From Tethya wilhelma (Eukaryota; Porifera; Demospongiae; Tethyida; Tethyidae), in the NCBI GenBank assembly GCA_964030475.1, contig CAXIPT010000007.1, positions 4,669,607 to 4,733,606 of the forward strand: 64,000 nt of DNA, read 5' to 3'. The translations under genes were made by a program, and so were the position numbers. Under the pieces are notes generated by a model, which saw only the letters and a list, made by a program, of their open reading frames with translations, did no database searches and was not told where the DNA came from. Below are positions 1 to 64,000 of the stretch, one piece after another. Each line of letters starts with the position of its first letter. Position 1 is the stretch's first letter.

Positions 1-49
1 TGATAATTTAATCCGCTCTTTTACAAGTGCACTAGCTAGTTCAAATGTA

Positions 50-103
50 GTCTCGTGGACCAGACTCTTCCCAAGGGAAGAGGCTGGCCTGCGAGACTAA
101 GTT
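50..103. repeat. Short fold-back (hairpin) element
   Basis: Imperfect palindrome: the left half (TAGTCTCG, then a GACCAGACTCTTCCC-like arm) is answered by GGGAAGAGGCTGGCC and CGAGACTA. It resembles other short fold-backs in this window with GCCT-GTTCCCAGGC-type ends. No coding content. Confidence 0.5.
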
Positions 104-143
104 AGTTGAGTGTGCCGAGGCTTGTGCACCAGCGGTGCTTTCA

Positions 144-400
144 TTTTAGTGGGAAAGGTTCTTGGATTCTCCACTAGTTTTAGTGGGAAAGGTTCTTGGG
201 TTCTCCAGTAGTTATAATGGGAAAGGTTCTTGGGTTCTCCAGTAGTTTTAGTGGAAAAAGGTTCTTGGGTTCTCCAGTAGTTTTAATGAGAAAAGGTTCT
301 TGGGTTCTCCAGTAGTTTTAATGAGAAAAGGTTCTTGGGTTCTCCACTAGTTTTAGTGGGAAAGGTTCTTGGGTTCTCCACTAGTTTTAGTGGGAAAGGT
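144..400. repeat. 34-35 bp minisatellite, about 7.5 units
   Basis: Tandem copies of a unit beginning TTTTAGTGGGAAAGG and ending TTCTCCA(C/G)TAG. Units differ by single substitutions and one optional A. The array stops at a single N (401), so its true length is unknown. Confidence 0.85.
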
Positions 401-404
401 NTGT

Positions 405-612
405 AGTAGGTATTAAATGAAAATAGATTGGATATATACAGGATTAAAAGTTCAATTGTGAAATTTTATCTGGATAACCATGAAGCACATGACATGGTTG
501 AAAATGAACTGGAGGGTAAGAGTGAATTTTTATCAGCTGCAGCTCCTATATGTACTGTATAATGTATATACTGCAGAGGTGTTTCTCCTAATGTGCTTAC
601 AAAAGATTATAC
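405..612 (+). pseudogene. Decayed, internally deleted copy of the GNAT gene
   Basis: Positions 405-480 resemble the DNA just upstream of the acetyltransferase gene (about 3205-3290), sharing GAAAATAGATT and GAAATTTTA(T/C)(C/T)TGG blocks in the same order. Positions 485-612 then resemble that gene's last ~100 bases (about 4185-4290), including GAAAATGAACT and AGGTGTTTCT. Everything between is missing. The reading frame is broken, so this is a relic of a duplication followed by an internal deletion. Confidence 0.6.
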
Positions 613-704
613 TATGAGCTACTATACTCCTGGTTCAAGTTTGGTTAAAGCTAATAATAATTATTGTCATCGTGGAGTTTTTTTTTTTAATATGTTTTTT
701 TTTT

Positions 705-746
<42 letters not shown>

Positions 747-1718
747 TGAACTGATCATTATTTTTCTCTCTGTATATTATATAATTATAGCCGTGATGAG
801 TATATCAAGTTATCATGTAACACTGCTTAAGAAAATCAAGCATTTTTAATTTCAAGTCTACTCATTAATTAGCTAGAAACTAAAATTAAAGAGTGTTTTT
901 ATGTTTCTATAGCATCGATAGCCACCACTACTGGAGCTATTTATCTTATTGATATCTGAAAAATATATGAATCATGCATTGGATGACTAGGGATTGCCAG
1001 GTCGTATCTAAAGTAGATCTGAAAAAAATCATTACAGAATTTTAAGACAATGATGGATTATCTTAATTCTATCTTTTGAAAAGTAGCAATATCTTAATTT
1101 AGTCTCAAACATCATTAAGAGGTTTGTACAATCTCAAATATGTCTGAATCTGAATTTTGGAACTTCTGAGATTCAGATTTCATTCAGATACATGTGACAG
1201 TCACATGACCACATGAGTTTGAAATTTTGAAAAGCAAGACTTGCATATAGAGCTCTGTTGAGAGCCTAGCTCTACCAAAAGCGGGTCCAACTGGAACATT
1301 GATGTTAAACAGAGAGTTAAAGTATGTGCCAGCAATATCAAGCTATGATGGACTTCAAATTGCGTGAAAAACCAGTGTGAATACATGACAAGACTGAAGG
1401 CTCTATGGGAACTGCTACAATAAAAAGTAAGCGTGCAAGTGTGCTTCTAGTGGTTAATACATTCTTGAATATCGTGGATTTCAGGTTTCCTGATAACTTA
1501 CAGCGATTGGATACTGTCTATATATAAAGTGGTGAGCCTGCATGTGCTTCATTGATGTGATGGTAGCATTATACTGTGTATGTGTACACACAGTGGCATA
1601 TGTACGAAGAGACAGTCATTACGATCATCGGCTGCAGGGTCTCAGAAGCTCAGTTTACAAAGTACTCTGATCCACGGGGTATGGAAAAAATGTTAGCACT
1701 TTCAGTGATGATTGTTTG
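613..1718. other. Intergenic, no gene seen
   Basis: AT-rich DNA with a long poly-T tract at about 678-745. No ORF with recognisable protein features on either strand. Confidence 0.5.
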
Positions 1719-1928
1719 ATACCGTATACCGCTTAATTTTTGTGGTACTTAACTTTCGCGGTTTTCGCGGATGGAACGTTATCCGCGAAAATTGTTCAAC
1801 GAAAAATTGCATGTTCATATGCATGTGCTCACGAATGATATCAATCCGCGAAACTTATTCAACGAAAATTTGCAATAGCGTAATCCGCGAAAATTAAGTA
1901 ACCTCGAAAATTAAGCGGTATACGGTAT
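1719..1928. mobile_element. 210 bp MITE with 22 bp perfect terminal inverted repeats
   Basis: The left end (1719-1740, ATACCGTATACCGCTTAATT...) is the exact reverse complement of the right end (1907-1928). The interior is rich in CGCGAAAATT/AATTTTCGCGG sub-repeats. Ends read TA-CCGTA, compatible with a TA target-site duplication of the Tc1/mariner type. It is the best-preserved member of a family seen again near 36.9, 38.1 and 39.5 kb. Confidence 0.75.
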
Positions 1929-2167
1929 TCTATTGACTTATTCTCACAGGCATGGCTTAAAAAGGTGCTCCACAGTAACTAGAGAGAACATCAGCCTGCC
2001 AATACAAAGCTACAGCACAAGACTTGGATGTAAGAAAGAATGATTTCACCTGTAAAAGACAAAAATGTTTTGGTTTATTATTCCATGACAATTACGTGGC
2101 AGTCAAACTAATCTTATACTAAGAGCTACTGCTGCTCATATGTAAGCTCCTAAATGTTGTTTTGTTT

Positions 2168-2338
2168 TGTGTATGTGTGTGTGTGTGTGTNNNNNNNNNN
2201 NNNNNNNNNNNNNNNNNNNNNNNNNNNNNNNNNNNNNNNNNNNNNNNNNNNNCCCAAGAAAAGAACTTACTTTGTGGCGTCAAAGTTGGCTCAACACTTT
2301 CTGGTTCTCTGGAAATTGTTTTCAAGTAAGTCAGTTAG

Positions 2339-2370
<32 letters not shown>
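2168..2370. repeat. (GT)n microsatellite, N gap and (AAGT)n repeat
   Basis: A GT dinucleotide run enters a 62-base N gap (2191-2252). About 85 bases after the gap there is an AAGT tetranucleotide run (about 2338-2370). Confidence 0.85.
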
Positions 2371-2456
2371 TAGGAAAACAAAATTGCACTAGAGTGGCTT
2401 CTCGCAAGCGCTCTCTCTACGAGTGATCAGAAAAGTTTCGGCAAAGTTTAAGCCTT

Positions 2457-2531
2457 CCATGCAGTTGGTTTTCTGTAAAGGAGAGCCTCTGAGNCCATGC
2501 AGTTGGTTTTCTGTAAAGGAGAGCCTCTGAG
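2457..2531. repeat. 37 bp direct duplication around a single N
   Basis: The block starting CCATGCAGTTGG and ending GCCTCTGAG occurs at 2457-2493 and again at 2495-2531, separated only by N at 2494. An assembly join or an unresolved allele is the simplest reading. Confidence 0.8.
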
Positions 2532-2624
2532 CAAGTTTGAAGCCTCTACTTTGTGTTGTTAGATTTTTATGGCGATAAATATTTTGTATTGTGTCTATGG
2601 GACAGTCGACCCATTCCTACTATA

Positions 2625-3040
2625 CGTACTACCGTACGTATGATATCCGACAGTAGTGTGTCAAACTTTAGTTCACTGTTGGGCAGTGCACTCAGCTCCA
2701 GTAAGACAGGAGAGGGGTAGCCAAGGGTAGAACCAAACAGAAGGGCCAGTAGAGAAGACACCAACACAGCTAGTAAGGTTGTCCACCATCTCTCTCCTAC
2801 TTTAGGTGTTGTGTTGTTTGGCAACAAAACAGATGATGGTGAGTACACATCTTTGTCTGGTTGGCCTTCAGATGGAGGTATGTTATCACCATTAAAATCA
2901 AGTTTGGTTTCTTCAAAAAGTTTCTGCCTAGTCGAGAATGATTTGTAAGTGGTGCTAGCAGCAGATCTCGTTCTGCTATCTTCCAACAGGGATATCTTCT
3001 CTGTAGTAGAAACGCACCCACTCGTGCTACTGTGTACATG
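2625..3040 (-). CDS. Probable MFS sugar (GLUT-like) transporter, one exon only
   Basis: An open frame on the minus strand encodes a ~75-residue polar leader (EDSRTRSAAS...), then WWTTLLAVLVSS, LLALLFGSTLGYPSPV and a polar stretch. A basic/Trp start to a hydrophobic helix with G(S/T)xLGYxSPV is the usual first membrane segment of class III GLUT (GLUT8-like) transporters. No ATG lies in this frame before an upstream TAG, so the real start is probably in another exon. The rest of the transporter would lie at lower coordinates, where gaps and repeats hide it; I could not find it. Exon boundaries are approximate. It faces the plus-strand GNAT gene, so the two may share a divergent promoter. This rests on one helix; another membrane protein is possible. 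Confidence 0.4.
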
Positions 3041-3381
3041 TGGGCGGGGCTAGTAACCAACTCTGTCTGCTGATTCAGCTCAGCCTATGGCTCAGCTAGC
3101 TAGAGGTCAAGGTCAGAGGTCATACTGCTATGAATGCTCACTTCATGTAATTCATCATCTCACACATATTATCAGTGTTATAACTATAAGGTAAGACTTA
3201 GTTTGTTGTATAAGGAATGGAAAATAGATTTTAGATACATTATTTTTTTAGAAATTCAATTGGGAAATTTTACTTGGCCACTTTTGCATAAATTATTTTG
3301 TGTACCCATTTATAATGTGGCATAATCTTGTACCCATGTTTATTTGGCAGCAGAAAGTTAATAATTGTCAATTTATTTGAC

Positions 3382-4305
3382 ATGACTACTACAAGTGACA
3401 GTCCAGCATCCATAGAAGAATTCATTGTACAACAAGCCACCTCGAAAGAAGATTTTGATTTTGTGAAACAGTTAACTGCAAAAGAAGGGTGGGTAGTAGT
3501 TGGAGAGCATGCCCTACCTCATATAGGAACCTTAGTTAAGCCTGGATTCTTTATCGGATATCTTAATGGTGAAAGGATTGGTTGTGTGAGTGCCACTATG
3601 TATGGTGAGGGTAGTGACAGTGTATGTCATATAAGCTTCTACCTGGTTGACAAACAACATCGTGGGAAGGGATATGGGACAAAGATCTGGAATGTGATGT
3701 GGGAATCCATACCTAAGGAGTGCAACATCACTTTGGATGGACTGGTGGATAAAGTGCCTGTATACGAAAAGATGGGTCTTCGTCAAGCGTGGTTATGTAA
3801 AAAATACATAATTCCATGTTCCAAGGTAGTAGAATCATTTCGAGAGGTCAAGCCTGCATTCATGGATGCTGAGATTAAGCCACTACGTGATGTTGATTTT
3901 GAAAGCTTATTTTCATATGACGCATCTGTGTTTGGAGTAGCTCAACGTGACTTTCTACAGAGGTGGATCACAATTCCTGATAGTGCTGGGTGGGCTGCCA
4001 CAAACTCTAAGGGAGATATCATTGGATACACAGTCGTGTATTGCAGTGTAGCTGAGCATCACAAAATAGTTGGCCCTCTCTTTGCTGATGATATTTCCAT
4101 AGCTCGGATCCTTGTCTACTCAGCAGCTAAAGTCAGTATCAAGAAATGTGAGAAGCTTGTTTTTTGGGCTAACATAGCCGAAGTACGTCACATGTTTGAA
4201 AATGAACTAGAGACGAAGAGTGAATCGTCAGCAGTTCGCATGTTCAGCAAAGGTGTTTCTTCTAATATGTTTCTACAAAAGTTTATTGCTTCAGGTTTTG
4301 CATAG
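3382..4305 (+). CDS. GNAT-family N-acetyltransferase, two GNAT-like halves
   Basis: Single-exon ORF of 307 aa from ATG 3382 (MTTTSDSPASIEEF); the frame is open back to 3328 but the upstream residues look like UTR. The first half carries the acetyl-CoA binding motif A (HRGKGYGTKIW, fitting Q/R-x-x-G-x-G/A) with the preceding beta strand (HISFYLV). It then shows the VPVYEKMGL segment typical of beta5/alpha4 in GNATs. The second half (about residues 165-300) has the arrangement of an Acetyltransf_18-type C-terminal domain (DASVFGVAQRDFLQRW, IIGYTVV). Proteins with this architecture are animal acetyltransferases of mostly unknown substrate, and the sequence gives no substrate. A possible 3' splice site (TTTGGCAG, 3344-3351) suggests a non-coding first exon. 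The relic at 405-612 is a decayed copy. Confidence 0.8.
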   Translation: MTTTSDSPASIEEFIVQQATSKEDFDFVKQLTAKEGWVVVGEHALPHIGTLVKPGFFIGYLNGERIGCVSATMYGEGSDSVCHISFYLVDKQHRGKGYGTKIWNVMWESIPKECNITLDGLVDKVPVYEKMGLRQAWLCKKYIIPCSKVVESFREVKPAFMDAEIKPLRDVDFESLFSYDASVFGVAQRDFLQRWITIPDSAGWAATNSKGDIIGYTVVYCSVAEHHKIVGPLFADDISIARILVYSAAKVSIKKCEKLVFWANIAEVRHMFENELETKSESSAVRMFSKGVSSNMFLQKFIASGFA

Positions 4306-4441
4306 CCATATCTACAATGCCACAATCATGGCTAAGCAATTTATACTGTACATCAAGAAATAATTGCACAAAAATTAAATGGATAATTAGCATTCTATTA
4401 AGACTAGTCTACTGTTGTAATCACACATACAGACTGACAGT

Positions 4442-4856
4442 CTACTTTATCTTGCCAGCTGCTTTCAACTCTTTCAGAGCTCTTTTCTTGAGCCAATCGT
4501 GAACACGACTAGGCCAGTAGTGGGCATAATAGGCAATCATCAGCCAAGGCTGTGGGGACACCCACACCTGTTGGGAGAGGGAGGGGGGGAAGAGAGAGAG
4601 AGAGAGAGAGAATACCAAAAAAATAAATAAATAAATAAATAAAAAAGTGGAATCAATGTAATAATGGTACCAACCTCATTCTGTTTGTTGGAAATGGCAT
4701 TCAGTGTCAGTTCAGTAAACCTGGATGGACAAACAGAAGGTAGATAATACATTGAACACACAGTACTATGACATTCTCAAGGGGTTCTTCAGTTAGCTAG
4801 ACCCATTTTTTGCTTTGATAAACCCTTTCCTCTAGGCTATACCTTAGAGGAGCACA

Positions 4857-4898
<42 letters not shown>

Positions 4899-5281
4899 AA
4901 AGGCGGGCTTCAACAGACTGATGATTACAAGTACACTGTTCACCTCTTAACTGGCATCCCTGTGGAGAGGAACTTCTCAGTCACACCATAGGCTGTGCCG
5001 TCAGCTGTCACTGCATTGGCACTAGCTTGGGTCTGAATTGGACCGGGAACAACATTAGTTACAAAGACATTCTCTCCAGCCATCTATCAGGAGAAAGAGT
5101 GCACGTATGATGTATCAAAAGTTTCACAGATGACCCTTGTTAAAACAATTTTTTGAAAATGAGTGGACAAATTTGTAAAGATGAATTATAATTGCAGAAA
5201 AAACAACAACAAACTACTGTATGATCTACAAACTTTCCTCCCACATTGCACACACACACACGCACACACACACACACGCAC

Positions 5282-5325
<44 letters not shown>

Positions 5326-6328
5326 NACACACACACACACACACACACACCTCAAGACGGAGAGAGTCCATCATGCCAATAATTCCAAACTTGGATGCAG
5401 CGTAGGACGTCCGATTGCTAGGCCCCGCCTTCCCCCAGATGGAGGAGATGTTGATGATGTGACCAAACCCCTCGGAAATCATTCCTAGAAGACAACAGCA
5501 AGAAGAAACAAGCAAGCATGGTCTATCAAGCTACAAGTTGGAACCTTTTTCTATGATGATGGAGTCTTTGGACTATGGCAAGCACATAGTCAGGACACAA
5601 CACTAAAACATTGGACTGAGACATAGCAGGGATCAAAAGTCCAACATTAATATCAGATTCTGTATCTTCCAAACGAATGTGTCTTGAATCATTAGCTATC
5701 AATAGTTGGAGAAGGGAACCATTCTCCCTCAATAGTGTGCAAGTTGTGGAGCAATAGGAGGCAAAAGATATAGTGCAAGGAGCTACAGCTGGTGCTATTC
5801 TATGTACCAGGGAGGACGTCGTGTGTTAGGATCCACGGAGCAAAGAGATTGATCTCCATGATCCTTCGATGAACCTCCTCCTTGATGTCCACAAACAGAG
5901 CTCTCATTGAAATACCTAGTCACAGTGTTTGTGTGTGGATGTGCGAAGGGAAAAAAAAATTCTTGCAAAATTTGATCAAATCCACCAATACAGTTATATA
6001 ATTGATAACTCGTGTATTGTCTACAGTGTTTTCCTCCTCTAATTGGTGCATTATTATCGCTAATAAATTCAGTTATGCCATATATTATACAAACTTCCTA
6101 CATTGAACTGTGCATGGCTCAAATGCCAGCAAGGTACAATTATAGACCCGGCACTATCAGACACACAGGACAGTGTACATGTATGTACTGTATTTACATA
6201 ATTGTATGTATGTACCTCCGTTATTGACCAGCATATCAATCCTCCCAAAGAGCTGTTTGGCCTTTTCTGTAGCTTCTCTGACAGCCACAGGATCACTCAG
6301 ATCAAGAACAAGAATCCTTGAACCACAA

Positions 6329-6360
<32 letters not shown>

Positions 6361-6814
6361 TTTAAAACACTATTACATCTACGGTACAGTTAACTAGAAA
6401 TTTTTGAGGAGTTCGTGGAAAAATATATACTCCACTGAACCTTGTCCAACTTACTTTGCATTCTCTGGATTAGCCAGTGCACTTTGAATCTTCTCCATCT
6501 TGTCCTTGGAGCGAGCTGACATGATGACCTTTGCCCCCAGCTTGGACAACTGGTAGCACATCTCCTCACCAACTGCAAGAGAGACATAGAGAGAGAGAGA
6601 CAGTTATTATGAGGAGCCCCTGATAACATGCAATTATCTTACTTCCAGATGAGGCTCCAGTCACCCATACAACTTTTCCTTTGAAGTACTCCGGTTTGAG
6701 AGTGGTGCTCAATACCTGTAGGTCGGCATCAGCTCTGTAGAGGCTCCACAGCTTGTAGGCAATGTACAAGACGACAGAGCACAAAATCCACAAGAAGAGA
6801 GTAGCAAACTCCAT
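4442..6814 (-). CDS. DHRS7: Dehydrogenase/reductase SDR family member 7 (DHRS7-like)
   Basis: Eight exons join with matching phases: 6814-6643, 6572-6455, 6316-6216, 5915-5808, 5484-5351, 5083-4944, 4720-4675 and 4567-4442 (315 codons with stop, 314 aa; human DHRS7 is about 340). Residues 1-25 form an N-terminal membrane anchor (MEFATLFLWILCSVVLYIAY). The classical SDR signatures follow: TGASSGIG for NAD(P) binding, rebuilt across the exon 1/2 junction; NNGG-type motif at the exon 3/4 junction; Ser in NISS; and catalytic YAASK in exon 5. The order and spacing, including the ADADLQVLS leader and the VVWVTGASSG start, match DHRS7, an ER-membrane NADPH-dependent reductase of steroids and retinoids. 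The substrate in a sponge is not known. The exon 5 donor lies at the edge of a (GT)n microsatellite containing an N (5326). Confidence 0.92.
4590..4900. repeat. Microsatellites in DHRS7 introns: (GA)n, (AAAT)n, (CAA)n
   Basis: GA run at about 4592-4612, AAAT run at about 4617-4646 and CAA run at about 4858-4900, all inside DHRS7 introns. Confidence 0.9.
5250..5350. repeat. (CA)n microsatellite with one N
   Basis: About 100 bases of CA with a few CG interruptions. N at 5326. On the gene strand it is GT-rich and directly abuts the DHRS7 exon 5 donor. Confidence 0.95.
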
Positions 6815-7139
6815 GTCCACACTATGGTTTTATCAATGCGGTCAAGGTCAGAGGTCGCACTAAACTGGTAAAGGTCGCCAACCGCCAACCGCCAACCTTA
6901 CTCTATTTAGACGAAACTAAAAGAAAATTCAAAAAGACACATGGCGCCAACTCAGAACAGATCTTGACAAACTCAGCTGCTTACGCTTTCAACCTGATAA
7001 GCTTATTCATTCTCTCTGACTCATCAAGTAAGTTCGCCATTTCTTAAAATAATGACACATTCAAGTTGCTATCTATTGAAATACTGCATTAATAAAATGA
7101 TAAAATTTGACATAATTTTTGTGCGCAGCAGCTGGAAAC
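6815..7139. promoter_or_regulatory. Divergent intergenic region between DHRS7 and ELYS
   Basis: Only 325 bases separate the DHRS7 ATG (minus) from the ELYS ATG (plus), so it must hold both 5' UTRs and probably a bidirectional promoter. It contains a short repeat (CGCCAACCGCCAACC near 6880-6895). No TATA box stands out. Confidence 0.5.
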
Positions 7140-9711
7140 ATGTCAAAAGAAGTTCTCCAAACGCCCACCATCATCAACCCGCCCGTGAATCTCAGCTGTC
7201 CCTTAGAAGAGGAGCCTGCCTCGCTAGGACAGCTCAGCAGTGATGGCCAGCTATCGTGGATGGTGGTTGATAACACTCTGGTCGTTAATAGCACCACTAC
7301 CGGCGAATGTCTACAACTCTGGAGAGCTGGTGACCATGGTAGCATAAGCCATGTGGTTGAAGTAGACCTGAACTTTGTCGACGGGTCACTCCTGATGGTG
7401 GTAGTCAAAGAAAACAATCGCAGTGTCTTAGCCGTCCTATCCCCGGCCGCCTCCAAGCTGGTCCGTGCAGTAGCCATACCGTTTGAAGTGACCGTCGTCT
7501 GTCCGCTAAATTTCATTGATTCTGCTGGTATTTCTCACTCTGGTGTCGTACCCGGCTATCGTCAACAAGCTCAGTTGCTAGGAGACTCGCCCGTTGCTTG
7601 TTTCAGCGGTGCCATTGCTGTGGGAGGTAATAGGGGGATGCTCCTACTAATCGACTTGCACCTCAACACCACCAATGTTACCCACGTGAGTGTAATATTG
7701 CCGTCCCAACTGAAGCCGTTGGAAGGGGATGTTACCATGGAGGAGATACAGAACATCTCGGACAGTGGTCGACACGCCTGCATTCAACTGTCTCAAGGTA
7801 AAGGATGTTACTGTACAGCTACTGTACATGTCACAGGCAGGCATGCTGATCATGGTTTTAATGGTGTGATGTGAAATTCTTGGTGGTCAATTTTTTTTGC
7901 AGTAGAGGCCTCTTTAGCCAATTTAGTTAACAATTTTATTTGTATATAATGTTGATTTTGTTTTCAAACCATGACTGAAAATCATGAAATTTTGGGTAGC
8001 GATTTCCCCACTAAATGAGTTCATATAGCATTCATTTTCCCCCCAAGTTTTGTGTACAAAACTTAATTCCTGTTACTTACAGTATATGATTTCTTTATCC
8101 CTCCTCTTATTTCAGGTGGTAATCAGTTTGTCTATCAGCAAAAGGTCTTTTCTGCTAAAGCTGTGAAAGTCACAGCTCTACATTTCGTTCCTCAGTTGCG
8201 CTGTCTCTTTGTCGGCTACAGTTTTGGAGGATTTCAAGTCTTTGATGTTGCAACCTTGACCCTTCTCTCCTCTTCCACTGTCCCTCAAGTCAAACCACTG
8301 CCAGCCGTGACGCATTTCACGTTCGTTGAACCGGAACACGACCCGCGGTCTTTTGTCTACGTGTGGGTAGCCCAGGGTGCATCTGATATTGTCCGAGAAA
8401 GGTACAGTATGATTGAAGTTGTATTTGTACAAATGTATAGCTTCATCCCAGAGTATCTTTAGCCTTGTCCCCAGCCCCTGCGTGCTACTATGCCAATTTA
8501 TTTTACTGACAATCTTTACCAGACACATTTTATGTACAAAAAATTACGTAAGCACGTACTAAAAAATTAAGAAAATGGTAAAAATCGTCAATTCAATAAA
8601 TCAATACTAGCAGCACATAGAAGGCCTGGGAATGAGGCTAGGCTATTTTCACATTAATATTTTTACTCAAAATATAAAGAGGGATGGAATGAGGCTGGTA
8701 TTCTACAGTGTACATAATGCTCACCATTTTACTCTTGTACTGCAGTACTAACTGTGAGACGAAGCTAACCCTCTACCAAATGATATTTTCTGATAAGAAA
8801 TCTCCGACCAAATCGTCACGTGTGGCCTATCGTAACTTCCAGTCCCTTGGTCCTCGTATGGAGTATGCTCTCACCCCCACACCCTCCGTACCGAATCCCC
8901 TGTCCTCCGTGGGTACGAAACTACTCAAGTGTGACACCCCTCGACGATTCCACAATAGACCCGGAGTCGAAGGTTAACAATGATGTCATTTATTTCTAAA
9001 TAAAGCACATACCTATATAAAATGTTTATTTTTGTCTCATTCTATAGTGCATGGGTTGGATATGTCTGTTTCTGTGTTTGTGTGGGTGTCTGGACCTCCC
9101 GGGCAGCGGGATTATGTCGTTGGTCTGTTTGATATCAACCAGTGGTACCACGCTCAGATGCCAAACATCCTGAGGTGGAAAAAGTCAGGAAAATACACAG
9201 GGTATGTGTATCCATACTGGTTTTTTTTTTTTTTCTTTTTTCCTTTTTTTTTTTTGTTTTTGTTGTTGTTAATTTCAACGTGTGTGTGTGTGTGTGTGTG
9301 TGTTCATTATCTTCATCTCTCCATTATACTGATGTATCTTCATGCACATTTCCATCTCGCGTAGTGTTCTTGGCAGCTCCTACTTTGCCTTCTTCTCCAT
9401 CAAACCAGCCATGGAAGGCACCACAGCACCTGCCAACGTCTTGGTGAGTAGACCCTATAATTAAATGCAATGTGTCTCGTCCTGAGATTGTATTGTGTAT
9501 GACCTGCAGGACGTGTGTGTTCATGACCTGGTGCCGTTTGTTCGTCCTCCTCCTGTACCTGAGAGTCACATGTGGCCCACTGCCATGCAGTTTGGTGAGA
9601 CTATTTATTATACAAGAGAACTCCCCTATTGCCTGACCAGGAGTGTAGTTATAGTTACGAACAAAATTTTAGCCTTGTTCCCAGGCACTCTCTTCACTCT
9701 CCCTTCCCGTT

Positions 9712-9744
<33 letters not shown>

Positions 9745-10235
9745 CTTTTTTTTCTCCAGTTTTGTTATTCAAATGGGGGGAGCGTAGAAACTAGGCTGGC
9801 AGTATATTGTTTGCAACATCTGTTGACACTGTCAGTACTTTTGTATCTAACCTTGGATCAGTGTTTGTCTCAGACTTGACCTTGTCTTGAGACAGGAAAT
9901 GTTGTTTATTTGTGCCATCTTTACCATATGTTAGATTTCAAGCTTTTGTCTCCTACAAATGTTCTCTCCTGTCAGTTTCAAGGATTACAAAAATCTGTAA
10001 GTGGACACATTATAAGCTGCACTGTGCATTGCACTCCTGGATTATTGTGTGGTAAAACATAAACATCTTTTGTTTCTCTTCTCTTTTCTTGATGTCTTCA
10101 GGCTCTCCATGAGTTGGATGTTTGTAGAGGGTTTCTCTTCACTCAGCCAGAGAGGGTGTTCAACTTGTCCTCCAAAGCTGAGCTCCTACCACCAGGATGG
10201 GAAGACACTGTACAAGTTGCTGACCTCAAGGTGAG

Positions 10236-10286
<51 letters not shown>

Positions 10287-11673
10287 ACACACACACACAC
10301 ACATACACACAAACACACACTCAACACATGTCTCTATTTTCAGTTTCAGCGTCGAGCTCTACTAGACATCGCTGTTGACTATGGCTGTCCCTATCATGTA
10401 TTGACTTCATTTGCCGAAAGTTGGCTGAGTTCAGAGGCCACCGATCTGCGGATTGTGGAATGGGCATCATGGAAAATAGCCGCCATTGTTCGACAGAAGA
10501 GTGAACTGTGTACGTTGACGCATGCATGTATACTCTTTCACTAGCATGCTCTTGAATTAATTTGATTTCTGTTTTAAAGCAGAATTTTCCCAACCTCCAT
10601 CAAGTGCCTATTCCGGAGTGCTTCATTTTTTTAAAAAATTTTTTGAGCAAAATTGATGTGTTTTTTTTATTTTGTTATTTTTACTGATTGACTGTATTTG
10701 CTGATGACATCACATTCAGGTACTAGTGTGTCTGAAGGTCCATCTCAAGAAGTGCTCAGAAACTCTCTTTGGCGTCAGCTCTCTTCAATTCAGTACTTTC
10801 TGGAGAAGATTCTCCGCCACTCGCCTGAAGATGGCTACCTTGGTGAGCCACTGGGTAGCCACTGCCTTCTAATGATATATATATATGTAGTTCGTCTCAA
10901 GTGAATGGTTTTGCTGTACAATGATTATACTCTGATTCTTTTCTCTTCCATGCAGCTTCTACTTTCAACTCACTCTCTGATCTCTGCTACAGAGCTAGTC
11001 TGCACAAGAATGTGAGTAGTTTGCTTCATGTTGCTTATTGTTGTACACAACTGGTTTAATAATATAAACATATATTTTTTTAAATCACCCATTCTTGTCC
11101 TCCTTTTCCCTCTCTCCTTAGCTTCTTGAAGCTCTCTCTTACTTCACCTTTGGAGGAGGAGACAGTGGTAGTCTGAGGCCGTTCTCTTATCCCTACGCCA
11201 CTCTCGGCATGAGATATGACTTCTTGAGAAAGGAATGTGGAGACACGTGAGCCATTGTTGTAGCCATTTGGCTGCATGTTTGTGTAGTGACTGTGTGTGT
11301 GTGCGCGTGCGTAAAGTTGGTACACAATATCTTGATTCACAGCCATTTCCATAACAAATGGGTTAGAATTTTATTCTGTGTGTACGGGTTATGTGTGGGT
11401 ATACTCAATAAAGATTGGTTTACGATATCTTAATACATGTTCATACATTTCCATCAGCAAAAATTGTTAATGCTGAGTGCATGCAATTGATACTTGCATC
11501 GCATATTGATTCTCACATTATGAAGGCCTGTTGTGTTGTCCAGGATGAAGCTGATTGTGGACCGTGTCTGTGAAGATCTGGAGGAGACGTTTAAGCAGCC
11601 CTACCCTCCTTCCTCCCTGGAAGCCTTCCTCGAAGTCTTCTTGACTCCTCACGTCAATGCACAGCACTTCTTG
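7140..11673 (+). CDS. AHCTF1: Nucleoporin ELYS, exons 1-13 (N-terminal 760 residues)
   Basis: Exons inferred from GT-AG sites and phase closure: 7140-7797, 8116-8401, 8746-8972, 9048-9201, 9365-9443, 9510-9594, 9935-9996, 10102-10230, 10344-10509, 10720-10842, 10956-11011, 11122-11246 and 11544-11673. They total 2280 nt = 760 codons, ending in phase 0. Exons 1-6 give the seven-bladed-propeller-like N-terminal region of ELYS (for example GDHGSISHVVEVDLNFVDGS, VWVAQG). Exons 8-13 enter the alpha-helical ELYS domain (RRALLDIAVDYG, LRIVEWASWKIAAIV, YATLGMRYDFL). ELYS binds chromatin at mitotic exit and recruits the Nup107-160 complex to seed nuclear pores. Exon 7 (62 nt) is the least certain; it was chosen because it alone repairs the phase between exons 6 and 8. 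The start is MSKEVLQ. The coding sequence resumes at 35202 after a very long intron. Confidence 0.85.
8460..8640. mobile_element. ~180 bp fold-back element with TAGCCT...CCCAGGCC ends
   Basis: Left end TAGCCTTGTCCCCAGCC; right end GGCCTGGGAATGAGGCTA is its near reverse complement. It lies in ELYS intron 2. Lone copies of the same end occur at about 9671, 30450, 54545 and 61832. Confidence 0.55.
10232..10322. repeat. (TC)n(AC)n microsatellite next to the ELYS exon 8 donor
   Basis: A TC run passes into an ACACAC run within ELYS intron 8, starting almost at the donor. Confidence 0.9.
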
Positions 11674-12642
11674 GTGAGCAGATCCTCGTAGGAATCTGTA
11701 GCTGCATGGAGATGGTTTGCCGTTGTATGCTTCAAAATTGGGTCATTGGTATGATATCAGTAGATACATGATTTGGTGGATATACAGTAATTTGAGATTT
11801 TTTTGCGCTAGAAATATTCCTTACTTTTAATATCCACGTGTTTAATTTTCGTACTTTAGTAAATACAGCAGTAATGTGCTACATGTATGTTGGTAAATGT
11901 TGTCAAAATTTGACATGGTGACACGTACAGAAATTTTCCCAATGTTAATAGTGGTATTAGCAGGTTGTAAGAGCTATGTAGCAAAAAATTTTGAATCATA
12001 CACGGGTAATTATCTAATTATTAATGCTTCACTGGGATCAAAAGTCTTGATCTACTAAAAAAGTTGTCTTGATCGACAGTAAACAAAGTCCTTGATCCTT
12101 CAAACCAGCTCCTCAAGCTCTTTATCAGTAAACTTGGACTCTTATGCACAGCTACATATGTAATGTACAGGATCCATTAATATGACCTCACGTGTGAGTG
12201 ATGCGTTGCTCAATAGTTGTCAAGTTGAATTCAACTGGAGATTGGTTTTGCCCGAATATCATCAGTTTTATGGATGAATGTTACTTTGGTGTTCACCTAC
12301 TGTATGTACACTGCTCCTTTATGTGACATGTTACTGGTGCTGGATTCTCACTCGAGGTATGTATAAGCTGTGTGCAGGGATGGGCATATAGTATGATAAT
12401 TGCATCATGATGATGCTTTACTAGATGTTATATATAGCTACCAAGGATAATTATTTAGCTCTGATTATCTATGCTCAGTCCTGCATTATCATAGAGCTCA
12501 CTCAAACCGTATAATTTCTATTAAAACACGTCTACGAAATTTTGAAATTATAATTGGAAAGTTGGTCTTGACCACAAAGTGCCGGAATTCTAAGCTTTCT
12601 TTGTGTTAGTTTTCGTGTTGTTCTGTGTCAGCAGTGTTAGCC
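11674..12642. other. Start of ELYS intron 13, no gene seen
   Basis: AT-rich sequence without recognisable coding potential. Directly before 12643, CTAAGCTTTCTTTGTGTTAG matches the leader found before other TRIM copies. Confidence 0.5.
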
Positions 12643-14177
12643 ATGGCCTCAAATGGGACCGTGCATGGTGAAGCTAGCTCTGTAAAAGCCGAAGTAGAGG
12701 TCGCCATTGCTCAAGGAGAGATGGCCAAGCAGCGTGTACAAGCCAAGCAGAAGGCCGTGGATGAAGAGATCAAGAGCTCTTTTCAAAGCATCTATGAAGC
12801 TCTTCGTGCTCGTGAAGAAGCCCTGTTAGCCAAGAGTGCCGAGATTGCTCGTGGAAAATGCACAGCTGTCATTGAAATACCTATGAAGTGCCAAACTGAA
12901 TTGCTCTCTGATACTGATGGTGCAAAGGGTTCGAAGCTTCAAGATACTCTGAAACAGTTCAAGAGCTGCATCCTTGAGCCTTGTATAAATGATATGGTGC
13001 CTGGAACCTCTCTGGACAACACCGATCTAATAAGAGAAGTCTCTTCATTTGGTGTGGTCACTGGAGGGTGCTTCCCAGGTGAGAGTACAGCTGATATCAT
13101 GTACATCCCCTCAGCTGTTATCTGTAAAGAGAGGAAGATGGTGATTACTGCTCGTGACAAGGAAGGCAAGGAGTTCCCTTATGGTGGAGAGAATGTTCGT
13201 GCCGAGTTACGTTTTGTGGGATCACGCAATTCAGTGATGAGTAAGGTCGTGGACAAGGAGAATGGAAAGTATGAAGTGACCTTTACACCCCAGGTGTGTG
13301 GGAAGCATGAGCTCGCCATTACCATTGAAGGACTTCCTATTAAACAAAGTCCATTTGTCATCAATGTAAGACCGGAAGTGATGTACACCTCTCTTATACG
13401 ATATGATACATACAGATGCTCTGCTTACACCTATGACGTTGCTGTCGATGACAATGATGATGTGTATGTTGCTGTATATGGAGCTCACTCCATTGATGTC
13501 TTCAACAAAGATGCCACCAAAATCCGTACTATATTCCAGTCTGGATCGGGAGAAGGCCAGTTCTACTGTCCCAGTGGTATAGCCATCAGAGAAGGCATGC
13601 TCTATATCACTGATAACAGCAACCATCGTGTTATGAAGATGACCACACTGGGAAAATTCATATCAATGTTTGGCTCGGAAGGATCAGGAGCTGGTCAGCT
13701 CAATACTGACACCTAAAAGGATATGTCTTGATCCTGATGGCCAAGTGTTTGTCTCAGAGCATGAGGACAACCGAGTGTCTGTTTTCAGTCCTGATGGAAC
13801 ATTTATCGAACATATCACTGCATGGCGATCTGGACCAACCTTGGGGTGTAACCTTTGACCCCACCAGTAATCTCCATGTTGCTAACTATGGTAGCAACTC
13901 CATCTCTGAGTCAGTGTTCTCTCCTGAAGGCACCTTCATTACCCAGTATGGTAGTGGAGTGATCCAGAAACCAGCTGGTATAGCCATCAATGAAGAGGGA
14001 TACTGTTTCATTGGTGAATACAGTGCTCCCAAGGGTCGTTTGTTTGTGTTGGATCCTTCCCATAAGCTCATCAATACTGTTCAGAATGACAGCTATACAA
14101 GTGGAGTAGCTCTGGGTAGAGATGGCAGTGTGTATGTAGCTGATTATAGTAATTGGGTTATAAAGTATCATCGATAA
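12643..14177 (+). pseudogene. TRIM-NHL copy 1, RING and B-boxes deleted, frameshifted
   Basis: The start region is conserved (GCCATGGCCTCAAAT, MASN) but the sequence jumps at once to the coiled coil (EASSVKAEVEVAIAQGE), so the RING and both B-boxes are gone. A second deletion removes the SMQYEKLKSVHSELSSTSK part of the coiled coil. The filamin and first NHL repeats are open to 13716. A frameshift near 13705 and another near 13835 break the NHL propeller, whose last repeats continue in other frames to YVADYSNWVIKYHR. It could still make a ~357 aa RING-less protein ending early in the propeller, but the two frame changes argue for decay. Confidence 0.8.
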
Positions 14178-14844
14178 TGAACCTTGTTTTTTAGCTCTTA
14201 GTCTATTCTATTGTTTGTTCTTTCTTTGTTACATACTAACAAGTTATTTAAAAAACTACCAATGTTGAGCTAAGAGGGATAGAATGTTATCACGATTTCT
14301 TCACTTATGAATTGTTTTTATGATTAATATATTGTGTCATATATTACGTGTCAACTTTAAATTTTGTTTATCACCTTGTAAATTTGATGCTGCATGATTT
14401 CAGGCAAAAGGTTTTAAGCCATCCCATAGTTTCATACCACTTTGCATCACAATCTAGCTATAGTAGTAATCACTAGGATACTTTCATGACACTAGAACTC
14501 CTCCTACTATAATGATTTTGTTAACCTGCTGGGCAGGATTTCTACTGTGGCATCGATTATCAATTTCAGTCACATATAAATCTAGGTATAGTACCTAAAG
14601 TAAGTGCTTGAGCATTCCACTAGTAAAAATTTCCATATTTACGGTATAAGACTTAGGTAAATGCTTTATTATATCCTTGCTTCTGATCAGTTTGTGTTTA
14701 TTGTCATTTGGCAACAGTATAATATTGTATAGTGAGTGCGAACATGTAAATTTAATTCAAAATTTGCCAATGGCTTATATCTGCTTTCCTGAAACTAAAT
14801 TTCAACCTTCATAGTTAATAACTGTCACAGTCTTTATGTAATGT
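14178..14844. other. Intergenic spacer with an old upstream-module copy
   Basis: AT-rich spacer. A partial copy of the TRIM upstream module lies at about 14520-14610: GATTATCAAT at 14555-14564, then AAATCTAGGTATAGTACCTAAAGTAAG-like sequence. It may mark a TRIM copy that has been lost. Confidence 0.45.
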
Positions 14845-15064
14845 ATAGTTTGTGTGTCTGTTTTAAATAGTTCCTGAAGTTGGTTGTGGTTACTACAGTG
14901 GTATTGATTATCAATACCTATCTACATTTACATGTGACCATTTATACATGCATGTCTTGTAGATTTAGGGGTGGTATCAAGTACAGGTCCAAAGAAAGTG
15001 ACTTTTTCAGTTTTCCAAGGTTTTTTAGTCAGTGTTAGTACTATTTGTGTCAATAGTTTCAGCC
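14845..15064 (+). promoter_or_regulatory. Shared upstream module of TRIM copy 2
   Basis: Contains in order: TAGTTTGTGTGTCTG, CCTGAAGTTGGTTGTGGTTAC, ATTGATTATCAAT (14903-14915), CATGTGACC, ATGCATGTCTTGTAGATTTAG, GTCAAAG-like and CAGTTTTCCAAG, then the start context GCCATGG. The same series precedes copies 3, 5, 7 and 8. Function is inferred from conservation and position. Confidence 0.6.
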
Positions 15065-17275
15065 ATGGCCTCAAATGTGTTGTCCTCTGCTACTTGTGGT
15101 CTGTGTTCTGAGCTCTTCACTGATCCACGTATGCTCCAGTGTCTTCACTCGTTCTGTTTGAACTGCCTCAAGAAACACTTTGAAGAACAAGAGGTGAAAT
15201 CCAACCCTAAATGTCCCACTTGCAAGAAAGTCATCTCCATTCCAGAGGGAGGGGTGGAGGCCATTCAAAAAGACCTCCATGCCAGCTATGAAGCTGAAGT
15301 AGCTCTCTATCAGGAGAAGGTCAAGGGTCAAGCTGACATTAGCTGTGATATGTGTGTTAACACATCTAATGGTCCTGCTGTTTCATTCTGCTGCAACTGC
15401 TGTGAATTTTTGTGTAAAGTTTGCACCACTCACCATCAATCCTGGAGGAAGACCCTCAATCACGAGCTCATTGAAGTTGGTGAGAAAAAGTCAAAAGCTC
15501 CAAGCTCCAGTACCATATTGAAGAGTGTCTCCCAGAGGCCAATGTATTGCCAGCTACATGGAGATGAGACTTTGAAGTTCTTCTGTCTCACTTGTAGCAC
15601 TCTGATCTGTCGTGACTGTGCTGATGATGAGCATTCTGATCACAAACGCAGTAGAATTGAGAAGGTTGCCGAAAGTGAGAAGAAAGAGTTGCTTTCAGTC
15701 CTTGATGAAGCTAACTCTGTCAAAGCCAAGCTAGAGGATGCCATGGCTCAAGGTGAGAAGACCATGCAAAATGTACAAGCCAAGCAGAAGGCTGTGGATG
15801 AAGAGATCAAGAGCTCATTTCGTACCATCTATGAAGCTATTCATGCTCGTGAAGCAGCCCTGTTAGCCAGTAGTGCTGAGATTGCTCTTGGGAAACGCAC
15901 AGCTCTCAGCATGCAGTATGATAAGCTAAAATCAGTTCACAGCGAACTATCATCCACATCCAAGGTGATAGCTGAAGCCACTAAAGCTTATAGTGCTGCA
16001 GAAATGCTGTCTGCTAAAGGCACAATAACTTCCAAACTTCAAGACACCCTGGAACTGTTCAAAAGCTGTGACCTTGAGCCTTGTAAGAATGAAATGATGG
16101 CTACATCTCTGGACAACACTGAGCTGATAAGAGAAATCTCTTCATTTGGTGTCGTCACTGGAGGGTGCTTCCCAGGTGAGAGTACAGCTGATATCGTGTA
16201 CATCCGCTCAACTGTCATTGGTAAAGAGAGGAAGATGGTGATTACTGCTCGTGACAAGGAAGGCAAGGAGTTCCCTTATGGTGGAGAGAATGTTTATGCT
16301 AAGATGCGTCTCATGGGATTACATGATCCACCAGTGATGGGTGGAGTAGTGGACAAGTAGAATGGAAGGTATGAGGTGACCTTAACACCCCAGGTGTGTG
16401 GGGAGCATGAGCTAGCCATCACCATTGGAGGAGCTCCTATCAAACAAAGTCCATTCATCATCAATGTGAGACAAGACAAGAACTATGCCTCTAACTCAGG
16501 ACCTCAGACAACCTTTAGTTGTGCTAGCAGCACCTATGATGTTGCTGTTGATGATAATGGTGATGTGTATGTTGCTGTATGGGGAAATCACTGCATATCT
16601 GTCTTCAATAAAAGTGGTACTAGCATTCGTACCATTGGAACTGCAGGCCAGTCTGGAGCAGGGGAAGGTCAGTTCAATTCTCCCAGTGGTATAGCCATCA
16701 GAGAAGGTGTGCTATATATTGCTGAGCAAAGCAGCCATCGTGTTCAGGAGATGACCACATCTGGAAAATTCATATCAATGTTTGGCTCACAAGGATCTGG
16801 AGCTGGTCAGCTCAACTGCCCTCAAGGAATATGTCTTGATCCTGATGGCCGAGTGTTTGTCTCAGAGTATAGAAACAATCGAGTGTCTGTTTTCAATCCT
16901 GATGGAACATTTATCAAACACATCACTGGCAATCTTCACAGGCCTTGGGGGTTGACCTTCGACCCCACTGGTAACCTCCATGTTGCTAGCTATGGCAGTC
17001 ACTCCATCTCAGTGTTCTCTCCTGAAGGCACCTTCATCTCTCAGTATGGTAGTGGAGTGATCCAGAGACCAGCTGGTATAGCCATCAATGAAGAGGGATA
17101 CTGTTTCATTGGTGAATGGAATAGCACTAGCAGTCATTTGTTTGTGTTGGATCCTTCCCATGAGCTCATCAATACTGTTCAGAACTTGAATTATGCTGGT
17201 GGAATAGCTCTGAATAAAGATGGTAGTGTCTTTGTAGCTGATCGTAGTAATCAACGTGCTCTTCAGTATTGGTGA
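15065..17275 (+). pseudogene. TRIM-NHL copy 2, full length with one internal TAG
   Basis: From MASN (15065) to LQYW-stop (17275) it is 2211 nt, exactly the length of intact copies 3, 5 and 7. The only lesion is TAG at 16358-16360, where paralogues have GAG (VDKENG) in the filamin domain. RING, B-box 1, B-box 2 and coiled coil are intact, and all six NHL repeats are open after the stop. It would make a 431 aa protein lacking the rest of the filamin domain and the propeller, unless the stop is read through or is an allele or sequencing error. Alternatively the downstream frame (16376-17275) could be used separately, but it lacks a good start. Confidence 0.85.
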
Positions 17276-18310
17276 GAGCTATTGTTGGTCTGTTTTCTGA
17301 TGAGTCTTGTCTCTGATAATTGTTTACTTGAAGTTTTATTGATTTGATTTTTTTAAAAAATAATAAAACTGACATTTAGTGTGTAAATAATTTCTTTGTT
17401 TACAGTTTATATGACTTATATCTGACCTACTATTAGATAGAGCCGCTAATGTACAAATTGTAACTTACTCCATATCTTTTTTGTATCCATGACACCCTGG
17501 GAACAAACTGGCAAGACATAAGAGAGAGGGGGATTCAATAATTTCTGTTTGTGGGGATCATTTTTTTGTTTTTGTAATCAGTAACTATATTTCTGCTTTT
17601 CTCAGACCAACCCCTTAATTATGATAGTCATTATTATGGTAGTTTGTGTGTCTGTATGTAATAAATAGTCTCTCTTTGTTTTCATTCCTTTGAGAGTTGG
17701 TTGTACATGGTGGCTAATTAAGGTTGCCTAATTGATTATCAATCTCATTTTTGATGATAAAAGTTGGTAAAGGTCATCATGGCAATGAGCCAAGCATGAA
17801 CTCCATCGTATGGTCATTTTCCAGGATCGAATTTTAGTAACAGTTAAAATGGAAATTTTAGATGGTCAATAGCAGCTCTAACTACAAATCAAACGTATAG
17901 GAGACACCACCCCCTGTTAGATAACCTAGGAAATTTCCCTTCCCCCCTCCCCTCCCACTATATAATTAATGCCCACCTTCGTCGGACTATAGCCTGCATG
18001 TCTCGCAATACGTGCAGAACTCTATAGTTGATGTGTCGGTATCACTAATAACTGTTTTTTTTTTTTTTTTTTAACTGTTCACTAATGACTAATTTCTTTC
18101 TTTGTTTGGTTTTGTACCTCTAGGAATTGATTGTGGCTGCATGGGTTACCATGACAATTAATGAATATCAATTAATCCAAATTTAATCTATAAATATGAT
18201 TAAGATTTAGGGGTGGTACCTGAAATCAAAGTTTGAAAAAACTGCATGTAGTTGTGTTTTCCAGGCTTTCTTTGTCAGTTTTTGTGCTATCAGTATCAAA
18301 AGTTTCAGCC
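17276..18310. promoter_or_regulatory. Spacer with two upstream-module copies before TRIM copy 3
   Basis: A module copy at about 17640-17760 includes GATTATCAAT at 17734-17743. A more diverged one at about 18120-18230 (AATGAATATCAATTAATCC, then ATTTAGGGGTGGTACCTGAAA) leads into copy 3. A poly-T run lies at 18055-18072. Confidence 0.5.
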
Positions 18311-20521
18311 ATGGCCTCAAATGTGTTGTCCTCTGCTACTTGTGGACTGTGTTCTGAGCTCTTCACTGATCCACGTATGCTCCAGTGTCTTCACTCCTTC
18401 TGTTTGAAATGCCTCAAGAAACACTTTGAAGAACAAGAGAAGAAATCCAACCCTAAATGTCCCACTTGCAAGAAAGTCATCTCCATTCCAGAGAGAGGGG
18501 TGGAGGCCATTCAAAAAGATCTTCATGCCAGCTATGAAGCTGAAGTAGCCCTCTATCAGAAGAAGGTCAAGGGTCAAGCCAACATTAGCTGTGATATGTG
18601 TGTTAATACATCCAATGGTCCTGCTGTTTCATTCTGCTGCAACTGCTGTGAATTTCTGTGCAAAGTTTGCTCCAATCACCACCAATCGTGGAGGAAGACC
18701 CTCAATCACGAGCTCATTGAAGTTGGTGAGAAAAAGTCAAAAGCTCCAAGCTCCAGCACTATTTTGAAGAGTGTCTCCCAGAGACCAATGTATTGCCAGC
18801 TACATGGAGATGAGACTTTGAAGTTCTATTGTCTCACTTGTGGTACTCTGATCTGTCGGGACTGTGCTGTTGATGAACATGCTGATCACAAACGCAGTAG
18901 AATAGAGAAAGTAGCAAAAAATGAGAAGAAAGAGTTACTTTCTGTCCTTGATGAGGCTAACTGTGTGAAAGCCAAGCTAGAAGTTGCAATGACTCAAGGT
19001 GAGAAGGCCTTACAGCGTGTACAAGCCAAACATAAGACTGTGGATGAGGAGATTAAGAGCTCATTTCGTACCATCTATGAAGCTGTTCGTGCTCGTGAAG
19101 CAGCCCTGTTAGCCAAGAGTGCTGAGATTGCTCTTGGGAAACAAACAGCTCTCAGTATGCAGCATGAAGAGCTGAAATCAGTTCACAGCGAACTATCATC
19201 CACATCCAAGGTGATAGCTGAAGCCGCTAAAGCTTATAGTGCTGCAGAAATGCTGTCTGCTAAAGGCGCAATGACTTCTAAACTTCAAAACACCTTGGAA
19301 CTTTTCAAGAGTTGTGACCTTGAACCATGTAAGAATGAAATAATACCTACCTCTCTAGACAACACTGAGCTGATAAGAGAAATCTCTTCATTTGGTGTCG
19401 TCACTGGAGGGTGCTTCCCAGGTGAGAGTACAGCTGATATCGTGTACATCCCCTCAGCTGTCGTTGGTAAAGAGAGGAAGATGGTGATTACTGCTTGTGA
19501 CAATGAAGGCAAGGAGTTCCCTTATGGTGGAGAGAGAGTTCGTGCTAAGTTGCGTCTCATGGGATCACATGATCCACCAGTGATGGGTGGAGTAGTGGAC
19601 AAGGAGAATGGAAGGTATGAGTTGACCTTAACACCCCAGGTGTGTGGGGAGCATGAGCTAGCCATCACCATTGGAGGAGCTCCTATCAAACAAAGTCCAT
19701 TCATCATCAATGTGAGACAAGACAAGAACTATGCCTCTAACTCAGGACCTCAGACAACCTTTAGTTGCTCTAATGAGGTATGTGGTGTTGCTGTTGATGA
19801 CAATGGTGATGTGTATGTTGCTGTTAGTAAATCTCACTGCATATCTGTCTTCAATAAAAGTGGTACTAACATTTGTACCATTGGAACTGCCAACCAGTCT
19901 GGATCAGGTGAAGGCCAGTTTAATTATCCAAATGGTATAGCTATCAGAGAAAGTGTCCTCTATATTTCTGATCAAAACAACCATCGTGTTCAGAAGATAA
20001 CTACATCTGGGAAATTCATATCAATGTTTGGCTCACAAGGATCAGGAGCTGGTCAGCTCAACTGCCCTCGAAGAATATGTCTTGATCCTGATGGCCGAGT
20101 GTTTGTCTCAGAGTATAACAACAACCGAGTGTCTGTGTTCATTCCTGATGGAACATTTGTCAAACACATCAGTGGCAACCTTAGCAAGCCTTGGGGTGTA
20201 ACCTTTGACCCCACTGGTAATCTTCATGTTGCTAACAATGCCAGTAACTCCATCTCAGTGTTCTCTCCTGAAGGCACTCTCATCTCTCAGTATGGTAGTG
20301 GGGTGATCCAGAAACCAGCTGGTATAGCCATCAATGAAGAGGGATATTGTTTCATTGGTGAATGGAACCACATTAGTAGTCGTTTGCTTGTGTTGGATCC
20401 TTCCAACAAGCTCATCAATACTGTTCAGAACTTGAATTACGCTGGTGGAATAGCTCTGAGTAAAGATGGTAGTGTCTTTGTAGCTGATTATGGCAATAAA
20501 CGTGCTCTTCAGTATTGGTGA
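18311..20521 (+). CDS. TRIM71-like RING/B-box/filamin/NHL protein, copy 3 (intact)
   Basis: 736 aa, single exon, start MASN at 18311 in a GCCATGG context; the frame is open upstream to 18233 but paralogues agree on MASN. RING C3HC4: C11, C14, C26, H28, C31, C34, C50, C53. B-box 1: C94, C97, C117, C120, H124, H133. B-box 2: C162, H165, C174, C177, C182, C185, H190, H193. Coiled coil ~195-330, filamin/ABP280 repeat ~380-470 and six NHL repeats ~490-736 ending LQYW. This is the C-VII TRIM architecture of TRIM71/LIN-41, TRIM2/3 and Brat-like proteins. Those RING domains act as E3 ubiquitin ligases, and the NHL propeller binds RNA or protein. Orthology to one vertebrate TRIM is not implied; this is a sponge-specific tandem set. 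Confidence 0.93.
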   Translation: MASNVLSSATCGLCSELFTDPRMLQCLHSFCLKCLKKHFEEQEKKSNPKCPTCKKVISIPERGVEAIQKDLHASYEAEVALYQKKVKGQANISCDMCVNTSNGPAVSFCCNCCEFLCKVCSNHHQSWRKTLNHELIEVGEKKSKAPSSSTILKSVSQRPMYCQLHGDETLKFYCLTCGTLICRDCAVDEHADHKRSRIEKVAKNEKKELLSVLDEANCVKAKLEVAMTQGEKALQRVQAKHKTVDEEIKSSFRTIYEAVRAREAALLAKSAEIALGKQTALSMQHEELKSVHSELSSTSKVIAEAAKAYSAAEMLSAKGAMTSKLQNTLELFKSCDLEPCKNEIIPTSLDNTELIREISSFGVVTGGCFPGESTADIVYIPSAVVGKERKMVITACDNEGKEFPYGGERVRAKLRLMGSHDPPVMGGVVDKENGRYELTLTPQVCGEHELAITIGGAPIKQSPFIINVRQDKNYASNSGPQTTFSCSNEVCGVAVDDNGDVYVAVSKSHCISVFNKSGTNICTIGTANQSGSGEGQFNYPNGIAIRESVLYISDQNNHRVQKITTSGKFISMFGSQGSGAGQLNCPRRICLDPDGRVFVSEYNNNRVSVFIPDGTFVKHISGNLSKPWGVTFDPTGNLHVANNASNSISVFSPEGTLISQYGSGVIQKPAGIAINEEGYCFIGEWNHISSRLLVLDPSNKLINTVQNLNYAGGIALSKDGSVFVADYGNKRALQYW

Positions 20522-20667
20522 GAGTGAACCTTGTTTAGTGATATCTCTATTAGTCTCTGATTGTTTAGTTGATCGATTTGTTAATTTTAAGCAAAATAAC
20601 AACATTTACGTTTAATTCGTGAATAATTATTTTGTTTACCATGATTTCTTATATATATTAATGATAG

Positions 20668-21396
20668 TAGAACCTATGATGTTGCTGTTGATGACAACGG
20701 TGATGTGTTTGCATGTTGCTGTGTATGGATCCCATTGCATATTTGTCTTCAATAAAAGTGGTACTAACATCCGTACTATTGGAACTGCTGGCCAGTCTGG
20801 AACAGTGGAAGGTCAGTTCAATTATCCAAGTGGTATAGCCATCAGAGAGAGTGTGCTCTATATATTGCTGATTAAGGCAACCATTGTGTTCAAAGGATGA
20901 CCACATCTGGGAAATTCCTATCAATGTTTGGCTCACAAAGATCAGGAGCTGGTCAGCTATGCAACCCTCGAGGAATATGTCTTGATCCTGATGGCTGAGT
21001 GTTTGTGTCAGAGTATAGCAACAACCGAGTATCAGTTTTCAGTCCTGATGGAGCATTTATTAAATATATCACTGGCAATCTTAGCAATCGTTGAAGTGTA
21101 ACCTTTGACCTCTTTGATAATCTTCAGGTTGTCACTTCATCTCAGTGTTCTCTCCTGATAGCACCTTCATTTCTCAGTATGGTAGTGGGGTGATCCAGAA
21201 ACCAGCTGGAATAGCCGGATACTGTTTCATTGGTGAATGGAATGCCGATACCAGTCATTTGCTTGTGTTGGATCCTTCCCATAAGCCCATCAATGCTGCT
21301 AGGAACTTGGATTATGCTGGTGGAATAGCTCTGAGCAGAGATGGTCGTGTCTTTGTAGCTGATTGTGGTAATAAACATGCTTTTCAGTATTGGTGA
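20668..21396 (+). pseudogene. TRIM-NHL copy 4, NHL-only relic
   Basis: Only the propeller portion remains, starting at the YDVAVDDNGD block. Several lesions: an extra base near 20710, a TGA where paralogues have GGCCGAGTG (about 20995), a deletion near 21130 and loss of INEE near 21213. The end LALSRDGRVFVADCGNKHAFQYW-like block keeps the family terminus at 21396. Confidence 0.85.
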
Positions 21397-21405
21397 GAGC
21401 TATAG

Positions 21406-21750
21406 TTGATCTACAATTCCATGGGTACACCTGAAATCACTGCATGGAAGAGAGGGAGAACAATGGCCATTGATGGAGACACATTGGAATTTCTCTTGCA
21501 AATAGTTCCTGATCCAGAACCGTATGTTGTTGGTGATACCAGCCTGCTACAGTTTAAGCAGCAGTTCGTTGTGTGGAACCCTGTTGAAGGCCTTCCTGTA
21601 TGTAATCTAAGTAAATTACATCACACATGCATGTGCTGCTGTTGCCATTAAGGTAGACGTGAACTTTGCACAGGAACAGCAAAAGCTGCTGAACAGGAGA
21701 GTGGCCCTGTCTGAAGCCAAATTGGTTGCTGGATATATTGTCTCATGATC
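21406..21750 (+). other. Orphan exon-like ORF pair, unknown
   Basis: Two short open stretches with protein-like composition sit right after TRIM copy 4: 21418-21599 (GTPEITAWKRGR...DGDTLEFLLQIVPDPEPY...VVWNPVEGLP), ending at a donor-like CCT|gtatgt, and about 21652-21745 (VDVNFAQEQQKLLNRRVAL), preceded by an acceptor-like ATTAAG. They could be two exons of a fragmentary gene. I do not recognise the domain. Confidence 0.3.
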
Positions 21751-23290
21751 ACAAATAAATTTGTACAAGTGGTTGAAGATGATGCGTTCCAGCACTTTAG
21801 AGGCATGAGATTTGCTTCGTATAAGCAGCCTCTGCTGTGTGAGCTTTTGATAGAAGGGTTTCCTCTTGCTTAGCGAGTCTGTTAAGTAGAGACCGAGAAG
21901 GATTAGCACAATTAGACACTTTTCTACGGAGAGTTTGTAGACATTTTGATAGGTGTCTTAGCTCATGAGTGTACCAGCGAGGGTATTGGTGTTTCCCGAT
22001 TCTAACTTTAGGAATTCATGAAGAGGTTCATTTCATCACGGATATGGTCAGCAGCATAGCAAGGACTAGATCCAATATGTTGCCTTTGCTGTGTGTTGGT
22101 TCTTCGACATATACTCTATTAGATTGTTGTCAAAGACAAAGTCACAAAATAAATTGGAAGTAGGTAAGGCAGCAGTGAATGAGTGTCTCCCAGTTAATGT
22201 CAGGGAAGTTGAAGTCACTGACCATAACGAAGTTAGAAAAGGAAGAGCACACTAAGTTAGATAGATAGCAGCAAATGGCTTGGACCAGAGACAAAGAAGT
22301 GTTAGGGGGAATGTATACACACAGCACAAGATGATTGATTCGGACTGGGTAAATTTAACTGGATGGTCACAGCTTCAAAGTCTTCGGGCAGTGAGATAAC
22401 CGTCGCTGCATGGAATTGACTCTTTGGTAGCAATCAGAGCCCCACCACCATGAGTGGATCGGTCATTGTGATAGATACTGTAACCTGACGGGATAATTTC
22501 TTGGTCAAACATGCATGCACATAGTCCAAAAGCCACATTTTAGTAATACAGAGTATGTCGTAGTTGGATGAATAGACTACGGTTTGGAGTTCAGTGAATT
22601 TGTTGACTAGACTTCTTGAGTTAAGGTAACAACAATTGAGGTTGAAGTTAGTGACTTGGCTGCAATAATCTGAGATATGGCGATTGAGTGTAGAAGTGCA
22701 TGTTATAAGTGAAGATGTGCGTTGTGGTGAGCATTAAATACATGTGTAGTGCTTGAAGTGTCTAAATGGAATGATCAATTGAGCTATTCAGAGTTGTGGA
22801 ATGCCTGGGATCAGATGTGGAATTGTGTAGTGGGTGAGAGTTTGGTGAAAAGGGTGGCGGAGCTAGTCACAAAGGAGGGCTAGTGCTGTCCTCGGTGATA
22901 GTTGAGCTAGATGACAACAATGTGTTACTAGTGTTGGAGGCTGGAGCTGAGAGTGTGGCTTCATTATTGTTGATATTGTTGACAGTAGTAGGGGGGTTGG
23001 CATGTGTCTGCTCAGGGCTCACTAGTGGAGCCTTGTTTTGTTCTGTCAATGAAAATTGAGTTGCCTCTAATCTCTTGATTTTTCTTTTGTCAATGCCTGA
23101 GTTGATGAGAGCTCTTCTTTGCTGTAGAAGAATTGATTCAATTTTCCTTTCTTTAGGAGAAAGATGAGGTTTGATTGAAATTCCTTGGCAATCTGCATTG
23201 GCTAGCTTGTGTCTGTTTGTGAGAATAGCTGATACATCACATGTGCAGGAACGGTTGAGGCTCATAAGTATGGGGCGATGGCGTTCCTCA
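21640..23290 (-). mobile_element. Degenerate non-LTR retrotransposon (LINE) fragment
   Basis: On the minus strand, N to C: a 132 aa block (about 23265-22867: SLNRSCTCDVSAILTNRHKL, SPKERKIESILLQQRRAL); APE-type endonuclease motifs (SRSLVNKFTELQ, YDILCIT-W, then SIYHNDRSTHGGGALI); SDFNFPDINWETL (22327-22142), the catalytic GDFN-like motif; and a reverse-transcriptase piece SHASKVLERIIFNHL...TIYPATN (21909-21640). Frames shift between blocks and RT is truncated, so it is dead. Motif style fits the CR1/jockey-like LINE group. Confidence 0.75.
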
Positions 23291-23499
23291 GAGTATCTAT
23301 CTTCCTAGCCTTTTGCAATCCCGAATTGATTGTTCTGATATGTGAGGACAAATGGCTTTAATCGCTTTAGAAGTGCATTCAAGATCTTTTTTGAGGCGTT
23401 TTAGCCTACTAGTGCCCTTTCTGCATTTATTAATACCATACTGTACTAATATAAGAAAACCAACCAATGCATGACCTCAATAGACAAAGGTCAATTATG

Positions 23500-23690
23500 T
23501 CCTACCTCGTCTGGACACTGATTATGAATCCCAATCTACATGGCCATTGCACAATGTCATGTGACTTAGTAATAATACATGCATGTCATGTAGATCTAGG
23601 GGTAATACCCAAAGTATATAAAGGTCAAAAGAAAAGCAGTCTCAGGTTTTGTTCAGTTTTCCAAGCTATCTTTGTGTCAATAGTTTAGCC
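23500..23690 (+). promoter_or_regulatory. Upstream module of TRIM copy 5
   Basis: Contains TGATTATGAATCCCAATCTAC (a diverged palindrome block), ATGTGACTTAG, GCATGTCATGTAGATCTAGGGG, GTCAAAAGAAAAG and CAGTTTTCCAAGC, then GCCATGG. A TATAAAG-like string is at about 23617-23623. Confidence 0.5.
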
Positions 23691-25901
23691 ATGGCCTCAA
23701 ATGTGTTGTCCTCTGCTACTTGTGGACTGTGTTCTGACCTCTTCACTGATCCACGTATGCTCCAGTGTCTTCACTCCTTCTGTTTGAACTGCCTCAAGAA
23801 ACACGTTGAAGAACAAGAGATGAAGTCCAACCCTAAATGTCCCACTTGCAAGAAAGTCATCTCCATTCCAGAGGGAGGGGTGGAGGCCATTCAAAAAGAC
23901 CTTCATGCCAGCTATGAAGCTGAAGTAGCCCTCTATCAGGGGAAGGTGAAAGGTCAAGCTGACATTAGCTGTGATATGTGTGTCAATACGTCCAATGGTC
24001 CTGCTGTTTCATTCTGCTGCAACTGCTGTGAGTTTCTATGCAAAGTTTGCTCCACTCACCACCAATCCTGGAGGAAGACCCTCAATCATGAGCTCATTGA
24101 AGTTGGTGAGAAAAAGTCAAAAGCTCCAAGCTCCAGCACCATTTTGAAGAGTGTCTCACAGAGGCCAAAGTATTGCCAACTACATGGAGATGAGACTTTG
24201 AAGTTCTTCTGTCTCACTTGTGACATTCTCATCTGTCGTGACTGTGCTGATGATGAGCATGCTGATCACAAACACAGTAGAATAGAGAAGGTTGCTGAAA
24301 ATGAGAAAAAAGAGTTGCTCTCTGTCCTTGATGAAGCTAACTCTGTGAAAGCCAAGCTAGAGGATGCCATGGCTCAAGGTGAGAAGGCCATGCAGCGTGT
24401 ACAAGCCAACATGAAAGCTGTAGATGAGGAGATCAAGAACGCATTTCAAACCATCTATGAAGCTGTCCGTGCTCGTGAAGCAGCCCTGTTAGCCAAGAGT
24501 GCTGAGATTGCTCTTGGGAAGCGCACAGCTCTCAGCATGCAGTATGAAAAGCTGAAATCAGTTCACAGTGAACTGCTACCTACATCCAAGGTGATAGCTG
24601 AAGCCACTAAAGCTTATAGCCCAGCTGAAATGCTGTCTGCTAAAGGTATCATGACTTCCAAGCTTCAAGACACCTTGGAACTGTTCAAGAGCTGTGACCT
24701 TGAACCTTATAAGAATGAACTGATGCCTACTTCTTTGGATAACACTGAGCTGATAAAAGAAATTTCTTTGTTTGGTAATGTCATTGGAGGGTGCTTTCCA
24801 GGTGAGAGTACAGCTGATATCGTATACATCCCCTCAGCTGTTGTTGGTAAAGAGAGGAAGATGGTGATTACTGCTCGTGACAAGGAAGGCAAGGAGTTCC
24901 CTTATGGTGGAGAGAATGTTTATGCTAAGTTGCGTCCCATGGGATCACATGATCCACCAGTGATTGGTGGAGTAGTGGACAAAGAGAATGGAAAGTATGA
25001 AGTGACCTTTACAATCCAGGTGTGTGGGGAGCATGAGCTAGCCATCACCATTGGAGGAGCTCCTATCAAACAAAGTCCATTCATCATCAATGTAAGACAA
25101 GACAAGAATTATGCTTCTACCTCAGGACCTCAAAGAACCTTTAGTTGTGCTAGCAGCACCTTTGATGTTGCTGTTGATGATAATGGTGATGTGTATGTTG
25201 CTGTACGGGGAAATAACTGTATTTCTGTCTTCAATAAAAATGGTACTAACATCCGTACCATTGGAACTGCCGGTCAGTCTGGAGCAGGGGAAGGCCAGTT
25301 TAATTCTCCCAGTGCTATAGCCATCAGAGAAGGTGCGCTATATATTGCTGAGCAAAGTAATGATCGTGTTCAGAAGATGACCACATCTGGAAAATTCCTA
25401 TCAATGTTTGGCTCTCAAGGATCAGGAGCTGGTCAGCTCAACAAACCTCACGGAATATGTCTTGATCCTGATGGCCGAGTGTTTGTCTCAGAGCATAGCA
25501 ATAACCGAGTATCAGTTTTCAATCCTGATGGAACATTTATCAAACACATCAGTAGCAATCTTAACCGACCTGGTGGTGTAACCTTTGACCCCACTGGTAA
25601 TCTCCATGTTGCTAACTATGGTAGTAACTCCATCTCAGTGTTCTCTCCTGAAGGCATCTTCATCTCTCAGTATGGTAGTGGAGTGATCCAGAGACCAACT
25701 GGTATAGCCATCAATGAAGAGGGATACTGTTTCATTGGTGAATGGATTGGCACTACCGGTCGGTTGTTGGTGTTGGATCCTTCCCATAAGCTCATTAATA
25801 CTGTTAAGAACTTCTACAATGTAGTTGGAATAGCTCTGAGCAGAGATGGTAGTGTCTTTGTAGCTGATTGTGGTAATGAACGTGCTCTTCAGTATTGGTG
25901 A
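23691..25901 (+). CDS. TRIM71-like RING/B-box/filamin/NHL protein, copy 5 (intact)
   Basis: 736 aa from MASN (23691) to LQYW. All RING and B-box zinc ligands match copy 3. Coiled coil, filamin (CVTFTIQVCGEHELAI-like) and six NHL repeats are open. Differences from copies 3 and 7 are scattered: FGNVIGGCF instead of FGVVTGGCF, EPYKNELMP in the linker and RGNNCISVF in NHL 1. They include propeller-surface residues, so ligand preference could differ. Single exon, GCCATGG start. Probable cytoplasmic E3 ligase or RNA regulator, inferred from the family. Confidence 0.92.
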   Translation: MASNVLSSATCGLCSDLFTDPRMLQCLHSFCLNCLKKHVEEQEMKSNPKCPTCKKVISIPEGGVEAIQKDLHASYEAEVALYQGKVKGQADISCDMCVNTSNGPAVSFCCNCCEFLCKVCSTHHQSWRKTLNHELIEVGEKKSKAPSSSTILKSVSQRPKYCQLHGDETLKFFCLTCDILICRDCADDEHADHKHSRIEKVAENEKKELLSVLDEANSVKAKLEDAMAQGEKAMQRVQANMKAVDEEIKNAFQTIYEAVRAREAALLAKSAEIALGKRTALSMQYEKLKSVHSELLPTSKVIAEATKAYSPAEMLSAKGIMTSKLQDTLELFKSCDLEPYKNELMPTSLDNTELIKEISLFGNVIGGCFPGESTADIVYIPSAVVGKERKMVITARDKEGKEFPYGGENVYAKLRPMGSHDPPVIGGVVDKENGKYEVTFTIQVCGEHELAITIGGAPIKQSPFIINVRQDKNYASTSGPQRTFSCASSTFDVAVDDNGDVYVAVRGNNCISVFNKNGTNIRTIGTAGQSGAGEGQFNSPSAIAIREGALYIAEQSNDRVQKMTTSGKFLSMFGSQGSGAGQLNKPHGICLDPDGRVFVSEHSNNRVSVFNPDGTFIKHISSNLNRPGGVTFDPTGNLHVANYGSNSISVFSPEGIFISQYGSGVIQRPTGIAINEEGYCFIGEWIGTTGRLLVLDPSHKLINTVKNFYNVVGIALSRDGSVFVADCGNERALQYW

Positions 25902-26563
25902 GAGCTAGTTGGCCTTTTTTCTGATATATCTGATAATTGTTTGGTTGATCTTAATTTTTTTTTTTTTTTTGTAGAAAAGTACTGATATTTAGTGTATGCA
26001 TGAATAATTTCTTTGTTGACTATTTGATTTCTGACATACTATTGTACGAATTGTAACTTATTTCATTATCTTCATGACTTGTAACTAGATATATACTTTA
26101 AACTCTCTGCCCCATTCCCATTATATGTCTTATTACTTTGTTACATGCTATGTCTATATCAACCACATGATGAATCTTGTACAAGGTATCATGCTTCAAT
26201 TATATCTGTTAACAGAGTTGGTCCGAGAAAAGCAAAAATAATGGTTCCAGATATAAATTTGACAAAACCAAAATTTGACCATCAAATCGGCAAATTTTCC
26301 ACCCCCTCAAATTTTTGGATAGTCATAATAGTAGTTAGTTAGTGTGTCTGTATGTAGTAGGCTCTCTTTAGTTTTGCTCCTTTGAGAGTTGGTTGTACAT
26401 GGTGGCTAATTAATGTGGCCTAATTGATTATCTACATGTGACTTACATGTTGATCTAGTCTTAGAGGTAGTATGTCATATGTAATAAGTATAATGGCTAT
26501 ATGTAAAGCAAAGGTTTGTGTATACCAAGATATATACACTAGTATATATATATGTGTATATCT
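25902..26563. other. Intergenic spacer with module copy
   Basis: 3' flank shared with other copies, then an upstream-module copy at about 26335-26470 (GTGTGTCTGTATGTAGTAGGCTCTC, AATTGATTATC, ACATGTGACTTACATG). A TATATA-rich stretch at 26528-26562 precedes relic copy 6. Confidence 0.45.
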
Positions 26564-26784
26564 CTCAATATATGGTAGTGGGGTGATCCAGTATCCAGCT
26601 GGTATAGTCATCAATGAAGAGGGGTACTGTTTCAGTGGTGAATACAACTGCACTAGCAGCCGTTTGCTTGTATTAGATCGTCCTCATAAGCTGATCAATA
26701 CTGTTCAGAACTAATGGAATAGTTGTGAGTAGAGAGTGTCTTTGTGGCTGATCGTAATAATAACCATGCTATTTAGTATTGGTG
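26564..26784 (+). pseudogene. TRIM-NHL copy 6, last NHL repeats only
   Basis: Starts at the ISxYGSGVIQ block (YGSGVIQYPAGIVINEEG), keeps EYNCTSSRLLVLD, then stops after TVQN (TAA). The final blade follows out of frame to the family terminus SIGE-like end. A clear decayed fragment. Confidence 0.8.
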
Positions 26785-27120
26785 AGAGTGAACCCGCATG
26801 ATTTGCCAAGTTTTAGTTTTTGTTTCCATTTGAATATAAAAATAAAGACATGAGCTTAGATGGATGATTTTTTGAGTTACCATGTAATATTAAAATGATG
26901 CTGTTCTAACTGTATTTATATTGTGTCTTTTCCTATCTTGTTTGTAAGACCTCCTTTAACTTAAACTTGATGTTACTAGAACCTTGGGAAATGTTTCATA
27001 GTTATTACACTGTATAACATAATACCCTTGTTTTTTATCTGTTTGTATTTACTAAGATTTATATCTACCCTCCTGAAACTATAACCTTCCAAAGTTAATA
27101 ACAGTCTGTATTATAGTGGT

Positions 27121-27348
27121 GTAGTTTGTGTATCTGTATCCAATAGTCTCTGTTTGGTTTTGTTCTTCCTGAAGTTGGTTATGGTTACTACAGTGGTATT
27201 GATTATCAATCCCAATCTACATGCACATGTGACTTACATGCATGTCATGTAGATCTAGGGGTAGTACCTGAAGTAAAGAAACTCTTATTGTTCAGTTTCC
27301 AAGCTTTCTTTGTCAGTATTAGTACTATTTGTGTCAATAGTTTCAGCC
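27121..27348 (+). promoter_or_regulatory. Upstream module of TRIM copy 7
   Basis: The clearest copy: GTAGTTTGTGTATCTG, CCTGAAGTTGGTTATGG, ATTGATTATCAAT (27198-27210), CCCAATCTACATG, ATGTGACTTACATG, GTCATGTAGATCTAGGGG, GTACCTGAAGTAAAG, CAGTTTCCAAGCTTTC, then GCCATGG. Confidence 0.6.
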
Positions 27349-29559
27349 ATGGCCTCAAATGTGTTGTCCTCTGCTACTTGTGGACTGTGTTCTGAGCTCT
27401 TCACTGATCCACGTATGCTCCAGTGTCTTCACTCCTTCTGTTTGAACTGCCTCAAGAAACACTTTGATGAACAAGAGGTAAAATCCAACCCTAAATGTCC
27501 CACCTGCAAGAAAGTCATCTCCATTCCAGAGGGAGGGGTGGAGGCCATTCAAAAAGACCTTCATGCTAGCTATGAAGCTGAAGTAACTCTCTATCAGGAG
27601 AAGGTCAAGGGTCAAGCCAACATTAGCTGTGATATGTGTGTTAACACATCCAATGGTGCTGCTGTTTCATTCTGCTGCAACTGCTGTGAATTTCTCTGCA
27701 AAGTTTGCACCACTCACCACCAATCCTGGAGAAAGACCCACAATCACGAGCTTGTTGAGGTTGGTGAGAAAAAGCCACAAGCCTTCAGCTCCAGCACCAT
27801 TTTGAAGAGTGTCTCCCAGAGGCCGATGTATTGCCAGCTACATGGAGATGAGACTTTGAAGTACTACTGTCTCACTTGTGACACTCTGATCTGTCGTGAC
27901 TGTGCCGACTTCGTACATACTGGTCATGAACGTAATCTGATCACAAGTGTGGCAGAAAATGAGAAGAAAGAGTTGCTTTCTGTCCTTGATGAAGCTAACT
28001 CTGTCAAAGTCAAGCTAGAGGATGCCATGGCTCAAGGTGAGAAGGCCATGCAACGTGTACAAGCTAAACAGAAGGTTGTGAATGAAGAGATCAAGAGCTC
28101 ATTTCAAAGCATCTATGAAGCTGTTCGTGCTCGTGAAGCAGCCCTGTTAGCCAAGAGTTCTGAGATTGCTCTTGGGAAATGCACAGCTCTTAGCATGCAG
28201 TATGAAAAGCTGAAATCAGTTCACAGTGAACTGTCATCCACATCCAAGGTGATAGCTGAAGCCACTAAAGTCTACAGTCCAGCCGAAATGCTCTCTGCTA
28301 AAGGTGCAATGACCTCCAAACTTCAAGACACCTTGGAACAGTTCAAGAGTTGTGACCTTGAACCATGCAAGAATGAAATAATGCCTACCTCTCTAGACAA
28401 CACTGAACTGATAAAAGAAATCTCTTCATTTGGTGTGGTCACTGGAGGGTGCTTCCCAGGTGAGAGTACAGCTGATATCATGTACATCCCTTCAGCTGTC
28501 ATTGGTAAAGAGAGGAAGATGGTGATTACTGCTCGTGACAAGGAAGGCAAGGAGTTCCCTTATGGTGGAGAGAATGTTTATGCTAAGTTGTGTCTCATGG
28601 GATCACATGATCCATCAGTGATGGGTAGAGTAGTGGACAAGGAGAATGGAAAGTATGAAGTGACCTTTACACCCCAGGTGTGTGGGGAGCATGAGCTAGC
28701 CATTACCATTGGAGGAGCTCCTATCAAACAAAGTCCGTTCATCATCAATTTGAGACAAGACAAGAACTATGCCTCTACCTCAGGACCTCAAAGAACCTTT
28801 AGTTGTGCTAGCAGCACCTATGATGTTGCTGTTGATGACAATGGTGATGTGTATGTTGCTGTATATGGATCTCACTGCATATCTGTGTTCAATAAAAGTG
28901 GTCGTAACATCCGTACTATTGGAACTGCAGGTCAGTCTGGAGCAGGGGAAGGTCAGTTCAATTGTCCCAGTGGTATAGCCATCAGAGAAGGTGTGCTTTA
29001 TATTGCTGATAAAAGCAACCATCGTGTTCAGAAGATGACCACATCTGGGAAATTCCTATCAATGTTTGGCTCAAAAGGATCAGGAGCTGGTGAGCTCTAC
29101 GTACCTCGAGGAATATGTCTTGATCCTGATGGCCGAGTGTTTGTCTCAGAGAATAGCAACAACCGAGTGTCTGTTTTCAGTCCTGATGGAACATTTATGA
29201 AACACATCACTGGCAATCTTAGCAGTCCTTGGGGTGTAACCTTTGACCCCACTGGTAACCTCCATGTTGCTAACTGTGGTAGTCACTCCATCTCAGTGTT
29301 CTCTCCTGAAGGCAGCTTCATCTCTCAGTATGGTAGTGGGGTGATCCAGAGTCCAGCTGGTATAGCCATCAATGAAGAGGGATACTGTTTCATTGGTGAA
29401 TGGAACTACACTAGCAGTCGTTTGCTTGTGTTGGATCCTTCCCATAAGCTCATCAATACTGTTCAGAACTTGAATTATGCTGGTGGAATAGCTCTAGGTA
29501 AAGATGGTAGTGTCTTTGTGGCTGATTATAACAATAAACATGCTCTTCATTATTGGTGA
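27349..29559 (+). CDS. TRIM71-like RING/B-box/filamin/NHL protein, copy 7 (intact)
   Basis: 736 aa from MASN (27349) to LHYW. RING and both B-boxes keep all zinc ligands. At the end of B-box 2 the usual DDEHADHKRSRIEKV is replaced by DFVHTGHERNLITSV (about 27903-27950); both histidines are kept, but the patch is far more diverged than anything around it. Coiled coil, filamin and six NHL repeats are open. Same single-exon layout and Kozak context as copies 3 and 5. Confidence 0.92.
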   Translation: MASNVLSSATCGLCSELFTDPRMLQCLHSFCLNCLKKHFDEQEVKSNPKCPTCKKVISIPEGGVEAIQKDLHASYEAEVTLYQEKVKGQANISCDMCVNTSNGAAVSFCCNCCEFLCKVCTTHHQSWRKTHNHELVEVGEKKPQAFSSSTILKSVSQRPMYCQLHGDETLKYYCLTCDTLICRDCADFVHTGHERNLITSVAENEKKELLSVLDEANSVKVKLEDAMAQGEKAMQRVQAKQKVVNEEIKSSFQSIYEAVRAREAALLAKSSEIALGKCTALSMQYEKLKSVHSELSSTSKVIAEATKVYSPAEMLSAKGAMTSKLQDTLEQFKSCDLEPCKNEIMPTSLDNTELIKEISSFGVVTGGCFPGESTADIMYIPSAVIGKERKMVITARDKEGKEFPYGGENVYAKLCLMGSHDPSVMGRVVDKENGKYEVTFTPQVCGEHELAITIGGAPIKQSPFIINLRQDKNYASTSGPQRTFSCASSTYDVAVDDNGDVYVAVYGSHCISVFNKSGRNIRTIGTAGQSGAGEGQFNCPSGIAIREGVLYIADKSNHRVQKMTTSGKFLSMFGSKGSGAGELYVPRGICLDPDGRVFVSENSNNRVSVFSPDGTFMKHITGNLSSPWGVTFDPTGNLHVANCGSHSISVFSPEGSFISQYGSGVIQSPAGIAINEEGYCFIGEWNYTSSRLLVLDPSHKLINTVQNLNYAGGIALGKDGSVFVADYNNKHALHYW

Positions 29560-30699
29560 GAGTGAACCTTGCTTATTGATATCTCTAGTCTCTGATTGTT
29601 TAGTCGATCGATTTGTTTAATTTTAACAAAATAAAACATTGACGTTTAGTCTATGAATAATTTTTTGTTCACCATGATTTCTTACATAGATAATGTATAT
29701 ATTGTATTTTTCCCCTTTTTGTTTAAATCTTTTTGTAGGACTCTCGGAACTTGAAAAGTTTGAAATAATTTTTTCCGCTATAATTTTGTTTTGTTTGTTA
29801 GCTATAATAATATTACATGAAGACCCTTATAGTTTTGAAAGCTCTCTTGAAACTCATAAATGTGTTTTTGTTAACTGGAATTTAATTTAAGGTTTGATGG
29901 TCAAAATTGGAAGTATTTGGTCCACAGTATTGTACATGTAACATGCATGCACATGTATGAATGCCAGCTGTCAAATTTGTATTTTATTTCTTCCTGTCTT
30001 GGACCAATTAGCTGCCGAATTTAATGACAGTGGCTAATTATGGTAGTCTACTTTGTGTGTCTGTGTATGTATATTGGCTCTCTCTGGTTTCATTCTTATG
30101 AGAGTTGATTGTACATAGTGGCTAATTCATTTGGCATTGATTATCAATCTCAATCTACATGTGACCTGCATGTTAATCTATAGGGTTAGTATGTATAATG
30201 GCTTCGTAAAGCATTCGATTGAATGTTAAAAAAAGTCCATTTTCAAACATACCACAGAATATACAATATACATGGTTGGGCAAGCATGCATCATAATGTT
30301 CATCCTGAGGAGTTAATGGCAAAATCATGTAATACACTATATACTGTAATAATTTTCATGTTACATATAAAATATTATTTGTATGGATGTATGTACGCCA
30401 ATAGTTAAGTGTCAGTCTCTATGCACACATACTTGTCACCTCATGCCGAGAAAGGCCTTGGGAATGAGGCTATCTGTATTACCCAAAGAAGTATAATAGG
30501 CTTCCAATTTTGGTTGTGGTTACTATACAATAGGCAGATTATTAATCCCGTGCAATCTACACAGTCAATGACATGTGACTTGCATATATATAGATCTAGG
30601 AGGTAGTACCTAAAGTAAGGTCAAAAGAAAAATGACTCATTCAGTTTTCCAAGCTTTTCTTTGCCACTTTTAGTGTTGTTAATGTCAATAGTTGTATCC
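29560..30699. promoter_or_regulatory. Spacer with two upstream-module copies before TRIM copy 8
   Basis: After the shared 3' flank, a module copy at about 30041-30192 (GATTATCAAT 30139-30148, CAATCTACATGTGACC) and a second, rearranged copy at about 30500-30660 (TTGGTTGTGGTTACTA, GTGCAATCTAC, ATAGATCTAGGAGG, CAGTTTTCCAAGC). Between them is a lone CCTTGGGAATGAGGCTA repeat end near 30458. Confidence 0.5.
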
Positions 30700-31430
30700 A
30701 TGGCCTCAAATGTGTTGTCCTCTGCTACTTGTGGACTGTGTTCTGAGCTCTTCACTGATCCACGTATGCTCCAGTGTCTTCACTCCTTCTGTTTGAACTG
30801 CCTCAAGAAACACTTTGAAGAACAAGGGATGAAATCCAACCCTAAATGTCCCACTTGCAAGAAAGTCATGTCCATTCCAGAGGCAGGGGTGGAGGCCATT
30901 CAAAAAGACCTTCATGCTAGCTATGAAGCTGAAGTAGCTCTGTATCAGGAGAAGGTCAAGGGTCAAGCTGACATTAGTTGCGATCAGTGCGTCAATAATT
31001 TCAATGGTCCTGCTATTTCATTCTGCTGCAACTGCTGTGAGTTTCTCTGCCAGGTTTGCACCAATCACCATCAATCCTGGAGGAAGACCCTCAATCACGA
31101 GATTGTTGAGGTTGGTGAGAAAAAGTCACAAGCTGTAAGCTCCAGCACCATTTTGAAGAATTTCTCACAGAGGCCAATGTATTGCCAGCTACATGAAGAT
31201 GAGACTTTGAAAATCTTCTGTCTCACTTGTGGTACTCTGATCTGTCGTGACTGTGCTGATGATGAGCATGCTGATCATAAACGCAGTAGAATAGAGAAAG
31301 TAGCTGAAAATGAAAAGAAAGAGTTGCTTTTAGTCCTTGATGAAGCTAACTCTGTCAAAGCCAAGCTAGAGGATGCCATGGCTCAAGGTGAGAAGACCAT
31401 ACAACGTGTACAAGCCAAGCAGAAGGCCGT
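30700..31430 (+). CDS. TRIM71-like protein, copy 8, N-terminal part up to a single-N joint
   Basis: 243 codons from MASN cover RING, B-box 1, B-box 2 and the start of the coiled coil, all open with intact zinc ligands. B-box 1 begins CDQCVNNFNGPA, unlike CDMCVNTSNGPA elsewhere. At N 31431 the sequence switches from coding (AKQKAV) to intergenic upstream-module DNA, so the gene is cut at an assembly join. The missing part may be the copy at 33113-34702, but the two overlap by about 30 residues of coiled coil, so they may be two genes. Confidence 0.8.
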
Positions 31431-31431
31431 N

Positions 31432-32497
31432 GTGTTTCCTTGTCGATGTTTAATTTCTCCTTTATTTTTGTTCAACCCCTCCTATTTAGTTACTGCAATA
31501 TTTTACGGTATAGAGTAGTTTTTGTGTCTGTATATCTATTAATAGGCTCTTTTTAGTTTTACTCTTTTGCACGAGAGTTGTTTGTAGTTGCTAATTCATG
31601 TGGCATTACTATGATAATCATTATCAATCTCATTCTACATGTGACTTATGTGTTGATCTGGGGGTAGTATTTAAAGACCTTACCGTAAGGCTAGTTTTAA
31701 TTGTGTAGTGTAATTATTACATTTTTGTCATTTAGAATGTAATAAATGCATTAGTGTTTATGTGCGGTGCGCTATAAATAGAGTTATAGTATTACACGTC
31801 AATTGTAGATGTGGTATTCAAGAGATGACAAATGGAGGTAATGCCGCTGTGCTCAAGTGTTATAACTTCTCTGAGAGAGAACGCTTGCATGATGATTGCT
31901 CGATTTGGTTGGAGGTAGGTAGGTGTGAACTCGACTGAGGCTTGAAATAGCAATTAATGAAGAGATATCGTTGCAATATAGCTGGATCATTGGCTGAATG
32001 AACATAGCACATGTTTGAGTCACTAAAATAATAACAAATTACGTCGTAGACGGTATTTTTTTGCGTATCAAATGAATGTGATTTCCAGAAAAATTTGCAA
32101 TTCGGAATTCAGCTCTCACAATTGCAAAGGTTGAGAAAAACTTGTTTTCTAAGATACCAGTATACATTGGGTGAGCATTACAGTGTATCCATCCTTTAGG
32201 GAGTTCAATGTAATGTATGCACCTACTTGCTCAGTGCACATTAAAGGCGCACACTGCATTCAGAGACGAGAAAAATTACTCAAGATGCTAGACTTGAAGA
32301 TCTTATATAAAGTTTGTCAAAGAGCAAAGATATAGCGTCTGAGTTCAGTTCTTAACAAGAATCAAGTCTAATTATTTTAAGAGAATGCCGAAGTGTAAGG
32401 ATAGATATCCCTAGCTGTCCTGAAAGAGAAGCTATTTTTGGCTCCATACAATTTACTCACTCATGCTCACCTCATAATGCTGTGTATTGTTTCTCAT
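31432..32497. other. Spacer with module-like sequence, no gene
   Basis: 31505-31680 resembles the TRIM upstream module (TTTTTGTGTCTGTATATC, AATCATTATCAATCTC, CATGTGACTTATG). 31690-32490 is AT-rich without recognisable content. Confidence 0.45.
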
Positions 32498-32785
32498 AAC
32501 TATGGTAGTAACTCCATCTCAGTGTTCTCTCTTGAAGGCACCTTCATCTCTCAGTATGGTAGTGGGGTGATCCAGAGACCAGCTGGTATAGCCATCAATG
32601 AAGAGGGATACTGTTTTATTGGTGAACTTAACAATACTAGCAGTCATTTGCTGGTGTTGGATCCTTCCCATAAGCTCATCAATACTGTTCAGAATTTCTA
32701 CAATATAGCTGGAATAGCTCCGAGTAGAGATGGTAGTGTCTTTGTGGTTGATCGTAATAATAACCGTGCTCTTCAGTATTGGTGA
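32498..32785 (+). pseudogene. TRIM-NHL fragment, last ~95 residues
   Basis: Open from NYGSNSISVFSLEG to LQYW with no upstream part of the gene; it contains about the last 2.5 NHL repeats. Preceding DNA is unrelated. An end fragment, either deleted or misplaced by assembly. Confidence 0.8.
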
Positions 32786-33112
32786 GTGTGAACCTGATTT
32801 GTCAATTTAGGTTTTTGTTTCATTTGAATTTAAAAAAGACATGTACTTTAGTTGGTGAATGATTTTTAAGTAACCAATCTTAAAGTAGTACTGTTCTAAC
32901 TGTATTTTTACAAGTATAGTAAAAATTTTATAAAAATTAGAAGTGTAGGAATGGGCAGTGCGGTAAAAAGCAATGAAACAAGGTAAGTCTCTGAATTTCG
33001 GCACATGACTACTTCATTTTTTGAGTCAATTGCAATTTGAATTCCATCATTATAGTGTCAGTCATTTGGCTNNNNNNNNNNNNNNNNNNNNNNNNNNNNN
33101 NNNNNNNNNNTA

Positions 33113-34702
33113 GCCGAAAATGAGAAGAAAAAGTTGCTTTCTTTCCTTGATGAGGGTAACTCTGTCATAGCCAAGCTAGAGGATGCCATGGCTCAAAATC
33201 AAAAGGCCATGCAACGTGTACAAGCCAAGCAGAAGGCTGTGGATGAAGAGATCAAGAGTTCATTTCGTACCATCTATGAAGCTGTTCGTGCTCGTGAAGC
33301 AGCCCTGTTAGCCAAGAGTGCTGAGATTGCTCTTGTGAACTGTACAGCTCTCAGCATGCAATATGATAATCTGAAATCAGTTCACAGCGAGCTATTATCC
33401 ACATCCAAGGTGATAGCTGAAGCCACTGAAACATACAGCCCAGCAGAAGTTCTCTTTGCAAAAGGCACAATGACTTCCAAACTTCGAAATACTCTTGGAG
33501 AGTTTAATAGCTGTGACCTTGAGCCTTGTAGGAATGAAAAGATGCCTACCTCTCTGGACAACACTGAACTGATAAAAGAAATCTCTTCATTTGGTGTTGT
33601 CACTGAAGGGTGCTTCCCAGGTGAGAGTACAGCTGATATCGTGTACATCCCCTCAGCTGTCGTTGGTAAAGAGAGGAAGATGGTGATTACTGCTCGTGAC
33701 AAGGAAGGCAAGGAGTTCCCTTATGGTGGAGAGAATGTTCATGCTAAGTTGCGTCTCATGGGATCACATGATCCACCAGTGATGGGTGGAGTAGTGGACA
33801 AGGAGAATGGAAGGTATGAGGTGACCTTTACACCCCAGGTGTGTGAGGAGCATGAGCTAGCCATCACCATTGGAGGAGCTCCTATCAAACAAAGTCCATT
33901 CATCATCAATGTAAGACAAGACAAGAACTATGCCTCCACCTCAGGACCCCAAAGAACCTTTAGTTGCTCTGGTAACACCTACGATGTTGCTGTTGATGAC
34001 AATGGTGATGTGTATGTTGCTGTACATGGATCTCACTGCATATCTGTCTTCAATAAAAGTGGTACTAACATCCGTACTATAGGAACTGCCAACCAGTCTG
34101 GAGCAGGGGAAGGTCAGTTCAATTCTCCCAGTGGTATAGCCATCAGAGAAGATGTGCTCTATATTGCTGAGGAAAGCAACCATCGTGTTCAGAAGATGAC
34201 AACATCTGGGAAATTTTTATCAATGTTTGGCTCACAAGGATCAGGAGCTGGTCAGCTCGACAAACCGCGAGGATTATGTCTTGATCCTGATGGCCGAGTG
34301 TATGTCTCAGGTAACAGCAACCGAGTGTCTGTTTTCAATCCTGATGGAACATTTATCAAACACTTCACAGGCAACCTTGGCTATCCATGGGGTGTAACCT
34401 TTGACCCCACAGGTAACCTCCATGTTGCTAACTTTGTCCGTAGATCCATCTCAGTGTTCTCTCCTGAAGGCACCTTCATCTCTCAGTATGGTAGTGGGGT
34501 GATCCAGAATCCAGCTGGTATAGCCATCAATGAAGAAGGATACTGTTTCATTAGTAAATGGTGTAATCATATTTTTGTGCTTGATCCTTCCCATAAACTC
34601 ATCAATACAGTTCAGAACTTGAGTGCAGCTGGAATAGCTCTGAGTAGAGATGGTAGTGTCTTTGTAGCTGATCGTGGTAATAAATGTGCTCAGTATTGGT
34701 GA
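33113..34702 (+). CDS. TRIM71-like protein, copy 9, C-terminal part after an N gap
   Basis: The frame opens immediately after the 39-base gap (33072-33110) with AENEKKKLLSFLDEG and runs 529 residues to AQYW. Coiled coil, filamin (VTEGCFPG, CEEHELAI) and six NHL repeats are open. Small in-frame deletions shorten propeller loops (VSGNSNRV; FISKWCNHIFVLD; NLSAAGIA), so the surface differs from copies 3, 5 and 7. RING and B-boxes are absent from the assembly, probably lost in the gap. A full gene is likely but unproven. Confidence 0.8.
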   Translation, partial: AENEKKKLLSFLDEGNSVIAKLEDAMAQNQKAMQRVQAKQKAVDEEIKSSFRTIYEAVRAREAALLAKSAEIALVNCTALSMQYDNLKSVHSELLSTSKVIAEATETYSPAEVLFAKGTMTSKLRNTLGEFNSCDLEPCRNEKMPTSLDNTELIKEISSFGVVTEGCFPGESTADIVYIPSAVVGKERKMVITARDKEGKEFPYGGENVHAKLRLMGSHDPPVMGGVVDKENGRYEVTFTPQVCEEHELAITIGGAPIKQSPFIINVRQDKNYASTSGPQRTFSCSGNTYDVAVDDNGDVYVAVHGSHCISVFNKSGTNIRTIGTANQSGAGEGQFNSPSGIAIREDVLYIAEESNHRVQKMTTSGKFLSMFGSQGSGAGQLDKPRGLCLDPDGRVYVSGNSNRVSVFNPDGTFIKHFTGNLGYPWGVTFDPTGNLHVANFVRRSISVFSPEGTFISQYGSGVIQNPAGIAINEEGYCFISKWCNHIFVLDPSHKLINTVQNLSAAGIALSRDGSVFVADRGNKCAQYW

Positions 34703-35201
34703 GAGCGAACCTTGTCTTGTGATCTTTAGTCTTTAATTGTTTTAAAATTAAAATAATACTGATGTTTAGGTTAAAAATTTTTTTAGTTATATACCGTGAT
34801 TTTTACACAAATGATGTACCATTTTGTAACTTTATTGTGATGCCCTGTGAACTTGATTTCAGTTAAATTTTTCCCTAGTATAGTTTCTTATTGTCCTGTT
34901 TGGAATAATTAATAATTCTAACTCTTATTAAGCATTTCCTGATTACTGTATATAAATCGTAAAAAAGTTATAGTTGATTAATTTTCATAGTTGCTGTGGA
35001 CCACAAAAATTAAACAGCATAAAGAATTGCAAAATAGTGGGCGGGGCTGCATAACCCAGCAATGCTACAAAATTATCCAACACAAAAATAACGTACAATA
35101 AATTTCTAACATGAAAATTTCACGATTTACAGTGTGCTCTTACTTACTGTATAGCTATATGAAATTTTGTTTGTTGACCATGATATTTTCCCTCTCTCTA
35201 G
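34703..35201. mobile_element. Diverged MITE copy and end of ELYS intron 13
   Basis: About 34975-35135 resembles the element at 36903-37084 (shared TTGCAAAATAGTGGG, GGGGCTGCATAAC, TTTCACGATTTAC). It is older and its ends are degraded. The ELYS acceptor follows at 35200-35201. Confidence 0.5.
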
Positions 35202-38200
35202 ATGATCTACCTGATGTGTGATCTTGCCAGCCTTGGGGTGCTCTCTGACGATGCGATTAGGGTTTATGGGAGGTCACATGATCTCCCACATGAGCTTGTG
35301 GCCGTCTCCAGAGGACTGTGGGCACTGGACAACCAGAAATACAAGGTAGTGGAAACCAGTTCTCTCTATAGCTACCTATTTATCTGCTAACTTATCCTCA
35401 TGTACGTGTAGCTATGCTTGTTCATTGACATTTGTAGTACTCATTAGCTCTGAAATTTATAGCAAAGATTTTCCTTGAATTCCATGAATGAAAACTTTTC
35501 AGTCGTTCCGCCAACGGAGAGATCACGTGAATTTATTTACACGATGATGTCATTTATCTACTAAAATTCAGCTAATTTAGACGATATAGTAGGTAGAGGT
35601 ACAAAAGCAGCTCATACTCGATTTTTAGAGCAATTGGAGCCAAAAGAACTTGACTCAACACTGCAGGTATGTTTTTACAACATATATGAGCTATAACTAA
35701 GAGCATTTAGTTTGCCATATTTTTTTTACCAGCTGATTTTGTGAGCAATCTTGTTTACTTACCATGAGTGATGAAAATTGTACGCACGCTAGCACTCACA
35801 AAAATGGTGAGAACAACTCAATGATTTATGTTTGCAGTGCAGCAGCTATCTAGGCATGTAGACACCAAGTCTAGGAGCTGAGTCTAGTGCACAAAATGGT
35901 CACCGGATTGAAGTTATTGCTCTTGTACAGAGACAAGTGAACCAAACAAGCACACTTCAAGCTTCATAAAATCAGATCATTGATATTATTGACAGCAAAA
36001 ACTACTTCACAATCACTACTCTGCACTTCTTCACATGTAGCACCACTGTTTTCCTTCTGCAAGTCTCTCCTGATAGTTTACAAGTCAATTTGTTTGTTGC
36101 TGTGTTGAAAATCACCATTTTATTAATAACTATCAATAATTCATCCATTTACAATTCCCGGCGACGACCCTTACCAACCTCAATACATTATGATACTGTA
36201 TTCTTGTACCGTTTATTTTTCACTCTCTTTTTATGGGAACAAGCCAATTATTCCATATATAGATGCTTTGATACATCTATTTTTAGTACCCAAAGCATTA
36301 TGTCACAAAGCAATGCACAAAATAGTCTCCGGATAGTTTTTTGTTCAGAGTGTAGTTTGCAGGTTTAGGCTTGCGAGACCACACTTTTTGAGGTATACTT
36401 GAGAAAATTTGAATAGTAAGTGATTGAAACAATGTACTATCAATATAAAGTAAGCTTGAAGCTATAGATAAAACCTGGATAGAAAAATTCCTTTGTGAAT
36501 AATTAATGAGCTTGCTTCATGGGCGCCATTTTTTTACTTCCGGTGTAAATAAAATTGTACTACGTGCATTGGGGCGCGTTCCATTGGCGGAACGACTGTT
36601 TTCTACGAAAGCATCGAAAGTTTTGTGAGGTTTAAATTTCGTGCGCGGATTACGATCCATCTGTAAAAGTGTTTATCCGCAAAATTCTCCATAACATATA
36701 TATATATTGTGTGGGTGTCTCACAACTTATCCACGAAAGTTAAAACACGAAAATGTTAACGAAAGACAATCGTGAAAGTTAGACACTGCAAAACTTTCCA
36801 CTGTACAGTATATTAATTAAAGAAGGCTATTCACAAAATCTTCACCATGATGAACGACCTATATGAATGTGAATGTTCTAACAACCAAAAGCGGGCATTT
36901 TATAAATACTGTAAATTGTGAAAATTTCGTAGTTGCTAAATTTTCGTAGTCACTGCCAACTACGAAAATTAAACACACGAAAAATTGCAAAATAGTGGGT
37001 GAGGCTGCGTAACGCGGTGATGCTACGAAAATTATTCAACACGAAAATTTAACGTACGAAAATTTCGCGATTTACGGTATTTATTGTGCTGTGAAATTTT
37101 GAGCGTTTACCTTTATAGCTTTTGTTTTATGAGTACAGGACAAACAATTTGAACACGAAATGAAGCTCCTTGTGACTAACCTCAACGAACCTCTGTTTCC
37201 ATGGCAACATCGTACCGTATGCTCCACCCTCCTCTCGGCTAACGAGATTCCTCTGGCTCTCCTCTACTCTCATCACTATGGCAACCAGATGCAAACAGCT
37301 GAGGAGGTCAAAGTTCGAGTGGCCATTCTAGTTCGAGGGAACAGACTCAATGAGGCCTGTAGACTACTGGTGGGCTTTAATTAGAATACACAGCATTGTG
37401 GATATTAATTGATGTGCATGTTGTATGTTTCAGACACAGTACGAAGGTTCAGAAGATTTTGACGAACTTTTTAATAGCTTCTTGGACAACTGTTTCAATG
37501 GTGCGTTACTATTCTAGCTATTACTACAGATTGTGAAATTTGCCACTAAAAAAACAATACGTTCCTGATCTATCTACTTGATGATCGATTGACTGTTTAT
37601 CGTGTGCTGTTGATTGTTTCTTTTTATCCAAACTCAGCTAAGAACCTCCACAAGATTTTACAGTTCCAATTTGACAGCCATCAAGAGGTTAGTGCAACCA
37701 CTAAGCTTTTTGTACAACAGTTCACTCTAACAATGTCACACATTGTAGTTAGGAGTCGGGACAAGCTTAGTAATTATTTCATGAGAATCAGCATGATAAG
37801 GACCACATAATGATATCCATTTTGGTATGATTTCTAATGTTGCACATAATTCACTGACAGGAATTGCTGGTCAACTACCTTGATAATCATCCTAATCTGG
37901 TCGTCAAGGAGATGGCCGTATTCTACTTCCTCTCCAGACACGACTACATCAAAGCTTTGAAAGTTCACAAACGCCTCAAACCTTTGGCCAAGGTAAACTT
38001 GAATGTGTGTGTATGCACATGTAAGTGGTCTCTTTGTTATTGTCAATATACACCTGTGAAATACCGTATAGCGGGTAAATTTGGCGGGTTTAAAATTTGG
38101 CAAATTCCCATTTTGGGATTATTGGTGATTTTTAATTTGGCGATTCATTTCCGTATGCTGCATAGTTTATATGGGCGCACGTGCGTATTAAATTGTTTGG

Positions 38201-41200
38201 CGATTTGAAGACTTATTCGCCAATTCACCAAATTTAATTCTCGCCAAGTTTACCCGCTATACGGTAGTGGGTGGAGAAAGTCTTAAATATTTGCTGTAAT
38301 CTCTTTATAATTCTCCTCTCAGAGTCATCCCGACCCCCAGGCCATGCAGAGGTACTCTCAGCGTGAGCTCCTCCTCGACGGCTTCAACTCTATCATCCCC
38401 ACCCCCCTCCACCAGGTGATGGAGAGAGACCGTGGGGACATGACCAGTGGAGGAGGGAGCATGACCATCAGGGTGGAGGCTGACAGTACACTGTCGTCTG
38501 TGGTTGCTAAAGAAATCCATTCTGGACGAGTCGGCACCCAGGCTGGTGTCATCTATGACTCCCTTCAAGCCATAGCCAGGAAGAGGTATGTACATATAGT
38601 ATTTTGTTTTATGTAATGTTTCCTTTTGTTGTGGTTTTGCCTAACCAGCCCACGAATAACTTAACCTTGTTCCCATATCTCTTACCATGCAGCATGTATT
38701 TTAAATTTTGTGGTTGCTAAGTTATAGGTAATAGCCTAGGTGCTATATAATGAATGCAGGGTCCTCATTTTTTTTTGGAGGGATAAAGTAGAGTTAGAAA
38801 AAGAATGTGATAAACAAATATAGCTGTGGCACTGGTGGGACTCGAACCAGCTACCTATGGGTTGGTAGTCAGAGTCATTGTACGTTGAACAAGCCACCAG
38901 GCTGCCATCTGGTGGGTACCATGTTATATATTTGTGAGAGTTAATATTCTGTTTATGAGGAAGGCCTGGGTATAAGACTACTAGAGTCATGCATATTTAT
39001 TTATATCCCATTACACTTACATCATTGTTACTATATATAGAGATAGAGATGCAGAGCCCTTGACACCATTTAAAAGAGTGGGAGAGAAGAAAGGCCACGC
39101 CCCTTTCCTTTCCACACCAGTGTCAATCAAGAAAAGCAGGTATTATCAACATACATGCTGCTATTGTGTAAAAAAAAATTGTAAATTTTCGAATTATTGA
39201 GTTAAATCTTTTCTTTGTGGTTGTTAGAGCTAAGAGACATGACAGTACTCGCTTGTTCACACCCACTCCTAAACGCTCTGTTTCCGTGACTCCTGGTGTT
39301 TCAGCCACACCGGCTGCTAGCGATCAAATGAGGCTCTTCTACGAGCACATGAAAAGCTTCAAGGAGAAGATGACCGTCTTGAACGAAACCAGAGATGCTA
39401 CTCCTGATGTCCTAACACCAGTATGTATACGATTGTGATGTGATTTGTTGATTATAGCTGATGCACTCTATAACTTAAGGAAAATCTAAGGTTTGGGTAT
39501 CAAGGATCAATCTTTTTCTTGTGTTCTTATACCATACCATATAGCAGGAAATTTTCACTGGTCCAAATTTTTATGGTGTTGGTCATTTCAGCAAGAAGTT
39601 AAATTTTCACAATTTGAATTTTCGCAGAACATTGATCGTGACAAACCAGAAGCATTATTATATGTGCACATGTTCAAAATTTCGCAGTTCTTCATTTCAC
39701 AATCAGAAAATTTGAACCTTGTGAAAATTTCTCGCTATATGGGACATTTTTTTAAATTTTTTTTTATTTTTGTGGAGGAAAGCCCCCAAATACTCTATAC
39801 AGTAATTGTATCTCAGAGGTTGAACTATCCAGAAGTTTTTCTACCCTTATTATATGAGTAATTATGATGATTATTTTCATGCACTGCAGTTGTCCACTCC
39901 CAAGAGTTCAGGTTACTTCGCCCCTCCATCACTCCAGACGGCCTCCACTCCTGCATCCATCCTGAAAGTCAAGGATCCTGAGGCCGAAGTGTCAAAGGCC
40001 ACCGGCTCTGAGACCAAGAAGATCAGGTATGCATGCATATGGTGTTTTGGTATCACATTACAAAGGAAAAGGCTGTACTCATCCAATCATTGAAAAAAAA
40101 TTTTTTTCTAACAGGTTTGCAATGGAAGGATCACCTCAAGTAACACCATTTCTGGACAAATCAACTCGGTATGTGTACATAAACCTATGTATGCTTTGTT
40201 TACATTATTCACACCATTGTGTGCCAAGTACTAGAGTAATTTATGGATTAGATATTTTGAGAGAAATGACTTCGATCTGTAGACAGCAATGAAATAAAAC
40301 CTGCCTACTGCACTGTATAATATACTAGCTGTATATGGTGTGATTCTATTCAACGTGTTCTTTCATCTTTCTTTCAGTCGTCTTCCCTCGAGCTTCACCC
40401 CCGCCCAGCCATCCTCCCTGGCTATCACTGCCTCTGTAGCAGCCACACAGACCCCTCTCCCTAGCAGCGACGACTCCGACCTCTTCCAGTCCCCACTTCA
40501 GTCTCCTTCAGACTTGAACGATGCCACCACTGTGACCAGTCTGAGCACCTCAATGTCCACCAGCCCTCCTTCTCTCTCTCTCTCATCCGCTAGCGGTGGT
40601 GGTGATGGTGCTAGTGTGACCTCTCACAGCGAGGCCTTTAAAACGGCCTTGGAAGAAGCTAGCGTTGAAATGGCGGAAGAATCAGAACCAGCTGAGAAAG
40701 ATAAAGAAGAAGATGAGGAAGAAGAAGTGAAGACAAAATTTGTTGCAACTCCAAAGCTGTTTGATAGGAAGAGTACCAAAGATGGCAGAGAAAGTGAGAT
40801 GAACGTGCAAATTCAAACTACGCCAAAGTTGTTCGAACGAGTTACTCCATCTTTTGTATCAACCTCAGGAGACAGTGGAGTGACTAATAGCATGCAACAA
40901 GTGAAACAATCCACACCTATGTCTACAGCCTCACCAGCTTCACCGGCTGTGAAGGAACTGTTGAGTCAATTGACTAGAAAGACAATCAGTTCTAGTGCTC
41001 GCTCTACAAGAGTCACTCCCGGCCTGAGAGACCCCCGTTCTTCCATTAAGAGCACACCATCTGTCACAGCTACCAGAGTTGGTGCCTCTACTACTGTCAC
41101 AACTGCTGCTACGACGACTGGTACCAGTTCATTCTTTTCTCCTATCCCCATGCTGCACGATCTCATTGCTGCCAAACACAGGAAGCTTAAGAAGACACTG

Positions 41201-41920
41201 GATGAGTCAAAGAAACTTGAACTTTCTCGCATCACAGCTGGTTTATCTGGAGAACAACCAAAGACTCTTTTTTCCACGACCATGGTGCAGCAGATGAAGA
41301 CCACTTCGGACGAGGCGGTCGGTACTCCGGTGAAACAAAGGGCTACTTACAACTTTTCCCCTGCCGAGACGCTCGCCGAATCGTCTCACCCTCCGACAGA
41401 AGAAACCGACCCTGTTTCTTTTGTGTTTTCTCCCCCGCTCACACGATCAGCTGCCCGTCGATTGAGGAGTGGACGAGAGACAAGTACCACGAGGAGCAGT
41501 GTGGAGAAGCAGTCTGAAGAGGAGACACCAGTCACCCAGCCGAAGAAGAGAGGGAGGGGCAGGTAGGTGTAGAGCCTTCACAAAATGAATACAATTGCAT
41601 TTGAAAATCCATTTGCATTCAATTGGAACTTAGATAAAATCCATTTTGTATCCAGTCAAAATTCATTTACAGATCTCATCCTTTCCTCCCTCACTCCCCT
41701 TCTGTCTTCACACAGGCCTCGTAAAAGTGTCTCCTCTACTCCGGAGCGCTCTCTACCTGACAGTGATATGGTTCAGCTGGTCTCTCCTCCGTCTCACGAA
41801 GCCACACCCACTCTCATCCCTAGGCGACCACGACCCCCCACTGGCAGGAAGACTAGGACAGCCAAGAGTGGTGTGGGTACCAGGAGGAGCACCAGACTGC
41901 TCATGACAGGGAAGAAATGA
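35202..41920 (+). CDS. AHCTF1: Nucleoporin ELYS, exons 14-25 (C-terminal 919 residues)
   Basis: Exons: 35202-35345, 37139-37369, 37434-37500, 37638-37687, 37861-37992, 38323-38585, 39041-39139, 39228-39420, 39890-40026, 40115-40168, 40378-41562 and 41716-41920 (2760 nt, stop TGA). The first five finish the helical ELYS domain (ALDNQKYKDKQFEHEMKLL, PLALLYSHHYGNQ, VVKEMAVFYFLSRHDYIKAL). The rest is a long Ser/Thr/Pro-rich disordered tail with repeated TPKLF and FSP/FTP short motifs. Near the end, KKRGRGR joins PRKSV across the exon 24/25 boundary to form an AT-hook (GRGRPRK), and a second basic stretch RRPRPPTGRKTR follows. AT-hooks in ELYS bind AT-rich DNA and nucleosomes. Total protein is about 1679 aa against about 2270 in human. 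AATAAA lies at 42045-42050. Confidence 0.88.
35500..36598. mobile_element. 1.1 kb terminal-inverted-repeat element in ELYS intron 14
   Basis: The left end CAGTCGTTCCGCCAA (35500-35514) is the exact reverse complement of TTGGCGGAACGACTG at 36584-36598. TTTT flanks both sides. The inside carries exon-like open stretches: about 35585-35666 (LDDIVGRGTKAAHTRFLEQ...) before a CAG|gtatgt donor, and about 35896-35968 (AQNGHRIEVIALVQRQVNQ). No transposase is recognisable. Probably non-autonomous, possibly carrying gene pieces. Confidence 0.6.
36903..37084. mobile_element. ~180 bp MITE, CCGTAAA-end family
   Basis: Left ATAAATACTGTAAATTG... and right ...CGATTTACGGTATTTAT form ~30 bp imperfect terminal inverted repeats. 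The interior is rich in TACGAAAATT. Located just before ELYS exon 15. Confidence 0.7.
38062..38266. mobile_element. 205 bp MITE with 25 bp inverted repeats
   Basis: Left TACCGTATAGCGGGTAAATT... (38062-38086) and right ...GTTTACCCGCTATACGGTA (38242-38266) match at 24 of 25 positions. TA at both borders fits a TA target duplication. In ELYS intron 18, right after exon 18. Confidence 0.8.
38760..38907 (-). mobile_element. tRNA-derived SINE, copy B
   Basis: On the minus strand: CCTGGTGGCTTGTTCA (A-box-like region), then a perfect pol III B box GGTTCGAGTCC (38848-38838), CACCAGTGCCAC, and an A-rich tail ending ...AAAATGAGGA. Its sequence and order match the copy at 54361-54525. It has no credible full cloverleaf, so it is not called a tRNA gene. 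Confidence 0.65.
39535..39743. mobile_element. ~209 bp MITE, diverged
   Basis: Left TACCATATAGCAGGAAATTT... and right GTGAAAATTTCTCGCTATATGG are imperfect inverted repeats (about 20 of 22). The interior repeats AATTTTCAC/AAATTTCGCAG. In ELYS intron 21. Confidence 0.65.
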
Positions 41921-42425
41921 CTAATTGGGTGCATATACAATGTACGTAGACTAATTATAATTATTATTGCATGATTTTAGATTTATATTTGTGCTTCAAT
42001 AACGTACATGCACTGTGATATTCATTTACTTTAGAATAATTATTAATAAATTTGATATTTAAAACTCTTAGTCTCTAATTATAAACTAAAACAATTATCT
42101 TCTATTAATACAAAACTAAAGACAATAAACAAAGGAGAAGTACAGCAATTAAAGACAAAAACTACTAGGTATTATGTTATTAACACTAACAGGCATAATT
42201 TTTCTATTATATGTAACGTAGCTAAAGCAACATTAACTTAAACTAAAATTTTAATAAGAATTATAAACAAAGAAAATTTACAAGTACAAATTAATTGTAA
42301 ATTATTATGACTAAAAGATAGCTAATCTCTGAGTCCAAATCACTATGTCTAAACTATATATTATGGTTTAGAATAAATCAATTCTCAAAATATAATGACA
42401 ACTGGATCAGTTGCTAGATTTGGCT
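41921..42425. other. Convergent spacer between ELYS and the 7TM-like gene
   Basis: Very AT-rich, with the ELYS polyadenylation signal AATAAA (42045-42050). Otherwise nothing seen. Confidence 0.5.
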
Positions 42426-44670
42426 TTACATGGAGTCCTCCTCCTCCGGGACTGTAGAGTTATTTGGGGGTGAACCAGCACCAGATTCATTACAACATTG
42501 AAGGCTTGTAGCACTGGGTGAACCATTGTTTTTTTTGATGTATCCATTTGTGTCTTCAGCCATTTTCTTTAAAGCTGCTTTAACAAGTTGGTCCATTGGG
42601 CTTTGTTCATCGGCTTTGTATGCTTTGACCAGTTTATCAAAGAAATTGAAAGAATACTTCAGAACTTGTCTTTGATACATTTTTATAAACAACCAAAGCA
42701 CCAATCAGGATCAAAGGAATTTGGTACACAACGAAAATGCTGTTTGGAGTTTTGCTAATTGATTCTCTGATAGGAATGAGGACAAAGTAAACAGTAATCA
42801 TAACTTGGTATAAAAACAAGATCAAGCCAACCAAAATGCAAACTAAAATATGACAACATCGTGATCCAACAAAATTATTTTAAATTTAGTACAACACCCG
42901 TCATTATCTGGTTTTTCAAAATAATTATCAAGATTATTTTCCATTGTTTTGTTGAGTATATAAAATGCAGTGAAATAAACAGCAAGTACAATGCAGTAAA
43001 CAGATATATGACTGGCATATTCTGTGTCATTAAGAAATGCTATTGTAATGTAGAAAATGTGGTTACAGATTGAAAATATAGCACATAGTGTTGAGATCAT
43101 AGCAAGCAATTCTATAGGTTCATATTCAGTTTTAGGCATAGGTTTAAAAATACTACAGCATTGGTATGTACATTTATTGGCAACATACACAAAAATTGTG
43201 CCTGTAATGACTAATAAGGATAGCAGGTCTAGTACAAAAACACTCAATGGAAACCCAAGTTTACTTTCATCAACGTAGATTTCGTCAGACTCATGCAAAG
43301 TGTTATGCAGAAAATAAAAGGCTGTGCAGTCGGCTACAAGTACTACCACCACAATATAGAGAGAGGTCATGCTAATGCTCATCAATAATGCTTGCTTTGT
43401 TTTTGATATTCTATCATTGCATGCATTACCAGCATCAGGTGCTTGGGTTTCTCCAGCTGGTGCATCAGTACCAGTTGCATGGGTTTCTCTGGCTGGGGTA
43501 TTGGGTTCCTCCGCCAGCTGGGGTATTACCACTGATGGTACCTGTTGCGTGGGTTCCTCTGTCAGGGATGGCAGCCCATGCGTGGGTTCTTCTGACCGGG
43601 ATGGCGGCCCGGCATGCGTGGGTTCTTCTGGCCGGGATGGCGGCCCATGCGTGCACGTGGGTATCTTGATCTTACCATCCAATTTAAGATACAAATATCC
43701 AAATACACCTGCTAGTATCGTAGTAACGATTGGGAAAAGTATATGAATGCTTAGTAGCATTCCAGGAATGTTTTGTCGTCGATCTTTAAACTGTTGCAAC
43801 TGTATCATCAGTGTTTCCCTGTTTGCAGCTACACCAGAAAACATATCAGCATTGATTGTGGCATTGTTTCCATGTGTTGCAGCATAGACTTTCAGCTGTA
43901 TGGGAGAATGGTTTATTTCAGTCTAGTGTATAACCAAGAATAATCAAGAGTGTAATACGTACTCTCAATGACATTGGTAACTCATTGGTAATGATCATAA
44001 TCATGGACATGTACATAATTATAGTGAATAATTATATAAGAATTCCGTATACCGTAATATTATCATAATAATTGTTGTGCTCATCACATTCTCATTAACA
44101 AGAATATATATGACCTACCCTGTGAGTTAGCAGTTCTTTGTGCTCATTTGATGCACTTTTACAGATTTCAGGTAGAGTCAAGTGAATCAAGGTTGTGTGG
44201 TATCCAGTCTTTCCAAAAAAAAGTGATATTAATTGAAATACATCGATTGGCTGCAAAAAATGGAATTCACTTTCTCCCCAAAACCAAACTTCCTTGTCTG
44301 TGTACTCAATTCCAATGTCAGGATTGATGGAGGAAGCTGTACCTGCAGTTGACCCAATGATGTTATATCGAATGTCACCATCTTGTTGAACTTTGAAATA
44401 GTGGTAAATAATGGTAACAAACACAGGAGTCTTTCCCCAGGCTCTATAACCAATACTCTCATTAAGGTTTCTCAAATAGGGAGGAAAAAAATTTCTCGAA
44501 ATGTTTACCACATTTTCATCATTACTTAACAGGGCAAACTCCAGTGCTTTATAACTTTTACACTCCTGGACCAGTGGCTCTTGCTGTACTTCTTGTGCCT
44601 GCATAACGTAGACTAGCCCAAGAATAAGACTTAGTCTGACCGTACACAATGTCATGCTAATTTTCAGCAT
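42426..44670 (-). CDS. Unnamed membrane protein: ectodomain plus seven predicted membrane segments
   Basis: Exon 1 44670-44119 (184 codons) has a signal peptide (MLKISMTLCTVRLSLILGLV) and a ~160 aa ectodomain (WGKTPVFVTIIYHYFKVQQD, EYTDKEVWFWGESEFHFLQ). Exon 2 starts at 43895 in phase 0 (LKVYAATHGNNATINADMF). Hydrophobic segments in order: LLSIHILFPIVTTILAGVF; then, after a Pro/Thr-rich repeat linker, SMTSLYIVVVVLVADCTAF, VFVLDLLSLLVITGTIFVY, LLAMISTLCAIFSICNHIF, SVYCIVLAVYFTAFYIL, ILVGLILFLYQVMITVYFVL and FVVYQIPLILIGALVVYK. A ~75 aa tail ends EEEDSM. The frame breaks twice, at A-runs near 42880 (one A short) and 42690 (one A extra); a 53-base intron could explain the first. Either sequencing indels or early decay. 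I do not recognise the family. Confidence 0.65.
43547..43648 (-). repeat. 33-36 bp coding tandem repeat in the linker (three units)
   Basis: Three in-frame units encode variants of THAGPPSRSEEP. The unit starts GCGTGGGTTC on the plus strand. It lies between the first and second predicted membrane segments of the 7TM-like protein. Confidence 0.85.
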
Positions 44671-47213
44671 GATTATTGCTGTGATTTCTTTTACTTCCAA
44701 TACACTCTCAGACTGATTGCTTGACTCAACTGTCTCTTATATAGTGACATACATGTACACTTATTAATTTAATTATCAACTCGAAAATTAGGCATTCAAG
44801 AATTATTATTTTACCCATTAAGGTACGGTAATATACCTGTATGCAAAATTGACGGTAGCTTATATGCACTATATTGTTTACATGTATAGCATGCATTATT
44901 ATGCATGCCTTGTCCAAGCAGCGTAGTACTGCATACAATGGAGATTGATATGATTGATGGCAAATGGCAATGGCAATTGTGTGCCATTGTAAGAGTGTGT
45001 GTGAATAGGAACTATCATAGATATGATAATTTTGTCCCGTTTTGTAGAAGCCACGATGATCACTATAGTAATTATCATGGCAGAACAAGGAATAATATTA
45101 TAATAGTCTTGTATAGGCCAGCCTCGCTCTCTTTTGTTTGTAAGTGTCGATCTGCATTGTCTCATCAGTATAGCCAGGCCGCTACATGCGGCCACAAAAC
45201 TACATAAGAATGTGCTCAGTTATCGTAAAGGACTTGCTAGCTAATTGTAACCGTGATGTTGCTTTAAATAGAAATCAGTCTGTTAGCTACATAATTATGC
45301 ACCTTTGACTGAGCTATCTGCCATGGGGGTATATATGTAGCACCAGATTGTGACATCATTGTGCTTGCATGCCCATGCATGCACTCACGGATGCCTGCAC
45401 ATGCACTGACCGTAACTTCGGCACACTCTATATCATAGACAGTTAAACTGAATTTTCAAAAGTGCATATGGTCATCATGGTCCGTGGTAATTTAATTTGA
45501 TGCACAAAACATAATGCAACAATTCATATCGGACTGTAGCTCAGAGATAAGCTTATTACTGCATATGCGGATAGGGGCAAGCCTGATGTGACATCGCGGA
45601 CTTGTCAAGTGTTTATAATTACAAGAGCTAGGGTTCTGGGTATGCCAGGCAATGATGCTACTAGCTACTCAGTTACGGAGTGCACACTATCCACCAGTCA
45701 TGATGATCAGCTAGAACTAGCATACTAATAGATTCATAGTTAAACTTGTAATTCAGATAATTTGACTCGATGATTTGTTCTATAGCTATATATAGCTAAG
45801 TATAAAACTATGCAGAGAGGTATATATATGAACCTAAAGCCAGATTCCTCATTGCCTGGTATAACATGCTTAATTGACATTTTTGTGGTTAAGTTTGACA
45901 CTGGCAAACCGAATTAAGGTCAAAGGCCAACTATGGTGCGCTTCAATCAAAACTCCCAGCAGTCTCAAGTCAGTGAGAAGGAGACTGGCCCAGTGGAACC
46001 AGCTCAGCGCTATGTTCTCCTTCTCTAAGGCTGAATTACTGCTGATATAGTACTGGAACTTGACATGATGGTACCAGCAGTTTGAATCATACTTTGATTA
46101 AATAGCTCAAGCTCTAGATCTCTATCATCCTAAAATAATTTGATTGTTACTGACTCAGTAGTATCATTATTCATAGCTGTCTCTCTAATTTTATTCCTAG
46201 ATATGATTTGTAGCTGTTTCGTGAAGTTCACTGAGTGGTGTTTGGAAAGTCTGCAGAAGCTTAGCTGTCAAATGTCAGGTAATTTAAAGATTGTCTAGCA
46301 ATTCATACACCTTTCCGTCACTGTCTTTCATAGTTGATGGATGTATATGAGGCCTATGTAATATATAATACTTACCTTACGGAGAATTTTGCCGCAGATC
46401 AGTAATTTAACAGATACTTTTGTGAAAAAATTTTGTGGTCACGTACAGTCTCAACCAGTTAACAACTGCAGTAACTATACACTATGCATGCTCACTGCAT
46501 AGCTCTCTCCTGATCATAGCCTTCTGTAGTCTGGAGTGAACTTTTAATTGGTATTAACCTCTTTTTGCTGGTTTGTGTTGAGCACACAGAGCACATGCAT
46601 TGTTGAATGTCAGCAGCAATTGAGGTCGATGGTGCTATCTGTGCTATAAAGTACCTTGAGGGTTGCCTATCTCTTTCTTCTGAAGTAGCAGAATAAAGCC
46701 ATACTGATCGTACAGACTATAAGTCTAAAGCTATGTACATGCACAGTGCTAGCGACCCACAGGCCCAGTGTTACCTGGTCAACCAGCTACACCCACTAAT
46801 ATTGTATATATGCGACTACGTTCAGAACAGGGTAAATATTTTGTTGTTTTTCATTCAACCACAAAACCCACAAAAATCTCCCCCCTCCCCCAAACTGTAT
46901 ATGGCTTAAGCGAAAAGTGCAAAAGTTAAGACTTGTGTTCTCATGTATGTAGTATTATTAGCTGCCATATAATAATTATAATTGTTTTGTGACCAATTTA
47001 TTTGCTAAATCACAAAGTCAACTTGAGAGTTTCTTACTAGCATCCAATAATTATCAAAACTGCAAATCAGTATCAATGTCTCTTTAGCAATTAAACTATA
47101 TAGCTATTCTACAATATTCACACTAAGTTGCTTATAACCTTGTTGCCACAAGTTATCGGATATTATAATAATTTTAGCTGTTTAGTGTACACAGTACATT
47201 TATGGCTAGCTGG
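44671..47213. other. 2.5 kb intergenic, no gene recognised
   Basis: AT-rich, with many GCATGC strings. A short open stretch near 45951-46028 (QNSQQSQVSEKETGPVEPAQ) is too short to call. 46780-46970 is duplicated at about 49130-49310. Confidence 0.45.
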
Positions 47214-48098
47214 TTACTGGATGTAGAACTCAAGCAGTTGAATTGGTGTGTTTTCATTATGAGTGCCCTGGTCACCGCATATACGAACTTCAATATCGTC
47301 AGTTGTAGTGCTATCAAGTTCCACTGAGAACCAGGGAGGAGAGTTGAACGTACAACAGTCAACACCAGAAGGACATCCTTGACCATCCCAGAGAGGGTCA
47401 TCAGAGAGAAGGGTATAAGCAACAAATTCGGCAGAACTAGTAGCAGACTCACAGAAATAGTTACTTCCAAGAAAAGAAGGACTGGGAAAAACATTATGAC
47501 CGACACAAGAACAGGTATTTGGAATATTTCCATAAGAAGCACCAGCAACAAAGGTCCAAATGTGAGAACGTGGATTTCCATGAGTGACACTAACACCATC
47601 AACGTAACTACTATCAATTCCACTCAAACGGATATAAGCAAATGCATCAGGTGTGCCATACTGATAGCCAATAGCTCGTCCACATACCTTGCTGTATTGA
47701 ATGTTTGTTGGGTAGATAGCAGATGGACAGCTTCCAGTGTCAGAAGTTGGTCGGCCACAAGCTCGCACATTACTCTGCAAAACTACATTCCAAGCAGGTG
47801 GACAGTCCATTGTAGGATCACTCATGTTGAGGAAAACTGCACGCTGCCACAGCCCTGGTCCACACTGAGGAAGATACCCTAAGGCTTGTGCAATTGCTGG
47901 CAATAGTCCTTCTACTGAGGTGTGAAGATTGTCTCGAGCTGTTTCTTTTTCAATGTCTGTGAATTGACAGGTTCCTCCATCATCAGTTTGTGGGATCACT
48001 GATGGAGGGAGAGAGAGACGAAGGCCTTGCTGTTGAGATGAGACTGCTGGCAGTAGAATGGAGGCAGCAATAAGAGACAGCTGTATGATGAACATCAT
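47214..48098 (-). CDS. Secreted cysteine-rich protein, family member S1
   Basis: 294 aa, single exon. Signal peptide (MMFIIQLSLIAASILLPAVS) followed by QQQGL. Family blocks in order: GGTC; ETARDNL helix; QCGPGLWQR; FLNMSDPTMDCPPAW; QSNVRACGRP; SCPSAIYPTNIQYSKVCGR; VDGVSVTHGNPRSHIWTF; CSC pair; SPSFLGSNYFCES; DDPLWDGQGCPSGVDCCTFN; PPWFSVEL; TTTDDIEVRIC; and terminal IQLLEFYIQ. Most of the 13 or so mature cysteines are conserved in all copies. From memory, uncharacterised secreted proteins of cnidarians and other invertebrates end in a similar CC...PWF...DDIE-R-C...ELY-Q block; I know no function. A TATA box (plus-strand CTTTTATA, 48181-48188) lies 83 bases upstream of the ATG. Confidence 0.85.
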   Translation of the reverse strand: MMFIIQLSLIAASILLPAVSSQQQGLRLSLPPSVIPQTDDGGTCQFTDIEKETARDNLHTSVEGLLPAIAQALGYLPQCGPGLWQRAVFLNMSDPTMDCPPAWNVVLQSNVRACGRPTSDTGSCPSAIYPTNIQYSKVCGRAIGYQYGTPDAFAYIRLSGIDSSYVDGVSVTHGNPRSHIWTFVAGASYGNIPNTCSCVGHNVFPSPSFLGSNYFCESATSSAEFVAYTLLSDDPLWDGQGCPSGVDCCTFNSPPWFSVELDSTTTDDIEVRICGDQGTHNENTPIQLLEFYIQ

Positions 48099-49423
48099 TG
48101 ACGACTGCTTAGGAGAATTGTGTTAATGTTGCTGATTGCAGCAGCTGCAGCACTGATTTTTGATAAGTTGGCTAGCTTGACTTTTATAGCAAAAGGCCGC
48201 AGATGGAGTTGACACTTGCACATGTGCAATATATTGTTATGTGTACTTTGTTAATATTTGCTGCTGATCATGACATCAAACTTTATTCCACACATGTGTC
48301 TAATAGTCTCAGGAGAGTATGTTCTAGCTCTAAACTATATATTTTCACTTATTTTAAGTGTTAATGCATTAGGAATGCTTAACCCTTTGACCACAGAGGA
48401 TATGTTTTGTATAGCGAGTATATCAGCTGTATTTTAATATGTTGATTTTGTGTTTTCTTGAATCAGCAGAGCAGAGCAAGGGGAACAACTTGATACTAGT
48501 GTATAAATGAAAGTCCTAGTCTCCATGGCCTGAATGGTGTTGCTTTATGTGAACACACCCTAAAGTGACAACTTTTCTACTTTTCCCATTGAAAAGTAGA
48601 AAACGTAACTCTTCCCACTTTTTTATTGCGGTTTTCGCTCCTCCCTACAACCACATAATCACAGTAAATAAAAAACAAAATAAAATTATTGCATTGTCCA
48701 ATGATTCAACTATGTGTTAGCACAGTATGGAAGTTTTTACTGACTTAGTCGTATTTTTATTTAATTTTGAACGCCAAACCATCTATAGAATATATGCTCG
48801 TAGTGGTCAAAGGGAGGTCATGCAACTGTTAACAAAAATAGTGAGTAGTGGTCCTCCCCCCTCTTATCCACTCTTGGTAGTAAATGGAATCATGTATGTA
48901 TAATACAGTGTCATGTGTTTGTGCGTAAGTGAATTGCATTAGTGCATAATCATTTTGGACTATTAACAAGCACTTAAATTTACTGCTAAGTCTTGTTCCT
49001 ATAGGAACTAGTTTCAAAGGTTTTAAGTATTTTGTTCACAATGGATTAATTTAAACATACCATGATCATCATGGTAGAGACTAGAAGTCTAGAAGTTTGT
49101 AGCCACATAATATAATGTATGAATGGGTGCACGCGTGGCTGGTTGACCAAGTAACACTGAGCCTTTTTAATTTGTGCATGCATGGGTAAATATTTAATGG
49201 TTTGTTATTCAACCACAAAAAACACAAAAATTTAAACCCCCCCCCATGCGAAAAGTGCGAAAATTAAGACTTGTGTTCTCATGTATGTAGTATTATTAAC
49301 AATGCATGGTTTTGCGACCAATTAATTCGTTAACAAATTACAAACTTTATATAAGATAACATGCAAGTTGCTTAATATCATTCAAGTCTTGAATATACAC
49401 AGTACAATCATGTTACTCATTGG
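48099..49423. other. Intergenic between S1 and S2
   Basis: Holds the S1 promoter (TATA 48181-48188). 48881-49070 is duplicated at 51557-51750 and 49130-49310 is duplicated at 46780-46970. These mark the borders of a tandem duplication of the S1/S2 unit. Confidence 0.5.
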
Positions 49424-50278
49424 CTACTGGATGTAGAGCTCAAGCAGTTGAATTGGGGTATCTTCATTTCCAGTGCCCTCAGTACCACAAATTCTAACTT
49501 CAATATCTTCAGTTGTAGTGGCACCAAGTTCCACTGAGAACCAGGGAGGAGAGTTGAACGTACAACAGTCAACACCAGAAGGACATCCTTGACCATCCCA
49601 GAGAGGGTCATCGGGGAAAAAGGTATAAGAATGGACACTCAGTGTAGCAGACTCACAGAAGTAGTTATTTTTAACAAAAGAAGGACTGGGAACAGCATTT
49701 GCACTAGAACAAGGACAACCACTTTGGATATTTGCGTATGAAGCACCAGCAGCAAAGGTCCAAATGTGAGAACGTGGATTTCCATGGGTGACACTAACAC
49801 CATCGACAAAATTTATACTATTAAATGCATCAGGTGTGCCATACTGGTAGCCAATAACTCGTCCACACATTTTGCTGTATTGAATGTTCGTAGGGTAGAT
49901 AGCAGATGCACAACTTCCAGAGCCAGAAGCTGGTCGGCCACAAGCTCGCACATTACTCTGCAAGAATTCGCTCCAAGCAGCTGGACAGTCCATTGTAGGA
50001 TCACTCATATTAAGGAAGCCAACACGTTGCCATAGCCCTGGTCCACACTGAGGAAGTAACCCTAAGGCTTGTTCAATTGCTGGCAATAGTCCTTGTACGG
50101 AGGTGTGAAGATGGTCTTGAGCAGTTTCTCTTTCAAAGTTGTCAGGACAGATTCCTCCATCACTAGTTGGTGAGATCACTGATGGAGGGAGAGAGAGAGG
50201 AAGGCCTTGCTGTTGAGATGAGACTGCTGGCAGTAGAATGGAGGCAGCAACAAGATACAGCTGTATAGTGAACATCAT
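49424..50278 (-). CDS. Secreted cysteine-rich protein, family member S2
   Basis: 284 aa from MMFTIQLYLVAASILLPAVS (ATG 50278). Same blocks as S1, with a shorter NSINFVDGVSVTHGNPRSH segment and CPCSSANAVPSPSFVKNNYF. Ends IQLLELYIQ. About 20 bases before the ATG the sequence reaches a single N (50292), after which the TATA/leader region shared by S1, S3 and S4 is not found. Either the promoter is missing from the assembly or the gene has lost it. Confidence 0.85.
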   Translation of the reverse strand: MMFTIQLYLVAASILLPAVSSQQQGLPLSLPPSVISPTSDGGICPDNFERETAQDHLHTSVQGLLPAIEQALGLLPQCGPGLWQRVGFLNMSDPTMDCPAAWSEFLQSNVRACGRPASGSGSCASAIYPTNIQYSKMCGRVIGYQYGTPDAFNSINFVDGVSVTHGNPRSHIWTFAAGASYANIQSGCPCSSANAVPSPSFVKNNYFCESATLSVHSYTFFPDDPLWDGQGCPSGVDCCTFNSPPWFSVELGATTTEDIEVRICGTEGTGNEDTPIQLLELYIQ

Positions 50279-50317
50279 TGATGACGACTTANATAATATT
50301 ATTATGATACACAGCAA

Positions 50318-50939
50318 AAAGGTATTTAATTGACTCCATGCATGATTGCAATTAATTAGGAAAATAATGGGTGAAAATTTCTAGATATGCATGCATGGTC
50401 ATCATACAAGCACGTGTGAGCATTCCTATAGCGGATCCTTTGAAGGTTGTTGAGTATGCATGGTGTTGTACAATACCTAGACAAAAAGAATCATGTACGT
50501 GATGAAAGAAAAGGCTGACTAAGATGTGCTATATAAACCACTGGTAATTTTTTGGTTATGCATGGGCTTATTTCAAACCTAATAACTATCCAAAAGCAAT
50601 AATTAATTCAACAGGAACAGTTTGAGAATTATAAATTATGGAAAGTCATTAAAAAAAAATTATTATAAAACATTAAAAAGAATATTATAGGGTCATGTAC
50701 AATGGGAAATTTGAGAATAGATAAATTAGTATAAATAATTATTGATTATAGTGAGCCACGTTGCATGTTTTGTTATAAAAATGATGTTTTGTGATGTTTT
50801 TGTTTGGCGATGTTCCCGGGTACCACATTTGGGAACGCTTGTAGACTACTCTGTCACAGTGTCAGTTTTGTACAGTGTTATCATTTCCATGCGGCAACAG
50901 TAGCGATTTTTTAATGAGATGCATGACGTGTTATGATAG
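50318..50939. repeat. Left arm of a ~0.45-0.5 kb inverted duplication
   Basis: 50363-50869 is the reverse complement of about 55337-55753, in order: GTGAAAATTT..., CATCATACAAGCACGTGTGAG, CCTTTGAAGGTTGTTGAGTAT, GGGCTTATTTCAAACCTAA, ACAGGAACAGTTTG, GTACCACATTTGGGAA, GTAGACTACTCTGT. Divergence is modest. Confidence 0.8.
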
Positions 50940-51555
50940 TAGTAGCTCTCTACCAAGAGAAGGTCGAAGGTCAAGCTGACATTAGCTGTGATATGTGTGT
51001 TACCACATCCAATGGTCCTGCTGTTTCATTCTGCTGCAACTGTTGTGAATTTCTGTGTAAGGTTTGCTCCAATCACCACCAATCCTGGAGGAAGACCCTC
51101 AACCACGAGCTGGTTGAGGTTGGTGAGAAAAAGTCAAAAGCTCCAAGCTCCAGCACCATTTTAAAGAGTGTTTCACAGAGGCCAATGTATTGCCAGCTAC
51201 ATGGAGATGAGACTTTGAAGTTCTACTGTTTAACCTGTGGCACTCTGATCTGTCGGGACTGTGCTGATGATGAACATTCAGATCACAAACGCAGTAGAAT
51301 AGAGAAAGTAGCTGAAAATGAAAAGAAAGAGTTGCTTTTAGTCCTTGATGAAGCTTACTCTGTCAAATCCAAGCTGGAGGATGCCATGGCTCAAGGTGAG
51401 AAGACCATGCAGTGTGTACAAGCCAAGCAGAAGGCTGTAGATGAAGAAATTAAGAGCTCATTTCGTACCATCTATATGAAGCTGTTCGTGCTCGTGAAGC
51501 AGCCCTGTTAGCCAGTAGTGCTGAGATTGCTCTTGGGAAACGCACAGCTCTCAGC
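50940..51555 (+). pseudogene. Translocated TRIM fragment (B-box 1, B-box 2, coiled-coil start)
   Basis: Starts mid-gene at VALYQEKVEGQADISCDMC and keeps both B-boxes. It then shifts frame by an inserted AT near 51475 (TIY|MKLFV for TIYEAVRAR). Homology ends abruptly at 51555 (GCTCTCAGC), where sequence duplicated from the S1-S2 spacer begins. No RING, filamin or NHL. It lies outside ELYS, 16 kb from the array. Confidence 0.85.
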
Positions 51556-52126
51556 TATAAATGGAATCATGGTATGTGTATAATGCCCAATGTCAATGAC
51601 ATGTGTTTGTGCATATGTGAATTGCATGAGCACATATCTATTTTCAGATTATTAACAAGCACTTAAATTTACTACTTGTTCTTAGGAACTGTAGTTTTTA
51701 AGCATTCTGTTCTCAATGGATTAATTTAAACATGCCATGCTTTGCAGTTGTGTCTCCCTCTCTTGTTTTGAGTGCTATTCACACAGAAAAAGCCAATTCA
51801 ATGATAAGTATCCCAATATAAAAGATAGTCCTGATAAACACATTACCTATACTATTGCTTGTTTGGTGACAGCTAAATTTATTTTTAAGCTCACAATGAT
51901 TAAAAATTAATTGTGTCGATCATCTGCAAACAAATAGGTTAACTGAATCAAAAGCTATATATATCTACAGTCACATGCAGGAGCAAATATACTAGAGAAC
52001 ACATCTACTCTTGTTCTGTCTCACTCACACACTCCAACAGACATTGTCATGTATGCATGTAGGCATGTATTTAATATATGTATAGCTTAGTAATGTCGTT
52101 TATATTATCTCTCTTTCTCTCTGCAG
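51556..52126. other. Intergenic, partly duplicated spacer
   Basis: 51557-51750 repeats 48881-49070 (shared AATGGAATCATG, TGTCATGACATG-like, TTAACAAGCACTTAAATTTACT, AATGGATTAATTTAAACAT). The rest shows nothing. Confidence 0.5.
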
Positions 52127-52278
52127 ATCGAGCTCTTTACACACTTCACTATACAGTACTCCTATCACCTAGCAACCCGATCTCACTCCCCTGGCAGAGA
52201 GAAACTGAAAGACTCCTCTCTTTATTGGAACACGGAAACTGTAAGGACCAAATTAAAAATATTGTAGATTATATTTAG
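52127..52278 (+). other. Orphan terminal-exon-like ORF
   Basis: A good acceptor (CTCTCTTTCTCTCTGCAG, ending 52126) is followed by DRALYTLHYTVLLSPSNPIS, PWQRETERLLSLLEHGN and KNIVDYI-stop. The composition is protein-like, but no partner exon is recognised. Confidence 0.3.
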
Positions 52279-52822
52279 CAGAATCTGAAGGGTCATAACC
52301 CAGCCCAAACTAGTATGTTTGCAAGTTTGTCTCTTCATGTGTTTTGTTGGGTAATCTGTAGTTACCATATTACATGTGTAACATCATCACAGTGTGGGTT
52401 TAGCTGGTATGCACTTTTGGTGCTCATATGAAAAAGTTTTTCACATTAGCTAAATTTCACGGTGTATTACATCTTTAGCCTAGCATTTTTAGTGTACAAA
52501 TTAATAAGCAATGCGGAAAAGTATAATATGCTTTGTACAATATTTCTTGACTCAACCTGCTAGTAATAAAAAATGATATCCTTCTGTCATATATATTCCA
52601 TTAGTCTTTTAGAAGTATTTTGAAACCAAAATCACTACCTTTGGAGCTTCAGTCTCCCTGCCATGTGCATGTCGGAAAGTCTGGTAAGGGTCAGCATAAA
52701 GCCATACTCATGCACTAAAACTTTCAAATTGATAATATAAATTTTGGGAAATAAATTAACAAATCTATACCCTGCCACTAGCTCTCTCTAAAATCTATAT
52801 AATAGTAATAGGCATTGTAAAA

Positions 52823-53312
52823 TCAGCTCCAACCTTTCTTGAAAATTAGCTTGGCAGTGTTTTCTGCCATTTCAATTTGAAAAAAGAAGCTATATATAGG
52901 NGGCTGGTGTATCACCACTCGTATTACTTTGTTGGTTTTGTCCGGCTGGTGTATCACCACTCGTATTAGTTTGTTGGTTTTGTCCGGCTGGTGTATCACC
53001 TCTCGTATTAGTTGGTTGGTTTTGTCTGGCTGGTGTATCACCACTCCTATCAGATTGTTGCATTTGTTTGGCTGTATCAAATTCATGACTTTTCCCATCC
53101 AATTTAAGATACAAGTATCCAAATACACCAACTAGAAAGGTAGTAAAGATTGGGAAGAGTATATGAATGCTTAGTAGCATTCCAGGAATGTTTTGTCGTC
53201 GATCTTTAAACTGTTGCAACTGTATCATCAGTGTTTCCCTGTTAGCAGCTACACCAGAAAACATATCAACATTGATTGTGGCATTGTTTCCATGTGTTGC
53301 AGCATAGGCTTT
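52823..53312 (-). pseudogene. Truncated paralogue of the 7TM-like membrane gene
   Basis: Matches exon 2 of the 42.4-44.7 kb gene from KAYAATHGNNATINVDMF through FSGVAANRETLMIQLQQFKD and the first membrane segment (LLSIHILFPIFTTFLVGVF). It then enters its own 14-residue repeat linker, meets N 52901 and ends at a stop within a few codons. Membrane segments 2-7 and exon 1 are absent. Its upstream intron matches the parent intron until 53458, where a fold-back element starts. Confidence 0.75.
52902..53070 (-). repeat. 42 bp coding tandem repeat, four units
   Basis: Units begin GGCTGGTGTATCACC on the plus strand (52902, 52944, 52986, 53028) and encode GDTPAGQNQQTNTS. A partial fifth unit starts at 53070. 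The array borders N 52901. Confidence 0.9.
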
Positions 53313-53457
53313 CAGCTGTATGGAAAAATGGTTTATTTCAGTCTAGTGTATCATGATTAAACCAAGAGTAACCAAGATTGTAATACTCTCATTGCATGGT
53401 AATGATCATAATCATGCTTACTTACATGTACATAATTATAGTGAATAATTATAACAA

Positions 53458-53708
53458 GTAAAAAAAACATTGGAAATGTAATGAGACACAGGAATGGCCA
53501 AATCGTAAAAAGAAAGCAAACAAGCTGGAATGGCTGTTTGAGTGTGTGCAGAATTCTTCCTGTGCCGTGGACTGCATGTAGTACTCTCTTCCCATGTTGC
53601 CCATAGGAATAATTCTTTACACACTCAAACAGCCATTCCATCTTGTTTGCTTTCTTTTTACGATTTGGTCATTCCTATGTCTCATTACATTTCCAATGTT
53701 TTTTTTAC
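53458..53708. mobile_element. 251 bp fold-back element with ~100 bp arms
   Basis: Left arm 53458 to about 53560 and right arm about 53606 to 53708 are near-perfect reverse complements: GTAAAAAAAACATTGG / CCAATGTTTTTTTTAC at the ends and GAATGGCTGTTTGAGTGTGT / ACACACTCAAACAGCCATTC inside. The spacer is ~45 bp. Confidence 0.85.
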
Positions 53709-54360
53709 TTTTTTGTTCTCATTTTTTCATAATTCTATGAATCACATTTGAGCTTGAGTTTGTGTGTGCCGGGTAGTTACTTGTACTCTATATATACTGA
53801 GAGTCATCATAGGCCAATTGGCCTGCTGCATTGAGCCGGCATGACATGAAAAGTTTATCTATCTATCTATATCAGCATGAATATTATAGCTTGTATAATC
53901 TACTGGTATGCTATCAGTATAAAAGTGAAGCATCTCAGCACTGGAGGCTGGAGCTGTATCTAACAAAATTTACTAGCTTTACTCATCTCCTTATAATGAC
54001 AACAACATAATAAGTGTAACATTAAAGTAGTCTATTCACCTCCTAAATATTGAAGACTGAAAGATTAGAGAGAGCTCAGCACAACCAGAAATCTTCAGGC
54101 AGGCAGCAAATATGAAATTTCCCAGTAGTTAATGAATTATGCATGAGCGTAGAAATGAATGGCTGCCATACGGAGAAGGCGTATCTAGCCACCTAACGAG
54201 AGGCACAGAAAAACGATACCAAAAGCACATGAAGACAAAGATACCAAGTTTATTCGTTCAACGGAATCAGCTTCTGAAAGTGAACAGTCTTTCGGAGAAA
54301 AGTTGAGCCATGATCAGCGGAAGAAGAAGAAGAAGAACTGAGAAGCCGCGCTCACTAAGG
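53709..54360. other. Intergenic with (TCTA)n-tailed repeat end
   Basis: 53820-53870 (GCCAATTGGCCTGCTGC... then TCTATCTATCTAT) looks like the 3' end of a retroelement with a tetranucleotide tail. The remainder shows nothing. Confidence 0.4.
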
Positions 54361-54525
54361 GTGGCCTGGTGGCTTGTTCACCATTGACTCTGACTTCCAA
54401 CCCATGGGTAGGTGGTTCGAGTCCCTCCAGTGCCACAGGTATTTGTTTCCCATTTTCTCTTTCGAGCTCTGCCTAGGAGTTAACTCATTGACAGCTCTAC
54501 TGACCCCAAAAATAAAAATGAGGAG
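54361..54525 (+). mobile_element. tRNA-derived SINE, copy A
   Basis: GTGGCCTGGTGGCTTGTTCA head, perfect B box GGTTCGAGTCC (54414-54424), CAGTGCCACAGGTATTTGTT, and a tail ending AAAAATGAGGA. Matches copy B at 38760-38907. Confidence 0.7.
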
Positions 54526-54534
54526 GTGAATTAG

Positions 54535-54723
54535 CCTCGTACCCAGGCCCCTCCCTCCTCATGAGTGAAGGTCAAAGGAGAGAGCCTGGGTACGAGGCCT
54601 CGAGGCTAGAGGTGAATTTCACCGCATCCTACGGAGGGGATGTAAAGCCGTCGGTCCCGGGGACCTGCGTTCTATGGTTAGCCACAATTGTGGTAAACCC
54701 GGAGGGAAAAAAAAAAAAAAAAA
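54535..54723 (+). mobile_element. Short inverted-repeat and poly(A)-tailed retroelement end
   Basis: GCCTCGTACCCAGGC (54533-) and GCCTGGGTACGAGGC (54586-) form a fold-back. The following GGGGATGTAAAGCCGTCGG block and the A-run to N 54724 look like a retroelement 3' end. Confidence 0.5.
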
Positions 54724-54836
54724 NATATAAGCCTATAATTATCTATGGTATAGGGGAAAGAAGAGACAAAGCCAACATTTTCTCTATAAGTGAAAAATTA
54801 TTTTTTGCATGCATGCATGCTTACTCCTAATTTGCA

Positions 54837-54970
54837 GTTCAGCGTTTCCAAGTTTACAGCCGGAGCATTTTGTTGATGCCGTTTTTCAATCTCTTTTGCT
54901 AACAGACACACCCAGTAACAGTCTGAGTGAGCTATGTAGGCACTGTATGGGCATGCATGTTGGAAAAATG
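54837..54970 (+). other. Orphan exon-like ORF
   Basis: After an acceptor-like TAATTTGCAG (ends 54836) comes SAFPSLQPEHFVDAVFQSLL, TDTPSNSLSELCRHCMG, open for ~45 codons. Protein-like but unassigned. Confidence 0.25.
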
Positions 54971-55019
54971 AAAAAAAATACGTATTGTCCGCCAAGTTGC
55001 TCTTACTAATCCTCAGCGT

Positions 55020-56458
55020 TTTATACAACTAAGCAGCATATGAATGGGCATGCAATATCCACTCATGACCATATTTTTATGTCAAAGTCTAATACAGTAA
55101 GTTCGCTGTCTGCTACTTTGCCCCAATTAGTGAAGTTGAGTCATTGGCTTAATTGAATTATTAGTTATACGGTATAGCTAGAAATTTTCGAGGAATATAA
55201 ATTTCGCTGTTTTCGCGGATCATTGGCAATCCTCGAAAATTTTACCCGCGAAATTTTCGGGATCGCATTGCAATAATTCTAACGTAATTGCAAGAGCTCT
55301 ATAGGCGACCGATTCTACCATCTCATCTAACATTGTGCCAAACTGACACAGAGTAGTCTACAAGCATTCCCAAATGTGGTACCTGGAGTGGGAACAAACA
55401 AAAACATCACAAAACATCATTTTTAACAAAACATTGTAATTATTTATACCAATTGATCTATTCTCAAATTCCCCATTATACATGAACCTATATAATATTC
55501 TTTTAAATGACTTTCCAAACAGTTCCTGTTGAATTAATTACTGTTTTTGGATAGGTGTTAGGTTTGAAATAAGCCCATCATGCATGACCAAAAAATTACC
55601 GGCAGTTTAGCACAGTCATGCAGCCTTTTTTTCATCACGTACGTGTTTGTACAACAACACCATATATACTCAACAACCTTCAAAGGATCTAGGAATGCTC
55701 ATACGTGCTTGTATGATGACCATGCATATCTCGAAATTTTCACCTATTATTCCAGTATTATTCTCAATGTTCCAAGGACTAGCAATTAACTGTAAAAATT
55801 CGACCAGCATGTATTAAGATCTTGCTGCATGCAGTCAATGTTCACGTACAAAACATCTAGATGATGTCCCATTTTTCTTTGTAAATTTTATTGGAGTTTT
55901 CATTTTTGCATATTAATAATAATTATTATAACAAACTATGATTACTACGTATATACTGTTTATTTTTCCATCTTAATCGGTGCCATAGTGGGAGACAATT
56001 GCATCACATAGTTTCATGAGAATGATTGATTCAGAACTATAAAATTCAGGAGAATACTGATAGTTCTCAGGAAGAGATCATGTTAAGATATTGATTTTAT
56101 GCTTGCATGGATATGTAGAGAAATTGTACTAATGTAGGTCACTTTGACGTGCAATATAATATTATGTCAAAAATGCATAATTATTGGAAGTTTGAAAATA
56201 ATTATTGTTGTGTGCTCAAGCAATTCACAAACCGACATGAAGTCTATATACTCCAACTACATACTGTTTTTTTAGCAGTGAGACCCTCAATTAACCAAAT
56301 ATTTTGCTCCACAACTTGTACTGATGACATGCATGTGCACCAAATTACTCATCAGAAATGAACTATATACTAATGCATGCTATATTATAATATACTGTGC
56401 ACACATATGTGTCAGTCTATACATGGGTCTTGGAGTCAATTTGGATTTGCATGTTCGC
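55020..56458. repeat. Duplicated spacer: inverted-duplication arm and 7TM-gene relic
   Basis: 55030-55160 resembles 59105-59280. 55190-55270 is a small CGCGAAAATT-rich piece of the MITE family. 55337-55753 is the right arm of the inverted duplication with 50363-50869. 55885-56005 is a decayed relic of the 7TM-like gene (segments 6-7 region: CTGTTTATTTTTCC, TCTTAATCGGTGCCATAGTG), also seen near 58.9 and 62.6 kb. 56210-56310 resembles 63085-63175. Confidence 0.6.
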
Positions 56459-56466
56459 TATAAAAG
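56459..56466 (+). promoter_or_regulatory. TATA box of S3
   Basis: TATAAAAG, in the context GCTATAAAAGTCAG conserved before S1 and S4. It is followed 40-60 bases later by AAGCCAACTTATCAAGACTGC, also conserved, and lies 134 bases before the S3 ATG. Confidence 0.65.
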
Positions 56467-56599
56467 TCAGTGTGCATTGGTGTTTCAGTGCATTCAAGCC
56501 AACTTATCAAGACTGCAGCAGCTATATATAGCTATAGTGTATAAACAAACAAAACATACAGTCTCTCCAAGACTTAATAAGAAGTCATCAAAATAAATA

Positions 56600-57478
56600 A
56601 TGATGTTCATCATACAGCTGACTATGATTGCTGCCTCCATTCTACTGCCAGCAGTCTTATCTCAACAGCAAGGCCTTCCTCTCTCTCTCCCTCCATCAGT
56701 GATCCCACCAACTGGTGATGGAGGAACCTGTCCTGCCAACAATGAAAGAGAGACTGCTCGAGACAATCTTCAAGCCTCTGTACAAGAAATTCTGTCAAAA
56801 ATTGCACAAACTGAGTTACTTCCTCAGTGCGGAGACGGCCTGTGGCAGCGTGTTGGCTTCCTCAACATGAGTGATCCTACAATGGACTGTCCAGGTAATT
56901 GGAGTGAATTTTTGCAAAGTAATGTGCGAGCTTGTGGCCGACCAACATCTAACACTGGAAGCTGTCCATCCACTATCTATTCTACAAACATTCAATACAG
57001 CAAGGTGTGTGGACGAGTTATCGGATACAAATTTGCCACACCTGATGCATTTAACACATATCCAGCCGGGACTGGAATTGATGGTAACTATGTTGATGGT
57101 GTTAGTGTCACTCATGGAAATCCACGTTCTCACATTTGGACCTTTGCTGCTGCTGCTTCATATGCAGATATTACAAGTGCCTGTCCTTGTGCCAGTACTA
57201 ATGCTGTTCCCAGTCCTTCTTTCATTGGAAATAACTATTTCTGTGAGGCTGCTACTGATGTTCATGCTTTTAATACCTTTTTCCCCGATGACCCTCTTTG
57301 GGATGGTCAAGGATGTCCTTCTGGTGTTGACTGTTGTACGTTCAACTCTCCTCCCTGGTTCTCAGTGGAACTTGGTGCCACTACAACACACGATATTGAA
57401 GTTCGTATATGCAATGATGGAGACACTAATAATGATGAAAACACACCAATTCAACTGCTGGAGCTATACATCCAGTAG
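56600..57478 (+). CDS. Secreted cysteine-rich protein, family member S3
   Basis: 292 aa, single exon, start MMFIIQLTMIAASILLPAVL at 56600. Thirteen mature cysteines: GTC, QCG, DCP, ACG, SCP, VCG, CPC, FCE, GCP, DCC, RIC. Invariant blocks NMSDPTMDCPGNW, VDGVSVTHGNPRSHIWTF, NYFCEAAT, DPLWDGQGCPSGVDCCTFN and PPWFSVELGATTTHDIEVRI; ends IQLLELYIQ. It faces away from S2, with inverted-duplicated spacer between them. Function unknown; export is inferred from the signal peptide and absence of other membrane segments. Confidence 0.87.
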   Translation: MMFIIQLTMIAASILLPAVLSQQQGLPLSLPPSVIPPTGDGGTCPANNERETARDNLQASVQEILSKIAQTELLPQCGDGLWQRVGFLNMSDPTMDCPGNWSEFLQSNVRACGRPTSNTGSCPSTIYSTNIQYSKVCGRVIGYKFATPDAFNTYPAGTGIDGNYVDGVSVTHGNPRSHIWTFAAAASYADITSACPCASTNAVPSPSFIGNNYFCEAATDVHAFNTFFPDDPLWDGQGCPSGVDCCTFNSPPWFSVELGATTTHDIEVRICNDGDTNNDENTPIQLLELYIQ

Positions 57479-58420
57479 CCATGCAGCCAGCTATCAACCC
57501 ACTGCATGTGCATGCAGTGATACTTGAACAACTATATTATTATATATATATATTTTAGGACTAGTGCTAACAATTATAATATTAGCATGAACATTATAGT
57601 AGCTATATTGTTTGGTATAGATATTGACTCTCATTGTATAATTATTAGTTTCAACAATTGGATGCATGCATGACTGTGGTCACATTGTATGTAATTTGCA
57701 AGTAGATCTTATAGTCATAATTTTGTCTAATGATTCTTTAAAAAATATATTATACTACAAAAGTATACAGTAAAACTTTCATACAATATTACAGAAAAAA
57801 TAATTGGGTAATGCATGCAAATTAAGGTAAATTAAATCAAGGGAGTCAAACTCCAACAGCATTCAGAGTGATTATAGAAAATCATTATAGTTCCCAGTGG
57901 AACTGACAAACTAAGTTTATGCTTGGATTACATACTAATCTATCGTACATACAGTATAGAACAGGGCCAACTGTCCCACAATACACTGTAATATTGCTCA
58001 CAATAAAAATCTAGCCAAACAAAATTAAACCTTCTATATATGTCACTCATGCAGAGGCTCTTTCTGATACGGATCTCAGCATTCGTATAAACAGTGCAAG
58101 TGGGAAGCGACAATATAGTGCCATTTTTGTTATTCTACGTGACTTCCTAACCTGCCATTACAGCATGATATAGATGCTGTATAATGGCAGTTTAGGAAGT
58201 ATGTATATAATTGCATGCTTGATTATCGAATCTTGGTACCACTAAGTTCATATGTTCAGTCATGCCAGATTACACAAGTAGTAAATAAGCAATGTAGGAA
58301 TGGGCAGTGCTGTAAAAAGTATCGGAACAAGGCATGTCTCAATTTCGGTACATGCATGCCTACTTCATTTTCATTTTGATCCCAAGCTCAATTATTGTCG
58401 TAATATTAATAGTTCAAGAC
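57479..58420. other. Intergenic, no gene
   Basis: AT-rich. A hairpin at about 58142-58200 (ACTTCCTAACCTGCCATTA / TAATGGCAGTTTAGGAAGT). 58292-58370 resembles 32945-33020 (GTAGGAATGGGCAGTGC, GTAAAAAG). Confidence 0.45.
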
Positions 58421-58515
58421 AACTGACAATATTGAGGTTAGAATTTGAGTGTGGTAATAAGGGCACTAATAATGGAAATACTCCAATACAACTACTCGAG
58501 TTCTACATTCAGTAG
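58421..58515 (+). pseudogene. Secreted-family relic, last ~30 codons
   Basis: AACTGACAATATTGAGGTTAG begins the DDIEVRI-C block. One extra base breaks the frame at ATTTGAGTG. It then reads CGNKGTNNGNTPIQLLEFYIQ to the normal stop. The rest of the gene is gone. Confidence 0.75.
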
Positions 58516-60291
58516 CGAGCCATGCAGTGATTTTTGAACAGCTATATACTTTTAGGATTGATAAGAGCTATCATAATTATAGCATATCATAAACATGTAT
58601 TAGTAGCTAGTATTGTATGTAGAGAGATTAATTCCAGTTAGCAGTTTCAACAATGATAGGATGTATGTACATCAGTGACTCACAAGCAGATTTTGTAGTA
58701 AAAAACTTATCAATTTTGTTTATGACTATGAAAACTACATTAACTTAGCTGGTGTTGCAATAACTACAGAGTCTTCTCCAAATACCACATATTTTTACAA
58801 TATGGAGAAAGGTCATGCCCACAACAATCTTGAAAGGTGTGTATATAATTTGTTTGACTGTGTTTTGAGTTGGGGTTTCATTTTTCCATATCAAAATATT
58901 AATTATGATTTACTGTTTATTTTTCCTCATAGCAAAACTCCAACAGCATTTTTGTTGTGTATCATATTCCTTTGATCTTAATGGGTGCCATAGTGGGAGA
59001 CAATTGCATCAATTAATTAAGGCATACATCAAAATGAGACTACAAAACTAAAATTCAGGAGATATATTTCCCAGGAACAAATTCAAATTTAATAGTAAAA
59101 ATAAGCAGTGTAGGAATGCATGGGCATGTATAATAATTATTTTCACTCATGACCACCACATAATAATATTATATGTTTTTATACCAAAGTCTAACATTCT
59201 CATCTATACAGTAAGTTCACTGCGCATGCCTGTTGATACTTTACTTCAATTAGTCAACTGAGTCATTGGCTGATTACATATAGCTGTGTGAAGATCATAC
59301 ATGGTTTGCTTGCATGAACAATAATTATTATATGATGAGACTGAACACTAAACAGTCATGTGCTAATTAAAACTGCCTTTACAGCACGTATACATTGCAT
59401 ATCTGTACAGACTCTCTTTTTCATCTAATAAAGACAAAAATTGTATGTATAGTCAACTATACTGTAATGCATGACTACAACTTCAAAAATTACTCACAAG
59501 CTGTTTCTTTAATCAGCCGCTACAGTCAGACCCGTTTTTTGGGTTAGGCACGCTATAGTTTGAGCAACTTAATTATGTGATCCATAGCTCTGGCAAAAAC
59601 AACATAATTTATGAAAAATACTGTGAAATAAGTCTAGACGTTTAGTTCATAATTACCTTAAACAACAAAATTTTCTCATATAGATGCACAAGCTGTATTC
59701 AAGCACAAAATCCCGATTTTGGATCAACTGACTTATCCGGCACCTCATGGGACCCCCATGGTCTGTGGATTTTCTGCTATACTTCCTCCAACCAAAGTAT
59801 TAGTTCTGTCATGCAGTGTCTGCACCTAATGATGCTAAATCAAAGTATTAGTGCATGATTCTACTAAGTAAGAAGGCAGCCAAGACTATATGTCAGAATT
59901 AAGACGTCATCATTGAAAGTCACTGGATCAAGGTGTCTTTGATCAGATCTAAGAGCTCCTTGATGTAGCATTTAGATCATTAACGCATTGCTAATAATAA
60001 TCAATAGGCTCAATTCATGTGCCCTGTTTAAATATAGATTACACAATACACAAATTATCTGAGTGACCTTTACTATTACCACGACTTTCACTACACTACA
60101 TGTACTAAGTGAAAGTGAACAGACTTAGTATAGTGCGGACAATCACCACAGTTTAATGTAGATATAAAACTTTTATGTCTAGCTACTAGTAACAACCTAT
60201 TATGTCATAACACACTATATATTAAGTACAATCAAGTATAGCTGTTCAATAATCACTGCATACTGCATGCATATAATTGATGGTTGGCCGG
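58516..60291. other. Intergenic with 7TM-gene relic
   Basis: 58855-59020 is a decayed relic of the 7TM-like gene's last membrane segments (GATTTACTGTTTATTTTTCC, AGCAAAACTCCAACAGCATTT, CCTTTGATCTTAATGGGTGCC). 59105-59280 matches 55030-55160. Nothing seen in 59300-60290. Confidence 0.55.
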
Positions 60292-61173
60292 CTACTGGAT
60301 GTAAAGCTCGAGCAGTTGAATTGGGGTGTTTTCAGATGCAGAGCGCTCGTCGCTACATATACGAACTTCAATATCGTCAGTTGTAGTGGCACCAAGTTCC
60401 ACTGAGAACCAGGGAGGAGAGTTGAACGTACAACAGTCAACACCAGAAGGACATCCTTGACCATCCCAGAGAGGGTCACCAGGGAGAAAGGTATTGTGAG
60501 CAGCAACACTAGTAGCAGCCTCGCAGAAGTAGTCATTTCCAACAAAAGAAGGACTGGGAGCAGCATTAGGACCAGCACAGGGACAGGCACTATAATGATC
60601 AACATATGCAACACCAGCAGCAAAAGTCCAAATGTGAGAACGTGGATTTCCGTGGGTGACACTAACACCATCAACATAGTTATCATCAGTTCTAGTACCA
60701 TATGTAGCAAATGCATCAGTTGAGGAAAATTGGTAGCCAATAATTTTTCCACACACCTTGTTGTAATGAATGTTTGTAGGATAGAGAGTGGATGCACAGC
60801 TTCCAGTGTCAGAAGTTGGTCGGCCACAAGCTCGCACATTACTATGCAAAAATCCACTCCAAGTAGGTGGACAGTCCATTGTAGGATCACTCATGTTGAG
60901 GAAGCCAACACGCTGCCACAGCCCTGGTCCACACTGAGGAAAGGACACAAATCCCAACAAACCTTTTGCAATTGCTGGCAATAGTCCTTGTACAGAGGTT
61001 TGAAGATTGTCTCGGGCAGCTTCTCTTCCAAAGTCAGTTGGACACGTTCTTCCATTACCAGTTGGTGGGATCACTGACAGAGGGACAGAGAGAGGAAGAC
61101 CTTGCAGTTGAGATGAGACTACTGGCAGTAGAAAGGAGGCAGCAATCAGAGACAGCTGTACAATGGACATCAT
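60292..61173 (-). CDS. Secreted cysteine-rich protein, family member S4
   Basis: 293 aa from MMSIVQLSLIAASFLLPVVS (ATG 61173; the frame is open further upstream but paralogues agree here). Same cysteine blocks as S3, with a slightly longer GLLGFVSFPQCGPG segment and CPCAGPNAAPSPSFVGNDYF. Ends IQLLELYIQ. TATA box (plus-strand TTTTTATA, 61262-61269) 89 bases upstream, with the conserved CAAGCCAA leader. Confidence 0.87.
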   Translation of the reverse strand: MMSIVQLSLIAASFLLPVVSSQLQGLPLSVPLSVIPPTGNGRTCPTDFGREAARDNLQTSVQGLLPAIAKGLLGFVSFPQCGPGLWQRVGFLNMSDPTMDCPPTWSGFLHSNVRACGRPTSDTGSCASTLYPTNIHYNKVCGKIIGYQFSSTDAFATYGTRTDDNYVDGVSVTHGNPRSHIWTFAAGVAYVDHYSACPCAGPNAAPSPSFVGNDYFCEAATSVAAHNTFLPGDPLWDGQGCPSGVDCCTFNSPPWFSVELGATTTDDIEVRICSDERSASENTPIQLLELYIQ

Positions 61174-61884
61174 AATGAGAGAGTTATAATTGATTGTGGC
61201 TGCAGCAGTCGTCATAAATTGGCTTGAATGCACTGTAACTCTGATGCAGGATCCACAATCATTTTTATAGCAAAAAAATTCAGACAGTTGACTCACACTG
61301 CATGTCATGTATACATGCACGTTTGCAAATATTTGCTTCACACTGATCATGCACATGTACATTACTCCACACATATATGTGTTAACTTGTCTCCGCACAA
61401 TTAAGCATGCATTAGTCTCGCTAGCCAGAGCATTCTGTTCTCAATGGATTAATTATATTATTGGCCATTCAGACGGAAAAGCCACTATCCTAGTTGAAAT
61501 ACTATAGTTCTTAAATTTCATACCAAACATATATAAAATTATATATGAATAGTTATAAAATTAAATTCTGACATGAAATTCAAGGAATAGTATTTATATA
61601 CATGACTATAGTCTAAGAATAATTTTTTTATTGAGTCCTTTTCAGTCCTACCAGATCACATACTTTATATACTGTTACCCAGGAGATAGCAATTAAAGTC
61701 TTACCATCATGATAGTATATCGCATACAAAATGAGCATTCCATAACATTAAGTTGCCTTCCGCCATGCAATTGCTACCTTGGCAGCTGTGAAAAATTATG
61801 AGAGACAACAATAACATTAAAAGTCAGCAACAGCCTAGTTCCCAGGCCTTTATGAACTTTACCGGAATGTATTTGTGTGCCACA

Positions 61885-61887
61885 CAC

Positions 61888-61928
<41 letters not shown>

Positions 61929-61965
61929 NNNNNNNNNNNNNNNNNNNNNNNNNNNNNNNNNNNNN

Positions 61966-62011
<46 letters not shown>
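61885..62011. repeat. (CA)n microsatellite with a 37-base N gap
   Basis: CA dinucleotide run interrupted by N 61929-61965. Confidence 0.95.
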
Positions 62012-62013
<2 letters not shown>

Positions 62014-63282
62014 GTCACACTGGACACTTGAGAAAACATTGACTGGAAAAAGCTCGATTGTCCACCTGTGAATCTTGGCCCAGGGTTAGGTGGCATCTGG
62101 CTCTCCAAATAGGAGCACAGCAAGTGCACTACTATCTGAAATGTGGCAGAAATAATGTAAATATGTACCATTCCTATAGATAGAACATGTTGATGAAAAA
62201 ACTTCTTTGTTAGAATTATAATACATTATCACACAAAGTACTTCTGCTGTGATTAAAACATGCTGAAGTAAAAAGTATTTCCTATAAACAGAATGCATAC
62301 CCCGATTGCAAGATGGAAAAAATACATTCCTATAAATAGAACATGCTGACATATACTGAGATTATCATGCATGAGATTATAGATGCTCCAAGCTCCTTAT
62401 GTTATCCTCAAAATTATGCTAGCATAATATCACAAGAGCTAGTAACTATTGTAAAAACTTGACCAGCCTGAATGCTGTAATGTCATGCTGCATCTCAGCG
62501 TTCACAAATAAAAGATGTATACTATAAGATCACAATTAATGATCTCACATTTTTGTTTGACTGCATGTGTCTTTGGTTAGGGTTTCATTTACCATACCAA
62601 ATTATGATTACTGTTTATTTTTTTCCTCGTTATGGGAGTCAATTAGCAAAACTCCAACAGCATTTTTGTTGTGCATTGTATTCCTTTGATCTTAATGGGT
62701 GCCATTGTGGGAGACAATTGCATCATTTAAGGCATACACCAAAATGATGTATAATATACATCCGTACACTTAAGTAATAATATTCAATCAATATAAGCTT
62801 ATAGGACCAGGCTGCACTTATTATTAGTGTCATGCAGTCCTTCAACTACACCTTATGTACTACAAAGATACTGCTTGTCACCTACTGCACATCTCAGTTT
62901 GTTTTTTTGTATATTTTGTGGTTGTAAAGCAAATAATAATAATAATAATACTGTCTCTTTGCATGCATGACATGCAATACTAAAGTCCATCTGGTTTGAG
63001 AATGCTGCCGGAAGTGAAATATATAGCATTCTCAAACCAGATGGACTTAGTCCCAAATGCAGGTAGAGAGTTTGGGAAATTACTATCTGCTCAAGCAATT
63101 AATACACAGGCACAAAAATAACATACTCCCACTAGCTGCATGTTTTTGTCAGCAGTGAGACCCCTCAATTAATAATAAGTACTAATAGGTATTAATTCCT
63201 GATGAGTAATTTGGCATGTCAGTATGGATCGAGTAAATGCCAATGTGTACGTATTCATCCCATGGGAGTCGAATATATTCGA
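62012..63282. other. Intergenic with 7TM-gene relic and a hairpin
   Basis: 62565-62735 is a relic of segments 6-7 of the 7TM-like gene (TTATGATTACTGTTTA, AATTAGCAAAACTCCAA, ATTCCTTTGATCTTAATGGG). A fold-back lies at about 62982-63050 (AGTCCATCTGGTTTGAGAATGC / GCATTCTCAAACCAGATGGACT). 63085-63175 matches the S3 upstream DNA. Confidence 0.55.
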
Positions 63283-63290
63283 TATAAAAA
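63283..63290 (+). promoter_or_regulatory. TATA box of relic S5
   Basis: TATAAAAA followed by TCAGTG and CTTATCAAGACTG, as before S3; 99 bases before the S5 ATG. Confidence 0.55.
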
Positions 63291-63381
63291 TCAGTGTATT
63301 CAATTAAGCCATGCATGCACAGACTTATCAAGACTGTTGCAACTAAACGTTATCTCTCTCTTAATAAGCATGCAATTGTCA

Positions 63382-63920
63382 ATGATGTTGATGATACATC
63401 TGTCTCTTGTCGCTGCCTCTATTCTACTGCTGCCAGTCTTATCTCAACAGTCATGTCTTCCTCTCTCTCTCCCTGGTGATGGAGGAACCTGTCCTAGCAA
63501 GACTGAAACAAGAAACTGCTCGAGATGATCTTCAAGCCTTTATACAAGGACTTGTGGCAGTCTTGTGCCAAGAATTGCATAAGAGTTGTTAAGGTTTTCC
63601 GTTCCTCAATGTGGACCAGGGCTATGACAACATGTTGGTTTCCTCAACATGAGTGATCCTACAATGAAGTGCCCACCAGCTTGGAGCAAATTTTCGGAGA
63701 GTAATGTGCGAGCTTGTGGCCGACCAATTTCTAACTCTGGTGGCTGTGCATCTACTATCTATTGTACAAGAATTCAATACAGCAAGGTGTGGTCAAGCTA
63801 TTGGATATATCAGATTTCAGGAACTGCTGCATTTTCATCAGATCAGGATGGAATTGACAATTATTACGTAGATGGTGTTCAGTGTCACTCAGGGAAATCC
63901 ATGTTCTCACATTTGGACCT
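63382..63920 (+). pseudogene. Secreted cysteine-rich family relic S5
   Basis: Starts with a normal signal peptide (MMLMIHLSLVAASILLLPVL) but shifts frame around 63500 (after GGTCPSKTE). It has stops near 63535-63590 and a damaged QCGPGL block, then reads NMSDPTMKCPPAW to YCTRIQYSKV, and loses homology after the SHLDL remnant of HIWTF (about 63920). The CPC, DCC and terminal blocks are absent. Confidence 0.85.
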
Positions 63921-64000
63921 TAACCTATTGAGAATCGGCTAAGCATCAGGCTTAGTGCAGGCAGGCATGCATAATATGCAGTGGGTTGTACAGTGTACTA

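Follow-up and report, generated by a model that had tools for sequence, protein, structure and literature searches.

A tandem array of TRIM-NHL genes nested in one intron of the ELYS gene of the sponge Tethya wilhelma

The locus described here lies in a stretch of 64,000 nucleotides of Tethya wilhelma contig CAXIPT010000007.1 (the window) and raises the question whether ELYS, a nuclear-pore gene, is a single gene that is read across a tandem array of TRIM-NHL homologues, and whether these homologues are themselves working genes. At sequence level the ELYS model consists of 25 GT-AG exons that provide 1,697 open codons from end to end, and the array is contained in intron 13 (Table 1), which is about 144 times as long as the median (163 bp) for the 23 remaining introns. 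The exon boundaries on its two sides (TTG/GTGAGC and CTCTCTAG/ATG) are canonical GT-AG and leave the frame unbroken.

Table 1. Positions of the ELYS gene parts, the TRIM-NHL stretches and the recurrent upstream element, numbered from the first nucleotide of the window
Feature	Position	Strand	Remarks
ELYS exons 1-13	7140..11673	+	beta-propeller and first part of ELYS helical domain
ELYS intron 13	11674..35201	+	23,528 bp, GTGAGC...CTCTCTAG, contains the array
TRIM-NHL copy 1	12658..14153	+	without RING and B-box, frameshifted
TRIM-NHL copy 2	15065..17272	+	full length, one in-frame stop at 16358-16360
Non-coding element upstream of copy 3	17606..17746	+	recurs across the array; candidate promoter
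TRIM-NHL copy 3	18311..20518	+	intact, 736 codons, then stop codon
TRIM-NHL copy 4	20709..21393	+	frameshifted NHL fragment
TRIM-NHL copy 5	23691..25898	+	intact, 736 codons, then stop codon
TRIM-NHL fragment	26562..26782	+	NHL end, frameshifted
TRIM-NHL copy 6	27349..29556	+	intact, 736 codons, then stop codon
TRIM-NHL copy 7, 5' part	30700..31431	+	RING, B-box; terminates at assembly N
TRIM-NHL fragment	32498..32782	+	NHL end, possibly 3' end of copy 7
TRIM-NHL copy 8	33113..34699	+	open frame, coiled coil to end; 5' part missing at N run 33072-33110
ELYS exons 14-25 and stop codon	35202..41920	+	remaining helical domain and C-terminal tail

Within the intron, ten stretches are homologous to TRIM-NHL genes. 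All lie on the strand of the host and, by sequence and homology, are wholly contained between neighbouring exons of a single gene. Three are intact RING/B-box/filamin/NHL genes, one is full length with a single in-frame stop, and the remaining six are partial or frameshifted. Pfam matches to RING, B-box, filamin and NHL were obtained for each of copies 3, 5 and 6, in which the domain order is that of class VII TRIM proteins (i.e. RING, B-box, coiled coil, filamin, NHL). The original prediction of nine same-strand, intronless copies with all these domains thus stands for the strand, with ten stretches rather than nine, but RING and B-box occur together in only five of them (copies 2, 3, 5, 6 and the 5' part of 7) and only three are intact; "intronless" applies to the single coding exon of the intact copies and is limited here to coding sequence. 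The only Ns in the intron are a single one at 31431 and the run at 33072-33110, both of which coincide with a copy break and make the copy number towards the 3' end of the array uncertain.

With seven of the ten stretches interrupted, partial or frameshifted (the single-stop copy included), and with a dN/dS of about 1 in the variable loops, the array could be regarded as a decaying relic without working genes, in which case the ELYS intron alone would matter. This seems improbable, given three open 736-codon reading frames with all domains and RING Cys/His columns that do not vary across 47 aligned proteins, the three intact copies among them. Moreover, dN/dS is 0.28-0.38 (dS 0.18-0.27) for the six pairs formed by copies 2, 3, 5 and 6, and 0.33-0.50 for pairs that include the partial copy 8, codon comparisons that show the array copies to be under overall purifying selection.

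A second possibility is that the array has split ELYS into separately transcribed 5' and 3' genes. The disproportionate length of intron 13 and the ATG that opens exon 14 would fit such a split, as would the abundance of sense-strand AATAAA hexamers in the intron (19, versus 10.3 expected under a first-order model), nine of which fall within TRIM coding sequence; the excess would be an opportunity for premature polyadenylation, no more, and the interference suggested in the original prediction is likewise a conjecture. Against it, the splice sites of intron 13 are canonical and preserve the phase, the model is open throughout, and the join falls within one conserved helical domain. The latter follows from the Pfam ELYS domain PF13934, which matches the joined protein with 73.9 bits (profile positions 1-218) and the 3' half by itself with 58 bits, starting only at profile position 54, while the 5' half by itself gives no Pfam match; intron 13 therefore interrupts the domain, in phase. 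PDB chains 7vci and 7r5j, both named Protein ELYS (presumably the Xenopus and human structures), also align across the exon 13/14 join (E 4.6e-15 and 3.7e-14). Two separate transcription units are therefore quite unlikely, and the claim that ELYS reads on, in phase, over 23.5 kb is borne out by the frame, the splice sites, PF13934 and the PDB alignments.

That the host is indeed ELYS/AHCTF1 is indicated by the succession of a beta-propeller (PF16687, 145.1 bits) and the ELYS helical domain within one model. A KKRGRG motif, possibly an AT-hook, was seen by eye close to the C-terminus. All three genome-wide matches of ELYS-bb are exons of the present gene. PF13934 gave zero matches when the whole genome was searched frame by frame, even though the joined model matches, because introns split the domain. 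Among 7,989 candidates scored in a large protein database, supposedly poor in spliced eukaryotic genes, no ELYS relative was found at E <= 0.001, a result that says nothing about whether relatives are absent. Overall, the sequence supports one ELYS gene with one intron that holds the TRIM-NHL copies on the host strand.

An assembly artefact, in which the scaffolding of distinct loci or haplotypes would have given a false nesting or copy number, is very improbable. Joins are marked by single Ns or short N runs (two of them in the array), and the N at 2494 is flanked on both sides by the same sequence. On the other hand, 11674-31430 contains no N and connects the 5' half of ELYS to six copies plus the beginning of a seventh, and 33111-35201 connects copy 8 to the 3' half without interruption. 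The two parts of ELYS are also collinear and share one phase, and the dS between copies is far above that expected for haplotypes.

Returning to the nested array, its five copies included in a tree form one clade (100/100), with a protein of another source as sister and a solo gene on contig C5 next, and on this tree the array is a local radiation. The non-coding element upstream of copy 3 recurs at 26299-26432, 27098-27211, 30024-30151 and 31515-31625, with a further weak match (E 0.001) at 14819-14887; it is possibly a promoter. Since this upstream element is common to the intergenic stretches, tandem duplication is favoured over repeated retroposition. On LINE-like pieces, the only Pfam match was a sub-threshold one to endonuclease-reverse transcriptase. 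The dS is uneven along the TRIM-NHL gene, a change that suggests gene conversion among the copies, which would blur their ages.

The same genome contains an intact TRIM-NHL gene in an intron of the DNA-repair gene ERCC6/CSB, again on the strand of the host, which sits in a block duplicated along with host exons and is a distant relative of the ELYS-array copies. The nested arrangement is thus no one-off in Tethya wilhelma, and the rarity originally ascribed to it is weakened by this second case, as well as by the abundance of nested genes in small animal genomes indicated in a ctenophore study (PMC8527503). Not every TRIM-NHL array appears to be nested: on the one side judged for each, the array at 10.02 Mb of contig C2 lies past the end of a gene and that at 5.01 Mb of contig C7 past a reading frame closed by a stop, neighbours that we take to be ACLY-like and EP400-like, respectively. 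The loci at 24.25 Mb of contig C1, 1.13 Mb of C7 and 6.57 Mb of C5 were inspected as well and are counted to neither side. An argument from strand bias was set aside, two independent nestings being too few.

Structure prediction for copy 6 (mean pLDDT 87.9, pTM 0.62) gives a long helix at 198-308, in keeping with a coiled coil, and the best match of the model is the filamin-NHL part of zebrafish LIN-41 with RNA (6fq3, E 7.4e-36). In both the ELYS array and the ERCC6 cluster, amino-acid changes pile up at the same loop positions on one face of the predicted NHL propeller. In NHL domains that bind RNA, the top face is the binding one. Variable sites make up 27 of 32 in the loops versus 59 of 224 elsewhere (ELYS array, loop sites chosen after the alignment had been inspected), and 27 of 30 compared with 81 of 252 (ERCC6 cluster, sites of the same kind chosen visually after the sequences had been inspected). 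Loop dN is 0.402 versus 0.069 in the remaining NHL domain for the ELYS array and 0.613 versus 0.108 for the ERCC6 cluster, with non-synonymous counts that were reached in 0 of 20,000 shuffles in either case. The loop dN/dS (0.89 and 0.97, respectively) is near 1, not above, and loop dS is raised as well (0.453 versus 0.193, and 0.630 versus 0.189), although for the ELYS array, the one shuffled for synonymous changes, this was not significant (p 0.21). Given that dN/dS does not exceed 1 and dS is raised too, relaxed constraint, alignment error or mutation effects may lie behind the pattern.

Taken together, we put at roughly 0.8 the probability that a TRIM-NHL gene is nested in ELYS intron 13 and tandemly expanded there, that the intact copies are working ligase genes, and that ELYS is read through them. 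A single-exon gene would have arrived in the intron on the host strand and multiplied there through tandem duplication. The three intact copies most likely encode working E3 ligases, in which the N-terminal RING/B-box would transfer ubiquitin and the LIN-41-like filamin-NHL C-terminus would bind targets, its one-face loops varying while the remainder is conserved. Each most likely has its own promoter and polyadenylation signal; ELYS transcription would traverse the array, and intron 13 would be removed whole. Splicing of ELYS exon 13 to an acceptor-like AG just 5' of the TRIM ATGs, to give a fusion protein, was considered and dropped: the join is out of frame, and the sequence upstream of the C5 relative showed no such AG. 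An immune-like role of the copies is conceivable; that housekeeping introns in this lineage repeatedly host TRIM-NHL expansion and one-face propeller diversification, yielding an immune-like ligase repertoire whose expression and copy number are tied to hosts such as ELYS and ERCC6, is a speculative and rather doubtful extension. The loop-focused differences in two distantly related clusters hint that an early-branching animal may have a recognition repertoire of this kind. Should transcription be confirmed, the ELYS intron would offer a natural test of how a long essential mRNA is made across a row of genes on the sense strand that carry polyadenylation signals of their own. It would also be a test case for a ligase family that diversifies within an intron.

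The ELYS intron array is a variant of a known arrangement, that of nested intronic genes. No title or abstract opening listed in a literature search, which left most subscription journals outside, described TRIM-NHL genes arrayed within an intron of ELYS. According to the catalogue for the ctenophore Hormiphora californensis, many nested intronic genes lie on the host strand, and one host is illustrated with four of them (PMC8527503). The likeness is that of genes wholly inside one host intron; the difference is that here much of the intron is taken up by one tandem, locally radiated family, with distant family members in a second host, ERCC6. With LIN-41/TRIM71, Brat and Thin the copies share the order of RING, B-box, coiled coil, filamin and NHL, and LIN-41 is the best structural match, at 25-28% identity to the solved chains of LIN-41/TRIM71, Thin, TRIM2, TRIM3 and Brat (20% for Mei-P26). 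Four relatives in Halichondria panicea, 48-51% identical, are called TRIM71-like by one source. Unlike the LIN-41/TRIM71 type, the genes are multi-copy, with a single coding exon and loop-focused differences, and are LIN-41-like in structure and at most putative orthologues of TRIM71. Tandem duplication rapidly expands highly similar TRIM genes in animals, maybe in connection with the response to external aggressions, as PMC3503706 suggests; the process is similar here, but the array that it would have produced lies inside the intron of a nuclear-pore gene.

The ELYS coding sequence had been predicted to read continuously and in phase across 23.5 kb, and this held in the final model, which has 25 exons with GT-AG borders throughout and 1,697 stop-free codons, in which PF13934 is split by the intron, and in which the junction across intron 13 is covered by alignments to two solved ELYS chains. 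An exon-chaining script gave 13 exons 5' and 15 exons 3' of the gap; three small exons (35629-35936) were discarded, being poorly supported and lying where the alignment to the solved chains requires nothing. The Pfam scores of the model are 145.1 bits for PF16687 and 73.9 bits for PF13934, of which the 3' half by itself matches only from profile position 54, while the 5' half by itself gave no PF13934 match. All three ELYS-bb matches in the genome (124.6 Mb, 204 contigs), of which the window occupies C7:4669607-4733606, fall within this gene. Intron 13 measures 23,528 bp; for the 23 other ELYS introns the median is 163 bp, and the longest, at 1,793 bp, is one created by discarding the three small exons. 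Introns 13 and 14 share a 178-bp repeat (34932-35106 and 36895-37066, 76% identical).

In tblastn with copy 3 as query, intron 13 holds ten TRIM-NHL-homologous stretches, all on the plus strand. The original prediction of at least nine same-strand RING/B-box/filamin/NHL copies holds for the strand, but counts too many as complete genes: three copies are intact (each with RING, B-box, filamin and NHL matches), one is full-length with a stop, and the other six are partial or frameshifted. Two broken copy ends coincide with assembly Ns (31431 and 33072-33110), which means that some of what looks like decay may be sequence lost in assembly. Minus-strand LINE-like reading-frame pieces also lie inside the array, with one weak, sub-cut-off Pfam match to endonuclease-reverse transcriptase (22145-22354).

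Coordinates of features in the window
Feature	Position	Strand	Remark
Open frame with GNAT acetyltransferase domains	3316-4302	+	upstream of ELYS
TRIM-NHL copy 2, full-length, one stop	15065-17272	+	tblastn
TRIM-NHL copy 3, intact	18311-20518	+	tblastn
LINE-like pieces	21619-23304	-	inside array
TRIM-NHL copy 5, intact	23691-25898	+	tblastn
TRIM-NHL copy 6, intact	27349-29556	+	tblastn
TRIM-NHL copy 8, partial	33113-34699	+	
ELYS stop codon (TGA)	41918-41920		
Secreted-looking protein, local family	47217-48122	-	common motif NMSDPTM
Secreted-looking protein, local family	49427-50380	-	common motif NMSDPTM
B-box/coiled-coil fragment	50927-51508	+	beyond ELYS
Secreted-looking protein, local family	56597-57475	+	common motif NMSDPTM
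Secreted-looking protein, local family	60295-61440	-	common motif NMSDPTM
Secreted-looking protein, local family	63196-63939	+	common motif NMSDPTM

The four longer members of the secreted-looking family also have GCPSGVDCCTFNSPPWFSVEL in common, and a Pfam scan of two members gave nothing above cut-off. A single N at 2494 has identical sequence on either side, like overlapping contigs joined by an N, and some other Ns of the window sit in CA/TG repeats.

The locus probably works with ELYS transcription running through the array, intron 13 spliced out whole, and the intact TRIM-NHL genes having transcription of their own. Upstream of copy 3 lies a 110-140 bp non-coding element, a candidate promoter, with four more occurrences between copies and a weak fifth one, as would be expected under tandem duplication. 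The sense strand of intron 13 carries 19 AATAAA motifs versus 10.3 expected under a first-order model (9 of the 19 in TRIM coding sequence), which makes premature polyadenylation of ELYS within the intron possible.

The six pairs formed by copies 2, 3, 5 and 6 have dN/dS values of 0.28-0.38 and dS values of 0.18-0.27; for partial copy 8 against these (four pairs), dN/dS is 0.33-0.50. The domains differ in dS, with low values in RING and filamin, a pattern suggestive of gene conversion. A tree was made of 23 proteins (five array copies, the C5 gene, i.e. a solo relative on another contig, and 17 chosen from the best 120 of 271 database matches), with a midpoint root for drawing only and long branches on three distant rows. 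The array copies form one clade (100/100), with which P0001, a protein from another source (77% identical), groups (100/99), and the next group is the pair of the C5 gene and P0002, another database relative (100/99). The tree would place the separation of the ELYS and C5 lineages before the split from the P0001 source, and the radiation or homogenisation of the array after it. Among the matches listed, P0105 (left out of the tree) has 78% identity over 54% of the query, and four named Halichondria panicea relatives have 48-51% identity, in keeping with a sponge origin of the window. The genome behind P0001, possibly also the source of P0105, may hold a TRIM-NHL cluster too.

Of 226 B-box candidates in the genome, 150 were scored, giving at least 150 matches (a lower bound on matches rather than genes, since some reading frames hold two). 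Copy 3 is mostly 21-30% identical over long stretches to the other TRIM loci examined, 54.9% to the C5 gene (tblastn) and 89.3% to the B-box/coiled-coil fragment ~9 kb past the ELYS stop. A 9.8 kb block of N (C5:6559202-6568989) lies shortly upstream of the C5 gene, the closest solo relative. On contig C1, a cluster at 6.53-6.57 Mb contains an intact 709-codon TRIM-NHL frame (6560579-6562705; B-box from a Pfam match, other domains by eye and similarity to neighbours), flanked on the same strand by an exon of the DNA-repair gene ERCC6 ending at 6555331 (CAG|GTAAGG) and an HRLILSGSP-containing exon at 6563721. Alignment of the stitched ERCC6 model to the solved protein crosses the nested-gene join (E 1.1e-131). 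Upstream lie two partial ERCC6 blocks with TRIM-NHL copies at the corresponding place, the first having one TRIM copy beyond its last exon; compared with the full gene, host-exon pieces are 88-96% and longer TRIM pieces 90-93% identical. Judged from sequence, ERCC6 host exons and nested gene have been amplified together (C1:6530000-6568000). For the block with the highest similarity, haplotype duplication may be part of the explanation. A further TRIM fragment, at ~6528440-6529236, is inverted. Two more TRIM-NHL arrays are non-nested as judged from one side of each, so that nesting in introns appears recurrent, not universal.

The structure of copy 6, predicted from a 47-sequence alignment (mean pLDDT 87.9, pTM 0.62), is closest to the LIN-41 filamin-NHL (6fq3, 28% identity). 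With strand limits taken from this prediction, NHL differences among array copies cluster just before strand 1 and just after strand 2 in each of six blades. Propeller topology should put both positions on one face, the one by which LIN-41 and Brat bind RNA. Loop sites (per blade two before strand 1 and three, in blade 5 five, at the end of strand 2), chosen after viewing the array alignment, are variable at 27/32 versus 59/224 in the rest of NHL (dN 0.402 and dS 0.453, versus 0.069 and 0.193). None of 20,000 shuffles reached the observed non-synonymous count, and synonymous change at these sites was not significantly enriched (shuffle, p 0.21). A non-blind replication in the ERCC6 cluster, with two plus three sites per blade set by eye with three sequences in view, and five copies (one truncated mid-NHL, its end misaligned), gave 27/30 variable loop sites versus 81/252 elsewhere (dN 0.613 and dS 0.630, versus 0.108 and 0.189; 0/20,000 shuffles for non-synonymous change), synonymous change being raised at the loops as well. 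Since loop-site dN/dS (0.89 in the array, 0.97 in the ERCC6 cluster) does not exceed 1 in either, diversifying selection and relaxed constraint are both possible.

Tandem TRIM expansions are known, with a tentative link to the response to external aggression (PMC3503706). Among the titles and abstract starts listed in a literature search that lay largely outside subscription journals, none described a tandem TRIM-NHL radiation in a nuclear-pore gene with distant relatives in ERCC6. In a small-genome ctenophore, 12.24% of exonic bases belong to nested intronic genes, many on the host strand, and one illustrated host has four (PMC8527503). The present locus differs from those nested genes in being a tandem TRIM-NHL radiation in a nuclear-pore gene, with distant relatives in ERCC6.
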